Assembly (NCBI RefSeq): GCF_003386165.1
Contig: NZ_QRDV01000004.1
Location: forward strand, 1-64,000
DNA from: Winogradskyella eximia
GTDB lineage: Bacteria; Bacteroidota; Bacteroidia; Flavobacteriales; Flavobacteriaceae
Direction of reading: 5' to 3'
DNA length: 64,000 nt
The translations under genes and the position numbers were made by a program. The notes under the pieces were generated by a model. The model saw only the letters and a list, made by a program, of their open reading frames with translations. It ran no database searches and was not told the origin of the DNA. Positions 1 through 64,000 of this stretch are shown one piece after another (within the stretch, counting starts at the first letter, position 1; each line of letters opens with the position of its first letter).

Positions 1-6
1 TTTTTT

Positions 7-97
7 GCTAACTGCTAACTGCTAACTGCTAACTGCTAACTGCTAACTGCTAACTGCTAACTGCTAACTGCTAACTGCTAACTGCTAACTGCTAACT
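7..97. repeat. Tandem 7-bp repeat, 13 perfect copies
   Basis: The unit gctaact repeats 13 times without a mismatch. The last base of the array is the last base of the trpE stop codon (97-99, minus strand), so the array lies directly 3' of trpE in the trp transcript. Before it are only six T residues at the window edge. The unit length is not a multiple of three, and every reading frame through it meets TAG on the minus strand. Perfect identity suggests recent slippage expansion. Confidence 0.97.
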
Positions 98-1497
98 CAT
101 ATGTCTTTTGCCAGTTCTATTGCATTTGTTAAGGCTCCAAGTTTATTATATACTTCTTGCAATTCACTTTCAGGATTTGATTTAGCCACCAATCCAGCTC
201 CAGCTTGCCAGAATAATTTATGATTCTGACTTAAAAATGTTCTAATCATAATGGCATGATTAAAATTACCGTTGAAATCCATAAAACCAATGGCTCCACC
301 ATAATAACCTCTACTGGTTTTTTCATATTTCTCAATCAGTTGCATCGCTTTATGTTTTGGTGCACCACTTAAAGTACCTGCCGGAAAAGTATCTGCAACA
401 ACTTGCATGGTATCTGTGTTTTTATGAATGGTTCCGGTCACTTTACTCACTAAATGGATAACATGAGAGAAAAACTGTACTTCTCTATAATTCTCTACAG
501 TTACATTACTACCATTTCTACTTAAGTCGTTTCGGGCTAAATCAACTAACATCACGTGTTCGCTATTTTCTTTGTCGTCTTTTATTAATTCTTCAGCAAG
601 TTCTGCATCTTTAAGGTCATTTCCGCTTCGTTTAAATGTACCTGCAATTGGGTGTATTTCGGCTTTACCATCACTTACAACGAGTTGTGCTTCTGGTGAA
701 CTTCCAAATATTTTAAAATTCCCATAATCGAAATAGAAAAGATAGGGTGAAGGATTGATACTTCTTAAAGCTCTGTAGACGTTAAATTCGTCTCCACTAA
801 AACCTTGCGAGAATTGTTTAGACAAAACTAATTGAAAAACGTCACCTCTGCCACAATGTTTTTTTGCTAACTCTACATGTTCTTTGTACTCATCATCTGT
901 AAGATTAGAGTCAATATCACCATTAGTGTTAAAGTCGTAAGAGGCATATTGTCTGGTCTGAATTAACTGCAGAATATCATCAATATTATTATCAGTATCA
1001 AAGCAATGCGCAAAAATGTAGGCTTCGTTTTTAAAGTGGTTTATGGCAATGATGTTTTGGTAAACCGCATAATATACATCTGGAATATTAACAGAATTTT
1101 CCTTTTTAGAGATGTCTATATCTTCAAAATATTTTACAGCATCATAAGAGGTATAACCAAAGATTCCATTATTTATAAACTTGAATTCTTCATTAGGATC
1201 TACTTTAAAGCGTTGTGTGAATTTGTGAATTTCTTCAACGACACCTACTGTTTCTACGAAATTAGATTTAGAACTACCATCTGGATACGTTTGATAAATA
1301 GTATCTCCTTCAACTTTAATAGAAGCAATTGGATTACAGCAGATGTAACTGAAACTATTATCATTGGCATGATAATCACTACTTTCTAAAAGAATGCTAT
1401 TAGGGAATTTATCTCTAATTTTAAGATAGATGCTTACAGGTGTTATAGTATCTGCTAAAATCTTTTTATAATGTGTATTTAAACTAAATGTTTTCAT
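97..1497 (-). CDS. trpE: Anthranilate synthase component I
   Basis: Makes anthranilate from chorismate with the glutamine amidotransferase subunit (TrpG, not in the window), the first step of tryptophan synthesis in the cytoplasm. The 466-aa protein has the N-terminal regulatory domain and the C-terminal chorismate-binding domain, with GSSPEAQLVV, HPIAGTFKR and the LSGAPKHKAMQLIEKYE stretch. I start it at MKTFSLNTHYKK (1497). The reading frame stays open 60 bases further upstream, but that stretch runs into the attenuator hairpin and has no homology-like content. The alternative product, PabB (aminodeoxychorismate synthase), shares these motifs, but the Trp-codon leader peptide upstream settles the call as TrpE. 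Expression should fall when Trp-tRNA is plentiful. The rest of the trp operon presumably lies beyond position 1. Confidence 0.95.
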   Translation of the reverse strand: MKTFSLNTHYKKILADTITPVSIYLKIRDKFPNSILLESSDYHANDNSFSYICCNPIASIKVEGDTIYQTYPDGSSKSNFVETVGVVEEIHKFTQRFKVDPNEEFKFINNGIFGYTSYDAVKYFEDIDISKKENSVNIPDVYYAVYQNIIAINHFKNEAYIFAHCFDTDNNIDDILQLIQTRQYASYDFNTNGDIDSNLTDDEYKEHVELAKKHCGRGDVFQLVLSKQFSQGFSGDEFNVYRALRSINPSPYLFYFDYGNFKIFGSSPEAQLVVSDGKAEIHPIAGTFKRSGNDLKDAELAEELIKDDKENSEHVMLVDLARNDLSRNGSNVTVENYREVQFFSHVIHLVSKVTGTIHKNTDTMQVVADTFPAGTLSGAPKHKAMQLIEKYEKTSRGYYGGAIGFMDFNGNFNHAIMIRTFLSQNHKLFWQAGAGLVAKSNPESELQEVYNKLGALTNAIELAKDI

Positions 1498-1532
1498 TGT
1501 TGCTGAATTTATTTCCAGAATCTTATTAATAC

Positions 1533-1566
1533 AAAAAAGGCTTGTCGTGAATGACAAGCCTTTTTT
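1533..1566 (-). terminator. trp attenuator hairpin
   Basis: A perfect 14-bp stem (1533-1546 with 1553-1566, core GGCTTGTC/GACAAGCC) with a 6-nt loop. It is followed on the minus strand by a U-run (1538 down to 1533). It lies between the Trp-rich leader peptide (stop at 1594) and the trpE start (1497), the position of a transcription attenuator. I could not identify the competing antiterminator stem by eye. Confidence 0.92.
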
Positions 1567-1593
1567 CTATATGATTACATACCAAGGATTATT

Positions 1594-1650
1594 TCACGAA
1601 CATGAGTTTGAGAAATTCCACCACCAGATATGATTTGTTATTGTTTTCAT
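1594..1650 (-). CDS. trp operon leader peptide
   Basis: An 18-codon reading frame encoding MKTITNHIWWWNFSNSCS, ending in TGA 28 nt before the attenuator stem. The three consecutive Trp codons (1618-1626) are the ribosome-stalling signal expected of trp attenuation: starvation stalls the ribosome there and should prevent the terminator from forming. The start codon is only a few nucleotides from the predicted transcription start, so the peptide is probably translated from a nearly leaderless mRNA. Homologues of such peptides are too short for ordinary gene finders. The call rests on position, Trp content and the downstream terminator. Confidence 0.9.
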   Translation of the reverse strand: MKTITNHIWWWNFSNSCS

Positions 1651-1658
1651 TTGAATGT

Positions 1659-1689
1659 CAAATATAGAAATGAAATGTTGGAAATCAAA
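1659..1689 (-). promoter_or_regulatory. trp promoter
   Basis: On the minus strand, TTTG (1686-1689), a 19-nt spacer, then TATATTTG (1659-1666): an exact match to the Bacteroidota -33/-7 promoter. Predicted start is about 1652-1655, 2-5 nt before the leader peptide ATG at 1650. Confidence 0.85.
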
Positions 1690-1706
1690 TTAATTAAGAT
1701 AAATTT

Positions 1707-1750
1707 AAAAAAGATTCCTGTAAAAGTGAATTTTCACAAAAACAGGAATC
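1707..1750 (-). terminator. Terminator of the marR-yceI unit
   Basis: Stem GATTCCTGT (1713-1721) with ACAGGAATC (1742-1750), an inner short GTGAA/TTCAC helix, then a U-run on the minus strand (1712 to 1707). It lies 37 bases after the YceI stop. Confidence 0.8.
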
Positions 1751-1786
1751 ATAATTTAAACGTTGCTATTAATAGTTCTTAGGGTA

Positions 1787-2356
1787 TTAAAACTCTAATG
1801 TTACATTTAAATCAAAGTTGTCATAAATCGCTTTGTCTTTTAAGTCGTCAAAAAAGCTAGAAGAACCATATTTAATATTGTATTCTGTTCTGTCAACTTC
1901 CAAGTTTGCTGTTGCAATATTATCTTTAATAGTCATTGAGAACTCTACAGCTTTAGTCGTTTCTTTAATTGTTAAGTTCGCTTTGATTTTATAAGAACCG
2001 TCTTTTCCTGAAACGTTGATAAACTCTAGAGTAGCTGTTGGGTATTTTTCTACGCCAAAGAAATCTGCAGATTTTAAATGTCCATCTAGTTTACCTTTGT
2101 ATTCACCTTCTAAATCTGTGGTGTTTATTGAGGTCATGTCCATTACAAATGATCCACCAGTTAAGGTTTTATCATCAAAAGTTAATGTGCCACTTTTTAA
2201 GCTTATGGTACCTTCATGTTGGCCTGTTACTTTGTAACCTTTCCATATAACTTTGCTTTTTTCAATACTAACTTCCTTTTTCGTTAAAGCTGTAAATGAC
2301 ATCAGTGATACAGCTAAAATTAAAAGCATTCCGATTTTTGAATTTTTCTTTTTCAT
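1787..2356 (-). CDS. YceI-family periplasmic protein
   Basis: A 189-aa exported protein with an N-terminal signal sequence (KKK followed by GMLLILAVSLMSFTAL) and a single YceI-like beta-barrel domain: SKVIWKGYKVTG, GSFVMDMTSI, HLKSADFFGVEKYPTATLEF and the closing VDRTEYNIKYGS. The YceI fold is a lipocalin-like barrel that binds polyisoprenoid or other amphiphilic ligands in the periplasm; the ligand here is unknown. It starts two bases after the MarR-type regulator ends, so the two form one operon and YceI is probably what that regulator controls. The gene ends at a clear terminator. Confidence 0.9.
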   Translation of the reverse strand: MKKKNSKIGMLLILAVSLMSFTALTKKEVSIEKSKVIWKGYKVTGQHEGTISLKSGTLTFDDKTLTGGSFVMDMTSINTTDLEGEYKGKLDGHLKSADFFGVEKYPTATLEFINVSGKDGSYKIKANLTIKETTKAVEFSMTIKDNIATANLEVDRTEYNIKYGSSSFFDDLKDKAIYDNFDLNVTLEF

Positions 2357-2358
2357 AA

Positions 2359-2817
2359 TTATTTGTTTTTTAGTTTTATTAATAGGGTATTTAATTGTGT
2401 TAACTCTTCTTGAGTTAAATTCTTTGTTATATTTTTTTCTGTTTCATCAATTATAGGATCTACTATTTTAAGTGTCTCTAATCCCAAATCTGTAATCAAA
2501 ATTTCTACTTTTCTTCTATTCGTTTTGCAAATTGTACGTTTAACAAATTTTTTCTTAATAAGCTTGTCTACTAACCGAGTAGTATTACTCATTTTACTTA
2601 TCATACGCTCTTGTATGTCTTGCAGGTTAATGGCATTTCCTTTTTGACCTCTCAATATTCTAAGAACATTAAACTGTTCTAAGGATAATTCATAGGGTTT
2701 TAGCTGTAGTAAAAAATCATCTTTAATCCATATACTTGAATGAAAAATGTTGATTACAGTCGCTTGCGGTAAGGATAAATTAGCGTTTGTTTTTAAAATA
2801 TTATTTAACTCTTTCAT
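2359..2817 (-). CDS. MarR-family transcriptional regulator
   Basis: A 152-aa winged-helix regulator. Visible features are the dimerisation helix, LSLEQFNVLRILRGQKG, the recognition region ERMISKMSNTTRLVDKLIKKKFVKR, the wing KTNRRKVEILITDLG and the C-terminal dimer helix. I start at MKELNN (2817). The longer form from 2838 would begin upstream of the predicted transcription start, because a -7 element TACATTTG lies at 2834-2841 on this strand. It diverges from a thioredoxin cluster and heads an operon with the YceI gene. Palindromes overlap its own promoter, so autorepression is likely. Ligand unknown. Confidence 0.9.
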   Translation of the reverse strand: MKELNNILKTNANLSLPQATVINIFHSSIWIKDDFLLQLKPYELSLEQFNVLRILRGQKGNAINLQDIQERMISKMSNTTRLVDKLIKKKFVKRTICKTNRRKVEILITDLGLETLKIVDPIIDETEKNITKNLTQEELTQLNTLLIKLKNK

Positions 2818-2842
2818 ATACAATATTTGTATATACAAATGT
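2818..2842 (-). promoter_or_regulatory. marR promoter with overlapping palindromic operators
   Basis: ATACAA-TAT-TTGTAT (2818-2832) is a perfect interrupted palindrome and overlaps a second one, ATAC-AAAT-GTAT (2831-2842). The -7 element TACATTTG (minus strand, 2834-2841) sits inside the second. This is a typical layout for an autorepressing MarR protein. Confidence 0.7.
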
Positions 2843-2919
2843 ATGTTTATTTTTGAAACTATACATTAATGTTTTGTTAAAAATTTAAACACAGAGAAAT
2901 GGATTTATAACTTTAACTT

Positions 2920-3390
2920 ATGAAGCATTTATTACTTATTCTCTTAATTTCAGTTTTACCAATTCAACAAGAAAAATTGGAGGTTTATGATTATGATGGT
3001 CTAGAGCCTTTGATTCATAAAAAAGACGATAAAGTCCATGTTGTAAATTTTTGGGCAACGTGGTGCGGACCATGTGTAAAAGAGTTGCCTTATTTTGAAG
3101 CTATAAATGATACCTATAAAAACGAAAATGTAGAAGTACTTTTAGTAAGTTTAGATTTTCCTAGTAAATATGATTCTGCCTTAAAGCCATTTATAAAAAA
3201 GAATAATTTAAAATCTAAGGTAGTTGCTTTAAATGATACAGACCAAAATCGTTGGATTCCTGCAATAAACGAAGATTGGTCTGGTGCTTTGCCTGCTACG
3301 ATTATTTATAAAGGAGATAAAAGACAATTTTATGAACGCTCTTTTACAAAAGAAGAATTAGAAACCGAACTTAAACAATTTTTAAAATAA
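2920..3390 (+). CDS. TlpA/ResA-like thioredoxin-fold protein
   Basis: A 156-aa extracytoplasmic thiol-disulfide reductase. The N-terminal KHLLLILLISVLPIQQ is a short signal sequence or anchor. The thioredoxin fold carries the catalytic WCGPC in VVNFWATWCGPCVKELPYFE (Cys about residues 49 and 52) and the cis-proline loop GALPATIIYKG. Family members pass electrons from a DsbD/CcdA-type transporter to periplasmic substrates, and a DsbD lies 1.6 kb downstream. It ends two bases before the next redox gene, so they are co-transcribed. Specific substrate not predictable. Confidence 0.88.
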   Translation: MKHLLLILLISVLPIQQEKLEVYDYDGLEPLIHKKDDKVHVVNFWATWCGPCVKELPYFEAINDTYKNENVEVLLVSLDFPSKYDSALKPFIKKNNLKSKVVALNDTDQNRWIPAINEDWSGALPATIIYKGDKRQFYERSFTKEELETELKQFLK

Positions 3391-3392
3391 GA

Positions 3393-4010
3393 ATGACTAT
3401 GAAAAATTTAAAATTACTTGCTGTTATGGTGTTGGTATTTTCACTATCTGCTTTTACAAATAAGACCGATGATAATGGTTATAAAATAGGTGATTTTGCT
3501 ACAGATTTTAGTTTAGAAAATATTGATGGTAAAATGGTATCCTTATCAGATTTTAAAAAAGCAGAAGGCTTTATTGTTGTGTTTACTTGTAACACTTGTC
3601 CTTATGCTGTGGCTTATGAAGATAGAATAGAAGCATTAAATCAAAAATATGCAGATAAAGGATTTCCTGTAATTGCAATAATGCCAAATAATACAGATGT
3701 AATGCCTGGAGATAATATGGAAGCGATGAGAGAAAGAGCAAAGTCTAAGGGTTTTTCGTTTCCTTACTTATTAGATAAAGGTCAGCAAATCTATCCTCAA
3801 TATGGAGCCACCAAAACTCCGCATATTTATTTGTTACAAAAAACAGAAAAAGGAAATGAAGTAAAATATATTGGAGCCATTGATGATAATTACCAAGATG
3901 CTGAAGCTGTAAAAGTAAAATATGTTGAAGATGCTGTAGATGCATTATTAGAAGGTAAGGCGATAAAAGTTACAGAAACTAAAGCTATAGGCTGCTCTAT
4001 TAAAGTATAA
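3393..4010 (+). CDS. Redoxin/thioredoxin-family protein with CxxC
   Basis: A 205-aa exported protein of the AhpC/TSA-Redoxin superfamily: signal sequence, then GDFATDFSLENIDGKMVSLSDFK, VVFTCNTCPYAVAYEDRI with the CNTC motif, GFPVIAIMPNNTD, and GATKTPHIYLLQ with the cis-proline. This subgroup keeps a CxxC where peroxiredoxins have a single peroxidatic Cys, so a thiol reductase role is likelier than peroxide reduction. An extra Cys sits near the C-terminus (AIGCSIKV). The start could equally be the ATG at 3399 (MKNLKLL), which gives a cleaner signal peptide. It is second in a two-gene unit ended by a terminator at 4054-4091. Confidence 0.85.
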   Translation: MTMKNLKLLAVMVLVFSLSAFTNKTDDNGYKIGDFATDFSLENIDGKMVSLSDFKKAEGFIVVFTCNTCPYAVAYEDRIEALNQKYADKGFPVIAIMPNNTDVMPGDNMEAMRERAKSKGFSFPYLLDKGQQIYPQYGATKTPHIYLLQKTEKGNEVKYIGAIDDNYQDAEAVKVKYVEDAVDALLEGKAIKVTETKAIGCSIKV

Positions 4011-4053
4011 TTCTATGTGTTATAATCTAAATTGAGCTTAGATTAAAAATGTT

Positions 4054-4091
4054 AAAAAAAGACCCGTTGTGTAACACTTCGGGTTTTTTTT
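4054..4091 (+). terminator. Rho-independent terminator
   Basis: GACCCG...CGGGTT stem with a long loop containing GTGT/ACAC, flanked by an A-run and a run of eight T residues. It follows the redoxin gene by about 45 bases. Confidence 0.75.
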
Positions 4092-4143
4092 CGTCTATTT
4101 TATAAGGAAATGTTAATTTTACAAAAAAATAATAATACAATAT

Positions 4144-4458
4144 ATGGCAGATTTATCGCAAGACGAATGGACAAAACAACTTGAATCAGACAATAATTCT
4201 GTGATTTTAGATGTTAGAACTCAAGATGAAGTTAATGAAGGTATTATTCCTAATGCTATAAATATAGATATTTATAAAGGCCAAGGTTTTATATATGAGC
4301 TAGAAGAGTTAGATAAAACTAAAAACTACTATGTCTATTGTAGATCTGGCGCTCGAAGCGGACAAGCTTGTGGAATAATGAATCAATTGGGTTTTAAAAA
4401 TGCTTATAATTTAGTAGGTGGTTTTATGGCTTGGCAAGGAGAAGTTGCTCAACAATAA
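4144..4458 (+). CDS. Cytoplasmic single-domain rhodanese
   Basis: A 104-aa rhodanese-like sulfurtransferase with no signal peptide. It has ILDVRTQDEVNEGIIPNAINIDI, the active-site loop CRSGARS (Cys about residue 66) preceded by YYVYC, and the closing LVGGFMAWQGEV. The catalytic Cys carries a persulfide in this family. A second, exported rhodanese follows within a few bases, so the pair covers both sides of the membrane and is probably co-transcribed. Physiological sulfur donor and acceptor cannot be read from the sequence. Confidence 0.9.
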   Translation: MADLSQDEWTKQLESDNNSVILDVRTQDEVNEGIIPNAINIDIYKGQGFIYELEELDKTKNYYVYCRSGARSGQACGIMNQLGFKNAYNLVGGFMAWQGEVAQQ

Positions 4459-4465
4459 AAAACTA

Positions 4466-4882
4466 ATGACTATGAAAAATATATTTATAATCTGTTGTCT
4501 TTTTATAGGAATTGGCCTAAGTACAAGTTGTGCAGATGGCACAACAGATTCTGAAGATGTTAAATTAATAACCGCTTCAGAAATGCAATCTGTTTTAGAG
4601 TTAGAGGAAGTGCAGTTGGTGGATGTGCGCACTCCAAAAGAGCATGATGAAATTCATATTGTAAATTCACAGAATATTGATTTTATGTCTCCTACCTTTG
4701 ATGATGATATTTCAAAATTAGATAAGAAAAAACCTGTTATTCTGTATTGTAAATCTGGCAGACGAAGTGCAAAATGTGCAAAAAAGATGAAAGATGCAGG
4801 CTTTGAAAAAATATACGATTTAGATGGAGGTATTTCTAAATGGAAACATTCCGATAAATTAAATATTAAAGTTAAATCTTAA
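4466..4882 (+). CDS. Rhodanese-like lipoprotein
   Basis: A 138-aa lipoprotein: signal sequence KNIFIICCLFIGIGLSTSC with a lipobox Cys, followed by one rhodanese domain: VQLVDVRTPKEHDEIHIVNSQNIDF, active-site loop CKSGRRS preceded by VILYC, and LDGGISKWK. It should sit on the periplasmic side of a membrane. The start may be the ATG at 4472 (MKNIF); the upstream in-frame extension overlaps the preceding rhodanese and looks spurious. It forms a two-gene unit with the cytoplasmic rhodanese, closed by a strong terminator at 4902-4932. Confidence 0.87.
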   Translation: MTMKNIFIICCLFIGIGLSTSCADGTTDSEDVKLITASEMQSVLELEEVQLVDVRTPKEHDEIHIVNSQNIDFMSPTFDDDISKLDKKKPVILYCKSGRRSAKCAKKMKDAGFEKIYDLDGGISKWKHSDKLNIKVKS

Positions 4883-4901
4883 TGAATAATATATTCTCAA
4901 T

Positions 4902-4932
4902 AAAAAAACCGAACATAACGTTCGGTTTTTTT
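4902..4932 (+). terminator. Rho-independent terminator
   Basis: AAAAAAACCGAAC (4902-4914), loop ATAAC, then GTTCGGTTTTTTT (4920-4932): a perfect 13-bp stem with U-tail, directly after the rhodanese lipoprotein gene. Confidence 0.92.
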
Positions 4933-5012
4933 ATTGCTATAATTCATTTCTTAAACTCCTAAGGTTTTTATAAATTAGGCGTCTGTTAACTAAAAAACGG
5001 AAACACATCTAT

Positions 5013-5020
5013 TACATTTG
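5013..5020 (+). promoter_or_regulatory. dsbD promoter -7 element
   Basis: TACATTTG matches TAnnTTTG. Predicted start is about 5025-5028, which favours the ATG at 5039 over that at 5030. No clear TTTG was found at -33. Confidence 0.6.
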
Positions 5021-5038
5021 TAAATTAACATGCTGTTT

Positions 5039-7438
5039 ATGATTTTAAAAAAAGTACTCCTGCTATGTCTTTTGGCATTTTCTTTTTTATTCAATTTAAA
5101 TGCTCAAGTATTTGATCCTGTAAAATGGGAGACCAAAACTGAAAAAATTTCTGACACTGAATACGATTTAGTTTCTATTGCAACCATTGAAGCTGGTTGG
5201 CACTTGTATTCCCAAGATGTACCAGAGGGTGGTCCAATTGCTACAGGTTTTACTTATAAAACAAATAAAGATGTTGAGCTAGTTGGTGAAACTTCAGAAG
5301 AAGACGGTCATGTAATTGATGACCCTGTTTTTGAAATGAAAATTAAGTTTTTCGAAAACAAAGCTGAGTTTAGGCAGCGTATTAAAATTGTAAATAAAGA
5401 ATTATCTATTGTTGAAGGCGAAGTGGAATTCATGGTCTGCGACGATGAAAAGTGCATGCCACCAAATTATATTGATCTTCAATTTAATTTGAAAGAAGCT
5501 AAGCTAGTAAAAGAGGATTCTTCTTCAACTACTTTGAATTTTGGCAATACTGAATCAAAAATATTTGAACCTGTAAAATGGAATACTTCTGTTGAAAAAA
5601 TTAGTGATACAGAATATGTTTTAGTTTCTAAAGCGACTATAGATGAAGGGTGGAAGTTGTATTCTCAAAAAGTACCAGAAGGTGGTCCAATCCCAACAGG
5701 ATTTGAGTATAAAACTGATAATGGTGTTGAATTAATTGGAAGCACTATAGAGGAAAAAGGAAAAGAAGTTATGGATAAGGTCTTCGAGATGAAGATTAAG
5801 TTCTTTAAGAATACTGCTGAGTTTAGACAGAAAATAAAAATTTCCGATGTAAATATCTCCAAAACTTCATCTGAAGTTAGCTTTATGGCATGTAATGATG
5901 AACGCTGTTTGGCACCAACATATTTTGATTTAGAATTCGATTTAACTAAAAGTGTAGCTGTAAAAAAAAAGGAAAACAATTCTGATTCTAAAAAAGAAGG
6001 AGAAAGTAAAGGTTTGTGGTCTATCTTTTTTATTGCTTTTTTATCCGGATTTGTGGCTTTGTTAACACCTTGCGTATTTCCTATGATACCAATGACGGTG
6101 AGTTTCTTTATAAAGCAAAGTCAATCTAAAGCTAAAGGAATTCGGAATGCCATTATTTATGGGTTGTCAATTATTGTAATCTATGTGTTATTAGGGACAA
6201 TAATAACCGCCATTTTTGGTGCAGATGCTTTAAATGCTTTAGCAACAAATGTGTGGTTTAATCTCATTTTTTTTTTATTATTAATTGTATTTGCTATGTC
6301 CTTTTTGGGTGCTTTTGAAATTGTTTTACCAAATTCTTGGGCAAATAAAGCAGATAGACAAGCAGATCGAGGAGGTCTTGTGGGTATCTTTTTTATGGCA
6401 TTAGCATTGGCTATTGTGTCTTTTTCTTGTACTGGTCCTATAGTAGGAACGATTTTAGTAGAAGCAGCTTCTAAAGGTGGTGTTGCGCCTGTTATTGGTA
6501 TGTTAGGGTTTTCATCGGCAATAGCATTACCATTTGCTTTATTTGCAGCTTTCCCTGGATGGTTAAATTCATTACCTAAATCTGGAGGTTGGTTAAATAC
6601 GGTAAAAGTAGTTTTGGGTTTTTTAGAACTAGCCTTAGCGTTTAAATTTTTATCGCAAGCAGATTTAGTGTTGCAACTTCATTTCTTAGAGCGAGAAGTC
6701 TTTATTGCAATATGGATAGCCGTTTTTGGAGCATTAACCTTATATCTTTTTGGTAAAATTCAGTTACCACACGATTCTCCATTAAAACATATTTCGGTTG
6801 GGAGATTAATGTTTGGTTTATTGACTTTAACATTTACCATTTATATGATTCCTGGACTTTGGGGAGCGCCACTTAATTTAATTAGTGCATTTCCGCCTCC
6901 GTTAGATTATTCAGAGTCGCCTTATGGAGTAGGTAATTCAAAGGGTGGAGGTAGTTCTGTAAGTCATTCAGATTTACCAGATGGAGCACATTTGTTGGCG
7001 CCACATGATATTTTGGCATTTAATGATTACGATAAAGGTTTAGCCTATGCTAAAGAAGTTGGTAAACCTGTGATGCTTGATTTTACAGGATGGGCATGTG
7101 TTAATTGTCGTAAAATGGAACAGAATGTTTGGGTAAAACCAGAGATTTTATCGAAACTAAAAAATGATGTTGTACTCATCTCGTTATATGTTGATGAACA
7201 AATAGATTTTCCAGAAGGTGAAGCGCCAGATTCTAAATTAAGGCCAGGGAAAAAACTGAGAAACAAAGGTCAAAAATGGAGTGAGATGCAGACTATTCGT
7301 TATAAAACAAATACACAGCCTTATTATGTTTTAATGGATCATAATGAAAAAAATCTAAATGAGCCTGTAGCATACACACCAAATTATGAAGAATATAATA
7401 ATTGGTTAAAGGAAGGTATTAGTAATTTTAGCAACTAG
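5039..7438 (+). CDS. dsbD: Thiol:disulfide interchange protein DsbD, duplicated N-terminal domain
   Basis: Moves reducing power from cytoplasmic thioredoxin across the inner membrane to periplasmic thiol proteins. In the 799-aa form: signal peptide; DsbD-alpha-like domain 1 (about 25-150, Cys pair in CDDEKC at 134/139); a close copy, domain 2 (about 176-305, CNDERC at 285/290); eight-helix CcdA-like membrane domain (about 328-610) with the two redox Cys in [11 protein letters not shown] (345) and FSCTGPIVG (464); C-terminal thioredoxin domain with WACVNC (687/690). Usual DsbD has one alpha domain and is about 560-600 aa. Both copies keep their Cys pairs. It likely serves the TlpA-like proteins upstream. 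Confidence 0.92.
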
Positions 7439-7564
7439 AGTTTTATTAATGGCATATACCATTTAGCTAAAATTGTTTTCCGCTATTATTTTTAATCCAA
7501 GTTAAGTTTTTCTTAAATACTCAGGAAAGTTCAGTTATCATTCTTTATTCTCTGTTATAAATAA

Positions 7565-7572
7565 TAAGTTTG
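7565..7572 (+). promoter_or_regulatory. slyD promoter -7 element
   Basis: TAAGTTTG matches TAnnTTTG, 29 bases upstream of the FKBP start codon. The -33 box is not convincing. Confidence 0.5.
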
Positions 7573-7601
7573 CAACTTATTTAAAATGAAATCAGAAATT
7601 T

Positions 7602-8030
7602 ATGAGTCAAGTAAAAGAAAATGATACGGTAAAAGTACATTATACAGGAAAATTAAAAAGCGGACAAATCTTTGATAGCTCTTTAGAGCGTGAGCCTTTA
7701 GAATTCACTTTAGGACAAGGTATGTTGATTCCTGGTTTTGAAAAAGCGGTTATCGATATGAAAGTGAATGATAAAAAAACAGTAGATATTCCTGTGTCTG
7801 AAGCATATGGAGATGTTATTAAAGAATTATTTCATAAAGTTGAAAAAACACAATTGCCACCAGAAATGGAACCAGCAGTTGGTTTAGGTTTAGCATCTAG
7901 AGATGAAAAAGGAAATGAGCATCAATTTAGAATTGTTGAGGTAAATGAAGACCATGTTATTTTAGATGGAAACCATCCCTTAGCTGGTCAGGAACTAGTT
8001 TTTGAATTAGAATTAGTTGAGATAAAATAA
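7602..8030 (+). CDS. SlyD-like FKBP peptidyl-prolyl isomerase
   Basis: A 142-aa cytoplasmic FKBP-type isomerase and chaperone. It shows the FKBP core VKVHYTGKLKSGQIFDSS, PLEFTLGQGMLIPGFEKAV, the inserted chaperone flap (VSEAYGDVIKELFHKVEKTQLPP onward) and the SlyD signature DGNHPLAGQELVFELELVEI. The His-rich metal-binding tail of enterobacterial SlyD is absent. Monocistronic: its own promoter lies upstream and a bidirectional terminator follows at 8051-8082. Confidence 0.92.
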   Translation: MSQVKENDTVKVHYTGKLKSGQIFDSSLEREPLEFTLGQGMLIPGFEKAVIDMKVNDKKTVDIPVSEAYGDVIKELFHKVEKTQLPPEMEPAVGLGLASRDEKGNEHQFRIVEVNEDHVILDGNHPLAGQELVFELELVEIK

Positions 8031-8050
8031 TTGAATTATCGCCAAAAGTA

Positions 8051-8082
8051 AAAAACCTGTGAAATTAGTTTCACAGGTTTTT
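8051..8082. terminator. Bidirectional terminator
   Basis: AAAAACCTGTGAAA (8051-8064), loop TTAG, TTTCACAGGTTTTT (from 8069): a near-perfect stem with an A-run before and T-run after. It serves the FKBP gene on the plus strand and the sulfatase on the minus strand. Confidence 0.9.
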
Positions 8083-8118
8083 TTATTTGAAAAAGTTGCT
8101 ATTAATCAAATAAGGTAA

Positions 8119-9651
8119 TCAATGTTTTTTAGGGTCTTTATTTTGTTTAGTTTCTCTTGCTATGTTAGCATCGCACCAAGCATTGTATGCATCTTGTAAT
8201 TCTTTTACTATCTTAGGGTGTTTAGCAGACAAGTCATTTCGTTCTCCTGGGTCAGCTTCAATATCAAATAACTTTATCGTTAAATCATCTCTTATTGGAG
8301 CTATATATTGTGCTGAGGGTTCACTCTTCCAGTGATTTTCTTTGGCGTTGGTGATTTTCCATTTTCCTTTTCGTGCAGCCCATGTTTTTTGCCATTTCCA
8401 AACTAATAATCGTTCTTCATTTGGTTCAAATAAATCAATACCATCAATATTATTATCCGTAATTGTTAGTCCTGCAACTTTAGTTAGTGTTGGTAAAATA
8501 TCAGTAGCAGAGACATAACGGTTTTCAGTACTATTAGGGGCAATATTACCAGGCCAACTTACAGCCATTGGTACGCGTATACCTCCTTCCCATAGAGAAT
8601 ATTTACCTCCAGTTAATGGTGCATTGTTAGAGCCATTTAAAGGTGAGCCTCCGTTATCAGATATAAAAACTATTAATGTATTTTTGTCTAGTCCAGTTTC
8701 GTTTAGCGCATCTAAAACACGGCCAATATTATCATCTAAACAATTCAAATTAGCGAGATAATATTTTCGTAGATCATCTGTGTTTATAGCTCCGACTCTG
8801 GAGTATTTGTCATAGTAAGCAGAGTAGCTCCCTTTTTTGTGATTGCCGTAAGCCACTAAACTGTCTGGATCATAATTGGCAATTTCCTTTACATTATATT
8901 TATCTAAATACTTTTTTGGCACTTCGTGGATTAAATGATGAACAGAGCTATATGCTAAAGTTAAAAAGAAGGGCTTATTGTGTTTTCGTTTTAGGTAATC
9001 AATAGATTCGTCTGTTAAGATATTGGTAAGGTAGCCGTCTTCATAGCTTTTTTCTCCCATATTATGCATCAATGGACCTAATAATGCGCTTGTGCCGTAA
9101 GGGTCTGGTGTACGTGCTTTTATACTTTGCGAATTGGCCCAATAATCATGTGCATGTGCCGAAAATCCTAAAAATTCATCGTAACCATGATTTAATGGAT
9201 ATTCTCTAACATCATTTTTATGAAAATTCTGACCTAAATCGTTTTTACCAATACGCGCTGTGTTGTAGCCAGCTTGTTTTAAATATTCTGGAATTGTTTT
9301 TACGTCATCTGGTAATCCTGGTCCCCAACTTGCAGGTTTATCCCAACGGAATTGGTTTTTTCCTGTAATAATACCAGCACGAGATGGGCTACAAACTGGT
9401 GCTGTAACATAAGCTTGCGTAAATACTTTGCCAGATTTTCCTAAACGCTGAATGTTTGGTGTAGAAACAGTTTTATCGTGCGATTCAAAAGGTGTGAAAT
9501 CAGCATAGCCTTGATCGTCAATAACAATTAAAAGAATATTTGGTTTCTCGCTTTGTGCTGTGCTTTTATCTGATAATTTTTTACTTTTCTTATTTTCAGA
9601 ATTGCAGGATAGTATTAGTGAAAAGGTCAATAAAATTAAAATTTGTTTCAT
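8119..9651 (-). CDS. Sulfatase lipoprotein (formylglycine type)
   Basis: A 510-aa S1-family sulfatase lipoprotein. The signal sequence ends in LILSC (lipid Cys 16). Metal ligands are in NILLIVIDDQGYADF; the active-site signature is CSPSRAG (Cys 87, matured to formylglycine by a separate enzyme); HDYWAN and FISDNGG complete the core. I start at MKQILIL (9651), which gives the lipoprotein signal. It removes sulfate esters from an organic substrate in the periplasm or at the cell surface; the substrate cannot be predicted from sequence alone. It follows the DeoR-type regulator by 32 bases on the same strand and is probably in its operon, linking it to the glycerol genes on the other side. Confidence 0.92.
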   Translation of the reverse strand: MKQILILLTFSLILSCNSENKKSKKLSDKSTAQSEKPNILLIVIDDQGYADFTPFESHDKTVSTPNIQRLGKSGKVFTQAYVTAPVCSPSRAGIITGKNQFRWDKPASWGPGLPDDVKTIPEYLKQAGYNTARIGKNDLGQNFHKNDVREYPLNHGYDEFLGFSAHAHDYWANSQSIKARTPDPYGTSALLGPLMHNMGEKSYEDGYLTNILTDESIDYLKRKHNKPFFLTLAYSSVHHLIHEVPKKYLDKYNVKEIANYDPDSLVAYGNHKKGSYSAYYDKYSRVGAINTDDLRKYYLANLNCLDDNIGRVLDALNETGLDKNTLIVFISDNGGSPLNGSNNAPLTGGKYSLWEGGIRVPMAVSWPGNIAPNSTENRYVSATDILPTLTKVAGLTITDNNIDGIDLFEPNEERLLVWKWQKTWAARKGKWKITNAKENHWKSEPSAQYIAPIRDDLTIKLFDIEADPGERNDLSAKHPKIVKELQDAYNAWCDANIARETKQNKDPKKH

Positions 9652-9683
9652 AGAATAAATGATTGAGTTATTCAATTTTATAG

Positions 9684-10439
9684 TTAGTTAACAATAGTCA
9701 CTTTAATCTCTTTCTCTTCCAATTTCTTTCGTTTAAGATCAGAGATGCCTTTGTCGGTAATTATTTCATCAACTTGAGATAGGTCGCATATTCTCGCAAA
9801 ACTCTTTTTTCCAAATTTTGAAGAATCAGCTAGCACAATCACTTTTTGTGCAGCATTAAGCATTTTTTTATTTAGCTCAGCTTCTTCCAAATTTGTAGTT
9901 GAGAGGCCATATTCTAAATCAATCCCATCAACACCTAAAAATAATTTACTGCAAGACACATTTTTTAAAATGTATTCTGCGTAATTACCAATAACTGAAG
10001 CTGAACTGTGTCTAATATAACCACCAAGTTGAAGGATTTCAATATTCTTATCATTTATAAGGTGCAGTACTACATGCAGAGAGGAAGTAATAACAGTTAA
10101 TTTGTTTTTTGCCTTGATGTATTTTGATAGGGCTTGGACCGTTGTTCCAGAAGCAATTAAAATGGAGTCATTTTCTACAATACGTGTAGCTGCCATTTGT
10201 GCAATGCCATTTTTCTCTTCTACAGAAATTTTTTCTTTATCTAAAACGGTACGTTCATTTATATAAGGATTTTCTAGTGAAGCGCCTCCGTGTGTTCTGT
10301 GTAATAGGCCTTTTTGTTCTAAAAGTTTTAGGTCTTTTCTGATAGTAACAGCAGAAACATTGAGAATTTCACATAGTTCTAAAACTTCAAGGTGCTTTTC
10401 TTTTGCTAACTTGTCTAATATGTCTTGGTGTCTCTTCAT
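9684..10439 (-). CDS. DeoR/GlpR-family transcriptional repressor
   Basis: A 251-aa DeoR-family regulator. The N-terminal winged helix is MKRHQDILDKLAKEKHLEVLELCEILNVSAVTIRKDLKLLEQKGLLHRTHGGA; the C-terminal sugar-phosphate sensor has SGTTVQALSKYI, LGGYIRHSSASVIG, LFLGVDGID and VLADSSKFGKKSF. Family members release DNA on binding a phosphorylated sugar or polyol. Divergent to glpDKF with matched operator boxes at both promoters, it is most likely the glycerol-3-phosphate-responsive repressor of glp, of itself and of the downstream sulfatase. The symbol glpR would fit but the effector is inferred, so I leave it blank. Confidence 0.9.
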   Translation of the reverse strand: MKRHQDILDKLAKEKHLEVLELCEILNVSAVTIRKDLKLLEQKGLLHRTHGGASLENPYINERTVLDKEKISVEEKNGIAQMAATRIVENDSILIASGTTVQALSKYIKAKNKLTVITSSLHVVLHLINDKNIEILQLGGYIRHSSASVIGNYAEYILKNVSCSKLFLGVDGIDLEYGLSTTNLEEAELNKKMLNAAQKVIVLADSSKFGKKSFARICDLSQVDEIITDKGISDLKRKKLEEKEIKVTIVN

Positions 10440-10490
10440 TCGTTATTTTTTTTGCACTAATCTTTAGTGGGTTTTCGATTTGAGGCTTAA

Positions 10491-10519
10491 CAAATATAAT
10501 GAAACGAAACTAAATGAAG
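10491..10519 (-). promoter_or_regulatory. deoR-type regulator promoter with operator box 1
   Basis: On the minus strand a -7 element TATATTTG (10491-10498) abuts an operator box rich in GAAAC repeats on the plus strand (GAAACGAAACTAAATGAAG, 10501-10519), in reverse orientation to box 2. The box would cover the -10 to -35 region, implying autoregulation. A small hairpin CACTAA-TCT-TTAGTG (10455-10469) lies in the leader. Confidence 0.7.
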
Positions 10520-10557
10520 TTTGAAAATGTATTAATTATATTAATTTTAAAATTTTA

Positions 10558-10598
10558 CTTTCGTTTTGTTTCATTTAGAATAATAATTTATATATTTG
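10558..10598 (+). promoter_or_regulatory. glp promoter with operator box 2
   Basis: Operator CTTTCGTTTTGTTTCATTT (10558-10576) has the phased TTTC repeats of DeoR-family boxes and is the inverted counterpart of box 1. It contains the -33 TTTG (10565-10568); the -7 element TATATTTG is at 10591-10598, 22 nt further on. Binding would block the glp promoter. Confidence 0.75.
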
Positions 10599-10626
10599 AA
10601 ACTAATTGTAATAAATTATAAATATT

Positions 10627-12192
10627 TTGTTTAAAAGAGAAACCTTATTAAAGCAGTTAGAAATCACCAAAGATTGGGATGTTATTATTATTGGAGGTGG
10701 AGCAACAGGATTAGGAGTGGCGTTAGATTGCGCGACACGAGGCTTCAAGACGTTGCTTTTAGAGCAAGTTGATTTTGCTAAGGGCACATCGAGTAGAAGT
10801 ACAAAATTGGTTCATGGAGGCGTTAGATATTTAGCGCAAGGTAATATTGATTTAGTAAGGGAGGCTTTATATGAGCGAGGTTTATTATTGCAGAACGCGT
10901 CACATTTAGTAAGTAATCAATCTTTTATAATACCTAATTATAGATGGTGGGATAATTTTTTCTACACTGTAGGTTTAAAAATGTACGATTTTTTAGCAGG
11001 TAAACTTAGTTTTGGTAAATCTGTTAGAATAAAGAAGAACGAAACGATTTCAAGATTATCAACTTTAAAAACTGATAAATTAAAAGGAGGTGTTGTTTAT
11101 CATGATGGTCAATTTGACGATTCAAGATTAGCTGTAAATATTGCTCAAAGTTGTATTGAAAATGGAGCAACAGTCTTAAATCATTTTAAGGTAAAGAATC
11201 TTCAAAAAGATGATAAAGGTTTAGTTAATGGTGTTATAGCTATAGATACCCAAACTAATACTGAATATACTTTAAATGCGAAAGCAGTAGTGAATGCTAC
11301 AGGTGTTTTTACAGATGAAGTATTACAAATGGATAATGCAGCGGCTGCAGATAGTATTCGTCCAAGTCAAGGTATTCATTTGGTTTTTGATAAATCTTTC
11401 TTACCAGGAAATGATGCTATAATGATACCTAAAACAGATGATGGTAGAGTATTGTTTTTGGTGCCTTGGCATAATAGAGTGGTTGTTGGTACAACTGATA
11501 CATTGCTAGATAGTCATAGTTTAGAGCCAAAACCATTAGATAAAGAAATTGATTTTGTGTTAGAAACCGCAAATAGATATCTTAACAAAAAAGCAAGTAA
11601 GGATGACGTGTTAAGTATTTTTGCAGGACTTAGACCTTTAGCGGCTCCAAAAGATAAATCTGAAAAAACGAAAGAGATTTCACGAAGTCATAAAATCATA
11701 ATTTCTAAATCTGAATTGATTACCATAACTGGTGGAAAATGGACTACATATAGAAGGATGGCTCAAGATACAGTGAATAAAATGATTGAGTTAAACAAAT
11801 TGCCAGATGCACAATGTAAAACTCAAAATCTTAAGATTCATGGTGCAGATACTGGTGTAGATCGTAATAATCATCTTTACATTTATGGTACAGATCAAAA
11901 AGGAATTGCGCAACTCGTAAATGAGAATCCTAGTTTGGGAGAAAATTTACATCCAAGATTAGAGTTTACAAAAGCTGAAGTTATTTGGGCTGTGAGACAT
12001 GAAATGGCAAGAGGTATTGAAGATGTTCTTGCGAGACGTGTTAGGGTACTATTTTTAGATGCTAAAGCTGCTATTGAAATAGCTCCATTAGTAGGTGAAA
12101 TGTTAAGAGAAGAATTAAATGAAACGGTAGATTGGCGTGCTAATCAAATTTCTGAATTTATAAAAGTTGCAGATCAATACATTTTAAAATAA
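10627..12192 (+). CDS. glpD: Glycerol-3-phosphate dehydrogenase (FAD, aerobic type)
   Basis: Oxidises sn-glycerol 3-phosphate to dihydroxyacetone phosphate and passes electrons to quinone at the inner membrane. The 521-aa protein has the FAD-binding DVIIIGGGATGLGVALDCATRG, EQVDFAKGTSSRSTKLVHGGVRYL, FLVPWHNRVVVGTTDT, GLRPLAAP and ITGGKWTTYRRMAQDTV. The start is a TTG at 10627; no in-frame ATG precedes the FAD motif, and the predicted transcription start is about 10603. First gene of glpDKF; it is separated from glpK by a small hairpin. Confidence 0.95.
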   Translation: MFKRETLLKQLEITKDWDVIIIGGGATGLGVALDCATRGFKTLLLEQVDFAKGTSSRSTKLVHGGVRYLAQGNIDLVREALYERGLLLQNASHLVSNQSFIIPNYRWWDNFFYTVGLKMYDFLAGKLSFGKSVRIKKNETISRLSTLKTDKLKGGVVYHDGQFDDSRLAVNIAQSCIENGATVLNHFKVKNLQKDDKGLVNGVIAIDTQTNTEYTLNAKAVVNATGVFTDEVLQMDNAAAADSIRPSQGIHLVFDKSFLPGNDAIMIPKTDDGRVLFLVPWHNRVVVGTTDTLLDSHSLEPKPLDKEIDFVLETANRYLNKKASKDDVLSIFAGLRPLAAPKDKSEKTKEISRSHKIIISKSELITITGGKWTTYRRMAQDTVNKMIELNKLPDAQCKTQNLKIHGADTGVDRNNHLYIYGTDQKGIAQLVNENPSLGENLHPRLEFTKAEVIWAVRHEMARGIEDVLARRVRVLFLDAKAAIEIAPLVGEMLREELNETVDWRANQISEFIKVADQYILK

Positions 12193-12203
12193 AAATAATA
12201 AAT

Positions 12204-12222
12204 TCCGAATCTCTACTTCGGA
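12204..12222 (+). other. Intercistronic stem-loop in glpD-glpK
   Basis: TCCGAA (12204-12209), 7-nt loop, TTCGGA (12217-12222), with no U-run. More likely an mRNA-stability or processing element than a terminator. Confidence 0.5.
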
Positions 12223-12246
12223 TCAGTAACATATAAACAACAAATT

Positions 12247-13743
12247 ATGGCTAAATATATTCTATCCTTAGATCAGGGAACAACAAGTTCAAGGGCTATT
12301 GTTTTTGATAAAAAAGGCAATATTATTTCGATGGCTCAAAAAGAGTTTACGCAATATTTTCCTAAATCGGGTTGGGTAGAACACGATCCTAGAGAAATTT
12401 GGTCTTCACAAGCAGGAGTGGCTGCTGAAGCTATTGCTAGTAAAGGATTAGATGTTGTAAATATTGCAGCTATAGGTATTACTAATCAACGTGAAACCGT
12501 TGTAGTCTGGAATAAAAAAACAGGTGAACCTATTTATAATGCTATTGTATGGCAAGATAAAAGGACATCTGATTACTGCGACCAACTTAAAAAAGAAGGT
12601 AAAGCAGAAATGATCAAGAATAAAACAGGATTGGTGATCGATTCTTATTTCTCTGGCACTAAAGTAAAATGGATTCTCGATAACGTAGAAGGTGCAAGAG
12701 CAAAAGCTGAAGCTGGTGATTTAATTTTAGGAACAATAGATAGTTGGTTAGTTTGGAATTTTACCAAAGGTAAACAGCATGTTACGGATGTTACTAATGC
12801 ATCAAGAACATTAATTTTTAACATTAATACGATGGATTGGGATGATGAATTGTTAGAATTATTAACGATTCCTAAAAGTATGTTGCCAGAGGTGAAAGCA
12901 TCGAGTGAAGTTTATGGTCATACTGTATCAACGTTTTATGATACAAATATTCCGATTGCAGGTATTGCAGGAGATCAACAAGCGGCTTTATTTGGACAAA
13001 TGTGTACTAAGCCAGGCATGGTTAAAAACACATATGGTACTGGTTGTTTTATGTTAATGAATATTGGGGAAAAGCCAATTATTTCTAAAAATAATTTACT
13101 GACCACTGTAGCGTGGAAAATTAACGGAAAAACAACCTATGCTTTAGAAGGTAGTGTGTTTATTGCTGGTGCAGTAGTGCAATGGTTACGTGATAGTTTA
13201 AAGATTATTAGGAATTCTGCAGATGTAGAAACTTTGGCGGCATCTGTAGAAAATACAGATGGTGTGTATTTTGTACCTGCTTTTGCTGGTTTAGGTGCTC
13301 CGCATTGGAATCAACATGCTAAAGGTACTATGTTTGGATTAACAAGGGGAAGTACAGATGCGCATATTGCGAGAGCAGCTTTAGAGTCTATTGCATTTCA
13401 AACTATGGATATTTTGAAAGCGATGGAAGCAGATTCAGGTTTGTCAATTAAAGAATTACGTGTTGATGGTGGTGCTACAATTAATAATATGTTGATGCAG
13501 TTTCAGTCAGATGTTTTAAATACCAAAACGATAAGACCAAAAATAGTTGAAACTACTGCGATGGGGGCAGCGTTTTTAGCAGGTTTGGCAGTTGGTTATT
13601 GGGAAAGCCCTGAAGAAATTCAAGATATATGGCAAACGGATAAAACATTTAGTCCTAAGAAAGATAGAACTGAAATTAATGATAATATTAAAGGTTGGTA
13701 CAGAGCTATTGATGCTTTAGAATATTGGACTAAAAATAATTAA
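12247..13743 (+). CDS. glpK: Glycerol kinase
   Basis: Phosphorylates glycerol to sn-glycerol 3-phosphate with ATP in the cytoplasm, trapping glycerol that enters through GlpF. The 498-aa protein matches the family length closely. FGGY-kinase features: [74 protein letters not shown] and the ATP-binding [19 protein letters not shown]. Middle gene of the glp operon; both neighbours act on its substrate or product. Confidence 0.97.
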
Positions 13744-13763
13744 TATCAAATAAGACAAAAATT

Positions 13764-14492
13764 ATGACACCATTTATAGCGGAAATTATTGGTACAGCGA
13801 TATTAATTTTACTAGGTGGAGGCGTTGTTGCCAATGTTGTCCTCAATAAAACAATAGGAAATAATAGCGGTTGGATTGTAATAACAACAGGTTGGGCTTT
13901 GGCTGTTTATGTGGCTGTAGTTATTGCTGGTCCTTATAGTGGAGCGCATATTAATCCAGCAGTTACAGTGGCTGTAGCTATTGCTGGTAAATTTCCATGG
14001 GCAGATGTGCCAATGTATGTTTTGGCTCAAATGATTGGAGCCATGATTGGCTCATCTGCAGTTTGGGTGACTTATAAAAGTCATTTTGAGGAGACTGAAG
14101 ATGCGGATTCTAAAAAGGCTGTGTTTTGTACAGCACCTGCTATTAGAAATACATTTTCAAACTTTTTTAGTGAAATGATAGGTACGTTTGTTTTAATTTT
14201 TACCATATTTTATTTTACAAATGCGAGTATTACGGATACTGAAACTATGATTGGTTTAGGTTCTTTAGGTGCATTGCCTGTTGCATTTTTAGTTTGGTCT
14301 ATAGGTTTATCATTAGGAGGAACAACGGGTTATGCTATTAATCCTGCTAGAGATTTAGGACCGAGAATTATGCATGCTATTTTACCAATAAAAAATAAAG
14401 CAAAAAGTGATTGGTCGTATGCTTGGATTCCGGTATTAGGACCTTTGGTTGGTGGTGCTATAGCAGCATTATCGATGCTTGCGTTATCATAA
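13764..14492 (+). CDS. glpF: Glycerol facilitator (aquaglyceroporin)
   Basis: A 242-aa MIP-family channel with six membrane helices and the two pore half-helices, AHINPAVTVAVA and YAINPARDLGPRI. The Asp after NPAR is the glycerol-facilitator hallmark that separates GlpF from strict water channels. It lets glycerol diffuse into the cytoplasm for GlpK. Last gene of glpDKF; a terminator-like hairpin follows at 14517-14551. Confidence 0.96.
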   Translation: MTPFIAEIIGTAILILLGGGVVANVVLNKTIGNNSGWIVITTGWALAVYVAVVIAGPYSGAHINPAVTVAVAIAGKFPWADVPMYVLAQMIGAMIGSSAVWVTYKSHFEETEDADSKKAVFCTAPAIRNTFSNFFSEMIGTFVLIFTIFYFTNASITDTETMIGLGSLGALPVAFLVWSIGLSLGGTTGYAINPARDLGPRIMHAILPIKNKAKSDWSYAWIPVLGPLVGGAIAALSMLALS

Positions 14493-14516
14493 AATAGATA
14501 TACAATATTTTACAGA

Positions 14517-14551
14517 GCAAATGCCAATTCTAACTGAATTGGCATTTTGCT
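14517..14551 (+). terminator. glp operon terminator
   Basis: GCAAATGCCAATT (14517-14529) pairs with AATTGGCATTTTGC (one bulged T) over a 7-nt loop, followed by TTATTTTAT. It lies 25 bases after the glpF stop. Confidence 0.75.
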
Positions 14552-14616
14552 TATTTTATAATTCCATTTATTTTTATTTTAAGAAGAAATGGTATAATAT
14601 TATCTTTATGACACTG

Positions 14617-17382
14617 ATGAAAAATATTCTATCCATATTAAGTTTGTTTTTAGCCTTGATTTTGCATAGTCAAGAGTTGCCTCCAATTGAAACATTTACC
14701 ACGTCCGACTATGCTGGTGAAAACCAAAATTGGATGATTTCTCAAGATTCTAATAATTATATCTATGTAGCCAATAACTTAGGCTTGCTAGAGTTTAATG
14801 GTTCGGAATGGACGCCTTATCGGTCTCCGAATAATACTATTCTAAGAGCTGTTAAGGTTATTGGAGATAGAGTCTATTCTGGTTGTTATGAGGAATTTGG
14901 TTATTGGGAGCGTAATAAATTTGGTCAGTTAGATTATACGTCGCTCATTCCAGAATTGGGAAATAAAATACTGAATGATGATCAAATATGGAATATAATT
15001 AGCTATGATGATTGGGTACTGTTTCAAGCTGGTCATGCTTTATATTTTTACCATAAAACATCAAAGAAATTTAAAACTATCATTTCAAAAAATATTATTT
15101 ACAAAGTGTTTAATGTAAATAATAGAATTTACTATCATGTTGCTAATGAAGGCATATATGTTTTGGAGGAAGGAAAACCGAAACTTATGGTTAAAGACAG
15201 TATTGTCTTGGAAGATAGAGTGATTGGTGTATTTCAAAATGAAGATAAACTAATTATGCTTTCGCGTAATTCAGGTTTCTTTGAGTTGCATGATGATAAA
15301 TTAGAAGAATGGAATGTGTCTTCAAATGAAAGGCTTAAGGCATTAAATGTCTTTAGTAGTATTCAATTAAAAGATGGAAGTTTTGTTTTGGGGACAATTT
15401 CTAACGGTTTGGTGAAAATAAATCGAAAGGGAGAAATTGAATATGAAATAAATCAAAAGAAAGGCTTAGCAAATAATACAGTACTATCGTTATTTGAAGA
15501 TTATAAAAGCAATGTGTGGACGGGTTTAGATAATGGTTTAAATTGTATAAATGTAAACTCGGCTATAAATACATTTATAGATTATAATGGTGATATTGGT
15601 ACAGTATATACAACATTGATTTTTAATAATTTTCTTTATGTTGGTACAAATCAAGGGTTGTTTTATCGGTCGATAGATTCAAAAAATCAAGACTTCAAGT
15701 TTGTAAAAGGTACAGCAGGCCAAGTTTGGAGTCTATTTAATGATAACGATGGCAATTTGTTCTGTGGACATCATTTAGGAACATTTTTGATTGAAGAAGA
15801 TAAGTCAAAAAGTATCAGTTCTATTTTGGGAGCTTGGAATTTTAAAACAGTACCAAATCATGCTAATCTTTTGCTTCAAGGTAATTATGATGGCTTATAT
15901 GTGCTTCAAAAAAATAATAATTCTTGGAGAGTAAGAAATAAAATTGAAGGCTTTAAAAATTCATCTCGTTTTTTTGAAATTAATGATATCAATCAAATTT
16001 TAGTTAACCATGAGTATAAAGGGGTTTTTAGGATACAGTTAGATAGTACGTTGCACAAGGTAATTGATATAAAGCCGCAATCTGAATTAGCTTTGGGGAA
16101 GAATTCAGGATTAATTACGTACAAAGATCAAATAATATATACTTCTGAAGATGGTGTGTTTAACTACATTAAAAGTGAGGAGAAGTTTGAAAAAAACATA
16201 ACTTTAAGTGAGAAGGTCTCTCCGTACAAATCTGTAAAAATGGTTGTAGATCAAACAGGGAAGCTGTGGTTGTTTTCAGAACATAACATTAGTTTTATTG
16301 ATAATGATAACCTCACTAATCAGCCTGAAATCACAACAGTTTCAATTCCATCTAGTTTAAGGAAAGGTGTTTTAGGATTTGAAAACATTCAACATATTGA
16401 AAAAGAAAAATATGTTATAGGTACTTCTAATGGTTATTTAACTATGGATTTATCCCAAATACATAATACATCTGAGTATGTCATTTATTTAAATTCTGCA
16501 AAAATAATAGACTTAAATGACGGTATTACAGATTTACCAATTCAAGATGAAGGAGATTTTAAGCATAAACAAGGTACGTTGGTTTTTGATTATTCCGTGC
16601 CTGAGTATAACAAGTTTCTAGACGTAAACTATCAATATAAATTAAATGGAAAAATGGATCGATGGAGTGCTTGGTCTAAACAATCGAGTATTCAGTTTGA
16701 AAATCTACCTTTTGGAGATTATACTCTAGAGGTTAGAGCTAAAGTTGGTAATAAGGTCACCGAAAACAATGTTAATTATCATTTTAATATTAATAGACCT
16801 TGGTATTTTTCTAATATGGCTATTCTGTTTTATGTATTACTACTTGTGGTTGTTGGTTTGTTAATTCACAGAGCTTACAAGTTTTATTACGAGCGTATCT
16901 TAAAGCATGAGCATATAAAAAGTGAGCGTGCTTTTATTCAAATAAAAAACGAAAAACTAAATCAAGATATAGAAGGTAAAAATAGAGAGTTGGCAATTTC
17001 TACAATGAGTATCATTAAGAAAAATGAATTGCTTCGTAAAATTAAGAAAGAGTTAAAAACAACTAAAAATAAAGAAGATATTGCTAGTGCAATAGATTTA
17101 ATAGACACTAATCTAAATAACAATAAAGACTGGAAATTCTTTAAAGAAGCTTTTAATAATGCAGATAAAGACTTTATGGATAAAATAAAGGCTGCGCATC
17201 CGGAGTTAACACCTAATGATTTAAAGTTTTGTGCCTATTTAAGGTTGAATTTGTCCTCTAAAGAAATGGCACCATTACTTAACATATCTATTAAAAGTGT
17301 CGAAACAAAACGTTATAGGTTGCGCAAAAGATTACAATTACATCATGATGATTCCTTAGTTAATTATATCTTAAAATTCTAA
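14617..17382 (+). CDS. Propeller sensor regulator with Y_Y_Y domain and LuxR-like HTH
   Basis: A 921-aa membrane sensor with direct DNA output. Order: signal peptide (KNILSILSLFLALILHSQ); a long periplasmic beta-propeller of Reg_prop-type repeats (for example NWMISQDSNNYIYVANNLGLLEFNG, SLFEDYKSNVWTGLDNGLNCI); a Y_Y_Y-like Ig domain (VNYQYKLNGKMDRWSAWSKQ); one membrane helix (about 735-760); a coiled coil; and a C-terminal helix-turn-helix (LNISIKSVETKRYRLRKRL). There is no kinase or receiver domain, unlike hybrid two-component PUL sensors. The start may be the ATG at 14608. It lies directly before the SusC/SusD pair and is the likely substrate-responsive activator of that locus. Confidence 0.85.
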   Translation: MKNILSILSLFLALILHSQELPPIETFTTSDYAGENQNWMISQDSNNYIYVANNLGLLEFNGSEWTPYRSPNNTILRAVKVIGDRVYSGCYEEFGYWERNKFGQLDYTSLIPELGNKILNDDQIWNIISYDDWVLFQAGHALYFYHKTSKKFKTIISKNIIYKVFNVNNRIYYHVANEGIYVLEEGKPKLMVKDSIVLEDRVIGVFQNEDKLIMLSRNSGFFELHDDKLEEWNVSSNERLKALNVFSSIQLKDGSFVLGTISNGLVKINRKGEIEYEINQKKGLANNTVLSLFEDYKSNVWTGLDNGLNCINVNSAINTFIDYNGDIGTVYTTLIFNNFLYVGTNQGLFYRSIDSKNQDFKFVKGTAGQVWSLFNDNDGNLFCGHHLGTFLIEEDKSKSISSILGAWNFKTVPNHANLLLQGNYDGLYVLQKNNNSWRVRNKIEGFKNSSRFFEINDINQILVNHEYKGVFRIQLDSTLHKVIDIKPQSELALGKNSGLITYKDQIIYTSEDGVFNYIKSEEKFEKNITLSEKVSPYKSVKMVVDQTGKLWLFSEHNISFIDNDNLTNQPEITTVSIPSSLRKGVLGFENIQHIEKEKYVIGTSNGYLTMDLSQIHNTSEYVIYLNSAKIIDLNDGITDLPIQDEGDFKHKQGTLVFDYSVPEYNKFLDVNYQYKLNGKMDRWSAWSKQSSIQFENLPFGDYTLEVRAKVGNKVTENNVNYHFNINRPWYFSNMAILFYVLLLVVVGLLIHRAYKFYYERILKHEHIKSERAFIQIKNEKLNQDIEGKNRELAISTMSIIKKNELLRKIKKELKTTKNKEDIASAIDLIDTNLNNNKDWKFFKEAFNNADKDFMDKIKAAHPELTPNDLKFCAYLRLNLSSKEMAPLLNISIKSVETKRYRLRKRLQLHHDDSLVNYILKF

Positions 17383-17401
17383 CACCTCGACACTCTTCTA
17401 T

Positions 17402-17423
17402 TTTACCACGACTTTACCACGAC
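17402..17423. repeat. Tandem 11-bp duplication in the 17383-17688 gap
   Basis: TTTACCACGAC occurs twice head to tail just after the regulator gene. Of the remaining 306-base gap, 17428-17458 holds a weak GGTTTT/AAAACC hairpin followed by a T-run (a possible terminator), and the 3' end holds the susC promoter. Confidence 0.7.
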
Positions 17424-17646
17424 AAATGGTTTTTATCCAGTAAAACCGGGCTTTTTTTGCAAATATTTTAATTCTTAAAAAGTATAGTGTTTGTAGTGTT
17501 TGACGTTGCTTTTTTCTGTTCTTAATTTCTTAAATATTACGATGTTGGTTTTTTATCGAGGTAATAATTATCATATTAACAATTTGTTAGGATTAAATTT
17601 ACAATAACTTAAAATTGCAGAGGCTTAAGTGAAATTAAGTATTCTA

Positions 17647-17654
17647 TAATTTTG
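17647..17654 (+). promoter_or_regulatory. susC promoter -7 element
   Basis: TAATTTTG matches TAnnTTTG, 34 bases before the SusC start. No good -33 TTTG is visible, as expected for an activator-dependent promoter. Confidence 0.55.
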
Positions 17655-17688
17655 GTGACTAAATAAATAATTAATCAAACCAATATTT

Positions 17689-20600
17689 ATGAAATTAAAA
17701 TTTCAAAGATCAAGAATTGAAATATTCTTTTGTCTTTTTTTATTGTGTAGTTCGTTCGCCCTCATGGCTCAAACCACAATGAAAGGAAAAGTGCTTTCTG
17801 GCTCAGATAATATGCCTTTACCAGGTGCATCTGTCATAGAAAAAGGAACAACCAACGGAACACAAACAGATTTTGATGGTGCATTTACTCTAAATGTATC
17901 AAACGAGTCTTCTGTTATCGTTGTCTCTTATGTGGGATTTAAAACAAAAGAGGTAGCGTATAAGGCAAGTGACATTATTGTTACTTTAGAAGACGACAAC
18001 GCTTTATCAGAAGTGGTTGTAGTAGGTTATGGTACACAAAAGAAAAGTGATATTGTAAATGCTGTTGCAACTACAGATTTAGATAAGGCAACATTGTCAC
18101 CTACATCTGATGTCAATGAAATGTTACGTGGTAGAATAGCTGGTTTACAAGTAGACGTAGGAGGCGGAACTTTAAGACCAGGTGGTACTTCAGAAATTCT
18201 ATTTAGAGGTAGAGGTTCTATTGAAGGTAATATTAGCGCTATTTATGTTGTAGATGGTATAGTTAGAGAAGGTGGTATTGAAGATATTGACGCAGATGAT
18301 ATTCAATCTGTTGAATTTTTGAAGGATGCTTCTGCACAGGCTATTTATGGAACTAGAGGAGCTAATGGTGTTGTTTTAGTTACAACTAAAAGAGGTAAAA
18401 CAGGTAAAGTAAGTGTTAGTTATCATGGTTTTTTAACAACAAAAAAGATTGAACGTAATTTTGATGTATATAGCGGACAAGAATTTGCTCAATTAAAGCG
18501 TGAAGCAGCGCGTTCTACTAACGCTGATGACTCATATTCAAATGATGAAGACGTGTTTTCTGCAATTGAATTAGATAATATTGCCAATAACCGTTTTGTG
18601 GATTGGGAAGATGAGTTAATGAAAAATGGTGTCGTAAATAGTCAGTCTATTAGTATCAGTGGTGGTACAGATATGACAAAAGTTTTTGGTAGTCTTAATT
18701 ACTTTAAAGAAGATGGTATAATACCAACTTCTAGTTATACCAGAAAAACATTTCGTTTAAATGTAGATCAAAAAATTTCTGAAAAATTTTCTGTTAATTT
18801 TGATCTTAACTTTTTAAATGACGATACCGACAGAGCTGCGAATGTTAATGTCATTACTACTTCTCCTTTGGGAAGTGCATACAATGAAGATGGCAGCATT
18901 ACAAGATTTCCAAGTGGTGAAGAATTATCTGCTGTAAACCCATTGTGGAATCTTCGTGAGCAAAATCACGATGAAAGAGGAAATGACTTTGTGGTTAACA
19001 TAACACCAATTTGGCAAATCACAGATGATTTACAATACCAATTAAAAGCCAATTTTAGTAGAAAAACATCTGAAAGAGGACAGTATTTATCTTCATTAAG
19101 TTCTGCAGGTGATGATGTAAGAGGTATTGCAAGAATTGAAAATCAATTAACAGAAGGGTATTTAGTAGAAAACATTTTAACTTACGATAAGACTTTAGGT
19201 GATAAACATAAATTCAATGCGACATTAGTTCAGTCAATACAAGAGCATAGATATAGTCGTACATTTACTGAAGGACAAGGTTTTGGTAGTGATGATCTTG
19301 GTTATGAAGGTATAAATTATGCTATTGGTAATATTACTGTAGACAGAACTGAAGACCCATTTAATTTGGCTTCATTTATGGCTAGGGTTCGTTATGGTTT
19401 TATGGATAAGTACTTGTTTACTGGTACTGTAAGAGGTGATGCTTCTTCTACAATTGGTGAAGGGAAAAATGGTGATGAAAAAAAATGGATTTGGAATCCA
19501 GCAGGATCTTTTGCATGGAAAATTCATAATGAAAGCTTTTTAGAGGATGTTAATTCTATACAAGAATTAAAATTTAGAGCGAGTTATGGTTCTTTAGCTA
19601 ATGCTCCAAGTGGTCCTTTTAGATCTTTATTTTTAGCACAAGGTGAACCATATATTTTTGATGGCGGAACGGCATCAGGAAATTCTCCTTCGACTGTTTT
19701 ACCTAATCCAAATTTAAAATTTGAGAGAATTACAACGTTAAACTTAGGTTTAGATTTCTCAATACTAAATAGAACATTAGTAGGTAATGTGAATTGGTAC
19801 GATGCTAGAACTAATGATTTATTATTAAAGAGAGGTGTGCCTTCTACAACAGGTTATACATTTTCTTATTTTAATGCTGGTGAAATGCAAAATACTGGTA
19901 TAGAATTAGGTTTAACAGCTAATATTATTAATAATGATGATTTTAAATGGTCAGTATCTACAAATTGGTCTAATAATAAAAATGAGATATTAGAACTTTA
20001 TAATGATGGTGAAGGTAATGCTGTTACGGAGGATAATACATATAATTACTATGTAGGTCAGCCAGTGGGTGTTATTTATCAATATGAATTTGATGGTATT
20101 TGGCAAGAAGGTGATGATTTTGAAAATGCTGCCCAAGCTAATCCAGAATCAGCTTTACCTCAAGATGATTTAAGACCTGGTGATATTAAGATTAAGGATG
20201 TTAACGGAGTAGATGACGAAGGTAATATTACAAAAGGACCAGATGGTAAAATTACACAAGAAGATCGCGTGTTCATAGATCCTAATCCAGATTGGTTTGG
20301 TTCATTGTCAACAACTATTCAGTATAAAGGATTTGATTTATTACTAGATTTTTATGCTGTTGAAGGTGCTACAAAAGTGAATCCATTTTTAAATACTTAT
20401 AATAATGGTGGTACGTTAGAAGGAAAGTTAAATGGTGTAAAAGTAGATTATTATACTCCAGAAAATCCATCAACAACGTTTCCGAGACCAAACGCGGATT
20501 CTGCACCTTTATATTTAAATTCATTAGCAGTTAGAGATGCATCTTATATTAGATTAAGAACTATAAGTTTAGGATACACATTATCAGATAAGATAACTTC

Positions 20601-20772
20601 TAAATTAAACTTTGATCAAATTAGAGTTTATGCTACAGCGACTAATGTATTTACAGATACAGATTATATTGGTTACAGTCCAGAAGTTAATATTAGATCA
20701 ACATTTTCTAATGCAGATACAGGTTATCCTGATGCAAAGTCATTCACATTTGGTGTAAGAGTTAAATTTTAA
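17689..20772 (+). CDS. SusC-family TonB-dependent outer-membrane transporter
   Basis: A 1027-aa TonB-linked outer-membrane importer. Order: signal peptide; carboxypeptidase-D-like regulatory domain (MKGKVLSGSDNMPLPGASVIEKGTTNGTQTDFDGAF); the SusC TonB-box region EVVVVGYGTQKKSD; plug domain with SIYVVDG-like DAIYVVDGIV and LKDASAQAIYGTRGANGVVLVTTKRGK; then the 22-strand barrel ending in an aromatic residue (GVRVKF). It works with the SusD lipoprotein immediately downstream to import an oligomeric ligand. Unlike a laminarin or alginate system, its neighbours are a glycerophosphodiesterase and a phosphatase-fold protein, so the ligand may not be a plain glycan. Confidence 0.95.
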   Translation: MKLKFQRSRIEIFFCLFLLCSSFALMAQTTMKGKVLSGSDNMPLPGASVIEKGTTNGTQTDFDGAFTLNVSNESSVIVVSYVGFKTKEVAYKASDIIVTLEDDNALSEVVVVGYGTQKKSDIVNAVATTDLDKATLSPTSDVNEMLRGRIAGLQVDVGGGTLRPGGTSEILFRGRGSIEGNISAIYVVDGIVREGGIEDIDADDIQSVEFLKDASAQAIYGTRGANGVVLVTTKRGKTGKVSVSYHGFLTTKKIERNFDVYSGQEFAQLKREAARSTNADDSYSNDEDVFSAIELDNIANNRFVDWEDELMKNGVVNSQSISISGGTDMTKVFGSLNYFKEDGIIPTSSYTRKTFRLNVDQKISEKFSVNFDLNFLNDDTDRAANVNVITTSPLGSAYNEDGSITRFPSGEELSAVNPLWNLREQNHDERGNDFVVNITPIWQITDDLQYQLKANFSRKTSERGQYLSSLSSAGDDVRGIARIENQLTEGYLVENILTYDKTLGDKHKFNATLVQSIQEHRYSRTFTEGQGFGSDDLGYEGINYAIGNITVDRTEDPFNLASFMARVRYGFMDKYLFTGTVRGDASSTIGEGKNGDEKKWIWNPAGSFAWKIHNESFLEDVNSIQELKFRASYGSLANAPSGPFRSLFLAQGEPYIFDGGTASGNSPSTVLPNPNLKFERITTLNLGLDFSILNRTLVGNVNWYDARTNDLLLKRGVPSTTGYTFSYFNAGEMQNTGIELGLTANIINNDDFKWSVSTNWSNNKNEILELYNDGEGNAVTEDNTYNYYVGQPVGVIYQYEFDGIWQEGDDFENAAQANPESALPQDDLRPGDIKIKDVNGVDDEGNITKGPDGKITQEDRVFIDPNPDWFGSLSTTIQYKGFDLLLDFYAVEGATKVNPFLNTYNNGGTLEGKLNGVKVDYYTPENPSTTFPRPNADSAPLYLNSLAVRDASYIRLRTISLGYTLSDKITSKLNFDQIRVYATATNVFTDTDYIGYSPEVNIRSTFSNADTGYPDAKSFTFGVRVKF

Positions 20773-20791
20773 TTAAAAAAAGAATAATATT

Positions 20792-22405
20792 ATGAAAACG
20801 AAGTTTTTTAATTCAAAAATAAAGGGTAGCCTACTTCTATGCATGGCGTTACTCTTCGTAGTGACTTCTTGTGAAGATTACTTAAAAGAGGAGCCAAGTA
20901 CATTTATAGATGCGGATTACATTTTTACTACTGAAGAAGGCTTAAAGTCTGGTGTGGTAGCTCTATATAAATTTGAAAGAGACCGTTATGATAACAGTAC
21001 AGAAGATTTTATGGGATCAGTACTTATGTCATCTAGAAGTGATTTGGCTTTTTCAAGAACAGGTTATACAGGTTTAATGGGACGTTACGAAAGAGGTACG
21101 TCTCCAGTAGATCAAGGATCTAATTTTGCATCGTCATTATTTTGGAAGCATTTCTATAATATGACTAATAAAGCAACTGCTATTATTAACGCAGCTGAAG
21201 AAATAGAAGGTATCGATGAAGATGCAAGAAAGAAAGTATTAGCTGAAGCTAAATATTTTAGAGCACATTCTTATTTCTATTTATACAGAATGTATAATAA
21301 CATATTTGTTTCTACAGAGACTGTAACTGTAGACAATGCATTTAATGTTGTAAACGATAGGTCAACTGATGCAGAAATATTTGGACTTATTAATAGTGAT
21401 CTTGATTACGCCATTGAAAATTTAGATTGGATAGATACTTTTGGGCGTGTTACTAAAGGAACAGCAAAACATGTAAAAGCAAAAGTGGCTATGTGGCAAG
21501 GTGATTGGACAGAGGCTAAAAATCAAGCACTAGATGTTATTGAAGGACCTGATAGTCCACATAGTTTAGTGTCTAGTACTGCAGATGTATTTGCAGGTGA
21601 TAGAAATAATTCAGAATCTTTATTCGTAATTCAATCTCAAGACGATGTACTTGGTGGTGGTAATACAACTATGATGAATGCGAATTATGTAACTCAATAT
21701 TTTCAAATATCAGGAATAGAGTCTAATAATGAACAAGGAGGTCGAGGATTTTCTAGAATTTTACCAAATTTATATTTGTTAAACCTTATAGCTGAGGATC
21801 CAAACGACACAAGAGATGATAATACTTACTTTAGATTAAAGTATTACTATACATCAGGAGATAGAATTGGTGAGGAAGTAGATAATTATGAGCCAATAAC
21901 AGATCTTGCTAATCCTTCTAGCTCATATCAAAATTATTATAAAAGAATGCATCCATCTTGTATTAAGTTTTCACAAGAAGATGGTAATGCAGATTCTTAT
22001 TTAATAAGAGGTAATGTAACGGTTTATAGATTAGCCGAGACTTATTTAATAGCAGCAGAAGCTATTATGAGATCTTCAGGTGATCCTTTACCTTACATTA
22101 ATGCTGTAAGAACTAGAGCTGGTGCTGCACCAGTAACTACTGTTAATCAGCAAACCATTTTAGATGAGCGCGCAAGAGAATTAGCTTTTGAAGGACAACG
22201 TTGGTTTACCTTAAAAAGAATGGGACAAGATGTAATTGATTTTCAAATAACAAATTATGCTGGTGATGGAGAATATTTTCCTGCAAATTTAGGCTCTAAA
22301 GATCCTAGAGAAAATTGGCAATCATATTATATCAACTGGCCAATTGCTCAGAGAGATTTAGATTTGTTAGGACCAGATTATCCTCAGAATAATGGTTATA
22401 ATTAA
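20792..22405 (+). CDS. SusD/RagB-family surface lipoprotein
   Basis: A 537-aa surface lipoprotein (signal ends FVVTSC, lipid Cys about residue 27, followed by EDYLKEEPS, the common SusD N-terminus). TPR-like helices and the family pattern AEAKYFRAHSYFYLYRMYNN, TAKHVKAKVAMWQGDW, and the C-terminal YRLAETYLIAAEAIMRSS, RTRAGA, LDERARELAFEGQRWFTLKRMG. SusD caps the SusC barrel and binds the ligand. It is 19 bases behind SusC and followed by a terminator at 22430-22460, so the enzymes downstream may be expressed at a lower level or from their own promoter. Confidence 0.95.
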   Translation: MKTKFFNSKIKGSLLLCMALLFVVTSCEDYLKEEPSTFIDADYIFTTEEGLKSGVVALYKFERDRYDNSTEDFMGSVLMSSRSDLAFSRTGYTGLMGRYERGTSPVDQGSNFASSLFWKHFYNMTNKATAIINAAEEIEGIDEDARKKVLAEAKYFRAHSYFYLYRMYNNIFVSTETVTVDNAFNVVNDRSTDAEIFGLINSDLDYAIENLDWIDTFGRVTKGTAKHVKAKVAMWQGDWTEAKNQALDVIEGPDSPHSLVSSTADVFAGDRNNSESLFVIQSQDDVLGGGNTTMMNANYVTQYFQISGIESNNEQGGRGFSRILPNLYLLNLIAEDPNDTRDDNTYFRLKYYYTSGDRIGEEVDNYEPITDLANPSSSYQNYYKRMHPSCIKFSQEDGNADSYLIRGNVTVYRLAETYLIAAEAIMRSSGDPLPYINAVRTRAGAAPVTTVNQQTILDERARELAFEGQRWFTLKRMGQDVIDFQITNYAGDGEYFPANLGSKDPRENWQSYYINWPIAQRDLDLLGPDYPQNNGYN

Positions 22406-22429
22406 TTATTTGAGTTAGTTTTTTATATG

Positions 22430-22460
22430 CAAAATGGGCAAGTTCTCTTGCCCTTTTGTT
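22430..22460 (+). terminator. Terminator after susD
   Basis: GGGCAAG (22436-22442), loop TTCT, CTTGCCC (22447-22453), flanked by AAAA and TTTTGTTTT. It may be partial, since three functionally related genes continue on the same strand. Confidence 0.8.
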
Positions 22461-22491
22461 TTCTTATCATTTGCCTTTAATATATTTACCT

Positions 22492-23292
22492 ATGCGTTAC
22501 TTAATCATCTTATTTATGTGTATTGGATTGGCATCTTGCAATTCAAATTCAAAAAAATCAGAAATTGTTTTTGCTGATAATCCTGTAATTGCGCACAGAG
22601 GTGCGTGGAAAGCCAAAGGCTTACCAAAAAATTCTATAGCAGCTTTAAAAGAAGCTATAAACCAAAAATGTACTGGCTCAGAATTTGATGTCCGAATGAC
22701 GTCAGATGAAATACTAATCGTTACTCACGATGCAGATTTCGGAGGTTTAGATATTGAATCTTCAACCTATAACGAGTTAGCAAAACACAAATTATCAAAT
22801 GGAGAAACTCTTCCAACTCTAAAAGATTTCATTTTAGCAGGTATAACAGATAACACCTCAACGGGTTTAGTTTGCGAAATTAAATCTTCAAAAATTGAAG
22901 GTCGTAATACACTTATTGCAGATAAGGCTGTGACTATAGTAAAAGAGTTAAAAGCGGAAGCTTATATATCTTACTATATCAGTTTTAGTTACGACGTTAT
23001 TAAACACATTAAAAAAATTGATCCTAATTCTAAAGTCTTATATCTCGATGGTTCTAAATCTCCAGATGAATTAAAAAAAGATGGTATAAATGGTTTAGAT
23101 TATTTAGTATGGAAACTAAAGCAGAAACCAGAATGGATTAAAGAAGCTAAAGATTTAAATCTTAAATTAAATGCTTGGACAGCAAATAAGCAAGAAGATA
23201 TCGATTGGTTGCTAAACAACAATTTTGATTATATTACTACTGATGAACCAGAATTGACTTTTGAAAGACTAAAAGCAACTTCAACCAATTAG
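22492..23292 (+). CDS. Glycerophosphodiester phosphodiesterase-family lipoprotein
   Basis: A 266-aa lipoprotein (MRYLIILFMCIGLASC) with a GDPD-type TIM barrel. Active-site features: PVIAHRGAWKAKGLPKNSIAA (His-Arg-Gly), EFDVRMTSDEILIVTHDADF (metal-binding Glu/Asp and catalytic His), VCEIKS, and the C-terminal LNAWTANKQEDIDWLLNNNFDYITTDEPE. The family hydrolyses glycerophosphodiesters to glycerol 3-phosphate and an alcohol; some relatives act on other phosphodiesters. I start at the ATG at 22492, which gives the lipoprotein signal. The product would feed the GlpD upstream of this locus. Confidence 0.9.
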   Translation: MRYLIILFMCIGLASCNSNSKKSEIVFADNPVIAHRGAWKAKGLPKNSIAALKEAINQKCTGSEFDVRMTSDEILIVTHDADFGGLDIESSTYNELAKHKLSNGETLPTLKDFILAGITDNTSTGLVCEIKSSKIEGRNTLIADKAVTIVKELKAEAYISYYISFSYDVIKHIKKIDPNSKVLYLDGSKSPDELKKDGINGLDYLVWKLKQKPEWIKEAKDLNLKLNAWTANKQEDIDWLLNNNFDYITTDEPELTFERLKATSTN

Positions 23293-23336
23293 GAGCTTAT
23301 TTGTTAAAGTTTTTAGACTAAACAATATATTGATAA

Positions 23337-24194
23337 ATGAAATTTGTAAAGTTATTTATTATTTGTGTATCTCTTTTGGGTTGCAAAACCTATAAAGAAA
23401 ATTCAAAGAGTTACAATTCTAGTTTAAAATTGATGACTTATAATATTCGTTTGGACACCGCTTCAGATGGAGAGAATGCATGGCCAAATCGAGCTCAATT
23501 TTTAAGTTCACAAATCTTATTTTTAGGTCCAGATGTTTTTGGAGTTCAAGAAGCACTTCCTAATCAAATAGAAGATTTAAATTCTGCTTTAGTAGATTAT
23601 AACTCTATTGGTGTAGGAAGAGATGGTGAAGGAGCAGGAGAGTCTTCAGCGATTTTTTACAATTCTAAACAGGTTAAAGTTATAGAGCATAAAACCTTTT
23701 GGTTGTCTAATTCGCCAGAAAAAGTGTCTAAAGGTTGGGATGCTGCTTATCCTAGAGTATGTACGTATGGTTTATTTACTTCGATTACCACTAATCAAAA
23801 ATTTTGGGTGTTCAATACACATTTAGATCATGTTGGTAAAGAAGCAAGATATGAGGGGATGAAACTTATTCTTCAAAACATAGCTTCAGTAAATACAGAA
23901 AATTACCCTGTGTTTTTAATGGGTGATTTTAATGTAGAACCTCAAAGTGAGGTTATTACTGAAATATCAAATACCATGTTAGATGCAAAACAAACAGCAG
24001 AATTAAAATATGGCTCTAACGGAACATTTAATGGCTTTAGATATAATGAGCCAGTTACCAGACGAATTGATTATATTTTTGTTTCTAAATCCTCTCAAGT
24101 AATGGTGAAGAAATATGCTGTATTATCAAATACAGTAGATTTTAAGTTTCCTTCAGACCATTTTCCTGTTTATATTGACGTAGATTTAAAATAA
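23337..24194 (+). CDS. Endonuclease/exonuclease/phosphatase-fold lipoprotein
   Basis: A 285-aa lipoprotein (signal ends SLLGC) of the EEP superfamily, Mg-dependent phosphoesterases. Conserved stations: LKLMTYNIRLDT (Asn), DVFGVQEAL (Glu), FNTHLDHVG, FLMGDFNVEP (Asp, Asn), RRIDYIFVS (Asp) and the final SDHFPV (Asp, His). Bacteroidota paralogues like this are often annotated as nucleases, but many are secreted phosphatases or sphingomyelinase-like enzymes. Between a GDPD and a GH3 in a SusCD locus, removal of phosphate from the imported ligand is the simpler guess. Confidence 0.85.
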   Translation: MKFVKLFIICVSLLGCKTYKENSKSYNSSLKLMTYNIRLDTASDGENAWPNRAQFLSSQILFLGPDVFGVQEALPNQIEDLNSALVDYNSIGVGRDGEGAGESSAIFYNSKQVKVIEHKTFWLSNSPEKVSKGWDAAYPRVCTYGLFTSITTNQKFWVFNTHLDHVGKEARYEGMKLILQNIASVNTENYPVFLMGDFNVEPQSEVITEISNTMLDAKQTAELKYGSNGTFNGFRYNEPVTRRIDYIFVSKSSQVMVKKYAVLSNTVDFKFPSDHFPVYIDVDLK

Positions 24195-24204
24195 TTAGTG
24201 TTTA

Positions 24205-26565
24205 ATGAAAGTGAATAATAAGACTTTATTTGTTACAGTTATTAGCATAAAATTGCTTGCTATTTTACTGATTTCCTGTCAGTATCTAGATAAAGGAAAT
24301 ATTGTTGAAAATGATTCACAAACGACTGAAAATAAATCAATTATAAATGATGAGATAACAGAACGCAAAATAGATTCGGTTTTGTCATTAATGACCATTG
24401 ATGAAAAAATTGGTCAATTAGTTCAGTACAGTGGTAAATGGGATGCAACAGGTCCTTCGAGTTCCGTAAGTGACCAGTACAAAAATGATAAGTTAAAGAA
24501 TGGAGAAGTAGGTGCTATGCTTAACGTCTCTTCTGTAGCTTCAGTTCGCGAAACCCAGCGTATAGTAATGGAAAATTCAAGGTTAAAAATTCCATTGCTT
24601 TTTGGTTATGATGTCATCCATGGTTATAAGACTATTTTTCCTATTCCCTTAGGTGAAAGTGCTAGTTGGGATTTGGATATTATGCAGCAATCCGCTGTAA
24701 TTTCGGCTAAAGAAGCTTCTGCATCTGGTATCAATTGGGTTTTTGCACCAATGATAGATGTCTCTAGAGATGCACGTTGGGGAAGAATAATGGAAGGCTC
24801 AGGTGAGGATACTTACTTAACTACTGTTATAGGAGTTGCCAAGATTAAAGGCTTGCAAGGAAATGATTTGTCGAATTCTAATACTGTTGCAGCATGTGCT
24901 AAACATTTTGCTGGTTATGGTTTTGCAGAGTCTGGTAGAGATTATAATACCATAAATATTGGTGAGTTTGAATTGCACAATACAATTCTGCCACCTTTTA
25001 AAGCTGCAGCAAATGCAGGTGTCGCTACTTTTATGAATGCCTTTAATGATATAGATGGCATACCTTCTACAGGACATAAATATTTACAAAGAGACTTGCT
25101 AAAAGGTGAATGGAACTGGCCTGGTTTTGTCGTTTCAGATTGGGGAAGTATAGGAGAGTTGATAGCTCATGGATATGCCTCAGATTTAAAACAAGCTTCT
25201 GAGATTGCATTAAATGCAGGAAGCGATATGGATATGCAATCTTATGCATATGAAGCTTCGTTAAAAGAATTGGTAAAAGAGGATAATGTCGCATTAAGCC
25301 TTGTAGATGATGCTGTAAGGCGTGTATTAAGAGTGAAATTTCACTTAGGCCTATTTGATGATCCTTATAAATATTGTAATGAAGAAAGAGAACAAAATGA
25401 TATTTATAACCAAGCACATTTAAATGTTGCCAGAGATGTGGCTAAAAAATCTATAGTACTTCTTAAAAATAATAACCAATTATTACCTCTCTCTAAAAGC
25501 TTAAGTAGTGTAGCGGTTATTGGACCATTGGCAAATGATAAAAACACACCTTTAGGTAATTGGAGAGCCAAAGGGGAATATAATTCTGCCGTGTCTTTAC
25601 TAGAAGGAGTAAAACAAGCCGTTTCTAAAAACACCAAAGTTTATTATGAGAAAGGTGTTGCATTAACGATACCCACTATAAAACCTGGAGAGAATCAATT
25701 TTCAACTCCTATAGAATTTAATACTAATGATACATCTGGTATAAGAAAAGCAGTTGAGGTAGCTAAGAAAGCTGAGGTTGTTTTATTAGCTATTGGTGAA
25801 GATGCTTATCAAACAGGAGAAGGAAGAAGCCAAGTAGATATTGGTTTTAAAGGTTTGCAGTTAGAGTTGTTAGAAGCCATAAAAAAAGTCAATAAAAATA
25901 TTGTAATAGTACTAATGAATGGACGTCCTATGGATATAAGGAGTGCTTCAGAAATGGTACCTTCTATATTAGAATGTTGGCATTTAGGTTCGCAATCTGG
26001 TAATGCTATTGCAGATGTCATTTTTGGAGATTATAACCCTTCAGGAAAATTACCTGTATCATTTCCGCATCATGTTGGTCAAGAACCTTTGTATTACAAT
26101 CAAAAAAATACTGGGAGACCATACGGATTAAAGCAAGTTACTTATTCTGCATATAGAGATGCTCCAAGATTTGCATTGTATCCATTTGGTTATGGCTTAA
26201 GTTATACTACTTTTAAATATGATAACTTAACGCTTAATACATCTGAAATAAAGGTGAATGGAGAATTAGAAGTTTCAGTGAATGTAACTAATGTAGGAGA
26301 TAGAGAAGGAGAAGAGGTTGTACAATTATATATTAGAGATTTAGTAGGTAGTTTGGTTAGACCCATTAGAGAATTAAAAGGTTTTAAAAAAATGATGTTG
26401 AAACCAGGTGAAACTAAAACGGTTACTTTTTTAATTAATTCGGAAACACTACAGTTTTATTCCGTCAATAAAAAATGGGAAGTTGAGCCTGGTGATTTTG
26501 ATGTTTGGGTTGGTGGCAGTTCTAAAGCAGAACTCAAAGAACGTTTTAGTGTCATTAACGAGTAA
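24205..26565 (+). CDS. Glycoside hydrolase family 3 (beta-glucosidase-type) lipoprotein
   Basis: A 786-aa exo-acting beta-glycosidase lipoprotein (signal LLAILLISC). Domains: GH3 (alpha/beta)8 barrel (about 55-380) with KHFAGYGFAESGRDYN and the nucleophile Asp 312 in GFVVSDWGSIGELI; the GH3 C-terminal sandwich (about 415-650) with VVLLAIGEDAYQTGEGRSQVDI; and a fibronectin type III-like C-terminal domain (about 695-770). Layout and length match BglX-type enzymes, which release glucose (sometimes xylose) from beta-linked oligomers. Last gene of the locus, 10 bases behind the EEP-fold gene. Confidence 0.93.
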   Translation: MKVNNKTLFVTVISIKLLAILLISCQYLDKGNIVENDSQTTENKSIINDEITERKIDSVLSLMTIDEKIGQLVQYSGKWDATGPSSSVSDQYKNDKLKNGEVGAMLNVSSVASVRETQRIVMENSRLKIPLLFGYDVIHGYKTIFPIPLGESASWDLDIMQQSAVISAKEASASGINWVFAPMIDVSRDARWGRIMEGSGEDTYLTTVIGVAKIKGLQGNDLSNSNTVAACAKHFAGYGFAESGRDYNTINIGEFELHNTILPPFKAAANAGVATFMNAFNDIDGIPSTGHKYLQRDLLKGEWNWPGFVVSDWGSIGELIAHGYASDLKQASEIALNAGSDMDMQSYAYEASLKELVKEDNVALSLVDDAVRRVLRVKFHLGLFDDPYKYCNEEREQNDIYNQAHLNVARDVAKKSIVLLKNNNQLLPLSKSLSSVAVIGPLANDKNTPLGNWRAKGEYNSAVSLLEGVKQAVSKNTKVYYEKGVALTIPTIKPGENQFSTPIEFNTNDTSGIRKAVEVAKKAEVVLLAIGEDAYQTGEGRSQVDIGFKGLQLELLEAIKKVNKNIVIVLMNGRPMDIRSASEMVPSILECWHLGSQSGNAIADVIFGDYNPSGKLPVSFPHHVGQEPLYYNQKNTGRPYGLKQVTYSAYRDAPRFALYPFGYGLSYTTFKYDNLTLNTSEIKVNGELEVSVNVTNVGDREGEEVVQLYIRDLVGSLVRPIRELKGFKKMMLKPGETKTVTFLINSETLQFYSVNKKWEVEPGDFDVWVGGSSKAELKERFSVINE

Positions 26566-26616
26566 ATAGGTTTTAACGGCATTGTCTGCAACTAAATTTT
26601 AAAATTGAAAAGTGGC

Positions 26617-26659
26617 TGATTTTAATCATTTTATGGCTCATTGATTTTGATTAGTTTTA
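26617..26659 (+). promoter_or_regulatory. Stress-island operator 1 and promoter
   Basis: Palindrome TGATTTTAATCA (26617-26628), 23 nt, then -7 TAGTTTTA (26652-26659). Points at the UspA gene starting at 26675. Confidence 0.85.
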
Positions 26660-26674
26660 TACAAATTGAAAACG

Positions 26675-27508
26675 ATGAAACAAATACTATTACTCACAGA
26701 CTTTTCTGAAAATTCCATAAATGCTATACATTATGCATTAAATTTATTTAAAGAAGACAATTGTAATTTCTATGTTTTACATGTAGAAAGTTCTAAGTCA
26801 TATTTAAGTGATGACTTAGTAATGGGAGGAGGCCAAAGTATTTATGATTCTATTGTGAAAAAATCGAAAAAAAGATTGTTAGAGCTTATAGAAAATCTCA
26901 AATCTAAGTTTCATAATCCTAAATTTACGTTTCAAGAGGTCATAGATTTTGATGGACTAACACAGGCTATAAACCAGGTGAAAACATCTAAACATATCGA
27001 TTTAATCGTTATGGGAAGCAATGGAGTAACAGGCGCCAAAGAGATTGTTTTTGGAAGTAATACAATCAATGTTATAAGAAATGTGTACTGCCCAACTTTA
27101 ATTGTTCCTGAAGGATTTTCATATATAAAACCATTAGAGGTATTATTACCTTTAGATTTAGACGACACATTAAATAGCAATGCATTTTCCGAACTGCTAA
27201 AGTTTACCGAAAAGTTCAGTGATAAATTACATTTGTTAAGAATGATTCCTAGTGATGAAGTATCTCAAGAATTAGAAAATGATGCTGAGTATATCAGTGC
27301 TTTTATAAAAGGTTTAGATTATGCTTATCATGTTATTGAAGAGGTTCCTATGGATTATACGGTAAGCTGTTACACGCAAACACATCCTATTACTTTAACG
27401 GCTCTGTTGGTTCAAAAAGAACGTTTTGTCGATCGTTTTTTTACGAGTTCTTCAACCTCAAAAATAAGTAATAAGTTGAGAGTACCTTTATTAGTTTTTC
27501 ATTCTTAA
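26675..27508 (+). CDS. Universal stress protein, two UspA domains
   Basis: A 277-aa cytoplasmic protein of two Usp domains. Domain 1 (about 1-145) starts KQILLLTDFSENSINAIHYALNLF and ends with the nucleotide-binding pattern MGSNGVTGAKEIVFGSNT (G-2x-G-9x-GS). Domain 2 (about 150-277) keeps the fold but lacks that glycine motif. The ATG at 26675 is preferred to an upstream in-frame TTG because the predicted transcription start is about 26665. It stands alone on the plus strand, facing the minus-strand Usp cluster, and has its own island operator. Confidence 0.92.
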   Translation: MKQILLLTDFSENSINAIHYALNLFKEDNCNFYVLHVESSKSYLSDDLVMGGGQSIYDSIVKKSKKRLLELIENLKSKFHNPKFTFQEVIDFDGLTQAINQVKTSKHIDLIVMGSNGVTGAKEIVFGSNTINVIRNVYCPTLIVPEGFSYIKPLEVLLPLDLDDTLNSNAFSELLKFTEKFSDKLHLLRMIPSDEVSQELENDAEYISAFIKGLDYAYHVIEEVPMDYTVSCYTQTHPITLTALLVQKERFVDRFFTSSSTSKISNKLRVPLLVFHS

Positions 27509-27581
27509 ATGTGTGATAAATAATTGTAAAAACAGAAATCTAAACCCATTTAATTGGTATGTCTAATTACTCAAATTTATA

Positions 27582-28031
27582 TCATTTGTTGTCTAACAAA
27601 TGATTTCGTTTGTCTTCTTTCTTAATACTTTTTATAATATCAAAAAGTTGCGTTTTTAGGTTTCTATAATTAGTTTGAAATTCTTTTATTTCTTTAATTA
27701 AACCTTGATGCGAATTTCTATACGCCTTTTCTTCCTTAAGTTGATTAACACCATCAACAATAATCTGAAGCTCATTTTCATGAACCTTTATGGCTTCAAT
27801 TAATAGGTTATTCCGCTTTTGGGATCTATTGAGTACATCGATAACCTCTTTGTTATCCGAAAATTTTTCAGGTTCAATAAGTTGTAGTGTGTAAGACTTA
27901 ATTAAATCTTCAAAAAAAAGATGTTCATCTTTAATAAATAGTAACTCGGAGAGCCATTCTTTAGACGCTTCATGCATTTCTTCTGCACTTAGCCATTCTA
28001 CATATTTTGAATTTGTTTGTGTTGTTTTCAT
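27582..28031 (-). CDS. Uncharacterised coiled-coil protein of the stress island
   Basis: I do not recognise a family. The 149-aa product is soluble and strongly helical. An N-terminal segment (YVEWLSAEEMHEASKEWLSELLFIKDEHLFFEDLI) leads into heptad-like helices, including VHENELQIIVDGVNQLKEEKAYRN and a Lys/Glu-rich C-terminus. No signal peptide, Cys or metal motif. The gene is real by codon pattern, by a clear ATG and by its own operator-promoter (28101-28143), which makes it a single-gene member of the stress regulon. Confidence 0.75.
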   Translation of the reverse strand: MKTTQTNSKYVEWLSAEEMHEASKEWLSELLFIKDEHLFFEDLIKSYTLQLIEPEKFSDNKEVIDVLNRSQKRNNLLIEAIKVHENELQIIVDGVNQLKEEKAYRNSHQGLIKEIKEFQTNYRNLKTQLFDIIKSIKKEDKRNHLLDNK

Positions 28032-28100
28032 GATATTATAATTTATATGATAAAAGAAAATTAATAATAATATTAAGTAGCTTATTTAATTCTCTAATAC

Positions 28101-28143
28101 TAAAAGTATTAATAATCACTATATTTTGAAATGATATAAGTCA
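28101..28143 (-). promoter_or_regulatory. Stress-island operator 2 and promoter
   Basis: On the minus strand TGACTTATATCA (28132-28143), 23 nt, then -7 TACTTTTA (28101-28108). Drives the coiled-coil gene; leader about 70 nt. Confidence 0.85.
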
Positions 28144-28157
28144 GTTTGCAAAAGCTT

Positions 28158-29531
28158 TTAAAGTACAATTTTTTCTACATCAGTAATTTTAGGGATGGTG
28201 ACATTCCAATGATATGTGTCTTTTATTTTTACTCTAAAAGCATCTAAAGCTGTGGGTTCTCCATGAATTAAATATACGTTTTCGGGTATATTTTTAATGT
28301 TGCTCATCCAATTAATTAAATCATGTTGGTCTGCATGTGCAGATAAGCTTGCGATGTTTTTAATTGTGGCTTTTACAGGATAATATTTTCCGAAAAATCG
28401 AATTTCATGTACTCCATCTTGTAATTGTCTGCCACGTGTGCCTTCTGCTTGGTAACCTACTAGTAAAACGGTTGTAGAAGGTTCGTCTATAAGTTGTTTT
28501 AAATAGGTGAGTACACGTCCTCCAGTAACCATTCCGCTACCAGCAATAATAATTTTAGAGCGTTTATCATCAATGGTTTCCCAAGTTTCTTTATAGGATG
28601 CTACAATGTTTACGTGTTTACACATGGCATTATAATCTTCATCAGATAATTTATGCCATTTAGGGAAACGTTTAAATACACTCAACACATTGTTGCCCAT
28701 TGGGCTATCAACAAAAACAGGAATATTAGGAATTTTATTTTTTTTGTAGAGTTGCCATAAAATATACATTAAGGTTTGTAAGCGTTCTACAGCAAAACTA
28801 GGAATGATTAAGTTGCCTTTTTTCTCTAAGGTCTCAAGAATTATTTCAGTTAATATACCTTCAACATCTTCTTCTGGGTGTAGTTTATCACCATAGGTAC
28901 TTTCAATAAATAGAAAATCTGCCCATTCAGGTCGTTTAGGGTCATTAAGTAAATAATCATTAGACCTGCCAATATCTCCTGAAAAAACAAAGCGTTTGCT
29001 ATTAATGTCCAATTCAATAAAAGTAGCACCAATTATATGGCCATTGTATTGAAATCTATATGAGATGTGTTCAGACAAAACAATCCATTTATCTGGTAGT
29101 TGTTCCTCAAATAGTGTTACCGTATTTTCGGCTTCTTTTACAGTGTAAAAAGGAAGTGCTGGGTTGTGCTTACTATAGTTTTCTTTATTAGCTTTTTCAG
29201 CTTCTTCTTCATGTATTTTTGCGCTATCTCTTAGTATTATTTCAGCTATAGCAAGTGTTGGTGCTGTTCCCATTATTTTGCCACTGAAACCTTGTTTTAA
29301 TAATCTTGGTAAGTAACCAACATGGTCTAAATGGCCATGTGTTAGCAATACCACATCAATTGATGGAACATTAACAGGAAGATCGCTCCAATTGAGTTCG
29401 CGTAGTTCTTTTAAACCCTGAAACATACCACAATCTATAAGGATGTTTTTTTCTGAAGTTTCAATAAGAAACTTGGAACCTGTAACCACTCCAGACGCTC
29501 CTAAGAAATTTATTTTTGCGAAATTTTCCAT
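28158..29531 (-). CDS. Beta-CASP metallo-beta-lactamase-fold RNA-processing nuclease
   Basis: A 457-aa RNase of the CPSF73/YSH1-like group. The metallo-beta-lactamase domain has NILIDCGMFQG and HGHLDHVG (His 65, 67, 70, Asp 69), then FSGDIGRS and ESTYGD. The beta-CASP domain has PSFAVERLQTLMYIL, VDSPMG and IIAGSGMVTGGR; RMMBL-type motifs SAHADQ and VYLIHGEPTALDAFR close it. Members process or degrade RNA as endo- or 5' exonucleases. It lies 6 bases after the ATP-cone/nuclease gene and is co-transcribed with it. The next operator downstream begins only 15 bases past its stop. Confidence 0.92.
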   Translation of the reverse strand: MENFAKINFLGASGVVTGSKFLIETSEKNILIDCGMFQGLKELRELNWSDLPVNVPSIDVVLLTHGHLDHVGYLPRLLKQGFSGKIMGTAPTLAIAEIILRDSAKIHEEEAEKANKENYSKHNPALPFYTVKEAENTVTLFEEQLPDKWIVLSEHISYRFQYNGHIIGATFIELDINSKRFVFSGDIGRSNDYLLNDPKRPEWADFLFIESTYGDKLHPEEDVEGILTEIILETLEKKGNLIIPSFAVERLQTLMYILWQLYKKNKIPNIPVFVDSPMGNNVLSVFKRFPKWHKLSDEDYNAMCKHVNIVASYKETWETIDDKRSKIIIAGSGMVTGGRVLTYLKQLIDEPSTTVLLVGYQAEGTRGRQLQDGVHEIRFFGKYYPVKATIKNIASLSAHADQHDLINWMSNIKNIPENVYLIHGEPTALDAFRVKIKDTYHWNVTIPKITDVEKIVL

Positions 29532-29537
29532 GATTTA

Positions 29538-30386
29538 TTAATTTTTGTTTGGACATAATTGAGTTATTTCATCCAGAATTTTTTTCTTTCTAACTTCTGA
29601 AACACCCAAATGATCTAGGTAAAATTTATCGTGTATTAGTTGTCTACAAAGCACTATATCTCTACTTAATAAAAATTGTTTCTCTCTATTGGTTAGCAAG
29701 GTAGATACGGTAATAGGGTAAAGGCTTAATCTGTCAATTCTATCTTTTAAACCATCATTGTTAGGATAGTCCCAACTTAATAGATAAAGTCCGCAACACC
29801 TACCATATTGAATAGCATCTTCTGTAAATCTTGTATTAGTAACTACCCAACCTTCTGTTAATGTTGTATCTTTTTTGGGATTGGCATCCCAATGTGTTTT
29901 TACGTCTTTGTAACGAGAATTGATGTAGAGCGGAATTTTCACATTACAATTAAGCCCTTGTTCATTATGAAATTTACACTCTATTAAACTCGTTTTATTG
30001 TCTTTGTGAGCAACCACATCAATTTCATGTTTTACACATTTACCTTGTAAAATTTGCCCAACATCCGTTTTGTAACTAGAGTATTCTAAAAGTTCACTTA
30101 TAAAACGTTCAAAGGGAAAACCAGTTGGTCCTAACTCATAAATGGCTTTTTTTAGCTTGTATTTTGAAGCGAAATAACTCTTCTTTTTTTTGAGTAAAGC
30201 AAAAGCTCTATTGTAAATTTCTTTAGTAGAAATTCCTTGGTACAATTCGTCTCTAACTTTATCAATAATTTGATCGATGGTCTCTTTGTCTGCACCAGTT
30301 TTATGTAATGAAGCACGTAGCTTATCTATTGAAAATTTCACACTTTCTCCAGAAGATTTAATGATATCAAAATTTTGAGTTTTCAT
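29538..30386 (-). CDS. ATP-cone domain fused to a PD-(D/E)XK nuclease-like domain
   Basis: A 282-aa two-domain protein. Residues 6-88 form an ATP-cone (FDIIKSSGESVKFSIDKLRASLHKTGAD to KAIYELGP), the nucleotide sensor of ribonucleotide reductase and NrdR. Residues about 90-210 resemble the Mrr/restriction-endonuclease-like fold: FERFISELLEY, HEIDVVA (Asp 123), then IECKFH (Glu 136, Lys 138). The tail is uncharacterised and Cys-containing. A role as nucleotide-gated nuclease is inference. Upstream neighbour of the beta-CASP RNase in a two-gene operon. I found no island operator before it, unlike nearly all neighbours. Confidence 0.8.
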   Translation of the reverse strand: MKTQNFDIIKSSGESVKFSIDKLRASLHKTGADKETIDQIIDKVRDELYQGISTKEIYNRAFALLKKKKSYFASKYKLKKAIYELGPTGFPFERFISELLEYSSYKTDVGQILQGKCVKHEIDVVAHKDNKTSLIECKFHNEQGLNCNVKIPLYINSRYKDVKTHWDANPKKDTTLTEGWVVTNTRFTEDAIQYGRCCGLYLLSWDYPNNDGLKDRIDRLSLYPITVSTLLTNREKQFLLSRDIVLCRQLIHDKFYLDHLGVSEVRKKKILDEITQLCPNKN

Positions 30387-30534
30387 ATGTGATTATTTTA
30401 AAAACTGCCAAAACAATATTCATTTTGACAGCCTTAATTAATACCATCTATACCTTTAGATGACCAAAGCAACATCATTTTATTTTACAATCGTTTTCGA
30501 TTTAAAATGGAAGAACTCATAAAATGGTTAAAAT

Positions 30535-30942
30535 TTAATTAGACTTAAAGTAGTCTCTAACCCATGCTTTTACTTGATTCTCGGTCATGCTATCAGCTTT
30601 TTCTACTCCTTTTATTTTTGTACTTAAGCTGTTATAGTGTTTATGTAACTCTTTGCTAAACTTCTCATTGGTGTCAGCAGGTCCAAAAAGTACCAAAGCA
30701 TTTGTGTCATTTATTTGCGATGCGATGTCTTTAAAATAAAGTTTTAATTGCTGTTTTTCGCGCTCTAAATACTTACTATCTTGAATTACGTCTTGTGGTC
30801 CACCTTTTAGTTTTGTACCAGAACCTCCATGGGCTTTATAGTGTTCAATGTTAGATGAAACCGTTTTAAATGTTTCGTTTTCATTCTCTATGCTTACGAT
30901 ATAAGCATTGTCAATATCGATCCAAATGCCTGTATTTTTCAT
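30535..30942 (-). CDS. Small protein resembling the central eRF1/Pelota domain
   Basis: A 135-aa soluble protein: MKNTGIWIDIDNAYIVSI, a glycine-rich stretch (HYKAHGGSGTKLKGGPQD), KYLEREKQQLKLYFKDIA, then NALVLFGPADTNEKFSKELH, which recalls the central-domain pattern of eRF1/Pelota-type proteins. Bacterial relatives of those factors include ribosome hibernation or rescue proteins, which would suit a stress island, but the resemblance is by eye only. I start at the ATG at 30942. It is 47 bases behind a UspA gene that carries operator 3 and is probably co-transcribed with it. Confidence 0.6.
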   Translation of the reverse strand: MKNTGIWIDIDNAYIVSIENENETFKTVSSNIEHYKAHGGSGTKLKGGPQDVIQDSKYLEREKQQLKLYFKDIASQINDTNALVLFGPADTNEKFSKELHKHYNSLSTKIKGVEKADSMTENQVKAWVRDYFKSN

Positions 30943-30989
30943 TATAAATTTATTTATAACTCTCATTTAAATGAGAATCTGGTTAATAC

Positions 30990-31844
30990 TTAATTTTTGA
31001 AATCGTGCATAGCTAGTATGGGAACATTTAAGTGAAATGAAATCTCCTTTACCATTGGATTACTTAAAATACTTCCAAAAAAAGCATGTTTTTTATTAAT
31101 AAAAGCAACCATGTCACTTGATCTGCTTTCTACAAAAATGTTAACTGCAGATTGTATAGAATGGTGAGATAAAGTGTGGAAAGTATAGTTAACACCTTCT
31201 AATATTTCTTTGAGTAATTCTTTGTTTTCTCTTTGGTCTTCGTCTAGTTTTTCTTCCTTATTTATATAAAGTATTGCAATGTTTGCATCACTCTTTTTTG
31301 CAATTTCAGAAAGATAGATAAGTTCTCGTCTTTTAAAATGAGTTCTAAAATTAGAGGGAAAAACAATCTCTTTTGGTAATTCGATTTTTGCATTATGTGG
31401 AACAACTAACACCGGACAGTTTCTCACTTTTTCCATTGTATTAATTGCAGTACTGCCAAAGGCTGTGGCTCTAGAATGGGTTTGTCCTTTGGTACCCATC
31501 ACTATCATCTCAATATCCTTTTTGTCTACGAATTGTTTTATGGATTCAACAACATTATTAAATTCAGAAAAAACTTCAAAATGATGCTTAGGATTATATG
31601 AATCGCTCATAGTAATCATATCAAAAACCTTAGCTAATCCATTTTCCGAATGTAGTTTTGCTGTTTCATAAAGCTCGCTTCCAGGTTCTAGATTTAAGAG
31701 ACTTTCTAGAATATTACCTGTGGCCGAGAATACATTTAGTATAAAAAAATCGCAATGATCATTTTTATATAATTCCCTCGCATAATTAATTGCTCTAATT
31801 GAGTTTTTAGAAAAATCGGTAGGCAGTAAAATTTTATGTCTCAT
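30990..31844 (-). CDS. Universal stress protein, two UspA domains
   Basis: A 284-aa tandem Usp protein. Domain 1 begins KILLPTDFSKNSIRAINYARELY and ends with MGTKGQTHSRATAFGSTAIN, the nucleotide-binding glycine pattern. Domain 2 (from about 155, KEIVFPSNFRTHFKRRELIYLSEIA) lacks the pattern and ends with FINKKHAFFGSIL, a His-containing motif shared by several island paralogues. First gene of a unit with the eRF1-like gene, under operator 3. Confidence 0.92.
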   Translation of the reverse strand: MRHKILLPTDFSKNSIRAINYARELYKNDHCDFFILNVFSATGNILESLLNLEPGSELYETAKLHSENGLAKVFDMITMSDSYNPKHHFEVFSEFNNVVESIKQFVDKKDIEMIVMGTKGQTHSRATAFGSTAINTMEKVRNCPVLVVPHNAKIELPKEIVFPSNFRTHFKRRELIYLSEIAKKSDANIAILYINKEEKLDEDQRENKELLKEILEGVNYTFHTLSHHSIQSAVNIFVESRSSDMVAFINKKHAFFGSILSNPMVKEISFHLNVPILAMHDFKN

Positions 31845-31870
31845 GATTAACTAAAATTAATTCGTTGAAT

Positions 31871-31913
31871 TAAATATAGTTACATAACTAAAATTGCCAA
31901 ATGATATACATCA
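31871..31913 (-). promoter_or_regulatory. Stress-island operator 3 and promoter
   Basis: On the minus strand TGATGTATATCA (31902-31913), 23 nt, then -7 TATATTTA (31871-31878), 27 nt before the UspA start at 31844. Confidence 0.87.
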
Positions 31914-31939
31914 GCTAAACCAATTGATTTTCAGATTTT

Positions 31940-32779
31940 TTAAGGATTATGACATGGTATTACCATAAATGGCACTACAGGATGAAATCCTATTTTCTTA
32001 ATAACAGGTTCTTTAGTCATGTTTTCTATAAAGCCGTGTTTGTAGTTTATCATAGTAAGTATATTGATATCAAATTCTTCTATGAAATCTTTAATACATT
32101 GTTCTTTTGTTCCAAAATCTGGCATCCAATGTACACTACTTTTGTAATCTTCTAAATAAGCTTTTAGCATTGCTAAATTATAATTTTGCTTTTCAGATAA
32201 TTGATCGTTCTGATTAATATGTACAATTCTTATCTTAGAGTTATATAGCTTAGATAATTGTTTTATGTATACTAATTCTTCACCATAAAAACGGTTAAAA
32301 TCAGTTGGAAAAGCAATTTCCTTTGGTGCTACAAAATTATAAGCATCTGGTATTACCAAAATAGGGCAAAGCTTTATTTTATTAATAATGTCAACTGTAT
32401 TACTTCCAAAAAGAAATTCTTTAGCTCCAGTTGCTCCTTTTGTACCCATTACAATAAGGTTTATTTTTTCCTTTTTAATGGTTTTTTTAATAGCAGGTAA
32501 TAGTGGATCTGTACTATAAATAATTTCAAATTTGTGATAATTATTAGTGCTTTCAGCCTCTAGTTTAACCTTTAACTCCTCTAATTTCTGTTTTTGTTCC
32601 TCTTTTAGAGTTTCTAAATAGGTTGAGGTTATATAGGTTCTAGATCCAGAACTTGAAAACGTCCAAGAGTGAAGTAAGTAAAAAGTACTCGCTTCATTAG
32701 AATATAGTTTTAGGGCATATTGTGCTGCGCTATACGCATTGTCTGAAAAATCCGTAGGTATTAAAATATGATTGTTCAT
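31940..32779 (-). CDS. Universal stress protein, two UspA domains
   Basis: A 279-aa tandem Usp protein. Domain 1: ILIPTDFSDNAYSAAQYALKLY to MGTKGATGAKEFLFGSNTVDII with intact nucleotide-binding glycines. Domain 2: KEIAFPTDFNRFYGEELVYIKQLSKLYNSKIRIVHINQ to MINYKHGFIENMTKEPVIKKIGFHPVVPFMVIP. It is very similar to the product of the next gene up (32852-33679), sharing HWMPD and MINYKH blocks, so the two arose by recent duplication. Own operator (number 4). Confidence 0.92.
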   Translation of the reverse strand: MNNHILIPTDFSDNAYSAAQYALKLYSNEASTFYLLHSWTFSSSGSRTYITSTYLETLKEEQKQKLEELKVKLEAESTNNYHKFEIIYSTDPLLPAIKKTIKKEKINLIVMGTKGATGAKEFLFGSNTVDIINKIKLCPILVIPDAYNFVAPKEIAFPTDFNRFYGEELVYIKQLSKLYNSKIRIVHINQNDQLSEKQNYNLAMLKAYLEDYKSSVHWMPDFGTKEQCIKDFIEEFDINILTMINYKHGFIENMTKEPVIKKIGFHPVVPFMVIPCHNP

Positions 32780-32806
32780 GGTATTTATTATTTTAATTCT
32801 AAAGAA

Positions 32807-32849
32807 TAAAATTAATGTAATGACTCTAACTTTAAAATGATATATGTCA
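32807..32849 (-). promoter_or_regulatory. Stress-island operator 4 and promoter
   Basis: On the minus strand TGACATATATCA (32838-32849), 23 nt, then -7 TAATTTTA (32807-32814). The operator ends two bases before the stop codon of the upstream UspA gene. Confidence 0.87.
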
Positions 32850-32851
32850 GC

Positions 32852-33679
32852 TTAGTCAGGTATTACTAAAAAAGGTATGGTTGGTTGAAACCCTAATTTT
32901 TTAATAACTGGTTCCTTTACAAGGCTTTCTATAAAGCTATGTTTATAATTAATCATGACTAAAATATTGATATTTAGTTCATCAATAAAATCCTTTATTG
33001 CTTCATCTTTTTTACTGTAATCTGGCATCCAATGGAAGCTGTATTCGTAATTTTCTAGAGCTACTTTTAATTGGTCTAGGTTATAATCTTGTGCTTCAGA
33101 AATACTGTCTTCTTTGTTAATATGAAGTACTCTTATTTTTGAATTGTAAAGATCTGCTAAGTCTAATAATGGTTGTAATTCAGCACCATATAACCTATTA
33201 AAATCTGTAGGAAATGCTATTTGTTCTGGTATTACAAAATCAAATTCATCTGGAACGGCTAGTACAGGACAATTTTTTATCTTCTTTATGCTATTTACTG
33301 TATTACTGCCAAAAACAATTTCTTTTGCTCCTGTGGCTCCTTTGGTACCCATAACAACCATATCTATATTGTTTTTTTCTATAATCGTTTCCATAGAATG
33401 GAACAAATCATTTGAGCTTAATATAATTTCAAAACTATGGTTGGCATTAGCATTAGAAGTTTCTGCCAGTTCTTTTAATTCAGAAAGCTCATTCATGGCA
33501 TTTTCTGCCATAACACGAAGCAATTTGTTGGACATGTTAGACATGGTTGAAACTTTCATTTTAGTAGAATGTAAAAAGTAAAATGTGCATAGCTCCTCTT
33601 CGTATAATTTTAACGCATATACGACAGCACTCCATGCATTATCTGAAAAATCTGTTGGTAATAGAATATTCTTTTTCAT
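32852..33679 (-). CDS. Universal stress protein, two UspA domains
   Basis: A 275-aa tandem Usp protein. Domain 1: KNILLPTDFSDNAWSAVVYALKLYEEELCTFYFLHS to MGTKGATGAKEIVFGSNTVNSI. Domain 2: EQIAFPTDFNRLYGAELQPLLDLADLYNSKIRVLHINKED to MINYKHSFIESLVKEPVIKKLGFQPTIPFLVIP. Closest relative in the window is the 31940-32779 product. Domain 1 keeps the nucleotide-binding motif; domain 2 does not. Single-gene unit under operator 5. Confidence 0.92.
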   Translation of the reverse strand: MKKNILLPTDFSDNAWSAVVYALKLYEEELCTFYFLHSTKMKVSTMSNMSNKLLRVMAENAMNELSELKELAETSNANANHSFEIILSSNDLFHSMETIIEKNNIDMVVMGTKGATGAKEIVFGSNTVNSIKKIKNCPVLAVPDEFDFVIPEQIAFPTDFNRLYGAELQPLLDLADLYNSKIRVLHINKEDSISEAQDYNLDQLKVALENYEYSFHWMPDYSKKDEAIKDFIDELNINILVMINYKHSFIESLVKEPVIKKLGFQPTIPFLVIPD

Positions 33680-33707
33680 GGAATTTGTTTTTAATTAATG
33701 AATACTG

Positions 33708-33749
33708 AAAACTTAATATTTAATCTAACTTGGTTAATGATGTCAGTTA
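33708..33749 (-). promoter_or_regulatory. Stress-island operator 5 and promoter (degenerate half-site)
   Basis: On the minus strand TAACTGACATCA (33738-33749), where only the proximal half-site ATCA is canonical, then 22 nt, then -7 TAAGTTTT (33708-33715). This is the weakest of the set and the only one with a 22-nt spacer. Confidence 0.6.
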
Positions 33750-33753
33750 GTGT

Positions 33754-34596
33754 TTATTTTTTTGGAATTACTAAAAATGGCACTTTTAAATGAAAGCCTA
33801 TTTGGTTAAGTGTTGATCTAAAGAATAGGTTTTCAAAAAATGAATGTTTGTTATTTATCATAGCTAACAGATTAATTTTTGCTCTTATCTGAAAGCGATC
33901 AATAGCTTGGGTTACATTCATACTGTCATAATGATGAAATAAATAAGAAGTCCCTTTAAATTGAGTTTCTAGTTTAATTTGATTGTTTACTTGATTAAAG
34001 GTTAAATCTTTTCCTGTGGAAACGTGTAAAGCATTTATTCGAGAATTATGATGAGCAGCAATCTGTTTTAATACATCTATTTGAAAGGTGTTGTAGTCTA
34101 CTTCAAGATCTGTAGGAAACAATATCTCTTGAGGTTTTTCATATTCAAAATCTGAAGGAATTGCTAAAACCGGACACTTAATTTCTCTAAACGTATGTAC
34201 TGTATTAGAACCAAATAATACTTCTTTAGCTCCTGTAGCACCTTTGGTTCCCATAACAATGAGATATGTTTCGGTTTCTGTTAAAAATTCTTTTATGCCA
34301 GAAATCAAAGTATCAAATCGAGATAGGGTTGTAAACTTGTGTTTTGGATTTTTATCAAATGTTTTTGAAATTTTTTCAACCATCTCATTCAGGTTTTCTT
34401 GAGATGTGTTTCTAATGGCATCACCTAAGCCAAATTGAGCAGGATAGCCTAATACATATTCTACATTATAGATGACAGGTGTATAGGTATTCAATAAATG
34501 AAAAGTACAAGTTTCATCTTTAAAAAGTTGAATTGCATACTTTACAGCATTCCATGAATTATCTGAAAAATCGGTGGGCAGAAGTATATGTTTCAT
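33754..34596 (-). CDS. Universal stress protein, two UspA domains
   Basis: A 280-aa tandem Usp protein: KHILLPTDFSDNSWNAVKYAIQLFKDETCTFHLLNT, MGTKGATGAKEVLFGSNTVHTF, then a second domain starting QEILFPTDLEVDYNTFQIDVLKQIAAHHNSRINALHVS and ending MINNKHSFFENLFFRSTLNQIGFHLKVPFLVIPKK. Only the first domain has the nucleotide-binding glycines. It lies 15 bases behind the 34612-35466 UspA gene with no operator between, so both come from operator 6. Confidence 0.92.
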   Translation of the reverse strand: MKHILLPTDFSDNSWNAVKYAIQLFKDETCTFHLLNTYTPVIYNVEYVLGYPAQFGLGDAIRNTSQENLNEMVEKISKTFDKNPKHKFTTLSRFDTLISGIKEFLTETETYLIVMGTKGATGAKEVLFGSNTVHTFREIKCPVLAIPSDFEYEKPQEILFPTDLEVDYNTFQIDVLKQIAAHHNSRINALHVSTGKDLTFNQVNNQIKLETQFKGTSYLFHHYDSMNVTQAIDRFQIRAKINLLAMINNKHSFFENLFFRSTLNQIGFHLKVPFLVIPKK

Positions 34597-34611
34597 GACT
34601 CATTTATTTAG

Positions 34612-35466
34612 TTAATTACGTGTTGTGTTTTGCATTGCTAAAAGCGGAATTTCTAAGCCTAGACTAACTTTGTCTATTGTAGATGGAAATAGCATATCTT
34701 CTAAAAATGAATGTTGCGTATTTACCATCGTTATCATGTCTATCTCTTTTTCTTCAATCTGAGATTTTATAGTCTCAGCAATTTTTTTACTGTTTTTTAT
34801 ACTAAAATTAACTTTGTTAACCAATAATGCATCTTTAATAAATGCCTGGTTATCTTCTTGTCTTATAGATAATTTGTTACTTGTAGAAATATAAATGACA
34901 TCAATATAACTTCTATAAGATCTTGCTAAAACAGATAATAATTTTAACTCTCTTCTTTTATAAGGAATCAGGTAATCTGTAGGGAACAAGATGCGTTTTG
35001 GTTGTGTGTTTTTATAATTTGAAGGAATCGCCAACACAGGGCATTCTACATATTTTAAAACCTGAAATGTTTGACTTCCAAATACAATATGACTGTCATT
35101 AGATTTGCCTTTTGTACCCATAACAATTAAGTCTATATTGTGCTTGTCTACGATTTCATTAGCTTCTTCTACAAGTGTATTATAGGCAGAGACACTATGG
35201 TATGTGTATCTTGGATTTGGTGCTATTTCATTTGCCTTTTTTAGTAGATTTTTTAGATTGGTTTCAGATTCATTTTTCACTTTTTCTAAAACCTCTTCAA
35301 ACACCTCACGAGACACCAAATCATCGTGGTCGTAAAACTCATTTCTATAAGCATGCATAAAATAGAATTGTACTTTTTGATATTTAAAAAATTCTAACGC
35401 GTAATTAATCGCATTCATTGAATTTTTAGAAAAATCGGTAGGTAAAAGGATAGATAACATAATCAT
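34612..35466 (-). CDS. Universal stress protein, two UspA domains
   Basis: A 284-aa tandem Usp protein: LSILLPTDFSKNSMNAINYALEFFKYQKVQFYFMHAYRNE, MGTKGKSNDSHIVFGSQTFQVL, second domain KRILFPTDYLIPYKRRELKLLSVLARSYRSYIDVIYIST, ending MVNTQHSFLEDMLFPSTIDKVSLGLEIPLLAMQN. Start is the ATG at 35466 or 35460. It is more diverged than the neighbouring paralogues, especially around the first-domain glycine loop. First gene of a two-Usp operon under operator 6. Confidence 0.92.
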   Translation of the reverse strand: MIMLSILLPTDFSKNSMNAINYALEFFKYQKVQFYFMHAYRNEFYDHDDLVSREVFEEVLEKVKNESETNLKNLLKKANEIAPNPRYTYHSVSAYNTLVEEANEIVDKHNIDLIVMGTKGKSNDSHIVFGSQTFQVLKYVECPVLAIPSNYKNTQPKRILFPTDYLIPYKRRELKLLSVLARSYRSYIDVIYISTSNKLSIRQEDNQAFIKDALLVNKVNFSIKNSKKIAETIKSQIEEKEIDMITMVNTQHSFLEDMLFPSTIDKVSLGLEIPLLAMQNTTRN

Positions 35467-35485
35467 CTGGTTTTAATGTGGATTA

Positions 35486-35528
35486 TAAAGCTAAGTACTT
35501 AATCCATTAAAAACTATGATATATATCA
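35486..35528 (-). promoter_or_regulatory. Stress-island operator 6 and promoter
   Basis: On the minus strand the perfect palindrome TGATATATATCA (35517-35528), 23 nt, then -7 TAGCTTTA (35486-35493), 20 nt before the UspA start at 35466. Confidence 0.9.
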
Positions 35529-35570
35529 GATTGCATTGAGATTGTAATTGCAGTGTTGCGATTAATTAAC

Positions 35571-35773
35571 AAAAAAGAGACAGCCTAAAAACGTAAAATT
35601 AGCCAAGCATTTTACAGTGATAATTTAAATAACTTTAGAAACACGTCTAAATTAAATTTAGACTAATCAACCAACCAAAAATTCTATAAGTTAAAGAAAT
35701 CAGCTATATAAGCTTAGACAGATAATCCATTAGACTGTCTCTTCCTGATTAATAGCAAACCATTTTTAAATGG
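35571..35773 (-). ncRNA. Predicted stress-island small RNA
   Basis: This stretch has no protein gene but behaves like an RNA gene. Operator 7 and its -7 element point into it. The predicted 5' end carries a CCATTT/AAATGG hairpin (35760-35773). Then 35730-35743 pairs with 35575-35588 over 14 bp; the only non-Watson-Crick pair is a G-U wobble on the minus strand (it would be a C-A mismatch on the plus strand). A run of six U follows immediately (35576 to 35571), as at an intrinsic terminator. An internal GTCTAAAT/ATTTAGAC hairpin sits near 35645-35663. About 200 nt. I do not recognise a known RNA family; 6S RNA is worth excluding. Confidence 0.6.
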
Positions 35774-35778
35774 TCTTA

Positions 35779-35821
35779 TAATATTAATGCTATTAATTAT
35801 TAAAAACAATGACATTTGTCA
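35779..35821 (-). promoter_or_regulatory. Stress-island operator 7 and promoter
   Basis: On the minus strand the perfect palindrome TGACAAATGTCA (35810-35821), 23 nt, then a weaker -7 TAATATTA (35779-35786). No start codon follows for about 310 nt; the first thing downstream is the predicted RNA. The operator begins four bases after the stop codon of the membrane-protein gene. Confidence 0.75.
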
Positions 35822-35824
35822 GTT

Positions 35825-36211
35825 TTACATTAAAACAATACCATAAGCTGTATTAAGTAAATAAATGCCTAGGAAAAATAGTAAGGTATAAATAACTTGT
35901 ACCAGTTTAATATTGGTTAAAGCTAAAAATGAAACGGTTTTTTTAGGAAAAGAAAATAGAGCCAATCCTATAAAAAGGGACGTCCAACCAATAAGAGTGA
36001 TAATTAGTTTGTAACTAGGTTCCCACATATTATGAAAAATAATATTAAGTAAGCCGACTACAATGGCTATAAATGCTGTAATAATCAGAAACTTCTGGTC
36101 GTACAAGTCGTCAAAGACTTGTTTAATTCGTTTAGGATTAACACTTAGTATAAAGAAAAAAATAAGTAAATACCAACCCCAAAATTTTGCTAAAAATATT
36201 GAACTATCCAT
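35825..36211 (-). CDS. Small four-helix membrane protein
   Basis: A 128-aa integral membrane protein with four predicted helices: WGWYLLIFFFILSV; LIITAFIAIVVGLLNIIF; LIITLIGWTSLFIGLALFSF; VIYTLLFFLGIYLLNTAY. Between helices 1 and 2 is a charged cytoplasmic loop (NPKRIKQVFDDLYDQK). I do not recognise a named family. It begins 6 bases behind a UspA gene and shares operator 8, so it belongs to the stress regulon. No catalytic or metal-binding pattern is visible. Confidence 0.8.
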   Translation of the reverse strand: MDSSIFLAKFWGWYLLIFFFILSVNPKRIKQVFDDLYDQKFLIITAFIAIVVGLLNIIFHNMWEPSYKLIITLIGWTSLFIGLALFSFPKKTVSFLALTNIKLVQVIYTLLFFLGIYLLNTAYGIVLM

Positions 36212-36217
36212 AATGTT

Positions 36218-37069
36218 TTAGTTTTTTTCGTGTAATACCAAAAATGGAATATTTACGTGATAACTAATGTTTTCCACTTTTGAATGAAATAATATTTGCT
36301 GAAAATAATGTATGTTTTTTGCTACCATACAAACCATATTTATAGCTCTACTTTCTATAAAACACTGTACAGCATCTTCAACTTTTTTGTTAGTTAAGAA
36401 ATGGAAACTGTATTGGTATGGAGTAAAAAAATCTTCGAGTAATTCTTTGTTTTGCTTTTCATTTTCATTAAGATCTATTTTACGTTTGCTAATATGCAAA
36501 ATGCTTAATGAAGCCTTAAATCGTTCTATTATTTCTGCTACAGGTTGAAGTACTTGTAAGTTATGAGATAAAGAAAAGTCTGTAGGATAAGCAATCTCGG
36601 TAGGTGCGGTAAATGTTGCATTCTCTGGGATGATTAAAGTGTTACACTTTACTTTAGTAATAACGTCTGCAGCATTAGAACCTAAGATTATTTTCTCTAA
36701 TCCAGAAGCTCCTTTAGTACCCATTATAATTAAATCTATTTGCTTTTCTTCAATGTTCTTGCGTATGCCATCAATAAAAAAGTTTTCTTCAATGATGGTA
36801 TAAAAATGATGTTTAAGTTTGTTTGTAGATAATTCTATAACACGTTTTAATAGTTTGCGCAGTTGTTGTTTTACAGGCTTTACGTCTAATAAATCTATAT
36901 CGCTTTGAATCATTATAAGCGGATCATCATTAAACTCAATTGTAGGTATAGGTTTAATGTGCAAAAGATAAAAGTTGCAGTCTTGGTTTTTAAAAAAACT
37001 AATGGCATACTTAATAGCATTCCATGAGTTTTCTGAAAAATCAGTGGGTAATAAAATATTTTTCATCAA
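36218..37069 (-). CDS. Universal stress protein, two UspA domains
   Basis: A 283-aa tandem Usp protein: KNILLPTDFSENSWNAIKYAISFF, MGTKGASGLEKIILGSNAADVI (nucleotide-binding pattern kept), second domain TEIAYPTDFSLSHNLQVLQPVAEIIERFKASLSILHIS, ending MVAKNIHYFQQILFHSKVENISYHVNIPFLVLHEK. Start is the first or second of two adjacent ATGs. First gene of an operon with the four-helix membrane protein, next to the kinase/regulator pair, and driven by operator 8. Confidence 0.92.
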   Translation of the reverse strand: MMKNILLPTDFSENSWNAIKYAISFFKNQDCNFYLLHIKPIPTIEFNDDPLIMIQSDIDLLDVKPVKQQLRKLLKRVIELSTNKLKHHFYTIIEENFFIDGIRKNIEEKQIDLIIMGTKGASGLEKIILGSNAADVITKVKCNTLIIPENATFTAPTEIAYPTDFSLSHNLQVLQPVAEIIERFKASLSILHISKRKIDLNENEKQNKELLEDFFTPYQYSFHFLTNKKVEDAVQCFIESRAINMVCMVAKNIHYFQQILFHSKVENISYHVNIPFLVLHEKN

Positions 37070-37087
37070 ACAATAGCATTAGGATAA

Positions 37088-37130
37088 CAAAGCTATATGT
37101 TAGATACTGTCTTTAAAATGATATTGGTCA
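37088..37130 (-). promoter_or_regulatory. Stress-island operator 8 and promoter
   Basis: On the minus strand TGACCAATATCA (37119-37130), 23 nt, then an exact -7 TAGCTTTG (37088-37095), 18 nt before the UspA start. Confidence 0.9.
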
Positions 37131-37153
37131 CCTTTAAGCATTATATTTATAAA

Positions 37154-38197
37154 CTATTGGATGTGTTTAAGCTTTTCTAAGTCTAAGACCTTAATTGTTC
37201 TGCCATCCGAGCCAATTATGCCTTGTTTCTTAAAACTAGCTAAGGTTCTGATTAAAGTTTCTGTTGCAATACCAGCAACACTAGCCAAGTCACTACGAGA
37301 AATATTAATTGGGTCTTCTGGTTTTCTGTTTATTTTTTCAGCAAATTTTAAGATGGTGTCGGCTGTTTTTTTGTTAACAGAGCTATACGCCATTTCTAAT
37401 AATTGATCTTTTACATATAAAAGATCATTAGATAATAGTTGAATAAGCTCTATAGCAACTTTAGGATTATCATTTAAGATTTGATTAAATTGATTGGTAG
37501 AAATACCAGATAAGCTCGTGTTTTCTATAGCAGTTGCTGTTTCTTTGTGTGGCATACTACTCGTAAAAGAGGTATAACCAAATAAATCATCTTCTTTATA
37601 CAACCCAGTAACGAGTTCTTTACCTTGGTCATCTATCTGATGGCATTTTACAATACCTTTATTTATAAGGTAAATATAATTAGAGTGCTCAGCTTCTTTA
37701 TAGATTGTACTGTCTTTTTTAGCTGTAAATGATGTGCCATTATCATCAATATAGATTTTTAAATCATTTAGGGTTTTAATAAGTTGACTAGCTGTTTCTT
37801 CTATGTCATTTTCAGCTTCTTTAAGAATAGCCACTTTTGCTAAGCGACTTTCAATAGCGCTAATAAGTTCATCTTCTGTAAAAGGTTTAGTGATGTAGTC
37901 GTCAGCACCTAAATTCATGCCTTTTCTTACATCTCCACGTTCTGTTTTTGCAGATAAAAATATAAAGGGAATATGTTTAGTTGTTTGATACTGCGATAGT
38001 GTTTTAAGCGTTTCATAACCATCAAGTTCTGGCATCATAATATCGCAAATAATAATGTCAGGAATGTGCTCTTTTGCCATGGAAACACCAATTTTTCCAT
38101 TGGCTGCAGTTAAGACTTTGTATTCAGAGAGTTCTAAGATTTCGGCAGTGTTTTCTCTTAAAACCATATCGTCTTCTATAAGTAATATATTTGTCAT
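37154..38197 (-). CDS. Response regulator: receiver domain fused to CRP/FNR-type DNA-binding protein
   Basis: A 347-aa fusion. Residues 3-118 are a complete receiver (IEDD at 7-10, phospho-acceptor Asp 52 in IIICDIMMPELDG, Ser 82, Lys 104). Residues about 150-260 are a cyclic-nucleotide-binding fold, but the Gly-Glu and Arg-Ser/Thr of the cAMP pocket are absent (LFGYTSFTSSMPHKETATAIEN). Residues about 272-340 are a CRP-type winged helix, SRSDLASVAGIATETLIRTLASF. Its recognition helix keeps the Glu (313) and Arg (317) that read TGA half-sites in FNR/CRP. Only two Cys, so no FNR-type Fe-S cluster. Overlaps the kinase gene by 4 bases. Best candidate activator for the 14 island operators. Confidence 0.92.
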   Translation of the reverse strand: MTNILLIEDDMVLRENTAEILELSEYKVLTAANGKIGVSMAKEHIPDIIICDIMMPELDGYETLKTLSQYQTTKHIPFIFLSAKTERGDVRKGMNLGADDYITKPFTEDELISAIESRLAKVAILKEAENDIEETASQLIKTLNDLKIYIDDNGTSFTAKKDSTIYKEAEHSNYIYLINKGIVKCHQIDDQGKELVTGLYKEDDLFGYTSFTSSMPHKETATAIENTSLSGISTNQFNQILNDNPKVAIELIQLLSNDLLYVKDQLLEMAYSSVNKKTADTILKFAEKINRKPEDPINISRSDLASVAGIATETLIRTLASFKKQGIIGSDGRTIKVLDLEKLKHIQ

Positions 38198-39699
38198 TTT
38201 GCAGCTGAGTTTGGAAGTGTTATTGTAAATGTGGTGCCTATTTGTTCTTCGCTTTCAAAGGTAATATTACCACCTAAATTCTCAATGTGATTTTTTACAA
38301 TATTTAGACCAATACCTGTACCTTGAATATTACTAACATTTTCTGCTCTGTAATAACGATCAAAAATATTTATTTGGTCTTTTTTAGGTATGCCTAAGCC
38401 TTCGTCTTTAATTTTAATTGTGGTAGTCGTTTTATTTTGATTCACCATAATAGCAATTGTTTTATGTTCTTGCGAGTACATTATGGCATTATTTAAAAGG
38501 TTTGAGAGTATTAATACTATTGATTTTTCATCTTGATAAAGTGAGAAGTCATCAATGTGTTCTGGGTATTTAATAGACTGGCCTTCTTTTAAAAGCATAT
38601 TGGCGTTATAGATAACTTCATCAATTACTTTAGAGAGTTTAAACTCCGTAAAATTATAATTGAGTTTGCCTGATTCTAAGCGTTCTAAAGATAAAAAGTC
38701 ATTAAGTATAGAATTGAGGTATTGCACCTTGTCTCCAATAGTTTTAATATGCTTATCACGTTTTTCTTGTTGTTCCGTTAAGGTGTATTTACTCATTAAA
38801 ACCGTTGAGGTTAAAATACCACTTAAAGGTGTTTTAAATTCGTGTGAAACTAAAGATAAGAATTTAGTTTTTAGCTCGTTGAGTTCTTGTTCTTTAGCTA
38901 GTGCATTTTTTAACTCTATTGTACGTTTCTCAACAGTGCTTTCAAGTTTTTCAGTGTAATTTTTTCTTTCAGTAATATCTAAAATTACGGCTACAAAAAC
39001 TTTTTTATTTCCAAGTATAGATAATTGCAAATGGATTTCTACCGGATAAGTAGTACCATCTTTACGTTGGTGCACGGTTTCAAAAATAAGTTTCTCTTCA
39101 AGCCCATCTATTAATGGCTTAACTTTTTCAATAAATTGCGCTTTGGTATAATGTGGTTTAATGTCTAGAGGAGTGAGTGTTTTTAACTCAGCTAAATCAT
39201 AACCAATGTTTTTTTGTGCACCACGATTAACATTGACAAAATTATATGTTTCACAATCAAAAATATAAATCTCATTTAACGATTCGTTAAAGATATTAGC
39301 CCAATGTGATAGCTCTTGCTCTGCTTTTTTACGTTCTGTAATGTCTTTTACTAACGCAAGAACATAGGTGTTTCCATAAATAGTTAGAGGATTTAATCCT
39401 ACTTCTACCGGAAATGTTACACCACTTTTTTTGAGCCCATATAAATCGCGTCCTATAGCCATTTGTCGTTTAGTAGTATTTTTTACATAACCTTTAAAAT
39501 GACCTTCATGAGAACCATGATAATCTTTTGGAATTAAAATTTCAAGCGTTTGTCCTTCTAACTCACCGTGTTCATAACCAAAAATAGTATCAGTAGAAGA
39601 ATTTGTTGCGACTATAGTTTGACTCTTATCAACCAATATGACGCCTTCAGCTAAGGCCTCAGCTAACGTATTAAAAATATCTTGGTTCTGTTTAAACAT
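38194..39699 (-). CDS. Soluble PAS-PAS sensor histidine kinase
   Basis: A 501-aa kinase without membrane helices, so the signal is cytoplasmic. Two PAS domains (about 10-122 and 133-245, each ending in a PAC-like DITERK), a coiled coil, HisKA with phospho-acceptor His 286 in SLVSHEFKTPLSG, and HATPase_c with the N box (LLNNAIMYS, 401-409), DEGLGIP and GTGIGLNIVK. No heme- or flavin-specific motif is visible, so the ligand is open. It is translationally coupled to the receiver-CRP gene, whose Asp 52 is its natural target. The promoter is not obvious; the operator in the divergent gap is spaced for the opposite gene. Confidence 0.93.
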   Translation of the reverse strand: MFKQNQDIFNTLAEALAEGVILVDKSQTIVATNSSTDTIFGYEHGELEGQTLEILIPKDYHGSHEGHFKGYVKNTTKRQMAIGRDLYGLKKSGVTFPVEVGLNPLTIYGNTYVLALVKDITERKKAEQELSHWANIFNESLNEIYIFDCETYNFVNVNRGAQKNIGYDLAELKTLTPLDIKPHYTKAQFIEKVKPLIDGLEEKLIFETVHQRKDGTTYPVEIHLQLSILGNKKVFVAVILDITERKNYTEKLESTVEKRTIELKNALAKEQELNELKTKFLSLVSHEFKTPLSGILTSTVLMSKYTLTEQQEKRDKHIKTIGDKVQYLNSILNDFLSLERLESGKLNYNFTEFKLSKVIDEVIYNANMLLKEGQSIKYPEHIDDFSLYQDEKSIVLILSNLLNNAIMYSQEHKTIAIMVNQNKTTTTIKIKDEGLGIPKKDQINIFDRYYRAENVSNIQGTGIGLNIVKNHIENLGGNITFESEEQIGTTFTITLPNSAAK

Positions 39700-39792
39700 G
39701 TAAAAATGGTTGGTTTTAAAAGAAGTTAAAGATAATTAATCTTTTCTATATTAATAGTGCAATAGATTTTGGTTTTTAGAATGTTATAAAAC

Positions 39793-39835
39793 TGATTTAT
39801 ATCATAGTCCTAAAAGCCTAATAATTATAAATTTA
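39793..39835 (+). promoter_or_regulatory. Stress-island operator 9 and promoter
   Basis: TGATTTATATCA (39793-39804), 23 nt, then -7 TAAATTTA (39828-39835). Correctly spaced for the plus-strand gene at 39855; on the minus strand no -7 element is at the right distance for the kinase. Confidence 0.82.
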
Positions 39836-39854
39836 TATTCAAAAACTTAACATT

Positions 39855-40265
39855 TTGAATTTAGAAGATCATACCACATATCGATTTTTTCAGAACCTAG
39901 GTAAATTGTTTTTTGCTTTTGCTTCTGTAGATAACAATGTGAGAGAAGAAGAGGTAAAGGCAGTACAGCAATTAGTAAGAAAGTATTGGTTGGATGAAGA
40001 TATTATAAACACAATTTCAAAACGAGATGCGGAAGATGCTGTTTTAAAAACTTTTGATTGGCTTTGTAAAGATAATGACTATAACGCAGAAGCTTGTTAT
40101 GATAGTTTTGTAAGCTTCAAAAAACAAAATGAATCATTTTTTACAGATTCTATAAATTCACTGATTTTGAAAACGGTAGGTAAAATTGCTGCGAGTTTTT
40201 CTGGACAAAACAAATCTGAACTTATTCTGCTAGCTAAACTTAATATTGAATTAAAAAAAGATTAG
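39855..40265 (+). CDS. TerB-like helical protein
   Basis: A 136-aa soluble all-helical protein. LGKLFFAFASVDNNVREEEVKAVQQLVRKYW resembles TerB-type domains, which carry paired acidic residues near their start (here Asp and several Glu). TerB-fold proteins occur in stress and tellurite-resistance contexts, but the match is by eye. It starts with TTG at 39855; no ATG lies nearby in frame, and the predicted transcription start is about 39841, leaving a short leader. Single gene under operator 9, facing away from the kinase/regulator pair. Confidence 0.65.
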   Translation: MNLEDHTTYRFFQNLGKLFFAFASVDNNVREEEVKAVQQLVRKYWLDEDIINTISKRDAEDAVLKTFDWLCKDNDYNAEACYDSFVSFKKQNESFFTDSINSLILKTVGKIAASFSGQNKSELILLAKLNIELKKD

Positions 40266-40297
40266 TAATAGCGTTTATATATCCCCATCTTTTGGTC

Positions 40298-40340
40298 TGA
40301 TCAAGATCATTTTATATGAATGATTAGAACACTAGCTTCG
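40298..40340 (+). promoter_or_regulatory. Stress-island operator 10 and promoter
   Basis: TGATCAAGATCA (40298-40309), 23 nt, then -7 TAGCTTCG (one mismatch, 40333-40340). Drives the four-gene unit from 40368 to 44071. Confidence 0.85.
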
Positions 40341-40367
40341 TTTATTAATTATTAAAATTTAAATATC

Positions 40368-40982
40368 ATGAAAAAGACAGTCATTTTATTATTGATTTTT
40401 ATTGTGTTTCCTCTTTTAGGATTAGCACAAAGCATTGAAAATGTTGACTTTATTTCACCGATTCATAATGATGTTTCAGCGATTAAAAAGGATGGGAAAT
40501 GGGCTTTTATGAATAAGAATGGGGATTTAATTATCGACTATAGAACAGATTTAGTCATTGAGCAAAATGAAGATGGTGCTTACCCTATTTTTTACAATGA
40601 CAGATGTAAAATTGTTGAGGTTAAAGCCGGAATATCATATTTTGGATTTATAAACAAATCTGGTGAAGCCATCATAGAACCACAGTTTTTAAATACTACA
40701 AATTTTAAAGAAGGTATTGCTATTGCCCTAAAAGTAGATAAAAAGGTAATAGGTGAGAATACCGCTTTGGGCAAGGAAATGGTTAATTATAGATACTTTG
40801 AAGTGCTTATAAATACAGAAGGTGAAGCCTTGTATTATCTCACTCTAGATGGTGTTAATGTTGTTTTAGATAAGGACTTTTTAACTGGTGTACCTCTCAT
40901 AATGTCTAAATATATTGCAAAAGACCTGTATGCCGTTAAACAAAAAGACAATACATGGTCACTTGTAAAAGTGAAAATGTAA
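40368..40982 (+). CDS. Secreted WG-repeat protein
   Basis: A 204-aa exported protein: signal peptide KKTVILLLIFIVFPLLGLAQ, then WG-type beta repeats (KKDGKWAFMNKNGDLIIDY; SYFGFINKSGEAIIEPQF; KQKDNTWSLVKV). WG repeats form a surface-exposed beta propeller-like structure of unknown, probably binding, function. First gene of a unit with a membrane fusion protein, a permease and an ABC ATPase; it may be the exporter's periplasmic partner, though nothing in the sequence proves it. Confidence 0.8.
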   Translation: MKKTVILLLIFIVFPLLGLAQSIENVDFISPIHNDVSAIKKDGKWAFMNKNGDLIIDYRTDLVIEQNEDGAYPIFYNDRCKIVEVKAGISYFGFINKSGEAIIEPQFLNTTNFKEGIAIALKVDKKVIGENTALGKEMVNYRYFEVLINTEGEALYYLTLDGVNVVLDKDFLTGVPLIMSKYIAKDLYAVKQKDNTWSLVKVKM

Positions 40983-41017
40983 GTCTGGAAATTAATATAT
41001 TCTAAAAGTGAATTTAA

Positions 41018-42133
41018 ATGGTATTTTTAAAAAATGCGGTTAGTACATTAGATTTAAAATTATGGTGTTGTATATGCGTTGGGTTTATAATATTTTCTTG
41101 TGCAAATAAAGAAGATAAAATATTACCAACAGAGCGTGCGTTAACGGAATCTGTATATGCTTCTGCAACGATACAGCCAGATAGCTTATACCAAGTTTAT
41201 GCTATAGTTTCAGGACTTATAGATGCTAATTTAGTAGAGGAAGGTGATTTGGTTTCTAAGGACGATCATTTGTTTCAAATTATTAATAATACACCAAGAC
41301 TTAATACTCAAAATGCAAAATTGGCATTAAACTTAGCTCAGGATAATTATAAAGGTAATGCTACTGTTTTAAGTAGTATAGAAAGCGAGATTTCTGCGGC
41401 AAAATTGAAGTTTAAAAATGATTCTATAAATTATTTTAGACAAAAAAGGCTTTGGGACCAAAATATAGGTTCTAAAGCGCAATATGATACTCAAAAATTA
41501 AATTATGAGTTAGCTTCTAATCAATTAGAGGTACTTCAAAACAAATTAGATAGAACAAAAAACGAACTTAAAACAGCGGTTCAGCAAGCACAGAATTATT
41601 ACCAGACTACTGCAATTACAACAAAAGATTTTACAGTAAATAGTAAGATTAATGGAAAGGTGTATGCTATTTTTAAAGAACCAGGAGAGGTGGTGTCTAG
41701 CATGGAACCTTTAGCAACTATAGGTAGTGAAAAACATTTTGTTATTGAGCTGTTAGTAGATGAAGTAGATATTGTGAAAATTAAAAAATCTCAAGAGGTA
41801 TTAATTAATTTGGATGCTTATAAAGACGTGGTTTTTAAAGCGAAAGTTTCTAAGATATATCCTAAAAAAGACGAACGGAACCAGACATTTTTAGTAGAAG
41901 CACTATTTAATAAACCACCAGAAATATTGTATCCAGGTTTATCTGGCGAAGCCAACATTGTTATTTCTAACAAGGCCAATGTATTAACAATACCAATAGC
42001 CTATTTAACTAGTGATAATAAAGTAAAAACAGATGATGGACTCGTATCTGTAAAAACAGGATTACAAAATATGGACTATGTAGAAATACTATCTGGTATT
42101 ACTAAAGAGACTTACATCTATAAACCAGAATAA
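41018..42133 (+). CDS. HlyD/MacA-type membrane fusion lipoprotein
   Basis: A 371-aa periplasmic adaptor. It has an unusual N-terminus with a hydrophobic stretch ending FIIFSC (probable lipid Cys about residue 28), a biotinyl-lipoyl-like half (YQVYAIVSGLIDANLVEEGDLVSKDDHLFQI), a coiled-coil hairpin (about 95-190), the second lipoyl half (VNSKINGKVYAIFKEPGEVVSSMEPLATIG) and a beta-barrel domain. It bridges an ABC permease to the outer membrane. Its stop codon overlaps the permease start codon by one base. No outer-membrane TolC-like gene is in the unit. Confidence 0.9.
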   Translation: MVFLKNAVSTLDLKLWCCICVGFIIFSCANKEDKILPTERALTESVYASATIQPDSLYQVYAIVSGLIDANLVEEGDLVSKDDHLFQIINNTPRLNTQNAKLALNLAQDNYKGNATVLSSIESEISAAKLKFKNDSINYFRQKRLWDQNIGSKAQYDTQKLNYELASNQLEVLQNKLDRTKNELKTAVQQAQNYYQTTAITTKDFTVNSKINGKVYAIFKEPGEVVSSMEPLATIGSEKHFVIELLVDEVDIVKIKKSQEVLINLDAYKDVVFKAKVSKIYPKKDERNQTFLVEALFNKPPEILYPGLSGEANIVISNKANVLTIPIAYLTSDNKVKTDDGLVSVKTGLQNMDYVEILSGITKETYIYKPE

Positions 42134-43395
42134 TGGCAAACTGGACCGTTATACTAAATATAGCAAAAACACATTTGCTTACTAAACTAAAGTCAACTTC
42201 AATTGCTGCATTAGGTGTAACTTTTGGTATTGGGTCTTACATTACTTTGGTAAGTTTTATGACGGGTTTAAACACTATGTTAGATGACCTTATGTTAAAT
42301 CAAACACCTCATATTCATGTTTATAATGAAATTGAACCTTCAAAAGAGCAACCCATTTCGCTTTACGATAAGTTTAGTGAAAGCTTTAATATTGTGCACT
42401 CTATTAAACCAAAAATGAGTCAAAAGAAGATTCATAATGCCTTACCAATTATAACTTATTTAGAGCGTAATGAAAATGTACGAGGCGCACTTCCAAGGAT
42501 TGAAACACAAATATTTTATCTAGCAGGTTCTATAGAACTGGGAGGTAATCTTACTGGTATTAGCCCAATTGATGAGGCGAAGCTTTTTAATATGAGTGAT
42601 TATATTGTTGAAGGTTCTGCAGAAGCATTGCAAAATACTGATAATAGTATTCTTTTAGGGATTGGTATTGCAAAGAAAATGGCTTTAAAAATCGGAGACC
42701 GTGTGCAGATAAGCCCTATAAATGGAGGCATATTTCCATTAAAAATTGTGGGTTTTTATCAAAGTGGTATTTCAGATGTAGATGCTATGCAAAGTTTTAC
42801 AACCATAAAAACGGTGCAGCGTATTTTGGGTGAAGCCAATAATTATATTACCGATATTAATGTAAAGTTGTATGATATAGAACAGGCTGTGCCATTGTCT
42901 AAAAAGATTGAGCAGCAATTTAATCTTAAGGCGGTTGATATTAAAACCGCCAATGCGCAATTTGATACAGGTACATCTGTTAGAAACTTAATTACCTATG
43001 CTGTTTCTGTAGCGCTTTTAATTGTAGCAGGTTTCGGTATTTATAACATATTAAATATGCTCATTTATGAAAAAATGAATGATATCGCCATATTAAAAGC
43101 TATTGGGTTTTCGGGTACAGATGTTCAGCTCATTTTTATGAGTCAAGCCATGATTATTGGTTTTGTTGGTGGTGTTTTGGGCTTAATAGTAGGTTATGGT
43201 TTAGCGAGTTTAATTTCTACAATTCCTTTTGAAACAGAAGCCTTGCCAACAGTTGAAACCTATCCAATAAATATAGATCCTATGTTTTTTGTTATTGGTT
43301 TTTCATTTGCCATGGTTTCAACATTTTTAGCAGGTTATTTACCCTCTAAAAAAGCAAAAAAAATAGATCCAGTTAAAATTATAAGAGGTCAATAA
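42133..43395 (+). CDS. MacB/FtsX-type ABC permease
   Basis: A 420-aa inner-membrane protein with one N-terminal helix (about 20-42), a large periplasmic domain (about 45-275) and three C-terminal helices (YAVSVALLIVAGFGIYNILNMLIY; AMIIGFVGGVLGLIVGYGLASLI; PMFFVIGFSFAMVSTFLAGYL). This is the FtsX/MacB/LolC topology, which transmits ATP-driven motion to the periplasm rather than forming a transmembrane pore. The ending PSKKAKKIDPVKIIRGQ is typical. It follows its adaptor and precedes its ATPase by one base. Confidence 0.92.
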   Translation: MANWTVILNIAKTHLLTKLKSTSIAALGVTFGIGSYITLVSFMTGLNTMLDDLMLNQTPHIHVYNEIEPSKEQPISLYDKFSESFNIVHSIKPKMSQKKIHNALPIITYLERNENVRGALPRIETQIFYLAGSIELGGNLTGISPIDEAKLFNMSDYIVEGSAEALQNTDNSILLGIGIAKKMALKIGDRVQISPINGGIFPLKIVGFYQSGISDVDAMQSFTTIKTVQRILGEANNYITDINVKLYDIEQAVPLSKKIEQQFNLKAVDIKTANAQFDTGTSVRNLITYAVSVALLIVAGFGIYNILNMLIYEKMNDIAILKAIGFSGTDVQLIFMSQAMIIGFVGGVLGLIVGYGLASLISTIPFETEALPTVETYPINIDPMFFVIGFSFAMVSTFLAGYLPSKKAKKIDPVKIIRGQ

Positions 43396-43396
43396 G

Positions 43397-44071
43397 ATGA
43401 GTAACGTATTAGAAGCAAAACATATTAATAAGTATTTTAAAAAGCCTGTGTTATTTCATGTGTTAAAGGATATCAATTTTGAAATTAAAAAAGGTGAATT
43501 TGTTTCGATTATGGGAAAATCGGGTTGTGGAAAATCGACCTTACTCTATATTTTATCTACAATGGATACCGATTATGAGGGTGAGTTGTATCTAAATAAT
43601 AAACTCATTACAGATAAGGATAGTAATCATTTGTCACGTTTGCGGAATGAGAACATTGGTTTTGTATTTCAATTTCATTATTTATTGGCAGAATTTACAG
43701 TATTAGAAAACGTAATGCTTCCTGCTAAGAAATTAGCTAAAAAAACGTTTCAAGAAATTGAACAAGATGCTTTAGAGAAATTAAAAATTCTGAACATAGA
43801 GCATTTGGCACATAAACGAGCATCTCAAGTTTCGGGTGGTGAAAAACAGCGTGTTGCCATTGCTAGAGCATTAATTAATAATCCATCTATAATAATGGGT
43901 GATGAACCTACAGGGAATTTAGATAGCCATAATGCAGAGAATGTTTTTAATATTTTTAAACAATTAAGTGTGGAGGAAGATTTGTCTTTACTTATTGTAA
44001 CACACGATGAAGATTTTGCCAATAAAACAGATAGAATTATACAAATGGAAGATGGTAAAATTATAATTTAA
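43397..44071 (+). CDS. ABC transporter ATPase (MacB/LolD type)
   Basis: A 224-aa nucleotide-binding subunit: Walker A MGKSGCGKST, Q-loop FVFQFHYLLAEFTV, signature VSGGEKQRVAIARAL, Walker B IIMGDEPTGNLD, and switch His in LLIVTHDEDFA. The length and signature are those of the LolD/MacB ATPases that power FtsX-type permeases. Last gene of the operator-10 unit; together with the adaptor and permease it makes a tripartite exporter of lipid-, peptide- or drug-like cargo. Confidence 0.95.
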   Translation: MSNVLEAKHINKYFKKPVLFHVLKDINFEIKKGEFVSIMGKSGCGKSTLLYILSTMDTDYEGELYLNNKLITDKDSNHLSRLRNENIGFVFQFHYLLAEFTVLENVMLPAKKLAKKTFQEIEQDALEKLKILNIEHLAHKRASQVSGGEKQRVAIARALINNPSIIMGDEPTGNLDSHNAENVFNIFKQLSVEEDLSLLIVTHDEDFANKTDRIIQMEDGKIII

Positions 44072-44085
44072 GCTTTTAATAATGA

Positions 44086-44128
44086 TGATATTAATCATTT
44101 TAAATGATTCTATTAATGACTAACTTTA
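44086..44128 (+). promoter_or_regulatory. Stress-island operator 11 and promoter
   Basis: TGATATTAATCA (44086-44097), 23 nt, then -7 TAACTTTA (44121-44128). Drives the five closely spaced genes from 44156 to 48469. Confidence 0.88.
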
Positions 44129-44155
44129 GTAATTAATAATATAAATTCTGATGTT

Positions 44156-44368
44156 ATGAAAACACTTCAAGATATAGAAAATCAAATTATAAGGCTTACT
44201 ACAAGCATAGAAGTGAATTATCCAGAACTTTATGCAACCTTAGATGAAAATCCTATAACCATTCCGACAAATGCTCATCCAGATATGACCGTTAGTATTA
44301 TGGAAGATTATTTAGAAAGTCTCAAACAGATTTTAAAACAATACACAAAAACTCATAATAAACAATAA
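44156..44368 (+). CDS. Small uncharacterised protein preceding cbpA
   Basis: A 70-aa soluble protein: helical N-terminus ([29 protein letters not shown]), a central proline/asparagine-containing loop ([18 protein letters not shown]), and a C-terminal helix ending [11 protein letters not shown] do not recognise a family. It overlaps the DnaJ-type gene by one base (stop TAA shares its A with the ATG), so the two are translationally coupled, and it leads the operator-11 operon. Confidence 0.8.
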
Positions 44369-45255
44369 TGGCATTTATAGACTATTATAAAGTATTAGGT
44401 ATCCCAAAAACGGCTACTGCAAACGATATAAAAAAAGCATATCGTAAGTTGGCTCGTAAACACCATCCAGACCTTAACCCAAATGATAAGGAAGCTGAGC
44501 AAAAGTTTAAAGAGGCTAATGAGGCTAATGAAGTATTGAGTGATCCAGAAAACCGTAAAAAATACGATGAATATGGTGAGAATTGGAAACACGCTGAAGA
44601 GTACGAAAAAGCAAAACAGCAAGAGCAATATCAGCGAAGTACAAGCAATCAGTATGGTGGTTATTCAGAGGAGGATTATTCAGATTTCTTTGGGTCAATG
44701 TTTGGTGGTAGACAATCATCGCAATCTCGTGGTCAGCATGTAAAGTTTAAAGGCCAAGATTTTAACGCAAAATTAGAGCTAGACCTTAAAGATGTTTACA
44801 CGTCGCATAAACGTACACTAACCGTTAATAATAAGAATATCCGAATTACAATTCCGGCAGGAATAGAGAATGGTCAGGTTATTAAAATTAAAGGTCATGG
44901 TGGTAAAGGTGTTAATAATGGTCCAAATGGTGACTTGTATATTGAGTTTTCAATACGTAATAATACAGCTTTTAAAAGAGATGGAGATAACCTTTATGTT
45001 TCTGTAGATTTAGATTTGTATAAAGCACTTTTAGGAGGTGAAATAACCGTCAATACTTTTGATGGTAAAGTGAAATTAACGGTGAAACCTGAAACCCAAA
45101 ATGGCACAAAAGTTAAATTAAAAGGTAAAGGATTTCCTAAGTATAAAAAAGAGGGACAGTTTGGAGATTTATATGTGACTTATAATCTAAAAACACCAAC
45201 AAATCTTACGGAAAAAGAAAAAGAACTCTTTACAGAATTATCAAAATTACGATAA
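44368..45255 (+). CDS. cbpA: DnaJ-class co-chaperone (CbpA type)
   Basis: A 295-aa Hsp40. The J domain (1-70) has the HPD motif (His 33, Pro 34, Asp 35) that stimulates DnaK ATPase. A Gly/Ser/Gln-rich linker follows, then two DnaJ C-terminal substrate-binding domains (about 125-290, [42 protein letters not shown]). The zinc-finger domain of DnaJ is missing, which makes this a CbpA-type protein. A CbpM-like modulator follows after one base, the classical pairing. Confidence 0.93.
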
Positions 45256-45256
45256 C

Positions 45257-45553
45257 ATGGAAACGACACAACTTATATCAATCACTCAATTTTGTACAAA
45301 TTATAATGTTCCTGTTAGTTTTATTAATGCCTTGGAAGAGTATGAATTGGTTGAAATAACGATTTCAGAAAGCGATAATTATTTACAAACAAATCAGCTT
45401 AATGATGTTGAAAAAATGATGCGTCTACATTATGATTTAGATATTAATTTTGAAGGTATTGACGCGATTTACAATTTATTAAAACAAGTTGAAAGTCTTC
45501 AGGCTGAAATTACAACACTTAAAAATAAATTAAACTTTTACGAAAAGCTATAA
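45257..45553 (+). CDS. CbpM-like chaperone modulator
   Basis: A 98-aa protein of the MerR-like helix-turn-helix group to which CbpM belongs: LISITQFCTNYNVPVSFINALEEYELVEI, the DVEKMMRLHYDLDINFEGIDAIYNLL helix pair, and a terminal coiled coil (QVESLQAEITTLKNKLNFYEKL). CbpM binds the J domain of CbpA and restrains it. Position directly behind cbpA supports the call, although sequence similarity to enterobacterial CbpM is modest. Symbol left blank for that reason. Confidence 0.8.
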   Translation: METTQLISITQFCTNYNVPVSFINALEEYELVEITISESDNYLQTNQLNDVEKMMRLHYDLDINFEGIDAIYNLLKQVESLQAEITTLKNKLNFYEKL

Positions 45554-45563
45554 AGCCATTATA

Positions 45564-46484
45564 ATGACAGAAATAGAGCTACTAAAGGAGTGGGTTAGTG
45601 CTAATCCTTTAGCAATGAGTGTTATTAAGTTTGTAATTGTGCTGTTGGTTGTTTTATTTGCAATTCAATTGATAAGACGCTATTTAAAAAAGAAGATAGC
45701 TAATACCGTAATTCGTTATAAAGCTCAAAAAGGAATAGAGATTCTAGGTTACACTTTGTTAGTTATTTTGGCAATCATTTATTTTTCTGGCTCAATAAAA
45801 GATTTCACCATTATTATAGGTCTTTTTACTGCAGGAATGGCGTTTACACTGCAAGAACTAATTCTAAGTATTGCAGGTTCGGTTTATATATTTCTAGTAA
45901 AAGTTTATCAACCTGGTGATCGTATAGAAATTAACGGAATTAAAGGCGATGTTATTGATGTAGATAGTATCTATACAACAATGATGGAAATAGGAGAGTG
46001 GGTAAGTAGCGATAATTATACTGGTAGAATTGTAAAACTGAGCAATGCATTTGTTTTTAAAGGGCCTATTTATAATTACTCGCAAGATTTTCCTTTTATC
46101 TGGGACGAGTTTAATTTACCAATTCGTTATGGGTCTGACATCGATTTAGCCAAATCAATTATTATAAAAATAGCTTCAGAAACGCTTTCAGAATATACCG
46201 CTAATTCAAAACATGATTGGGAAAAAGTCGTCAACAAGTATTACATTGAAGATGCACAAATAGACCCAACTTTAGCCATATCACTTACCGATAATTGGAT
46301 TCAGTTTAATCTTAGATACATTGTCGATTTTAAAAAACGACGTTATATAAAGCATCTTCTAAATGATAAAATAAGAGTAGAAATTGAAAAAACTAACGGT
46401 AAAATAATTTTAGCATCTGCAACCGTAGAACTTATTAAAATTCCGGACATAAATGTTAATTTAGATAGCAATAATAAGGTTTAG
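45564..46484 (+). CDS. MscS-family mechanosensitive channel
   Basis: A 306-aa inner-membrane channel with three helices (about 18-40, 58-78, 82-112). The pore-lining helix and start of the beta domain are seen in TAGMAFTLQELILSIAGSVYIFLVKVYQPGDRIEINGIKGDVIDVDSIYTTM, with the PGDRI signature of MscS proteins. The C-terminal alpha/beta domain (about 180-295) is longer than a minimal YnaI-like channel. It releases small solutes on osmotic downshock. Co-transcribed with the CbpA/CbpM pair. Confidence 0.93.
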   Translation: MTEIELLKEWVSANPLAMSVIKFVIVLLVVLFAIQLIRRYLKKKIANTVIRYKAQKGIEILGYTLLVILAIIYFSGSIKDFTIIIGLFTAGMAFTLQELILSIAGSVYIFLVKVYQPGDRIEINGIKGDVIDVDSIYTTMMEIGEWVSSDNYTGRIVKLSNAFVFKGPIYNYSQDFPFIWDEFNLPIRYGSDIDLAKSIIIKIASETLSEYTANSKHDWEKVVNKYYIEDAQIDPTLAISLTDNWIQFNLRYIVDFKKRRYIKHLLNDKIRVEIEKTNGKIILASATVELIKIPDINVNLDSNNKV

Positions 46485-46501
46485 ACTATAAAACTAAATT
46501 A

Positions 46502-48469
46502 ATGGAAAAGGCGAAAGAAAATGTGCATCAGCACAAGGGTATTTTAGGAAACAAAACAGAACTGTATTTTGCGATGCTCTGTGGTGTTTTTCTCGTCGCT
46601 GCTTTTTTAATCGAAAAATTCAGTGCATTACCCAATTGGGTTTCATTAACTGGTTATTGTGTTTCTTATTTCTTTGGTGGTTATTTTATTACTATTGAAG
46701 CTTCTAAGAAGATTATAAAAGGTGGTTTTGATATTGATTTTTTAATGATTGCTGCGGCTGCAGGTGCTGCATATATTGGTAGTTGGGCAGAAGGCTCATT
46801 ATTGCTTTTTCTATTTAGTTTAGGACATGCATTAGAGCACTTCGCAATGAATAAAGCCAAAAAGTCAATTGAAGCTCTAAATGATTTATCGCCTAAAACC
46901 GCATTAGTTAAAAAAGAAGGAAGGCTAAAAGAAATAGCTATAAATGAATTAAAAATAGGAGATGTTATAGTTGTTAAACCAAACACAAAAATTGCTGCAG
47001 ATGGTGTAATAATTAGTGGTAGCAGTAGTATTAATCAAGCACCAATAACAGGCGAAAGTATACCAGTAGACAAAACCTTTATCACAAGCACTAATAATTT
47101 ACCTGAGTTTACCCAAATTGATAAAAAACATATCGTATTTACTGGGACTATTAATGGTGATAGTAATCTTGAAGTTCTGGTATTAAAACTAAGTAAAGAT
47201 TCTTCAGTATCTCGTTTGATAAAAATGGTTAGTGAAGTAGAAACTCAGAAATCACCAACACAACGTTTAACCAAAAAGTTCGAAAAATGGTATGTGCCAA
47301 TAGTCATCATAGTTGTTTTTTTATTATGCTTTGCTTATTTAGTAATTGATGAAAGTTTTAATAATAGCCTTTATAGAGCCATAACGGTTTTAGTTGCTGC
47401 AAGTCCATGTGCTTTGGCAATTTCTACACCAAGTGCAGTATTAAGTGGTATTGCAAGAGCTGCACAAAAAGGAGTACTTATAAAAGGAGGAAAAGCTTTA
47501 GAAGACTTAGGAGAAATAACAACTATGGCATTTGATAAAACAGGGACATTAACAGAAGGTAAACCTAAACTGACTAATGTAATTCCGATTAATAATTTCG
47601 ATGAAAAAGAATTAATAAGAATAGTATTAGAAGTCGAAAGTTTAAGTAATCATCCACTAGCTAAGGCTATAGCCAAAGACATTGAAACAAAATATAAGGT
47701 TGAAGCTCAAAATAAAGCAGTCAATGTAAATGCTATTCAAGGAAAAGGCATACAAGCACAATACAATGGTGATTCTGTTTTTATTGGTAATGTAAAACTG
47801 ATGGAAGACAAAGGAATTATGGTGGTTGAAGCTATTACTAATAAGATGAAAGACCTTTTAGATGTTGGCCAAACAGTAATGATTGTAGCTTACAGAAGTG
47901 AAATTATTGGTCTAATTAGTGTTATGGATTTACCGAGAGAGACAGCTGCAAAAACCTTACAGCAGTTAAAAGATATTGGTATAAAACATATGGTAATGCT
48001 TACAGGCGATCATCAAAATGTAGGTGATGCTATTGCCAAACAAATTGGATTAACAGAAGCTAAAGGAAATTTGTTGCCAGAAGATAAAGTGTCTGAAGTA
48101 AAAAAATTAATTAATGATTACGGTAAAATAGCCATGGTTGGTGATGGTGTTAATGACGCACCTGCAATGGCACTAAGTACAGTGAGTATTGCAATGGGAG
48201 CAGCAGGAAGTGATGTTGCACTAGAAACAGCAGATGTTGCCTTAATGTCTGATAAAATTGAAAATTTACCATACCTCATAGGTTTGAGCAGACAATCTAA
48301 AAGGATTATAAAACAGAACATTTTTATCAGTTTGGGAGTTGTAGCTGTGTTAGTACCAGTAACTATTTTGGGACTTACCAATATTGGCTTAGCAGTTGCT
48401 TTTCACGAAGGGTCTACTATAGTTGTGGTTTTAAATGCACTTAGATTATTACGTTATGATTTAAATTAA
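46502..48469 (+). CDS. P1B-4-type metal-transporting ATPase
   Basis: A 655-aa metal-efflux P-type ATPase: SPC ion-pathway motif (301-303), DKTGTLTEGKPK (phosphorylated Asp 345), NHPLAKAIAKDIE in the nucleotide domain and MVGDGVNDAPAMA. The last helix carries HEGST (635-639) and LNALRLL, the subgroup-4 hallmark, linked to Co, Fe or Zn efflux. There is no N-terminal heavy-metal domain, only a His-containing tail (ENVHQHKG). Length and helix count suit P1B-4. Last gene of the operator-11 operon; metal specificity is inferred from motifs. Confidence 0.9.
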   Translation: MEKAKENVHQHKGILGNKTELYFAMLCGVFLVAAFLIEKFSALPNWVSLTGYCVSYFFGGYFITIEASKKIIKGGFDIDFLMIAAAAGAAYIGSWAEGSLLLFLFSLGHALEHFAMNKAKKSIEALNDLSPKTALVKKEGRLKEIAINELKIGDVIVVKPNTKIAADGVIISGSSSINQAPITGESIPVDKTFITSTNNLPEFTQIDKKHIVFTGTINGDSNLEVLVLKLSKDSSVSRLIKMVSEVETQKSPTQRLTKKFEKWYVPIVIIVVFLLCFAYLVIDESFNNSLYRAITVLVAASPCALAISTPSAVLSGIARAAQKGVLIKGGKALEDLGEITTMAFDKTGTLTEGKPKLTNVIPINNFDEKELIRIVLEVESLSNHPLAKAIAKDIETKYKVEAQNKAVNVNAIQGKGIQAQYNGDSVFIGNVKLMEDKGIMVVEAITNKMKDLLDVGQTVMIVAYRSEIIGLISVMDLPRETAAKTLQQLKDIGIKHMVMLTGDHQNVGDAIAKQIGLTEAKGNLLPEDKVSEVKKLINDYGKIAMVGDGVNDAPAMALSTVSIAMGAAGSDVALETADVALMSDKIENLPYLIGLSRQSKRIIKQNIFISLGVVAVLVPVTILGLTNIGLAVAFHEGSTIVVVLNALRLLRYDLN

Positions 48470-48510
48470 AAAACTCTGAATATACTTTTCAAACTATTAA
48501 CACAGCCAAC

Positions 48511-48553
48511 TGATTTAAATCATAATTTAAATCATTAAGGATGACTAACTTGG
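48511..48553 (+). promoter_or_regulatory. Stress-island operator 12 and promoter
   Basis: Perfect palindrome TGATTTAAATCA (48511-48522), 23 nt, then -7 TAACTTGG (one mismatch, 48546-48553), 24 nt before the FMN-barrel gene. Confidence 0.85.
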
Positions 48554-48577
48554 TACAAACGAAAAATTATTAGCGCC

Positions 48578-49048
48578 ATGTTTAGAGTATTAAATGAAAA
48601 GGAATCGATTGCACTTCTTATGTTAAATTATATAGGTAATCTATCATATATTTTCAGAGAGAAGCCTTTTGTGGTGCCAATTACTTATTTTTTTGATTTG
48701 GCAAATAATGTAATCATAGGATATTCTGCAGAAGGTCATAAGATTAATGCGATGCGAAAAAATAATAACGTGTCACTTAGTGTATCAGATTTAGAGTCAA
48801 TAAACGATTGGAAATCTGTATTAGCGCACGGAACGTTTCAAGAATTATCTGGTAGTGCAGCTAAAGCAAAATTACATCAATTCTCACTTGGTGTAAAAGA
48901 TTTAATAATTAACAAAGAACACAGAAAATTAGATTATATAAGCGAATTTTCAAGTAAAATTGACAAAGATCAAATGCCTGTTGTTTTTCAAATTAAGGTA
49001 AATGAAATAACAGGTAGAATGAGAATGCGCCATAATTCAGAAGATTAA
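48578..49048 (+). CDS. Pyridoxamine 5'-phosphate oxidase-like FMN-binding protein
   Basis: A 156-aa split-barrel flavin-reductase-like protein: NEKESIALLMLNYIGNLSYIFREKPFVVPITYFFD, then IIGYSAEGHKINAMRKNNNVSLSVSD, SVLAHGTFQEL and a C-terminal VFQIKVNEITGRMR. This is the small PNPOx-like group, whose members often bind F420, FMN or heme and are common in hypoxia or dormancy regulons. Nothing here fixes the cofactor. Single gene under operator 12. Confidence 0.85.
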   Translation: MFRVLNEKESIALLMLNYIGNLSYIFREKPFVVPITYFFDLANNVIIGYSAEGHKINAMRKNNNVSLSVSDLESINDWKSVLAHGTFQELSGSAAKAKLHQFSLGVKDLIINKEHRKLDYISEFSSKIDKDQMPVVFQIKVNEITGRMRMRHNSED

Positions 49049-49086
49049 ACATAAGTTAATTATAAAATGAAATAATCGTCGTTTGT

Positions 49087-49129
49087 TGACGTGCGTCATT
49101 GTAAGTGAAATCTTATTATCGTAGCTTAA
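49087..49129 (+). promoter_or_regulatory. Stress-island operator 13 and promoter
   Basis: TGACGTGCGTCA (49087-49098), 23 nt, then -7 TAGCTTAA (49122-49129). Downstream is only the 22-codon microprotein gene. Confidence 0.82.
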
Positions 49130-49150
49130 TAGCATAAATAATGTGCTATT

Positions 49151-49219
49151 ATGAAAATCCAAATAAAATTTATTATTGCTGTTTTTATTCTTGTCCTAAG
49201 TACTATTTTACTGTTGTAA
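49151..49219 (+). CDS. 22-residue single-helix membrane microprotein
   Basis: A short reading frame starting ATG and ending TAA. It begins MKIQIKF and continues as an unbroken hydrophobic helix (IIAVFILVLSTILLL) to the C-terminus, a two-lysine-then-helix design typical of regulatory membrane microproteins. It is preceded by a complete operator-promoter with a 17-21-nt leader, so it is unlikely to be chance. It may insert in the inner membrane and modulate a larger protein; partner unknown. It is not part of the convergent Mla operon, which reads the other way. Confidence 0.7.
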   Translation: MKIQIKFIIAVFILVLSTILLL

Positions 49220-49264
49220 AAATGAGTGTACGGAATAAGTCAATTCAGTTGCAGAACTACTTTT

Positions 49265-50257
49265 TTATTCTTTAGTATTATTTGCAGCTTTCTTTTCTTG
49301 TCGTTCTAGTTTTTTAAAATAGCCTCTAGTTAGAAAATTATGTTTTAAAGCTTCCATATTTTGGTTGAATTTATCTGACCCTTCATTAATATGTTCCAAG
49401 GTAGATTTTAAACTATTAACCAATGAGGTGTCTTTAACAATGTAGTTGTAGGTGCCTTCGCTAGTTTCAAAATTAGTAACAACGGTATTGATGTTTCTAA
49501 CTACGCTGTCTATTTGTGTGCTCGAAGTTTCAAGATGACTAATGATGGTTTTTAATTTATAGCCAGAAATGGTATCGTTTAATAACATACCCAAAACAGA
49601 CTCATCGTTGGTCTTTAATTCTTTTAGTATTTCATTTATTTCTTCTATAGAATTTGAAGCTCCGTAACTTACATTTTTAAGATTTGTAATAGTTAGTTTT
49701 AAGTCCCTTGCCATAATTGTGTCGTTGAGTAATACACCTATGGTACCTTTTCCTTTGGTAATGTTATTGGTTATTTTGAGAAGATCTGTAGTTAAAATTG
49801 CGGCATTTTCTGAACTGGTGTTTAATGTGTTTAAAATATCATCAGTCCCTATTTTGCTATAAGATGAAATATGGTCACCATTACTAATAGCTTCTTTGGT
49901 GCCTTTTCCAGGTACAATATTAACAATCATATTACCCACTAATCCGTCAGAACCTATGGTTGCAATAGCATCTTTTTTAATGTGTGAAATAATTTTTTCA
50001 TCTATGCTCATGTCTATTTTTATGGTAGAATCATTAATCATCACAATATCTTTCACTGTACCAATATTAATACCTGCAAAACGAACGTTGTTGCCTTTTT
50101 GTAATCCATTAACATTCTGAAAAAATGCACTTACGGTAAACGTTTTTTTAAACATATCTTGACGCTGGCCAATAAAGTAAACCGCAGCAATAAAAAGCAA
50201 AGTGCCTATAATGATAAAGAGGCCTAGGTTGAACTTTTGTGAATTTGTTTGTTTCAT
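49265..50257 (-). CDS. MlaD/MCE-domain lipid-transport protein
   Basis: A 330-aa protein anchored by one N-terminal helix (FNLGLFIIIGTLLFIAAVYFIG), with one MCE domain (about 35-115, TVSAFFQNVNGLQKGNNVRFAGINIGTVKDI) and a long helical C-terminal region. MCE proteins form hexameric rings that bind lipids in the periplasm and pass them between membranes. Its start overlaps the stop of the ATPase gene. Last gene of a three-gene operon under operator 14; no MlaC or MlaB gene accompanies it. Confidence 0.92.
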   Translation of the reverse strand: MKQTNSQKFNLGLFIIIGTLLFIAAVYFIGQRQDMFKKTFTVSAFFQNVNGLQKGNNVRFAGINIGTVKDIVMINDSTIKIDMSIDEKIISHIKKDAIATIGSDGLVGNMIVNIVPGKGTKEAISNGDHISSYSKIGTDDILNTLNTSSENAAILTTDLLKITNNITKGKGTIGVLLNDTIMARDLKLTITNLKNVSYGASNSIEEINEILKELKTNDESVLGMLLNDTISGYKLKTIISHLETSSTQIDSVVRNINTVVTNFETSEGTYNYIVKDTSLVNSLKSTLEHINEGSDKFNQNMEALKHNFLTRGYFKKLERQEKKAANNTKE

Positions 50258-51024
50258 GATGTTTTATTTTTAAAGAAAGCTTTTATTTTAGGATCTTTAT
50301 GCTTGGATAGTTCTGCAAATGTACCAACCACATAATCCTTGCCATCTATGAGCAATACCATTCGGTCCGAAATGACACGAGCACAATCCACATCGTGTGT
50401 AATAATTAGAGAAGACGTGCCGTATTTTTTTTGAATGGTTTGCATAAGTAAAATAATTTCTTTGGCAGTAATTGGGTCTAAGCCGCTTGTAGGTTCATCA
50501 TAGAGCATTATTTTTGGTTTTAAGATGAGTGTTCTGGCAATAGCAATACGTTTTTTCATTCCACCAGACAATTCAGATGGCATTAAGTCAATAGCATCTC
50601 TTAAGCCTACACTATCTAAAGCTTCAATAACTAGTGATTCCGTATTTGCAGTACTGTCAAATCTTTTGGTATGTCGTCTAAGCGGAAACTCTAAATTTTC
50701 TCTTACCGTCATAGAATCGTATAAGGCACTCCCTTGAAATAGAAATCCAATATCAGCACGTAATGTATCTAATGCACTTTGGTTTAATTTTGTAATATCA
50801 TTTTGCATTACAGAAATAGTACCACTATCGGCTTCCATGAGGCCAACCAAACATTTAATCATTACAGATTTTCCTGAACCCGATTTGCCCATTATAACTA
50901 AGTTTTCACCTTGATAGAGTTTTAAGTTAAAGCCATTAAGCACATGGTTGTTTCCAAAACTCTTATGAAGATCTTTGATTTCGAGTACAATATTCTGTTT
51001 GTTAATGTCTTTGTTGTTTGTCAT
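50254..51024 (-). CDS. MlaF-type ABC ATPase
   Basis: A 256-aa ATPase: Walker A GKSGSGKSVM, Q-loop FLFQGSALYDSMTV, signature LSGGMKKRIAIARTL (the GGM variant typical of MlaF), Walker B MLYDEPTSGLDP, and switch His in SLIITHDVDCARVI. It powers the MlaE permease. Its start and stop codons overlap both neighbours by four bases, so the three subunits are made together. Confidence 0.95.
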   Translation of the reverse strand: MTNNKDINKQNIVLEIKDLHKSFGNNHVLNGFNLKLYQGENLVIMGKSGSGKSVMIKCLVGLMEADSGTISVMQNDITKLNQSALDTLRADIGFLFQGSALYDSMTVRENLEFPLRRHTKRFDSTANTESLVIEALDSVGLRDAIDLMPSELSGGMKKRIAIARTLILKPKIMLYDEPTSGLDPITAKEIILLMQTIQKKYGTSSLIITHDVDCARVISDRMVLLIDGKDYVVGTFAELSKHKDPKIKAFFKNKTS

Positions 51025-51803
51025 AACTCAAAAAATATGTCGGTTACAAAAACCGCTATGAAATCTATTATAAATAATAATAATGACGCAACTACAACAG
51101 CTGAATTGGCAGCTTTACCTACACCTGCAGTACCTTTATTACAATAATAACCTTTATAACAACCTACTAATCCAATAGCTAAACCAAAAAAGATAGATTT
51201 TATAGTTGCTGGTAAAATGTCTCCAAATTCTAATGCATCAAAAACTTGATTAAAAAACAGTGTAAAAGAGACACTGCCTTTACTATTTTCAATTAAAAAG
51301 GAACCAAATAATGCAATAGCGTCGGCAATTATAACTAATAATGGAAGCATTAATGTTACTGCCAAAACACGTGTTACCACCAAAAAATTAAAAGGATTTG
51401 TACCAGAAACTTCCATGGCATCTATCTGTTCGGTAACTCGCATAGAGCCAATTTCTGCACCAATACCTGAGCCAATTCTACCAGCACATACTAAAGCTGT
51501 AATAATTGGACCAATTTCTCGCACAATAGATATGCTTACCATAGATGGCATCCAACTTACTGCACCAAATTCCAGTAGAGTTGGTCTTGTTTGTATGGTT
51601 AAAACCAAACCAATAATAAAGCCAGTGATGCCAACTAAAAAAAGTGAGCGATTGCCCATATAATAACACTGACGTATCAATTCCTTTAATTCAAACGGAG
51701 GTTTAAACGCTGTTTTAAAAAATCGCGCAGTGAAATAAGAAAGTTCCCCAATTTCAATAAAAAAGGATTTTAAGGCATATTTTATATAGGCTAAAACTGT
51801 CAT
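51021..51803 (-). CDS. MlaE-type ABC permease
   Basis: A 260-aa inner-membrane permease of the MlaE/YrbE group with about five helices: FLVGITGFIIGLVLTIQ, SIVREIGPIITALVCAGRIGSGIGAEIGSMRVTEQIDAMEVSG (the conserved cytoplasmic EIG/MRV-TEQ-DAL segment), FLVVTRVLAVTLMLPLLVIIADAIALFG and SIFFGLAIGLVGCYKGYYC. It moves phospholipid-type substrates with MlaF and the MCE ring. First gene of the operon; operator 14 directly precedes it. Confidence 0.94.
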   Translation of the reverse strand: MTVLAYIKYALKSFFIEIGELSYFTARFFKTAFKPPFELKELIRQCYYMGNRSLFLVGITGFIIGLVLTIQTRPTLLEFGAVSWMPSMVSISIVREIGPIITALVCAGRIGSGIGAEIGSMRVTEQIDAMEVSGTNPFNFLVVTRVLAVTLMLPLLVIIADAIALFGSFLIENSKGSVSFTLFFNQVFDALEFGDILPATIKSIFFGLAIGLVGCYKGYYCNKGTAGVGKAANSAVVVASLLLFIIDFIAVFVTDIFFEL

Positions 51804-51822
51804 TTCTTATTGTTAGTATACT

Positions 51823-51865
51823 CAAAAGTAGAAGTTTAAAGAGCAATTTAAAATGATAAGCATCA
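51823..51865 (-). promoter_or_regulatory. Stress-island operator 14 and promoter
   Basis: On the minus strand TGATGCTTATCA (51854-51865), 23 nt, then an exact -7 TACTTTTG (51823-51830), 20 nt before the MlaE start. Marks the right-hand end of the island. Confidence 0.9.
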
Positions 51866-51997
51866 TCTTACCTTAATTAAGATGTTATTCTAGTTAGTAT
51901 TGCTGCAGATAAAGTACTTTTATCAAAGCTTACCTCTTATTAATTATATTTGTTTGTATAATTAACTTAATTCTATGCAGAATTATCGCGTTTCCTT

Positions 51998-52049
51998 TTT
52001 GTAATTTGAAAAATTACGCTATTTTTGGTTAACCAATCTGGTTAACCAA
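51998..52049 (+). promoter_or_regulatory. Alginate operon promoter and double operator, copy 1
   Basis: -33 TTTG (51998-52001) and -7 TATTTTTG (52020-52027), 18 nt apart. Overlapping the -7 and start region are TTGGTTAACCAA (52025-52036) and, two bases on, TGGTTAACCAA (52039-52049). The operator ends 6 nt before the ATG at 52056. The TGGT-N2-ACCA symmetry is typical of FadR-type GntR regulators. Further upstream TATATTTG at 51945-51952 is a second possible -7 element. Confidence 0.82.
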
Positions 52050-52055
52050 TTAACA

Positions 52056-52967
52056 ATGAAGCAGGTAATGAAATTAAAATCGATCTTTTTTTTCTTAATT
52101 GCAATAGTAATGTTCTTTTGTTGTTCTGACAGTACCAAAACAACTGAAGATCTAGATTATGATATTGATGATGATACTATTCCTGTGGTATATGCAGATA
52201 TCGATTTCTCTAATTGGAAAGTCACTTTACCAGTAGATGAAAACAACAATGGTAGTCCAGATGAATATCAGCCATCAGAATTGGTAAATGGAGGTTATAG
52301 AACCAATACATCAATTCAGCCTTATATGTACGATGATATTTCGGACTCTTCAATAGAATTTTATACATTTCCAGAAGTTTCAACAACAAACAGTTCGTAT
52401 TCTAGAACCGAGTTGAGAGAGTTAATAAATCCATCAAACTCAAAAGAAAATTGGACTTTAGAAGAAGGTGGAAGTATTTCTGGTCGTTTAAAACTAGTAG
52501 CGATTTCCGAAGACCCAGAAAGTAGTAGCCAATACCATAAAACGATAGTGATGCAAATTCATGGGATTATTTCAATTGAAGATATGGCGACTCATAGTTT
52601 TTCTTCAAATAATGGTCCACCTTTAATAAAAATATATTGGAAAGACGGTTATATATGGTCGCATAAAAAATCACTTATAGATGAAAGTACTTCTGGTGAT
52701 GATTTGCTGGAAACATCTAGTGCTACATGGGCAGATATAAAAGATAATATGGGTTATGTTGGTTTTGACGAGTTTCAATTCAGAATTACTGCATCAGAAG
52801 CAAGATTAGAATTACAACTTAATGATAATGAGCCTTTAGTTTATCAAGATGTTAGTTTAGATAAATGGCCTTATGAAAATTATTTTAAAGCGGGAAATTA
52901 TTTAGGTTCTACAGCAGATGGAGCTTTTTCTAAAGTGAAATATTACGAACTCGAAGTAACCCACTAA
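52056..52967 (+). CDS. Polysaccharide lyase family 7 alginate lyase (lipoprotein)
   Basis: A 303-aa lipoprotein alginate lyase (signal ends MFFCC; start at 52056 or the ATG at 52068). PL7 signatures: YSRTELRELI (catalytic Arg region), VMQIHGI (the QIH triad position) and YFKAGNY near the C-terminus, where the more usual YNQ ending is replaced by YLGS. PL7 enzymes cut alginate by beta-elimination; QIH types tend to prefer guluronate-containing stretches. First gene of the alginate operon, directly behind the double operator. Confidence 0.92.
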   Translation: MKQVMKLKSIFFFLIAIVMFFCCSDSTKTTEDLDYDIDDDTIPVVYADIDFSNWKVTLPVDENNNGSPDEYQPSELVNGGYRTNTSIQPYMYDDISDSSIEFYTFPEVSTTNSSYSRTELRELINPSNSKENWTLEEGGSISGRLKLVAISEDPESSSQYHKTIVMQIHGIISIEDMATHSFSSNNGPPLIKIYWKDGYIWSHKKSLIDESTSGDDLLETSSATWADIKDNMGYVGFDEFQFRITASEARLELQLNDNEPLVYQDVSLDKWPYENYFKAGNYLGSTADGAFSKVKYYELEVTH

Positions 52968-52988
52968 AATTATAAAAGAATACTAAAA

Positions 52989-55325
52989 ATGAAAAATTGT
53001 TTATTAGCTATCAGTTTATTAGTCTTGTTTTTGTCTTGTAATGAGAACACAAAAGCAAAAATAGAATCAAGTGCATTAATTTCTGATACTCAAGAGTTAA
53101 AAGAGGCTATTGAAAAAGCACAACCAGGTGACAACATTATTCTAAAAAATGGTGTTTGGAAGGATGTTAAAATTAAATTTAGAGGGAAAGGAACAAAGGA
53201 TAATCCTATTACCTTAAAAGCTGAAACTGCTGGTAAGGTAATTATTGAAGGTGAATCTTATTTGAAATTTGGTGGTGAATATTTAGTAGTTGATGGTTTG
53301 CATTTTAAAAACGGATTTTCACCTTCTAGTGCAGTTGTAGACTTTAAAATAAGCCATAAGGATACGCTAGACGAAATAGCATATCATTGTAAGTTAACCA
53401 ATAGTGTTATTGAAGACTTTAATAAACCAAAACGAGACAATAGCGATTTATGGATTCAGTTTTGGGGAAGACACAACGAGTTAAGCAACTGTTATATTGC
53501 AGGTAAAACAAACAGAGGGCCAACAGTAAGAGTAAGTATAGAAGGTATTGAAAGTATTAATAATTACCATCAAATTGTAAATAATCATTTTGGTCCAAGA
53601 CCTGTAAAAGGTGGTCCAAGTGGAGAGACTATTCAATTAGGAAATAGTTACACGTCAATGTCACCAAGTCATACTTATGTTGCTAATAATTTGTTTGAAG
53701 AATGTAATGGTGAAGTTGAGGTCATTTCAAGTAAAACAAACTTTAACGAATTTAGAAACAATGTATTCTATAAAAGTGAAGGGTCTTTAGTAACACGCCA
53801 TGGTAATTATTGCACAATTGATGGTAATTACTTTATTGGTGATGGTATCAATGAAAATATTGGTGGTATTAGAATAATTAACACAGGGCATTGGGTGACT
53901 AATAATTACTTTTTTAACCTAAAAGGAACAAGCTTTAGAAGTCCATTGGCTGTAATGAATGGTATTCCAAAATCACCATTAAATCGTTATAATCAAGTTA
54001 CAGATGTAGTTGTTGCATATAACACATACGTAAACTGTAGTTCGCCATGGCAATTTGGTGTAGGTACAAACATTGCGCAAGCAGATGTATTACCAAAGTC
54101 TGAAATTCGTTCTGCAAGAGCCATTAGAACAACCGTTGCTAATAACGTTATTTACAATGAAAAAGGTCTTAAGAGCATTGTCGTTGAAAACGATAAAGCG
54201 GATGGTGTAACTTTTAAAAACAACATCGTAGATAATCAAGGTATGGATTTTAAGGACTTTGATGGAGGAATTATAGCTGCATCATTAGAGTTAAAAAAAA
54301 TATCTGATAACATTTTAATACCAACAGGAATTCCAAATGATGTTGAAGCTTATAATGGATTCGATTTTGATACCATTGAAAAAGATTTATTTGGTAATTC
54401 TAGAAAAGACAGCAAAAGCATTGGTGCAGTTGTAGGTGCAGATGTTGCTAATCCTAATATTTTAGATAAATCTAAATACGGTACGTCTTGGTATTCAAAT
54501 ATTATGGAGGCTAAAGAGCCAACTAAACATGTTGTATCTAAATCAGAAGACTTGCAAACTAAAATAAACGAAGCAAATAATGGTGATATTATTGCTGTAG
54601 CTGAAGGGACTTACACTTTAAGCAAGTCTTTAATTATTAATAAAACAGTTACCATTCAATCCCAAGAAAATGCAAAAGCACAACTTGTTTTTTCTGGGGA
54701 AGCAAACACACCATTATTTTCATTAGAATCTAAAGGGAAGTTAACTGTAAACAATATAATTTTAAAAGGAAATGCGTCAAATTATGCATTTGCAAGTTTA
54801 AAAGAAAACATGGCTAATCATTTTGGTTTAACTGTTTCTAACACTGAAATCAGTGATTTTAATTATGTATTAAAAGTGTATAAAGAATCATTTTCAGAGC
54901 GTATTACTTTTGAAAACTCAACGATCACAAACTGTGAAAACGGAATAGAATTATCTGAAGAAACAAATGATAAAGGAGATTATAACACAGAATATTTAAC
55001 TGTAAACAATTGTAACTTCAATAACGTAAAACAAAATGTTATTGATTATTACAGAGGTGGCTATGATGAGTCTACTATTGGCGGAAATCTTTTAGTTACC
55101 AATAGTACATTTACTAATTGTGGTGTTAAAGAGCAGAACAAACGACTATTAAATCATAATGGTATTGTAAATGTGAATATCACTAAAAACACATTTAAAA
55201 ACAATCCAGTACAATTTGTATCTATTCTTTGGGGAGCAAAAAATAATGTAGAATCAGAAAACACACTTGTTAATTCTGGACAAATTAAGACGGAAGAAAA
55301 TTTAGTTATGAAACTAATGTATTAA
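52989..55325 (+). CDS. Polysaccharide lyase family 6 alginate lyase, two beta-helix domains (lipoprotein)
   Basis: A 778-aa lipoprotein (signal ends LFLSC) with two right-handed parallel beta-helices (about 30-470 and 510-775), the AlyGC-like plan. The catalytic set of family PL6 is present: calcium-binding Glu 242 and Glu 244 (NGEVEV), Lys 249 (SSK) and Arg 270 (TRHG), with Lys and Arg 21 residues apart as the family requires. Acts on alginate, often releasing small oligomers or monomers. A second PL6 of nearly the same length lies at 59696. Confidence 0.93.
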   Translation: MKNCLLAISLLVLFLSCNENTKAKIESSALISDTQELKEAIEKAQPGDNIILKNGVWKDVKIKFRGKGTKDNPITLKAETAGKVIIEGESYLKFGGEYLVVDGLHFKNGFSPSSAVVDFKISHKDTLDEIAYHCKLTNSVIEDFNKPKRDNSDLWIQFWGRHNELSNCYIAGKTNRGPTVRVSIEGIESINNYHQIVNNHFGPRPVKGGPSGETIQLGNSYTSMSPSHTYVANNLFEECNGEVEVISSKTNFNEFRNNVFYKSEGSLVTRHGNYCTIDGNYFIGDGINENIGGIRIINTGHWVTNNYFFNLKGTSFRSPLAVMNGIPKSPLNRYNQVTDVVVAYNTYVNCSSPWQFGVGTNIAQADVLPKSEIRSARAIRTTVANNVIYNEKGLKSIVVENDKADGVTFKNNIVDNQGMDFKDFDGGIIAASLELKKISDNILIPTGIPNDVEAYNGFDFDTIEKDLFGNSRKDSKSIGAVVGADVANPNILDKSKYGTSWYSNIMEAKEPTKHVVSKSEDLQTKINEANNGDIIAVAEGTYTLSKSLIINKTVTIQSQENAKAQLVFSGEANTPLFSLESKGKLTVNNIILKGNASNYAFASLKENMANHFGLTVSNTEISDFNYVLKVYKESFSERITFENSTITNCENGIELSEETNDKGDYNTEYLTVNNCNFNNVKQNVIDYYRGGYDESTIGGNLLVTNSTFTNCGVKEQNKRLLNHNGIVNVNITKNTFKNNPVQFVSILWGAKNNVESENTLVNSGQIKTEENLVMKLMY

Positions 55326-55351
55326 TCCAAATGCTATAAATTAATCAATAA

Positions 55352-56374
55352 ATGAAAAAATCACTATTTACAGTTTTCATCCTTTTACTCATCTTTGGAT
55401 GTAAAAACAATACTGAAACTAATTCAGAGGTAACGGTTCAAACCGAAACGGAAACAGAAATAAAGTATCCAAGTGATGTTATTCCATTTATGGATAAATG
55501 GAAGATTCTTTTAGGAGATGGCACAAGGTCTGAAGACTTGGTAGGTTTTCAAAAAGAAGATTTCTTTTATGTTGAAAACGATGGAAAAACGGATTGGGTA
55601 GTTTATAAAACACCAAACTCTGGTATAACTTCTAAAACTTCTAGTAACACAAGAACAGAGCTAGGTGAAAAAGCACATTGGATTCCAGAAACAGGAGGAA
55701 AACTAACAGGTACTTTAAAAGTACAACATGTTTCAACTACAGGAGATGCAAATATATCTTCCTCTTATTCTGTTGTTGTAGGACAAATTCATAGTCATGA
55801 AGGACATGAAAACGAACCGCTAAAAATTTTCTATAAAAAATTTCCAGGTCATACAAAAGGATCTGTCTTTTGGAATTATGAAATAAATACAGAAGGAGAT
55901 AATTCTGGTAGATGGGATTATTCTACAGCAGTTTGGGGATATGATTTTTCAGTGGTTGGAGAGAATGCAACTACAAGTCCTGCAGAACCAGAAGATGGTA
56001 TTGCTTTAGGTGAAGAGTTTAGTTACGAGGTAAACGTACACGAAGGTATTATGTATTTAACCTTTACGAGCGAAGGTCATGAAACTATAAAGTTTACTAA
56101 GAACTTATTAAAGTCAGATTTTTCCACAAAAAAAGCTATACCGCAACAAATAATAGATGGGTATTCATCTAGGAGAACAGTAGGAGTAGAACGCGAAATT
56201 GCTTATGCAGGTGAGATAAATTACTTTAAGCAAGGAGCTTATAATCAAGCTAATATTAAAACAGGCTCTAAAACATACGATGGAGATATAGTAAAACAAT
56301 ATGCAAACGGAAGCTATGCAGAAGTTTGGTTTAAAGAAGCTACTGTTGGAGCATCTACAGATCCTAACAAATAA
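55352..56374 (+). CDS. Polysaccharide lyase family 7 alginate lyase (lipoprotein), second copy
   Basis: A 340-aa lipoprotein (signal ends LLIFGC) that differs clearly from the first PL7. Signatures: SNTRTELGEKA (catalytic Arg), VVGQIHSHE (QIH) and INYFKQGAYNQ with the complete terminal motif. It has a longer N-terminal linker rich in Glu/Thr and an extended C-terminus (KTYDGDIVKQYANGSYAEVWFKEA). The two PL7s presumably attack different block structures of alginate. Confidence 0.93.
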   Translation: MKKSLFTVFILLLIFGCKNNTETNSEVTVQTETETEIKYPSDVIPFMDKWKILLGDGTRSEDLVGFQKEDFFYVENDGKTDWVVYKTPNSGITSKTSSNTRTELGEKAHWIPETGGKLTGTLKVQHVSTTGDANISSSYSVVVGQIHSHEGHENEPLKIFYKKFPGHTKGSVFWNYEINTEGDNSGRWDYSTAVWGYDFSVVGENATTSPAEPEDGIALGEEFSYEVNVHEGIMYLTFTSEGHETIKFTKNLLKSDFSTKKAIPQQIIDGYSSRRTVGVEREIAYAGEINYFKQGAYNQANIKTGSKTYDGDIVKQYANGSYAEVWFKEATVGASTDPNK

Positions 56375-56385
56375 AAAATAGAATA

Positions 56386-58269
56386 TTGAAAAAAGTAATA
56401 TTTATAATGGGTGTTTCTGGTTGTGGCAAAAGCACTATCGGAAAATTATTAGCTCAAGAATTAGATATTCCTTTTTTTGATGGTGACGATTTTCATCCAG
56501 AAAGTAACATTCAAAAAATGTCTAACGGACAAGCTTTAAATGATGCAGATAGGCAAGGTTGGTTAGAAACATTGAATGATTTAGCAAAACAGCAGCTAGC
56601 TAAAAATAGTTGCGTTATTGTGTGTTCTGCTTTAAAACAGAAATATAGAGATACATTAAGTCTCAATATTAATGCAGAAACTAATTGGGTATATTTATCA
56701 GGATCTTTTAATCAGATTTTTGATAGACTCAATAGTAGGGAAGGTCATTTTATGCCATCTGAATTATTAATATCACAGTTTGAGACTTTAGAAGATCCTA
56801 AAGATGCGTTAAAAATTGATATTACCTTAACACCAGAAAATATTATAAGAACGATAAAAAGCGGATTAATGAATACTTCAGAATTTGGATTATTTGGTTT
56901 AGGCGTAATGGGAAAAAGCCTATGTAGAAATTTAGCCAATAATGGTTTTAAAATTTCTATGTTTAATAGACATGTAGCTGGTGTTGAGGTAGATGTTGCT
57001 AAAAACTTTAAAGCAGAGTATTCAGAATTATCGCATGCCAAAGCATTTGATGATATTGCAGCTTTTGTAAATTCATTGCAGCAACCAAGGCGTATCATGC
57101 TCATGGTAAATGCAGGGAAAACTATAGATTATGTTATTGAAGATTTACTACCTTATTTATCGGAAAATGATATTATAATTGATGGTGGAAATTCAAACTA
57201 TAAAAAGACAAAAGAACGTAACACGTATTTAAAAACAAAAGGTATTCATTTTATTGGTACAGGTGTTTCAGGTGGTGAGGAAGGAGCTTTAAAAGGCCCA
57301 TCAATAATGCCGAGTGGAGATAAAGAGGCTTACAAAAATGTAGCTCAGTTTTTAGAAACTATTTCAGCTAAAGATAAAAATGGTTTACCATGTTGTACGT
57401 ACGTTGGACCAGAAGGAAGTGGTCAGTTTATTAAAATGGTCCACAATGGAGTGGAGTATGTAGAAATGCAATTATTGGCAGAAGTGGCCACAATTTTGGA
57501 AAGTTTAGGTCAAAATCCAGATGATATCGCTAACACTTTAGATAGTTGGAAAGCCACAGCAAATAGTTATTTGTTAGAAATTACAGCGACTATTTTTAGA
57601 AAAAAGGAAGGTGACGATTGGTTAGTTAATAAAATACTAGACAAAGCTGGAAATAAGGGAACAGGAAACTGGACAACCATTGCTTCTGCAGAACTTGGAG
57701 TGCCAAGTACATTAATAGCTTCAGCTTTATTTTCACGATATATTTCTTTTTACAAAGAAGAGCGAGTTCAATTAAATAAGAATTTTGAAAACTCAAATAC
57801 TTCAGAATTAAACGTGACTACAAATGATATTTTAGAAGCATATCAGTTTGCTAGAATTATAAACCATTATCAAGGTTTTAAATTAATTTCAGAAGCTTCA
57901 AATAAATTTGAATGGCATCTAAATCTAAGTGAAATAGCTAGAATTTGGACAAATGGTTGTATTATTAGATCTACGTTAATGGAAGATTTGGTTGCTGTTT
58001 TTAAACACACAACAAACATTCTAACCAATCCAGAGTTAATAAATAAGGTTAATAACTATAAGTCATCAGCAAAAAAGGTTGTATCTGAGTGCATACTTAA
58101 TGATGTAACAACACCAGCGTTGGCTGAAGCTATTCAATTTTTAAACGGAATTACAACAAAATATGCGTCTGCTAATATCATTCAAGCTCAACGCGATTAT
58201 TTTGGAGCGCATACCTATCAAAGACTTGACGATGACTCTGGAAAGAGTTATCACTCAAACTGGAATTAG
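56386..58269 (+). CDS. Gluconokinase / 6-phosphogluconate dehydrogenase fusion
   Basis: A 627-aa bifunctional protein. Residues 1-160 are a GntK-type gluconokinase: P-loop GVSGCGKST (9-17), DGDDFHPESNIQKM, LNDADRQGWLETL. Residues 166-627 are decarboxylating 6-phosphogluconate dehydrogenase: FGLFGLGVMGKSL (dinucleotide fold), IIIDGGNSNY, GVSGGEEGALKGPSIMPSG, FIKMVHNGVEYVEMQ (catalytic Lys), and a full-length C-terminal helical domain with NGCIIRSTL. Together they would turn gluconate into ribulose 5-phosphate in one polypeptide. The start is a TTG at 56386. Its product is not a step of the usual alginate route, which ends in KDG and KDPG. Confidence 0.92.
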   Translation: MKKVIFIMGVSGCGKSTIGKLLAQELDIPFFDGDDFHPESNIQKMSNGQALNDADRQGWLETLNDLAKQQLAKNSCVIVCSALKQKYRDTLSLNINAETNWVYLSGSFNQIFDRLNSREGHFMPSELLISQFETLEDPKDALKIDITLTPENIIRTIKSGLMNTSEFGLFGLGVMGKSLCRNLANNGFKISMFNRHVAGVEVDVAKNFKAEYSELSHAKAFDDIAAFVNSLQQPRRIMLMVNAGKTIDYVIEDLLPYLSENDIIIDGGNSNYKKTKERNTYLKTKGIHFIGTGVSGGEEGALKGPSIMPSGDKEAYKNVAQFLETISAKDKNGLPCCTYVGPEGSGQFIKMVHNGVEYVEMQLLAEVATILESLGQNPDDIANTLDSWKATANSYLLEITATIFRKKEGDDWLVNKILDKAGNKGTGNWTTIASAELGVPSTLIASALFSRYISFYKEERVQLNKNFENSNTSELNVTTNDILEAYQFARIINHYQGFKLISEASNKFEWHLNLSEIARIWTNGCIIRSTLMEDLVAVFKHTTNILTNPELINKVNNYKSSAKKVVSECILNDVTTPALAEAIQFLNGITTKYASANIIQAQRDYFGAHTYQRLDDDSGKSYHSNWN

Positions 58270-58301
58270 AAACTAAATAACCAAATTAACTAACTCATAT
58301 T

Positions 58302-59576
58302 ATGGATGTAACCACACCAAAGAAATCATTTCTCAAAAAGATTATAGCTTTAATATTAGGGTTTGGTCCAGGTATTTTTGCTATTGGTTACACAATTGGT
58401 ACAGGTAGTGTAACGTCTATGATTGTTGCAGGTAGTAAATTTAATATGCAGTTGTTATGGGTGCTTTTAATAAGTTGTCTTTTTTCGGGAATTTTAATGT
58501 TTGCTTACGGAAATTACGCTTTAATAACTGGTGAAACCGCACTCTTTGGTTTTAAAAAGCATTTTAAATATGGTAAAATTTTAGCGATTTTAATTATTGT
58601 AGGTATAACGTTTGGTCAATGGAACTCTTTGATGGGTATCTTAGGGATTTCTTCGAATATAATTTATGAAATTTTAGCAGTAAATTTTGAAGGGTTATCA
58701 GACTTTAAATATGAAACTGTTCTTATTACAGCTATTGTTATCATCGTTACATTCTACTTATTAATGTTAGTAGGGAAGTACACTTTTTTCGAAAAAATAC
58801 TAGTCATTTTTGTAAGCTTAATGGGAATGTCTTTTGTATTATCATTATGCTTTGTTCAGCCACTTTCTATAGATGTTATTAAGGGATTAATACCAACAAT
58901 ACCAGATGTACCTGGAGGTAAAATGTTGGTTGCTGCTTTTGTTGGTACTACTATGGCTTCAGCAACATTTTTATCAAGACCATTATTTGTAAAAGGAAAA
59001 GGATGGACTATTAAAAACTTAGGGCAACAAAAAAGAGATTCAATAACAGCTGCAATTTTAATATTTGTTATTAGCGGTGTTATTATGGCTGTGGCAGCAG
59101 GTGCTTTATATTATCAAGGCAAAGAAGTTACACAGGTTTTAGATATGGCAAACACTTTAGAGCCAGTTGCTGGTAAATGGGCTGTAACTATTTTCTTTTT
59201 TGGAGCATTAAGTGCGGGATTATCATCTATTTTTCCATGTTTATTAATTGCACCTTTATTGATAGCAGATTATCAATCTGGTGAGTTAGATACCAATTCA
59301 AAGCAATTTAGAATTATAACATTTATAGCTTGTTTGGTGGCATTAATAGGTCCTGCTTTTGGAGCAAATCCTATTGAAATTCAAATTCTTTCACAGGTGT
59401 TTAATGTGTTCGTTTTACCTATTGTTATTTTAGGTATAATAATGATTGTGAACAGTAAAAAGATTATGAAAGGTTACAAAACAAGTGTTTTTGTAAACGT
59501 TGGTTTATATGCATCACTTCTTTTTGCATGTATCATTTCTTATAATGGCATCCTGGCACTAATGGAATATTTTTAA
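58302..59576 (+). CDS. Nramp-fold transporter lacking the metal-binding motifs
   Basis: A 424-aa inner-membrane protein with about eleven helices of the Nramp/LeuT-like type (GFGPGIFAIGYTIGTGSVTSMIVAGSKF opens it). Classical Nramp metal transporters have Asp-Pro-Gly-Asn in helix 1 and Met-Pro-His in helix 6; here these positions read GTGS (33-36) and MAS (218-220). A transition-metal substrate is therefore doubtful. In this operon, uptake of an organic acid, gluconate-like sugar acid or other ion is possible. Last gene before the second promoter. Confidence 0.82.
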   Translation: MDVTTPKKSFLKKIIALILGFGPGIFAIGYTIGTGSVTSMIVAGSKFNMQLLWVLLISCLFSGILMFAYGNYALITGETALFGFKKHFKYGKILAILIIVGITFGQWNSLMGILGISSNIIYEILAVNFEGLSDFKYETVLITAIVIIVTFYLLMLVGKYTFFEKILVIFVSLMGMSFVLSLCFVQPLSIDVIKGLIPTIPDVPGGKMLVAAFVGTTMASATFLSRPLFVKGKGWTIKNLGQQKRDSITAAILIFVISGVIMAVAAGALYYQGKEVTQVLDMANTLEPVAGKWAVTIFFFGALSAGLSSIFPCLLIAPLLIADYQSGELDTNSKQFRIITFIACLVALIGPAFGANPIEIQILSQVFNVFVLPIVILGIIMIVNSKKIMKGYKTSVFVNVGLYASLLFACIISYNGILALMEYF

Positions 59577-59637
59577 CGATGTTTTTTTAGTTTCGTAGTT
59601 AAAATAGTACAGATTTGAGATAAATGTCTATATATTT

Positions 59638-59689
59638 TTTGGTTACTTCCAAAAATCACGTATATTGGTAAACCAATCTGGTAAACCAA
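59638..59689 (+). promoter_or_regulatory. Alginate operon promoter and double operator, copy 2
   Basis: -33 TTTG (59638-59641), 19 nt, -7 TATATTGG (one mismatch, 59661-59668). Overlapping operator copies TTGGTAAACCAA (59665-59676) and TGGTAAACCAA (59679-59689), two bases apart, end 6 nt before the ATG at 59696: the same geometry as copy 1 at 51998-52049. Confidence 0.82.
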
Positions 59690-59695
59690 TTTATT

Positions 59696-62041
59696 ATGTT
59701 AAATAAACGATCTCTCGGTCTTGTATCAATGTTTATTTTATTGCTTCTTACGCTTTCTTTTAAAGACGCAGATTCAAGTGTTTTATTAGTAAAAAATATA
59801 TCTCAATTTAATGATGCGGTTAAAAACGCAAAGCCAGGTGATATCATTACATTAGCTAATGGTGTTTGGAAAGATGCTGAACTCGTTTTTGAAGGTAAAG
59901 GCACTTTAGAAAAACCAATTAAGTTAACTGTTGAATCTAAAGGAAAAGTAACTTTAGAAGGTGCTTCAAATTTACAATTGGCTGGAGAACATTTAATTGT
60001 TGAAGGTCTTGTTTTTAAAAATGGATACACACCAACAAATGCTGTAATTTCTTTTAGAAAAAACAGAGAAGAAATAGCTAGTAACACAAGATTAACAGAA
60101 TGTGTTATTGATAATTATAACAATCCAGAACGTCAAGTTCAAGATTATTGGGTCACCATCTACGGAAAAAATAATCGTATAGATCACAATCATATTGTAG
60201 GCAAAAAGAATTTAGGAGTTACCATGATTGTTGGTTTAGACACTAAAGAAAGTGTACAGAATAATCATAAGATAGATCACAATTATTTTGGTCCTCGTCC
60301 TACTTTTGGAAATAATGGAGGAGAAACGTTACGAATAGGTACAAGTCATACAGCATTAGAAAACTCGAATACATTAGTAGAGTCAAATTATTTTGATAGA
60401 ACTAACGGCGAGCACGAAATCATTTCTAATAAGTCTTGTCAAAATACATTTAAGTACAATACTTTTTTTGAATGTACAGGGACATTAACGATGCGTCATG
60501 GCAATGAAACTTTAGTTGATGGAAACGTATTTATCGGAAACGGAAAGCCGAGTACAGGTGGAGTTCGTATTATTAATGAATCTCAAACAGTTATTAATAA
60601 CTATCATATAGGATTAACTGGTTACCGTTTTAGAGGAGCATTTGTGATGATGAATGGTGTACCAAACTCACCACCAAATCGATATGTGCCTGTAATTAAT
60701 TCAATGGCAAATAATAATACGTTTATTGATTGCGATCATATTCTTTTTGGAGCCGGAAATGATTCTGAAAGAAGTCAAGCACCAAAAACTTCTGAGTTTT
60801 CTGGAAATATTATCTATAACAAAAAAAAGAAAGACATTTTTACTATTGATGCAGATATAAGTGGAATAACATTTAAAGATAACTTACTCGGACAAAATGG
60901 AGAAACATCTATAAATAAAGGTTTTAAAAATGCAGATATTAAATTAGTTAAAAACGAACAAGGGTTTTTAATTCCAACTTCAAATAAAATTAAATCAAAG
61001 GTGACTATTAGTCCAAAAATAGCAACTAAAGAAAATACAGGAACCGCGTGGTATTCTAAAGCAGATAATAGTGTAGCTCTAAATTCTGGTGAAACAATTA
61101 AAGTTAAAGCTGGCATTAATACCTTATTTGAAATAGTTAAAGTGTCTAAAGCAGGAGATATTATAGAATTAGAGGAAGGAGGAACTTATTTATTAACTAA
61201 AGCGGTTCAAATTAATCATCCTTTGACTTTTAAAACTTCAGGAACAAAAAAAGCAACTGTTTTATTTGAACGTATGATGGCTTTCGAAATTCAAAATGGA
61301 GGAAGTTTAGCTTTAGAGAATATCACTTTTGATGGTACAAAATCACCAGATTATGCAGGGAATTCTGTTATAAGTACAAGCAAAAATTCAATGCTAGATA
61401 ATTATAAATTGTTTATTGATAATTGCGAGTTTAAAGATATGGTGGTTAATCATTCATTTGATGTGCTACGAGTTTCAAAAGGTACTTTTGCAGATACTAT
61501 AAGTATTCAGAATTCAACATTTAAAAATATTTCAGGACATATTGCTGCATTAGATAAAGAAACTGATGATATTGGTGCATATAATGTGGAATATATGATA
61601 ATGAAAAACAATACAGTTACTGATTTGCAAGGAGCAGCTTTGAGGTTGTATAGAGGAGGAAAAGATGAAAGCACATTTGGTCCATTTTTAGAAGTAGATC
61701 ATAACGTATTTAATAATGTCGGTTTTGGTAAAAAGAATAAGTATGGAGTAGCTATGTCTTTATATGGTGTTCAGGTTAATGATATTCAAAATAATAATTT
61801 CCATAATACTAAAGGCTTAAATATGCATTTGGTAGTTGGAGAGCCAATAGTGAATGTGGTAAATAACAATTATTACAAATCTGGTAAAATTGATGTTACT
61901 GGAGATGAAAAATATAATGTTCAAAACCTTTATAATATTGAGTCTACTTTTAAAGAAGGGACTTTTCAATTGTCTGAAGACTCTACTTTGAGAGGTAAAG
62001 GAACAGATAAAAAAGATATAGGAATTATTGTTAAAAACTAA
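59696..62041 (+). CDS. Polysaccharide lyase family 6 alginate lyase, second copy
   Basis: A 781-aa exported PL6 lyase with two beta-helix domains (about 30-460 and 480-780). It has a standard signal peptide (GLVSMFILLLLTLSF) and no lipobox, unlike the first PL6. Catalytic residues are complete: NNGGETLRIG, Glu 239 and Glu 241 (GEHE), Lys 246 (SNK) and Arg 267 (MRHG), Lys-Arg spacing 21. It starts a second transcription unit behind operator copy 2 and is followed after 2 bases by the PL17 lyase. Confidence 0.94.
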   Translation: MLNKRSLGLVSMFILLLLTLSFKDADSSVLLVKNISQFNDAVKNAKPGDIITLANGVWKDAELVFEGKGTLEKPIKLTVESKGKVTLEGASNLQLAGEHLIVEGLVFKNGYTPTNAVISFRKNREEIASNTRLTECVIDNYNNPERQVQDYWVTIYGKNNRIDHNHIVGKKNLGVTMIVGLDTKESVQNNHKIDHNYFGPRPTFGNNGGETLRIGTSHTALENSNTLVESNYFDRTNGEHEIISNKSCQNTFKYNTFFECTGTLTMRHGNETLVDGNVFIGNGKPSTGGVRIINESQTVINNYHIGLTGYRFRGAFVMMNGVPNSPPNRYVPVINSMANNNTFIDCDHILFGAGNDSERSQAPKTSEFSGNIIYNKKKKDIFTIDADISGITFKDNLLGQNGETSINKGFKNADIKLVKNEQGFLIPTSNKIKSKVTISPKIATKENTGTAWYSKADNSVALNSGETIKVKAGINTLFEIVKVSKAGDIIELEEGGTYLLTKAVQINHPLTFKTSGTKKATVLFERMMAFEIQNGGSLALENITFDGTKSPDYAGNSVISTSKNSMLDNYKLFIDNCEFKDMVVNHSFDVLRVSKGTFADTISIQNSTFKNISGHIAALDKETDDIGAYNVEYMIMKNNTVTDLQGAALRLYRGGKDESTFGPFLEVDHNVFNNVGFGKKNKYGVAMSLYGVQVNDIQNNNFHNTKGLNMHLVVGEPIVNVVNNNYYKSGKIDVTGDEKYNVQNLYNIESTFKEGTFQLSEDSTLRGKGTDKKDIGIIVKN

Positions 62042-62043
62042 CT

Positions 62044-64000
62044 ATGACCATAATTAAAAATTTCATAATCAAATTTGCTTTAGTCGCAATTGTATTCACT
62101 GCGTTTTCTTGTAAAAAAGAAAACGCAGCTGTTACAGATACTTCAAACGAAACGGCATCATTACAAGAGCATCCTAGTTTAATTTTAACGGCTCAAGGTG
62201 TTAAAGATATTAGAGCACAGTTAGGAAGTATTCCAGTTTTTGATAACACATTAAAAGCGGTTCAAGAAGAAATTGATGCTGAAATCGCATTAGGAATAGA
62301 TACACCAATACCAGTAGATTATTCTGGTGGCTATACACATGTACGCCATAAACGTAACATGGTAGTATTGCAAAAAGCAGGAGTTTTATACCAGATTTTA
62401 GATGATGATAAATACGCGAAATATGTTAAAGACATGTTGATGCAATATGAGGAGATGTATAAAACCTTGCCATTACATCCTAAAACAAGATCGTATGCAA
62501 GAGGTAAATTATTTTGGCAATGTTTAAACGATTCTAATTGGTTGGTATATGTAAGTCAAGCTTATGATTGTGTTTATAATTATTTATCTGAAGACGAACG
62601 CAACAAACTAGAAACAAATTTATTTAAGCCATTTGCGGATCATATTTCAATAGACAGTCCTCAATTTTATCAAAGAGTCCACAATCATAGTACTTGGGGA
62701 AATGCAGCTGTTGGTATGATTGGTTTAGTAATGGATGATCAAGAGTTAATCGATCGTGCTTTGTATGGTATTAAAGATTTAAAATTAGATACTAAAGAAA
62801 AAGATGATGACGGTGGTTTTTTAAATAAAGATGGAAAAGCTGGTTTTCTAGCAAATATAGAAGAACCTTTTTCTCCAGATGGTTATTATAATGAAGGACC
62901 TTACTATCAACGTTACGCCATGTATCCTTTTCTAATTTTTGCAGAAGGACTACATAATGTAAAACCAGAATTAAAAATATTTGAATATAAAGATGGTGTA
63001 TTGCTAAAATCCATAAATGCATTATTAAACTTATCTGATGCAGATGGTGATTTCTTTCCGCTTAACGATGGCCAAAAAGGCATGTCTTATTATAATGATG
63101 CTTTAGTTACTGCAGTAGATATTTCATATCATTTTGGAACGCAAGATCCGGGATTGTTAAGTATTGCTAAAGAGCAAAATAAAGTTTTATTGGATGATTC
63201 TGGTTTGGCAGTTGCACTTGGAATAAAGAATGGAAATGAAAAACCTTTCAATAAAAAATCAATTAATTTATCAGATGGACCAGAAGGAACACAAGGTGGT
63301 GTTGCTATATTAAGAAATAAAGATATAGAACTCGTGTTTAAATATGCAGCTCAAGGCTCTAGTCATGGTCATTATGATAAGTTATCTTATTCATTGTATG
63401 AAAAAGGAGAAGAAATTCTTCAAGATTACGGTTTAGCAAGATTTGTAAACATTGAGCAAAAAGGTGGTGGTAATTACCTAAAGGAAAACAAAACGTGGGC
63501 AAAACAAACGATTGCACATAATACAGTAACACAAAATGAAACGTCTCATTTCAATGCGAAGTATGACATAGGAAGTCAACATCATTCGGTTTTAAATTAT
63601 TTTTCTTCAGAAAATGACAAGGTACAAGTAGCAAGTGCAAGAGAAAATAATGCCTATCCAGGAACAGAGATGTTGCGTACTATGGCAATAATAAAAGATG
63701 AAGATTTTGAAAAGCCGTATATGTTAGATATCATGAAGGTGACTTCAAACAAATCTAATCAATATGATTTTCCATATTATTTCATAGGTCAAGTTGTGCA
63801 AAAAAACTTCGATTACCATACACCTAAAACGTTAAATCCTTTAGGAAACAAAAATGGATATCAACACCTATTTGTTGAAGGAACAGCAAAAGCATCTAGT
63901 GATAATAGTAAATTGTCATGGCTAAATAAAGGGAAGTTTTACACTTTAACATCGGTTACTAATACTAATGATGAGTTGCTATTTACTAGAATTGGAGCAA
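62044..64000 (+). CDS. Polysaccharide lyase family 17 oligoalginate lyase (truncated by window end)
   Basis: A lipoprotein (signal ends FTAFSC, lipid Cys 23), with 652 codons visible and no stop before position 64000. The N-terminal (alpha/alpha) barrel holds VHNHSTWGNAAVG (Asn 214, His 215) and SPDGYYNEGPYYQRYA (Tyr 281-282, 287-288), the catalytic stations of Alg17C-type enzymes. The C-terminal beta-sandwich with SSHGHYDKLSYSLY (heparinase II/III-like) follows, with about 60-100 residues probably missing. PL17 enzymes cut short alginate oligomers into the unsaturated monomer, finishing what PL6 and PL7 begin. Confidence 0.93.
   Translation, partial: MTIIKNFIIKFALVAIVFTAFSCKKENAAVTDTSNETASLQEHPSLILTAQGVKDIRAQLGSIPVFDNTLKAVQEEIDAEIALGIDTPIPVDYSGGYTHVRHKRNMVVLQKAGVLYQILDDDKYAKYVKDMLMQYEEMYKTLPLHPKTRSYARGKLFWQCLNDSNWLVYVSQAYDCVYNYLSEDERNKLETNLFKPFADHISIDSPQFYQRVHNHSTWGNAAVGMIGLVMDDQELIDRALYGIKDLKLDTKEKDDDGGFLNKDGKAGFLANIEEPFSPDGYYNEGPYYQRYAMYPFLIFAEGLHNVKPELKIFEYKDGVLLKSINALLNLSDADGDFFPLNDGQKGMSYYNDALVTAVDISYHFGTQDPGLLSIAKEQNKVLLDDSGLAVALGIKNGNEKPFNKKSINLSDGPEGTQGGVAILRNKDIELVFKYAAQGSSHGHYDKLSYSLYEKGEEILQDYGLARFVNIEQKGGGNYLKENKTWAKQTIAHNTVTQNETSHFNAKYDIGSQHHSVLNYFSSENDKVQVASARENNAYPGTEMLRTMAIIKDEDFEKPYMLDIMKVTSNKSNQYDFPYYFIGQVVQKNFDYHTPKTLNPLGNKNGYQHLFVEGTAKASSDNSKLSWLNKGKFYTLTSVTNTNDELLFTRIGA

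Follow-up and report, generated by a model that had tools for sequence, protein, structure and literature searches.

The region from 26617 to 51865 of the window, the 64,000-nt stretch of DNA from the marine flavobacterium Winogradskyella eximia analysed here, is probably a low-oxygen survival regulon under the control of a compressed FixL-FixJ-FixK circuit, with an output similar to that of the lxa locus and the DosR regulon. In this island about two dozen protective genes adjoin, nearly all of them behind a module composed of a palindromic operator and a -7 element, and seven Usp genes form a contiguous Usp-rich block between 26.6 and 37.1 kb. Since the shared module is probably under a haem-based oxygen sensor whose gene lies mid-island, the genes may be regarded as a survival kit for oxygen loss. 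The features are listed below, each module with the unit that it is predicted to drive.

26617-26659, plus: module 1, operator 26617-26628, -7 element 26652-26659; for the Usp gene at 26666
26666-27508, plus: Usp protein (Pfam Usp, 5.1e-24)
27582-28031, minus: 149-aa protein without Pfam match
28101-28143, minus: module 2, operator 28132-28143; for the 149-aa protein
28158-31844, minus: probable operon, judged from gene order, with the next four genes
28158-29531, minus: beta-CASP metallo-RNase
29538-30386, minus: ATP-cone/Mrr-like protein
30535-30966, minus: 143-aa protein
30990-31844, minus: Usp protein
31871-31913, minus: module 3, operator 31902-31913; for Usp, 143-aa, ATP-cone/Mrr and beta-CASP RNase genes
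31940-32779, minus: Usp protein
32807-32849, minus: module 4, operator 32838-32849; for Usp 31940-32779
32852-33679, minus: Usp protein
33708-33749, minus: module 5, degenerate, operator 33738-33749 (one mismatch), spacer 22, TAAGTTTT; for Usp 32852-33679
33754-35466, minus: two Usp genes (33754-34596, 34612-35466)
35486-35528, minus: module 6, operator 35517-35528; for the two Usp genes
35571-35774, minus: predicted structured RNA of about 204 nt, with stem and U-run at its end
35779-35821, minus: module 7, operator 35810-35821, -7 element TAATATTA; for the structured RNA
35825-37069, minus: 128-aa protein (35825-36211) and Usp protein (36218-37069)
37088-37130, minus: module 8, operator 37119-37130; for the Usp and 128-aa genes
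37154-38197, minus: receiver-CRP regulator RR1 (Pfam Response_reg, cNMP_binding, HTH_Crp_2)
38194-39699, minus: PAS-PAS histidine kinase, first PAS resembling the FixL/DosP haem PAS
39793-39835, plus: module 9, operator 39793-39804; for the 136-aa protein
39855-40265, plus: 136-aa protein without Pfam match
40298-40340, plus: module 10, operator 40298-40309; for WG, HlyD, MacB and ABC genes
40368-44071, plus: WG-repeat protein, HlyD, MacB/FtsX permease, ABC ATPase
44086-44128, plus: module 11, operator 44086-44097; for DnaJ, MerR_2, MscS and P-type ATPase genes
44368-48469, plus: DnaJ-type co-chaperone, MerR_2 protein, MscS-type channel, heavy-metal P-type ATPase
48511-48553, plus: module 12, operator 48511-48522; for Pyridox_ox_2
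48578-49048, plus: pyridoxamine-oxidase-like protein
49087-49129, plus: module 13, operator 49087-49098; only short frames downstream
49151-49219, 49226-49309 and 49141-49275: short frames after module 13 (22, 27 and 44 aa)
49265-51803, minus: MlaE, ABC ATPase and MlaD lipid-transport genes
51823-51865, minus: module 14, operator 51854-51865; for the Mla genes

The Usp gene listed from 26666 more probably begins at the in-frame ATG at 26675. In related loci, copies of the 149-aa and 136-aa proteins directly follow a module as its first gene in 13 of 31 and 34 of 42 cases, respectively.

The window contains 17 copies of the palindrome TGAYNNNNRTCA (shuffled sequence: mean 4.33, maximum 11). Thirteen of these occurrences are the exact sites of the initial annotation, whose fourteenth site (33738) differs from the palindrome by one mismatch. 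The remaining four are located outside the island (15984, 60727) or inside island genes (39620, 48961), and none of them has TAnnTT at a spacer of 23 nt. An exact 23-nt spacer between palindrome and TAnnTT was found at 12 of the 14 island sites, which are all the strict modules in the window, the rest of it containing none. Counted by hand, site 35810 likewise has a spacer of 23 nt with its deviating element, which recurs at equal spacing in the related locus L054, and site 33738 has one of 22 nt, as had been stated for 13 sites and one site, respectively. It was also reproduced that nearly every transcription unit of the contiguous block is preceded by a module and that the flanking polysaccharide loci have none. 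The gene order leaves just one island unit without a module, the kinase/receiver-CRP operon (37154-39699), and this counts against the circuit proposed here. Most of the promoters point at the next gene, as claimed, but the one at 35810 leads into the structured RNA and the one at 49087 into short frames only. The module observation was confirmed in the whole genome, where TGAYN4RTCA followed by 23 nt and TAnnTT is present 57 times and the reversed pattern six times. Thus, the island is not the sole location of modules. Twenty-two of the 57 are on contig C5 at 163-288 kb, the stretch that also holds a second island, which encodes a separate receiver-CRP (RR2), and two further modules precede ccoNO and hemN, beside a gene for an Fnr-like protein. 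The initial idea of a contiguous 25-kb regulon was right in that modules precede the units of the block, but too narrow in its extent.

The geometry of the module was analysed in 80 related loci, with reversed patterns, other spacers, other offsets and regulator-free genomes as controls. Of 1,032 oriented palindromes, 415 were followed by TAnnTT after a spacer of 23 nt (305 with the form TAnnTTTR), while the other spacers from 5 to 60 nt accounted for 5-27 each. The modules were dense close to receiver-CRP genes, 344 of the 415 lay at most 250 bp from a start, and a Usp gene was directly downstream in 132 cases (tally of 341 distinct first genes, 96 without match to the reference set). Modules equally common inside genes, named beforehand as counter-evidence, were sought and not found, since only 8 of 415 lay inside ORFs, though ORFs cover 88% of the DNA (simple longest ORFs, their first 60 and last 30 nt disregarded). 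Outside the family, in 20 distant Bacteroidia loci hand-picked from high-scoring receiver-CRP matches, the module was weak (14 at spacer 23 versus 11 at spacer 45).

Class II promoters of CRP and FNR have their operator at -41.5 and need no -35-type element. By its operator position, the module belongs to this type, and contact with RNA polymerase and activation are predicted. It shares with these promoters the -41.5 centre, FNR-like half-sites and the dispensable -35-type element, but differs by the Bacteroidota -7 element TAnnTTTR and by one T just inside the palindrome, at position -35, which is 96% conserved and has no mirror on the opposite side. The position, already suggested in the initial annotation, follows by arithmetic from the spacer peak at 23 nt and the mapped promoters of F. 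psychrophilum, in which TAnnTTTG is reported at -12 to -5 (PMC9723704). TTTG was present 17-23 nt before the TA in 15 of 415 modules, and a control offset gave 23 of 415, so the main module set indeed needs no -33 TTTG, and reading the 'tttt' as such an element was rejected. The corresponding numbers were 1 of 12 versus 0 for the window and 5 of 92 versus 0 for second-type modules.

In the proposed circuit, falling oxygen would be sensed by haem in the first PAS of the kinase (38194-39699), which would phosphorylate Asp52 of the adjoining receiver-CRP (37154-38197). This protein would bind TGAYN4RTCA by its FixK/FNR-like helix and, from its class II position at -41.5, activate the housekeeping sigma factor at TAnnTTTR-like promoters that can do without a -33 TTTG. 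The output would comprise Usp proteins, the beta-CASP RNase, the DnaJ-type co-chaperone, the mechanosensitive channel, the metal pump, export and lipid transport, and a small RNA.

To judge from its sequence, the kinase probably carries haem in a FixL-like first PAS. Fourteen of the 15 PDB sequence matches of this domain are FixL, DosP/Ec DOS or another haem PAS, and its predicted fold, modelled with the PAS domains of 32 of 74 relatives plus that of the window, has FixL, Ec DOS/DosP and FG214 haem PAS domains as its top 17 matches. FixL-type oxygen sensor kinases have a haem PAS with the proximal histidine on the F-helix; the candidate residue here, H64, lies in helix 58-73. PAS domains without haem binding may likewise have a histidine at the equivalent site, a point against the preferred explanation. 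Scored in the best PAS match per locus, which was not always confirmed as the adjoining kinase, the histidine is conserved in 68 of the 76 close matches and in all 19 distant ones. The arginine of FixL is conserved in no more than 48 of 76 close and 10 of 19 distant matches, which also counts against the preferred explanation. That the circuit operates as proposed but responds to nitric oxide, redox state, light or energy stress, the PAS having another ligand, is unlikely. In its favour, LOV domains match the predicted fold at lower rank, 8 of the 76 close matches are without the histidine, and the first PAS has no match in 5 of 12 second-type loci. On the other hand, the highest matches in both sequence and fold are haem PAS domains, and cco genes or hemN are present within about 10 kb in 8 of 20 distant Bacteroidia loci. 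Among flavobacterial RR1 loci such neighbours were limited to 17 of 80, and the 12 second-type loci had none, which speaks against the preferred explanation. We narrow the 'stress' island of the initial annotation, by inference, to oxygen limitation.

RR1 belongs to a group of receiver-CRP proteins with relatives in 141 of 295 sampled genomes of the class, and its residues D52, K104, E313 and R317 are invariant in 80 of 80 relatives. Regulators of the FNR/FixK type possess a Glu and an Arg in the recognition helix of a Crp-type HTH. RR1 has this HTH, E313 and R317, and a TGAY operator, and the palindrome is of the FNR/FixK type rather than a new operator. FNR sensu stricto was ruled out for RR1, as the N-terminal Fe-S cysteine cluster is absent and the N terminus is formed by the receiver domain. 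In the open-licence literature (titles and abstract openings; most subscription journals lie outside this scope), neither the module nor a Bacteroidota receiver-CRP regulator associated with Usp genes was found described.

The recognition helix is near-identical in other Crp/Fnr proteins, which, to judge from this, probably share or compete for the modules. One of them is encoded in the same genome (C8:133138-133833) and is called Fnr-like after its best NCBIfam match, which is below the cut-off of the model (90.3 of 228 bits). It is quite unlikely that this protein is the main activator of all modules, RR1 merely tuning or overlapping, even though its gene adjoins the module-bearing ccoNO and hemN. 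Module numbers were compared in all 60 genomes of the genus, the other 39 of 99 being left out, RR1 and the Fnr-like protein being scored as present at best E-values of at most 1e-130 and 1e-70, respectively. Genomes with both regulators had a mean of 39.4 modules (n=37), those with RR1 only 23.0 (n=4) and those with the Fnr-like protein only 17.4 (n=14), the last value favouring a role of the latter. One genome with RR2 and the Fnr-like protein had 21, and genomes with neither RR1 nor the Fnr-like protein had 3.2 (n=4), which is not above the control of 6.0. A fit of the module count minus the reversed-pattern count gave +20.5 for the receiver-CRP and +15.5 for the Fnr-like protein. With the same variable, the 37 Fnr-like-positive genomes with RR1 exceeded the 15 without it, including the one with RR2 only (Mann-Whitney p=4e-6; the genomes are related and not independent). 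Furthermore, RR1 itself is the best Fnr match in G015 and G048 (the latter with one weaker further match), and still the modules of these genomes number 18 and 19, of which 10 per genome are clustered within about 16 kb around RR1. The increase of module number with RR1 across the genus argues for the receiver-CRP as the likely activator, as initially suggested. In genomes at least 95% complete, the means were 39.3 (both), 18.5 (RR1 only, n=2), 16.6 (Fnr-like only, n=10) and 4.3 (neither), and the marginal difference between the two single-regulator groups counts against the preferred explanation. Usp matches averaged 16.2 in RR1-positive genomes (n=41), 8.4 with the Fnr-like protein only (14) and 1.8 with neither (4).

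Flavobacteria are important marine polysaccharide degraders. A cAMP-CRP-like or other carbon-source regulon is very improbable, because the island genes are non-catabolic and the flanking polysaccharide loci are free of modules. RR1 does contain a cNMP_binding domain, but the aligned stretch, KETATA, shows no cAMP phosphate-binding motif of CRP in an alignment without E. coli CRP, and cAMP-CRP was rejected for RR1. Carbon sensing, which would speak for this alternative and against the preferred one, has been predicted for some Flavobacteriales Crp/Fnr homologues near MalR (PMC8510549). The homologues described there are other Crp/Fnr proteins than RR1. Finally, a chance or repeat-derived origin of the modules without regulatory role is practically excluded, since it is contradicted by the spacer peak as well as by the genome-wide excess over the reversed pattern and the avoidance of ORFs, even if the bare palindrome is little enriched (306 genome-wide versus 250 for its reversed pattern).

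Like the FixL-FixJ-FixK cascade of rhizobia (FixLJ also in B. dolosa), the circuit favoured here combines a kinase whose first PAS is probably of the FixL-like haem type with a FixK/FNR-type output domain, and 8 of 20 distant relatives have the cco/hemN neighbours. Unlike in that cascade, receiver and FixK-like activator are one protein and there is thus no FixJ step inducing fixK; moreover, the targets are mainly survival genes with the Bacteroidota -7 element. With the mycobacterial DosR/DosS dormancy regulon the island shares a two-component system and many Usp genes, and its induction by low oxygen would correspond to the hypoxia response there. DosR is a response regulator of a different type, and its operator and promoter differ. 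Six Usps (PMC2914252) or 10 (PMC6127331) have been reported for that regulon. In the low-oxygen-activated (lxa) locus of Burkholderia cenocepacia, six Usp proteins are up almost exclusively at low oxygen (PMC9104464), and protein tables include a heat-shock protein, a BON protein and a metallo-beta-lactamase-superfamily protein (PMC6127331). By description, lxa resembles the Usp-rich block and, with respect to HSP20 and BON proteins, the second island; its Anr/FixK-type regulator, discussed together with FixLJ (PMC6127331), is by contrast separate from FixLJ. In Myxococcus xanthus NmpRSTU, a haem-requiring kinase similarly starts a pathway driving USP, cbb3 oxidase and HemN genes (PMC11841059), but the regulator is NtrC-like and sigma-54-dependent.

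The second island encodes HSP20 and BON proteins, and its kinase was identified by reading and BLAST. Elsewhere in the genome, Pfam covered 10 of the 16 first genes. The operator interior is AT-rich for RR1 and CTAG-like for RR2 (G+C 0.14 versus 0.46, one-sided p=4e-25; within the own genome 0.19 versus 0.44, p=0.01). We consider it somewhat more probable than the opposite that a compressed oxygen circuit, from a FixL-like haem kinase to a receiver-FixK fusion, is widespread in Bacteroidota, that copying in Flavobacteriaceae gave parallel survival islands, every one with a separate sensor and operator dialect, and that the regulon includes a conserved small RNA. If so, this would be a clear case of a three-protein cascade cut to two and would provide a paralogue pair whose regulator and operator interior may have co-diverged. 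The promoter rule (palindrome, 23 nt, TAnnTTTR) would then predict low-oxygen regulons, small RNAs and short genes throughout the family.

The sole Rfam match in the window is a Bacteroid-trp leader far from the island. The RNA behind module 7 has a fold z-score of -4.34 (35549-35774), and in an alignment of five sequences including the window, 13 of the 50 consensus pairs show changes in both partners and 41 of 248 cells are unpaired. Clear matches were restricted to three other genomes of 99 (G041, G033, G003), the rest having E-values of about 1e-4 or weaker. A further copy was detected in the related locus L055 by local alignment and a pattern scan.

The initial annotation had described 14 operator-promoter modules at 26,617-51,865, in which a spacer of 23 nt (22 nt in one case) separates the palindrome TGAYN4RTCA (the operator) from a TAnnTTTR-like -7 element. 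This description was borne out, since 13 of the sites are exact palindromes, the 14th (33738) has a single mismatch, and TAnnTT lies exactly 23 nt 3' of the palindrome at 12 of the 14 island sites. Counted by hand on the sequence, site 35810 has the element TAATATTA at spacer 23, and the spacer of site 33738 is 22. The window contains 17 copies of TGAYNNNNRTCA compared to a shuffle mean of 4.33. By itself, the palindrome shows little enrichment across the genome, with 306 copies vs 250 of its reversed pattern, but for the complete module the enrichment is strong (57 vs 6). Twelve of the 57 strict modules lie inside the island and none in the rest of the window.

Oriented palindromes were also sought in 80 named loci, 1.59 Mb in all, that surround receiver-CRP relatives. 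Of 1,032 palindromes, 415 had TAnnTT at spacer 23, while any other spacer from 5 to 60 gave only 5-27 matches, and at least one module was present in 78 loci. Modules inside genes, which would have spoken against the module, proved rare: only eight of the 415 lie within ORFs, though ORFs make up 88% of this DNA, and for 344 a start is at most 250 bp away. The module logo revealed AT-rich wings on both sides of the palindrome, a T just inside it (96%) and a -7 element reading TAnnTTT(A/G). Mapped promoters of F. psychrophilum, as given in an excerpt of PMC9723704, have TAnnTTTG at -12 to -5; together with spacer 23, this puts the operator centre by arithmetic at -41.5, the position originally proposed. 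The proposal that no -33 TTTG is needed also agrees with the 415 modules, in which TTTG at this distance is not commoner than at a control offset.

The regulators and further loci considered are the following:
Window 37154-38197 (-), receiver-CRP regulator RR1
Window 38194-39699 (-), adjoining PAS-PAS histidine kinase
Own genome, contig C5, ~248-288 kb (L034-L036), second survival island, where a separate kinase and the receiver-CRP protein RR2 are encoded
Own genome, contig C8, 128000-147999 (L131), Fnr-like gene, P-type ATPase, ccoNO, ccoP and hemN together

Besides RR1 and its kinase, the island encodes seven Usp proteins, a beta-CASP RNase, an ATP-cone/Mrr-like protein, HlyD/MacB/ABC, DnaJ, MerR_2, MscS, a heavy-metal P-type ATPase, Pyridox_ox_2 and Mla genes. 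Its interpretation as a stress regulon under the receiver-CRP protein stands in part: module enrichment and the co-occurrence of RR1 with module number favour it; modules also occur outside the island, and activation is a prediction from sequence. Contig C5 carries 22 modules at 163-288 kb, 16 of them at 249-288 kb, where HSP20, peroxiredoxin-type, PLD- and patatin-type proteins, MscS, YtxH, three BON proteins, a ferric-reductase-like protein, MCRA, a ferritin-like protein, a 793-aa kinase and RR2 are encoded. A module also stands in front of each of ccoNO and hemN, which adjoin the Fnr-like gene, and further modules precede genes for triosephosphate isomerase, DHBP synthase, and CBS, OsmC-like, MscS and TonB proteins.

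Module counts were compared with regulators in 60 genus genomes, out of 99 relatives searched. Genomes possessing both RR1 and the Fnr-like protein averaged 39.4 modules (n=37), those that have RR1 alone 23.0 (n=4) and those that have the Fnr-like protein alone 17.4 (n=14). One genome that combines RR2 and the Fnr-like protein had 21, and where neither regulator was present (n=4), the mean was 3.2 (range 0-9; control 6.0). When the counts, less the control, were fitted linearly, RR1 contributed +20.5 and the Fnr-like protein +15.5; the genomes are related, and their counts are not independent. Usp matches follow the same order (RR1 16.2, n=41; Fnr-like protein only 8.4; neither 1.8). The Fnr-like protein finds RR1 itself as its best match in G015 and G048, where 10 of the 18 and 10 of the 19 modules, respectively, lie within ~16 kb around RR1. 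Modules and RR1 are both absent from two genus genomes, G012 and G020 (the latter 89% complete), which also lack any Fnr-like match at E <= 1e-10 and have only one and two Usp matches. Since RR1, RR2 and the Fnr-like protein share ATE[ST]xIR in the recognition helix, an overlap of their binding sites is expected. The four interior operator bases are more G+C-rich in the second island; G+C is 14% in 415 RR1-locus vs 46% in 76 RR2-locus modules (p=4e-25, one-sided) and, within the own genome, 19% (n=12) vs 44% (n=16; p=0.01).

For the first PAS domain of the kinase, 15 PDB sequences matched at E <= 0.001, of which 14 are FixL, DosP/Ec DOS or, by title, another haem-binding PAS; the 15th (E=1e-3) is a blue-light receptor. 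The top 17 structure matches of its predicted model (mean pLDDT 82) are FixL, Ec DOS/DosP and the FG214 haem PAS, with LOV domains ranked lower. H64, located in helix 58-73, aligns with the FixL haem histidine. Judged by the best PAS match per locus, 68 of the 76 close and all 19 distant loci keep this histidine (4 of 80 and 1 of 20 had no match), and 48 and 10 keep the FixL arginine. Of 295 genomes sampled from the class, 141 contain receiver-CRP relatives; cco genes or hemN are nearby in 8 of 20 distant and 17 of 80 flavobacterial RR1 loci, and in none of 12 second-type loci. Probably, as homology and geometry suggest for each step, low oxygen, sensed by haem, would raise kinase activity, and the phosphorylated receiver-CRP protein would bind the palindrome at -41.5 and activate promoters that do not depend on a -33 element. 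The working resembles FixL-FixJ-FixK, to which the system does not belong because receiver and activator are a single protein here. In its output, the system resembles the Burkholderia lxa locus (PMC6127331, PMC9104464), the DosR regulon (PMC2914252) and, in Myxococcus, the Nmp regulon (PMC11841059).

Across the related loci, 132 of 279 Usp genes stand first 3' of a module, as do 12 of 12 HSP20 genes, 13 of 15 WG genes, 34 of 42 genes for the 136-aa protein, 6 of 80 kinase genes and 0 of 82 receiver-CRP genes; thus, the regulators' own operon rarely has a module in front in Flavobacteriaceae. Among distant Bacteroidia, 11 of 20 loci examined possess a module, which in five (L172, L175, L176, L178, L183) lies 38-91 bp upstream of the kinase/receiver-CRP operon, oriented towards the kinase, and suggests self-activation.

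Module 35810 is followed by a candidate structured RNA of ~204 nt (35571-35774, -), and four more genomes (G041, G033, L054, L055) carry relatives of it in this position. Its fold z is -4.34, and the alignment has both-side changes in 13 of 50 consensus pairs, 41 of 248 cells being unpaired. A possible small membrane protein is encoded by a hydrophobic frame of 22 residues (49151-49219, +), which starts ~21 nt 3' of the -7 element in module 49087. Elsewhere in the window, 1553-1673 (-) matches the Rfam Bacteroid-trp leader RNA.
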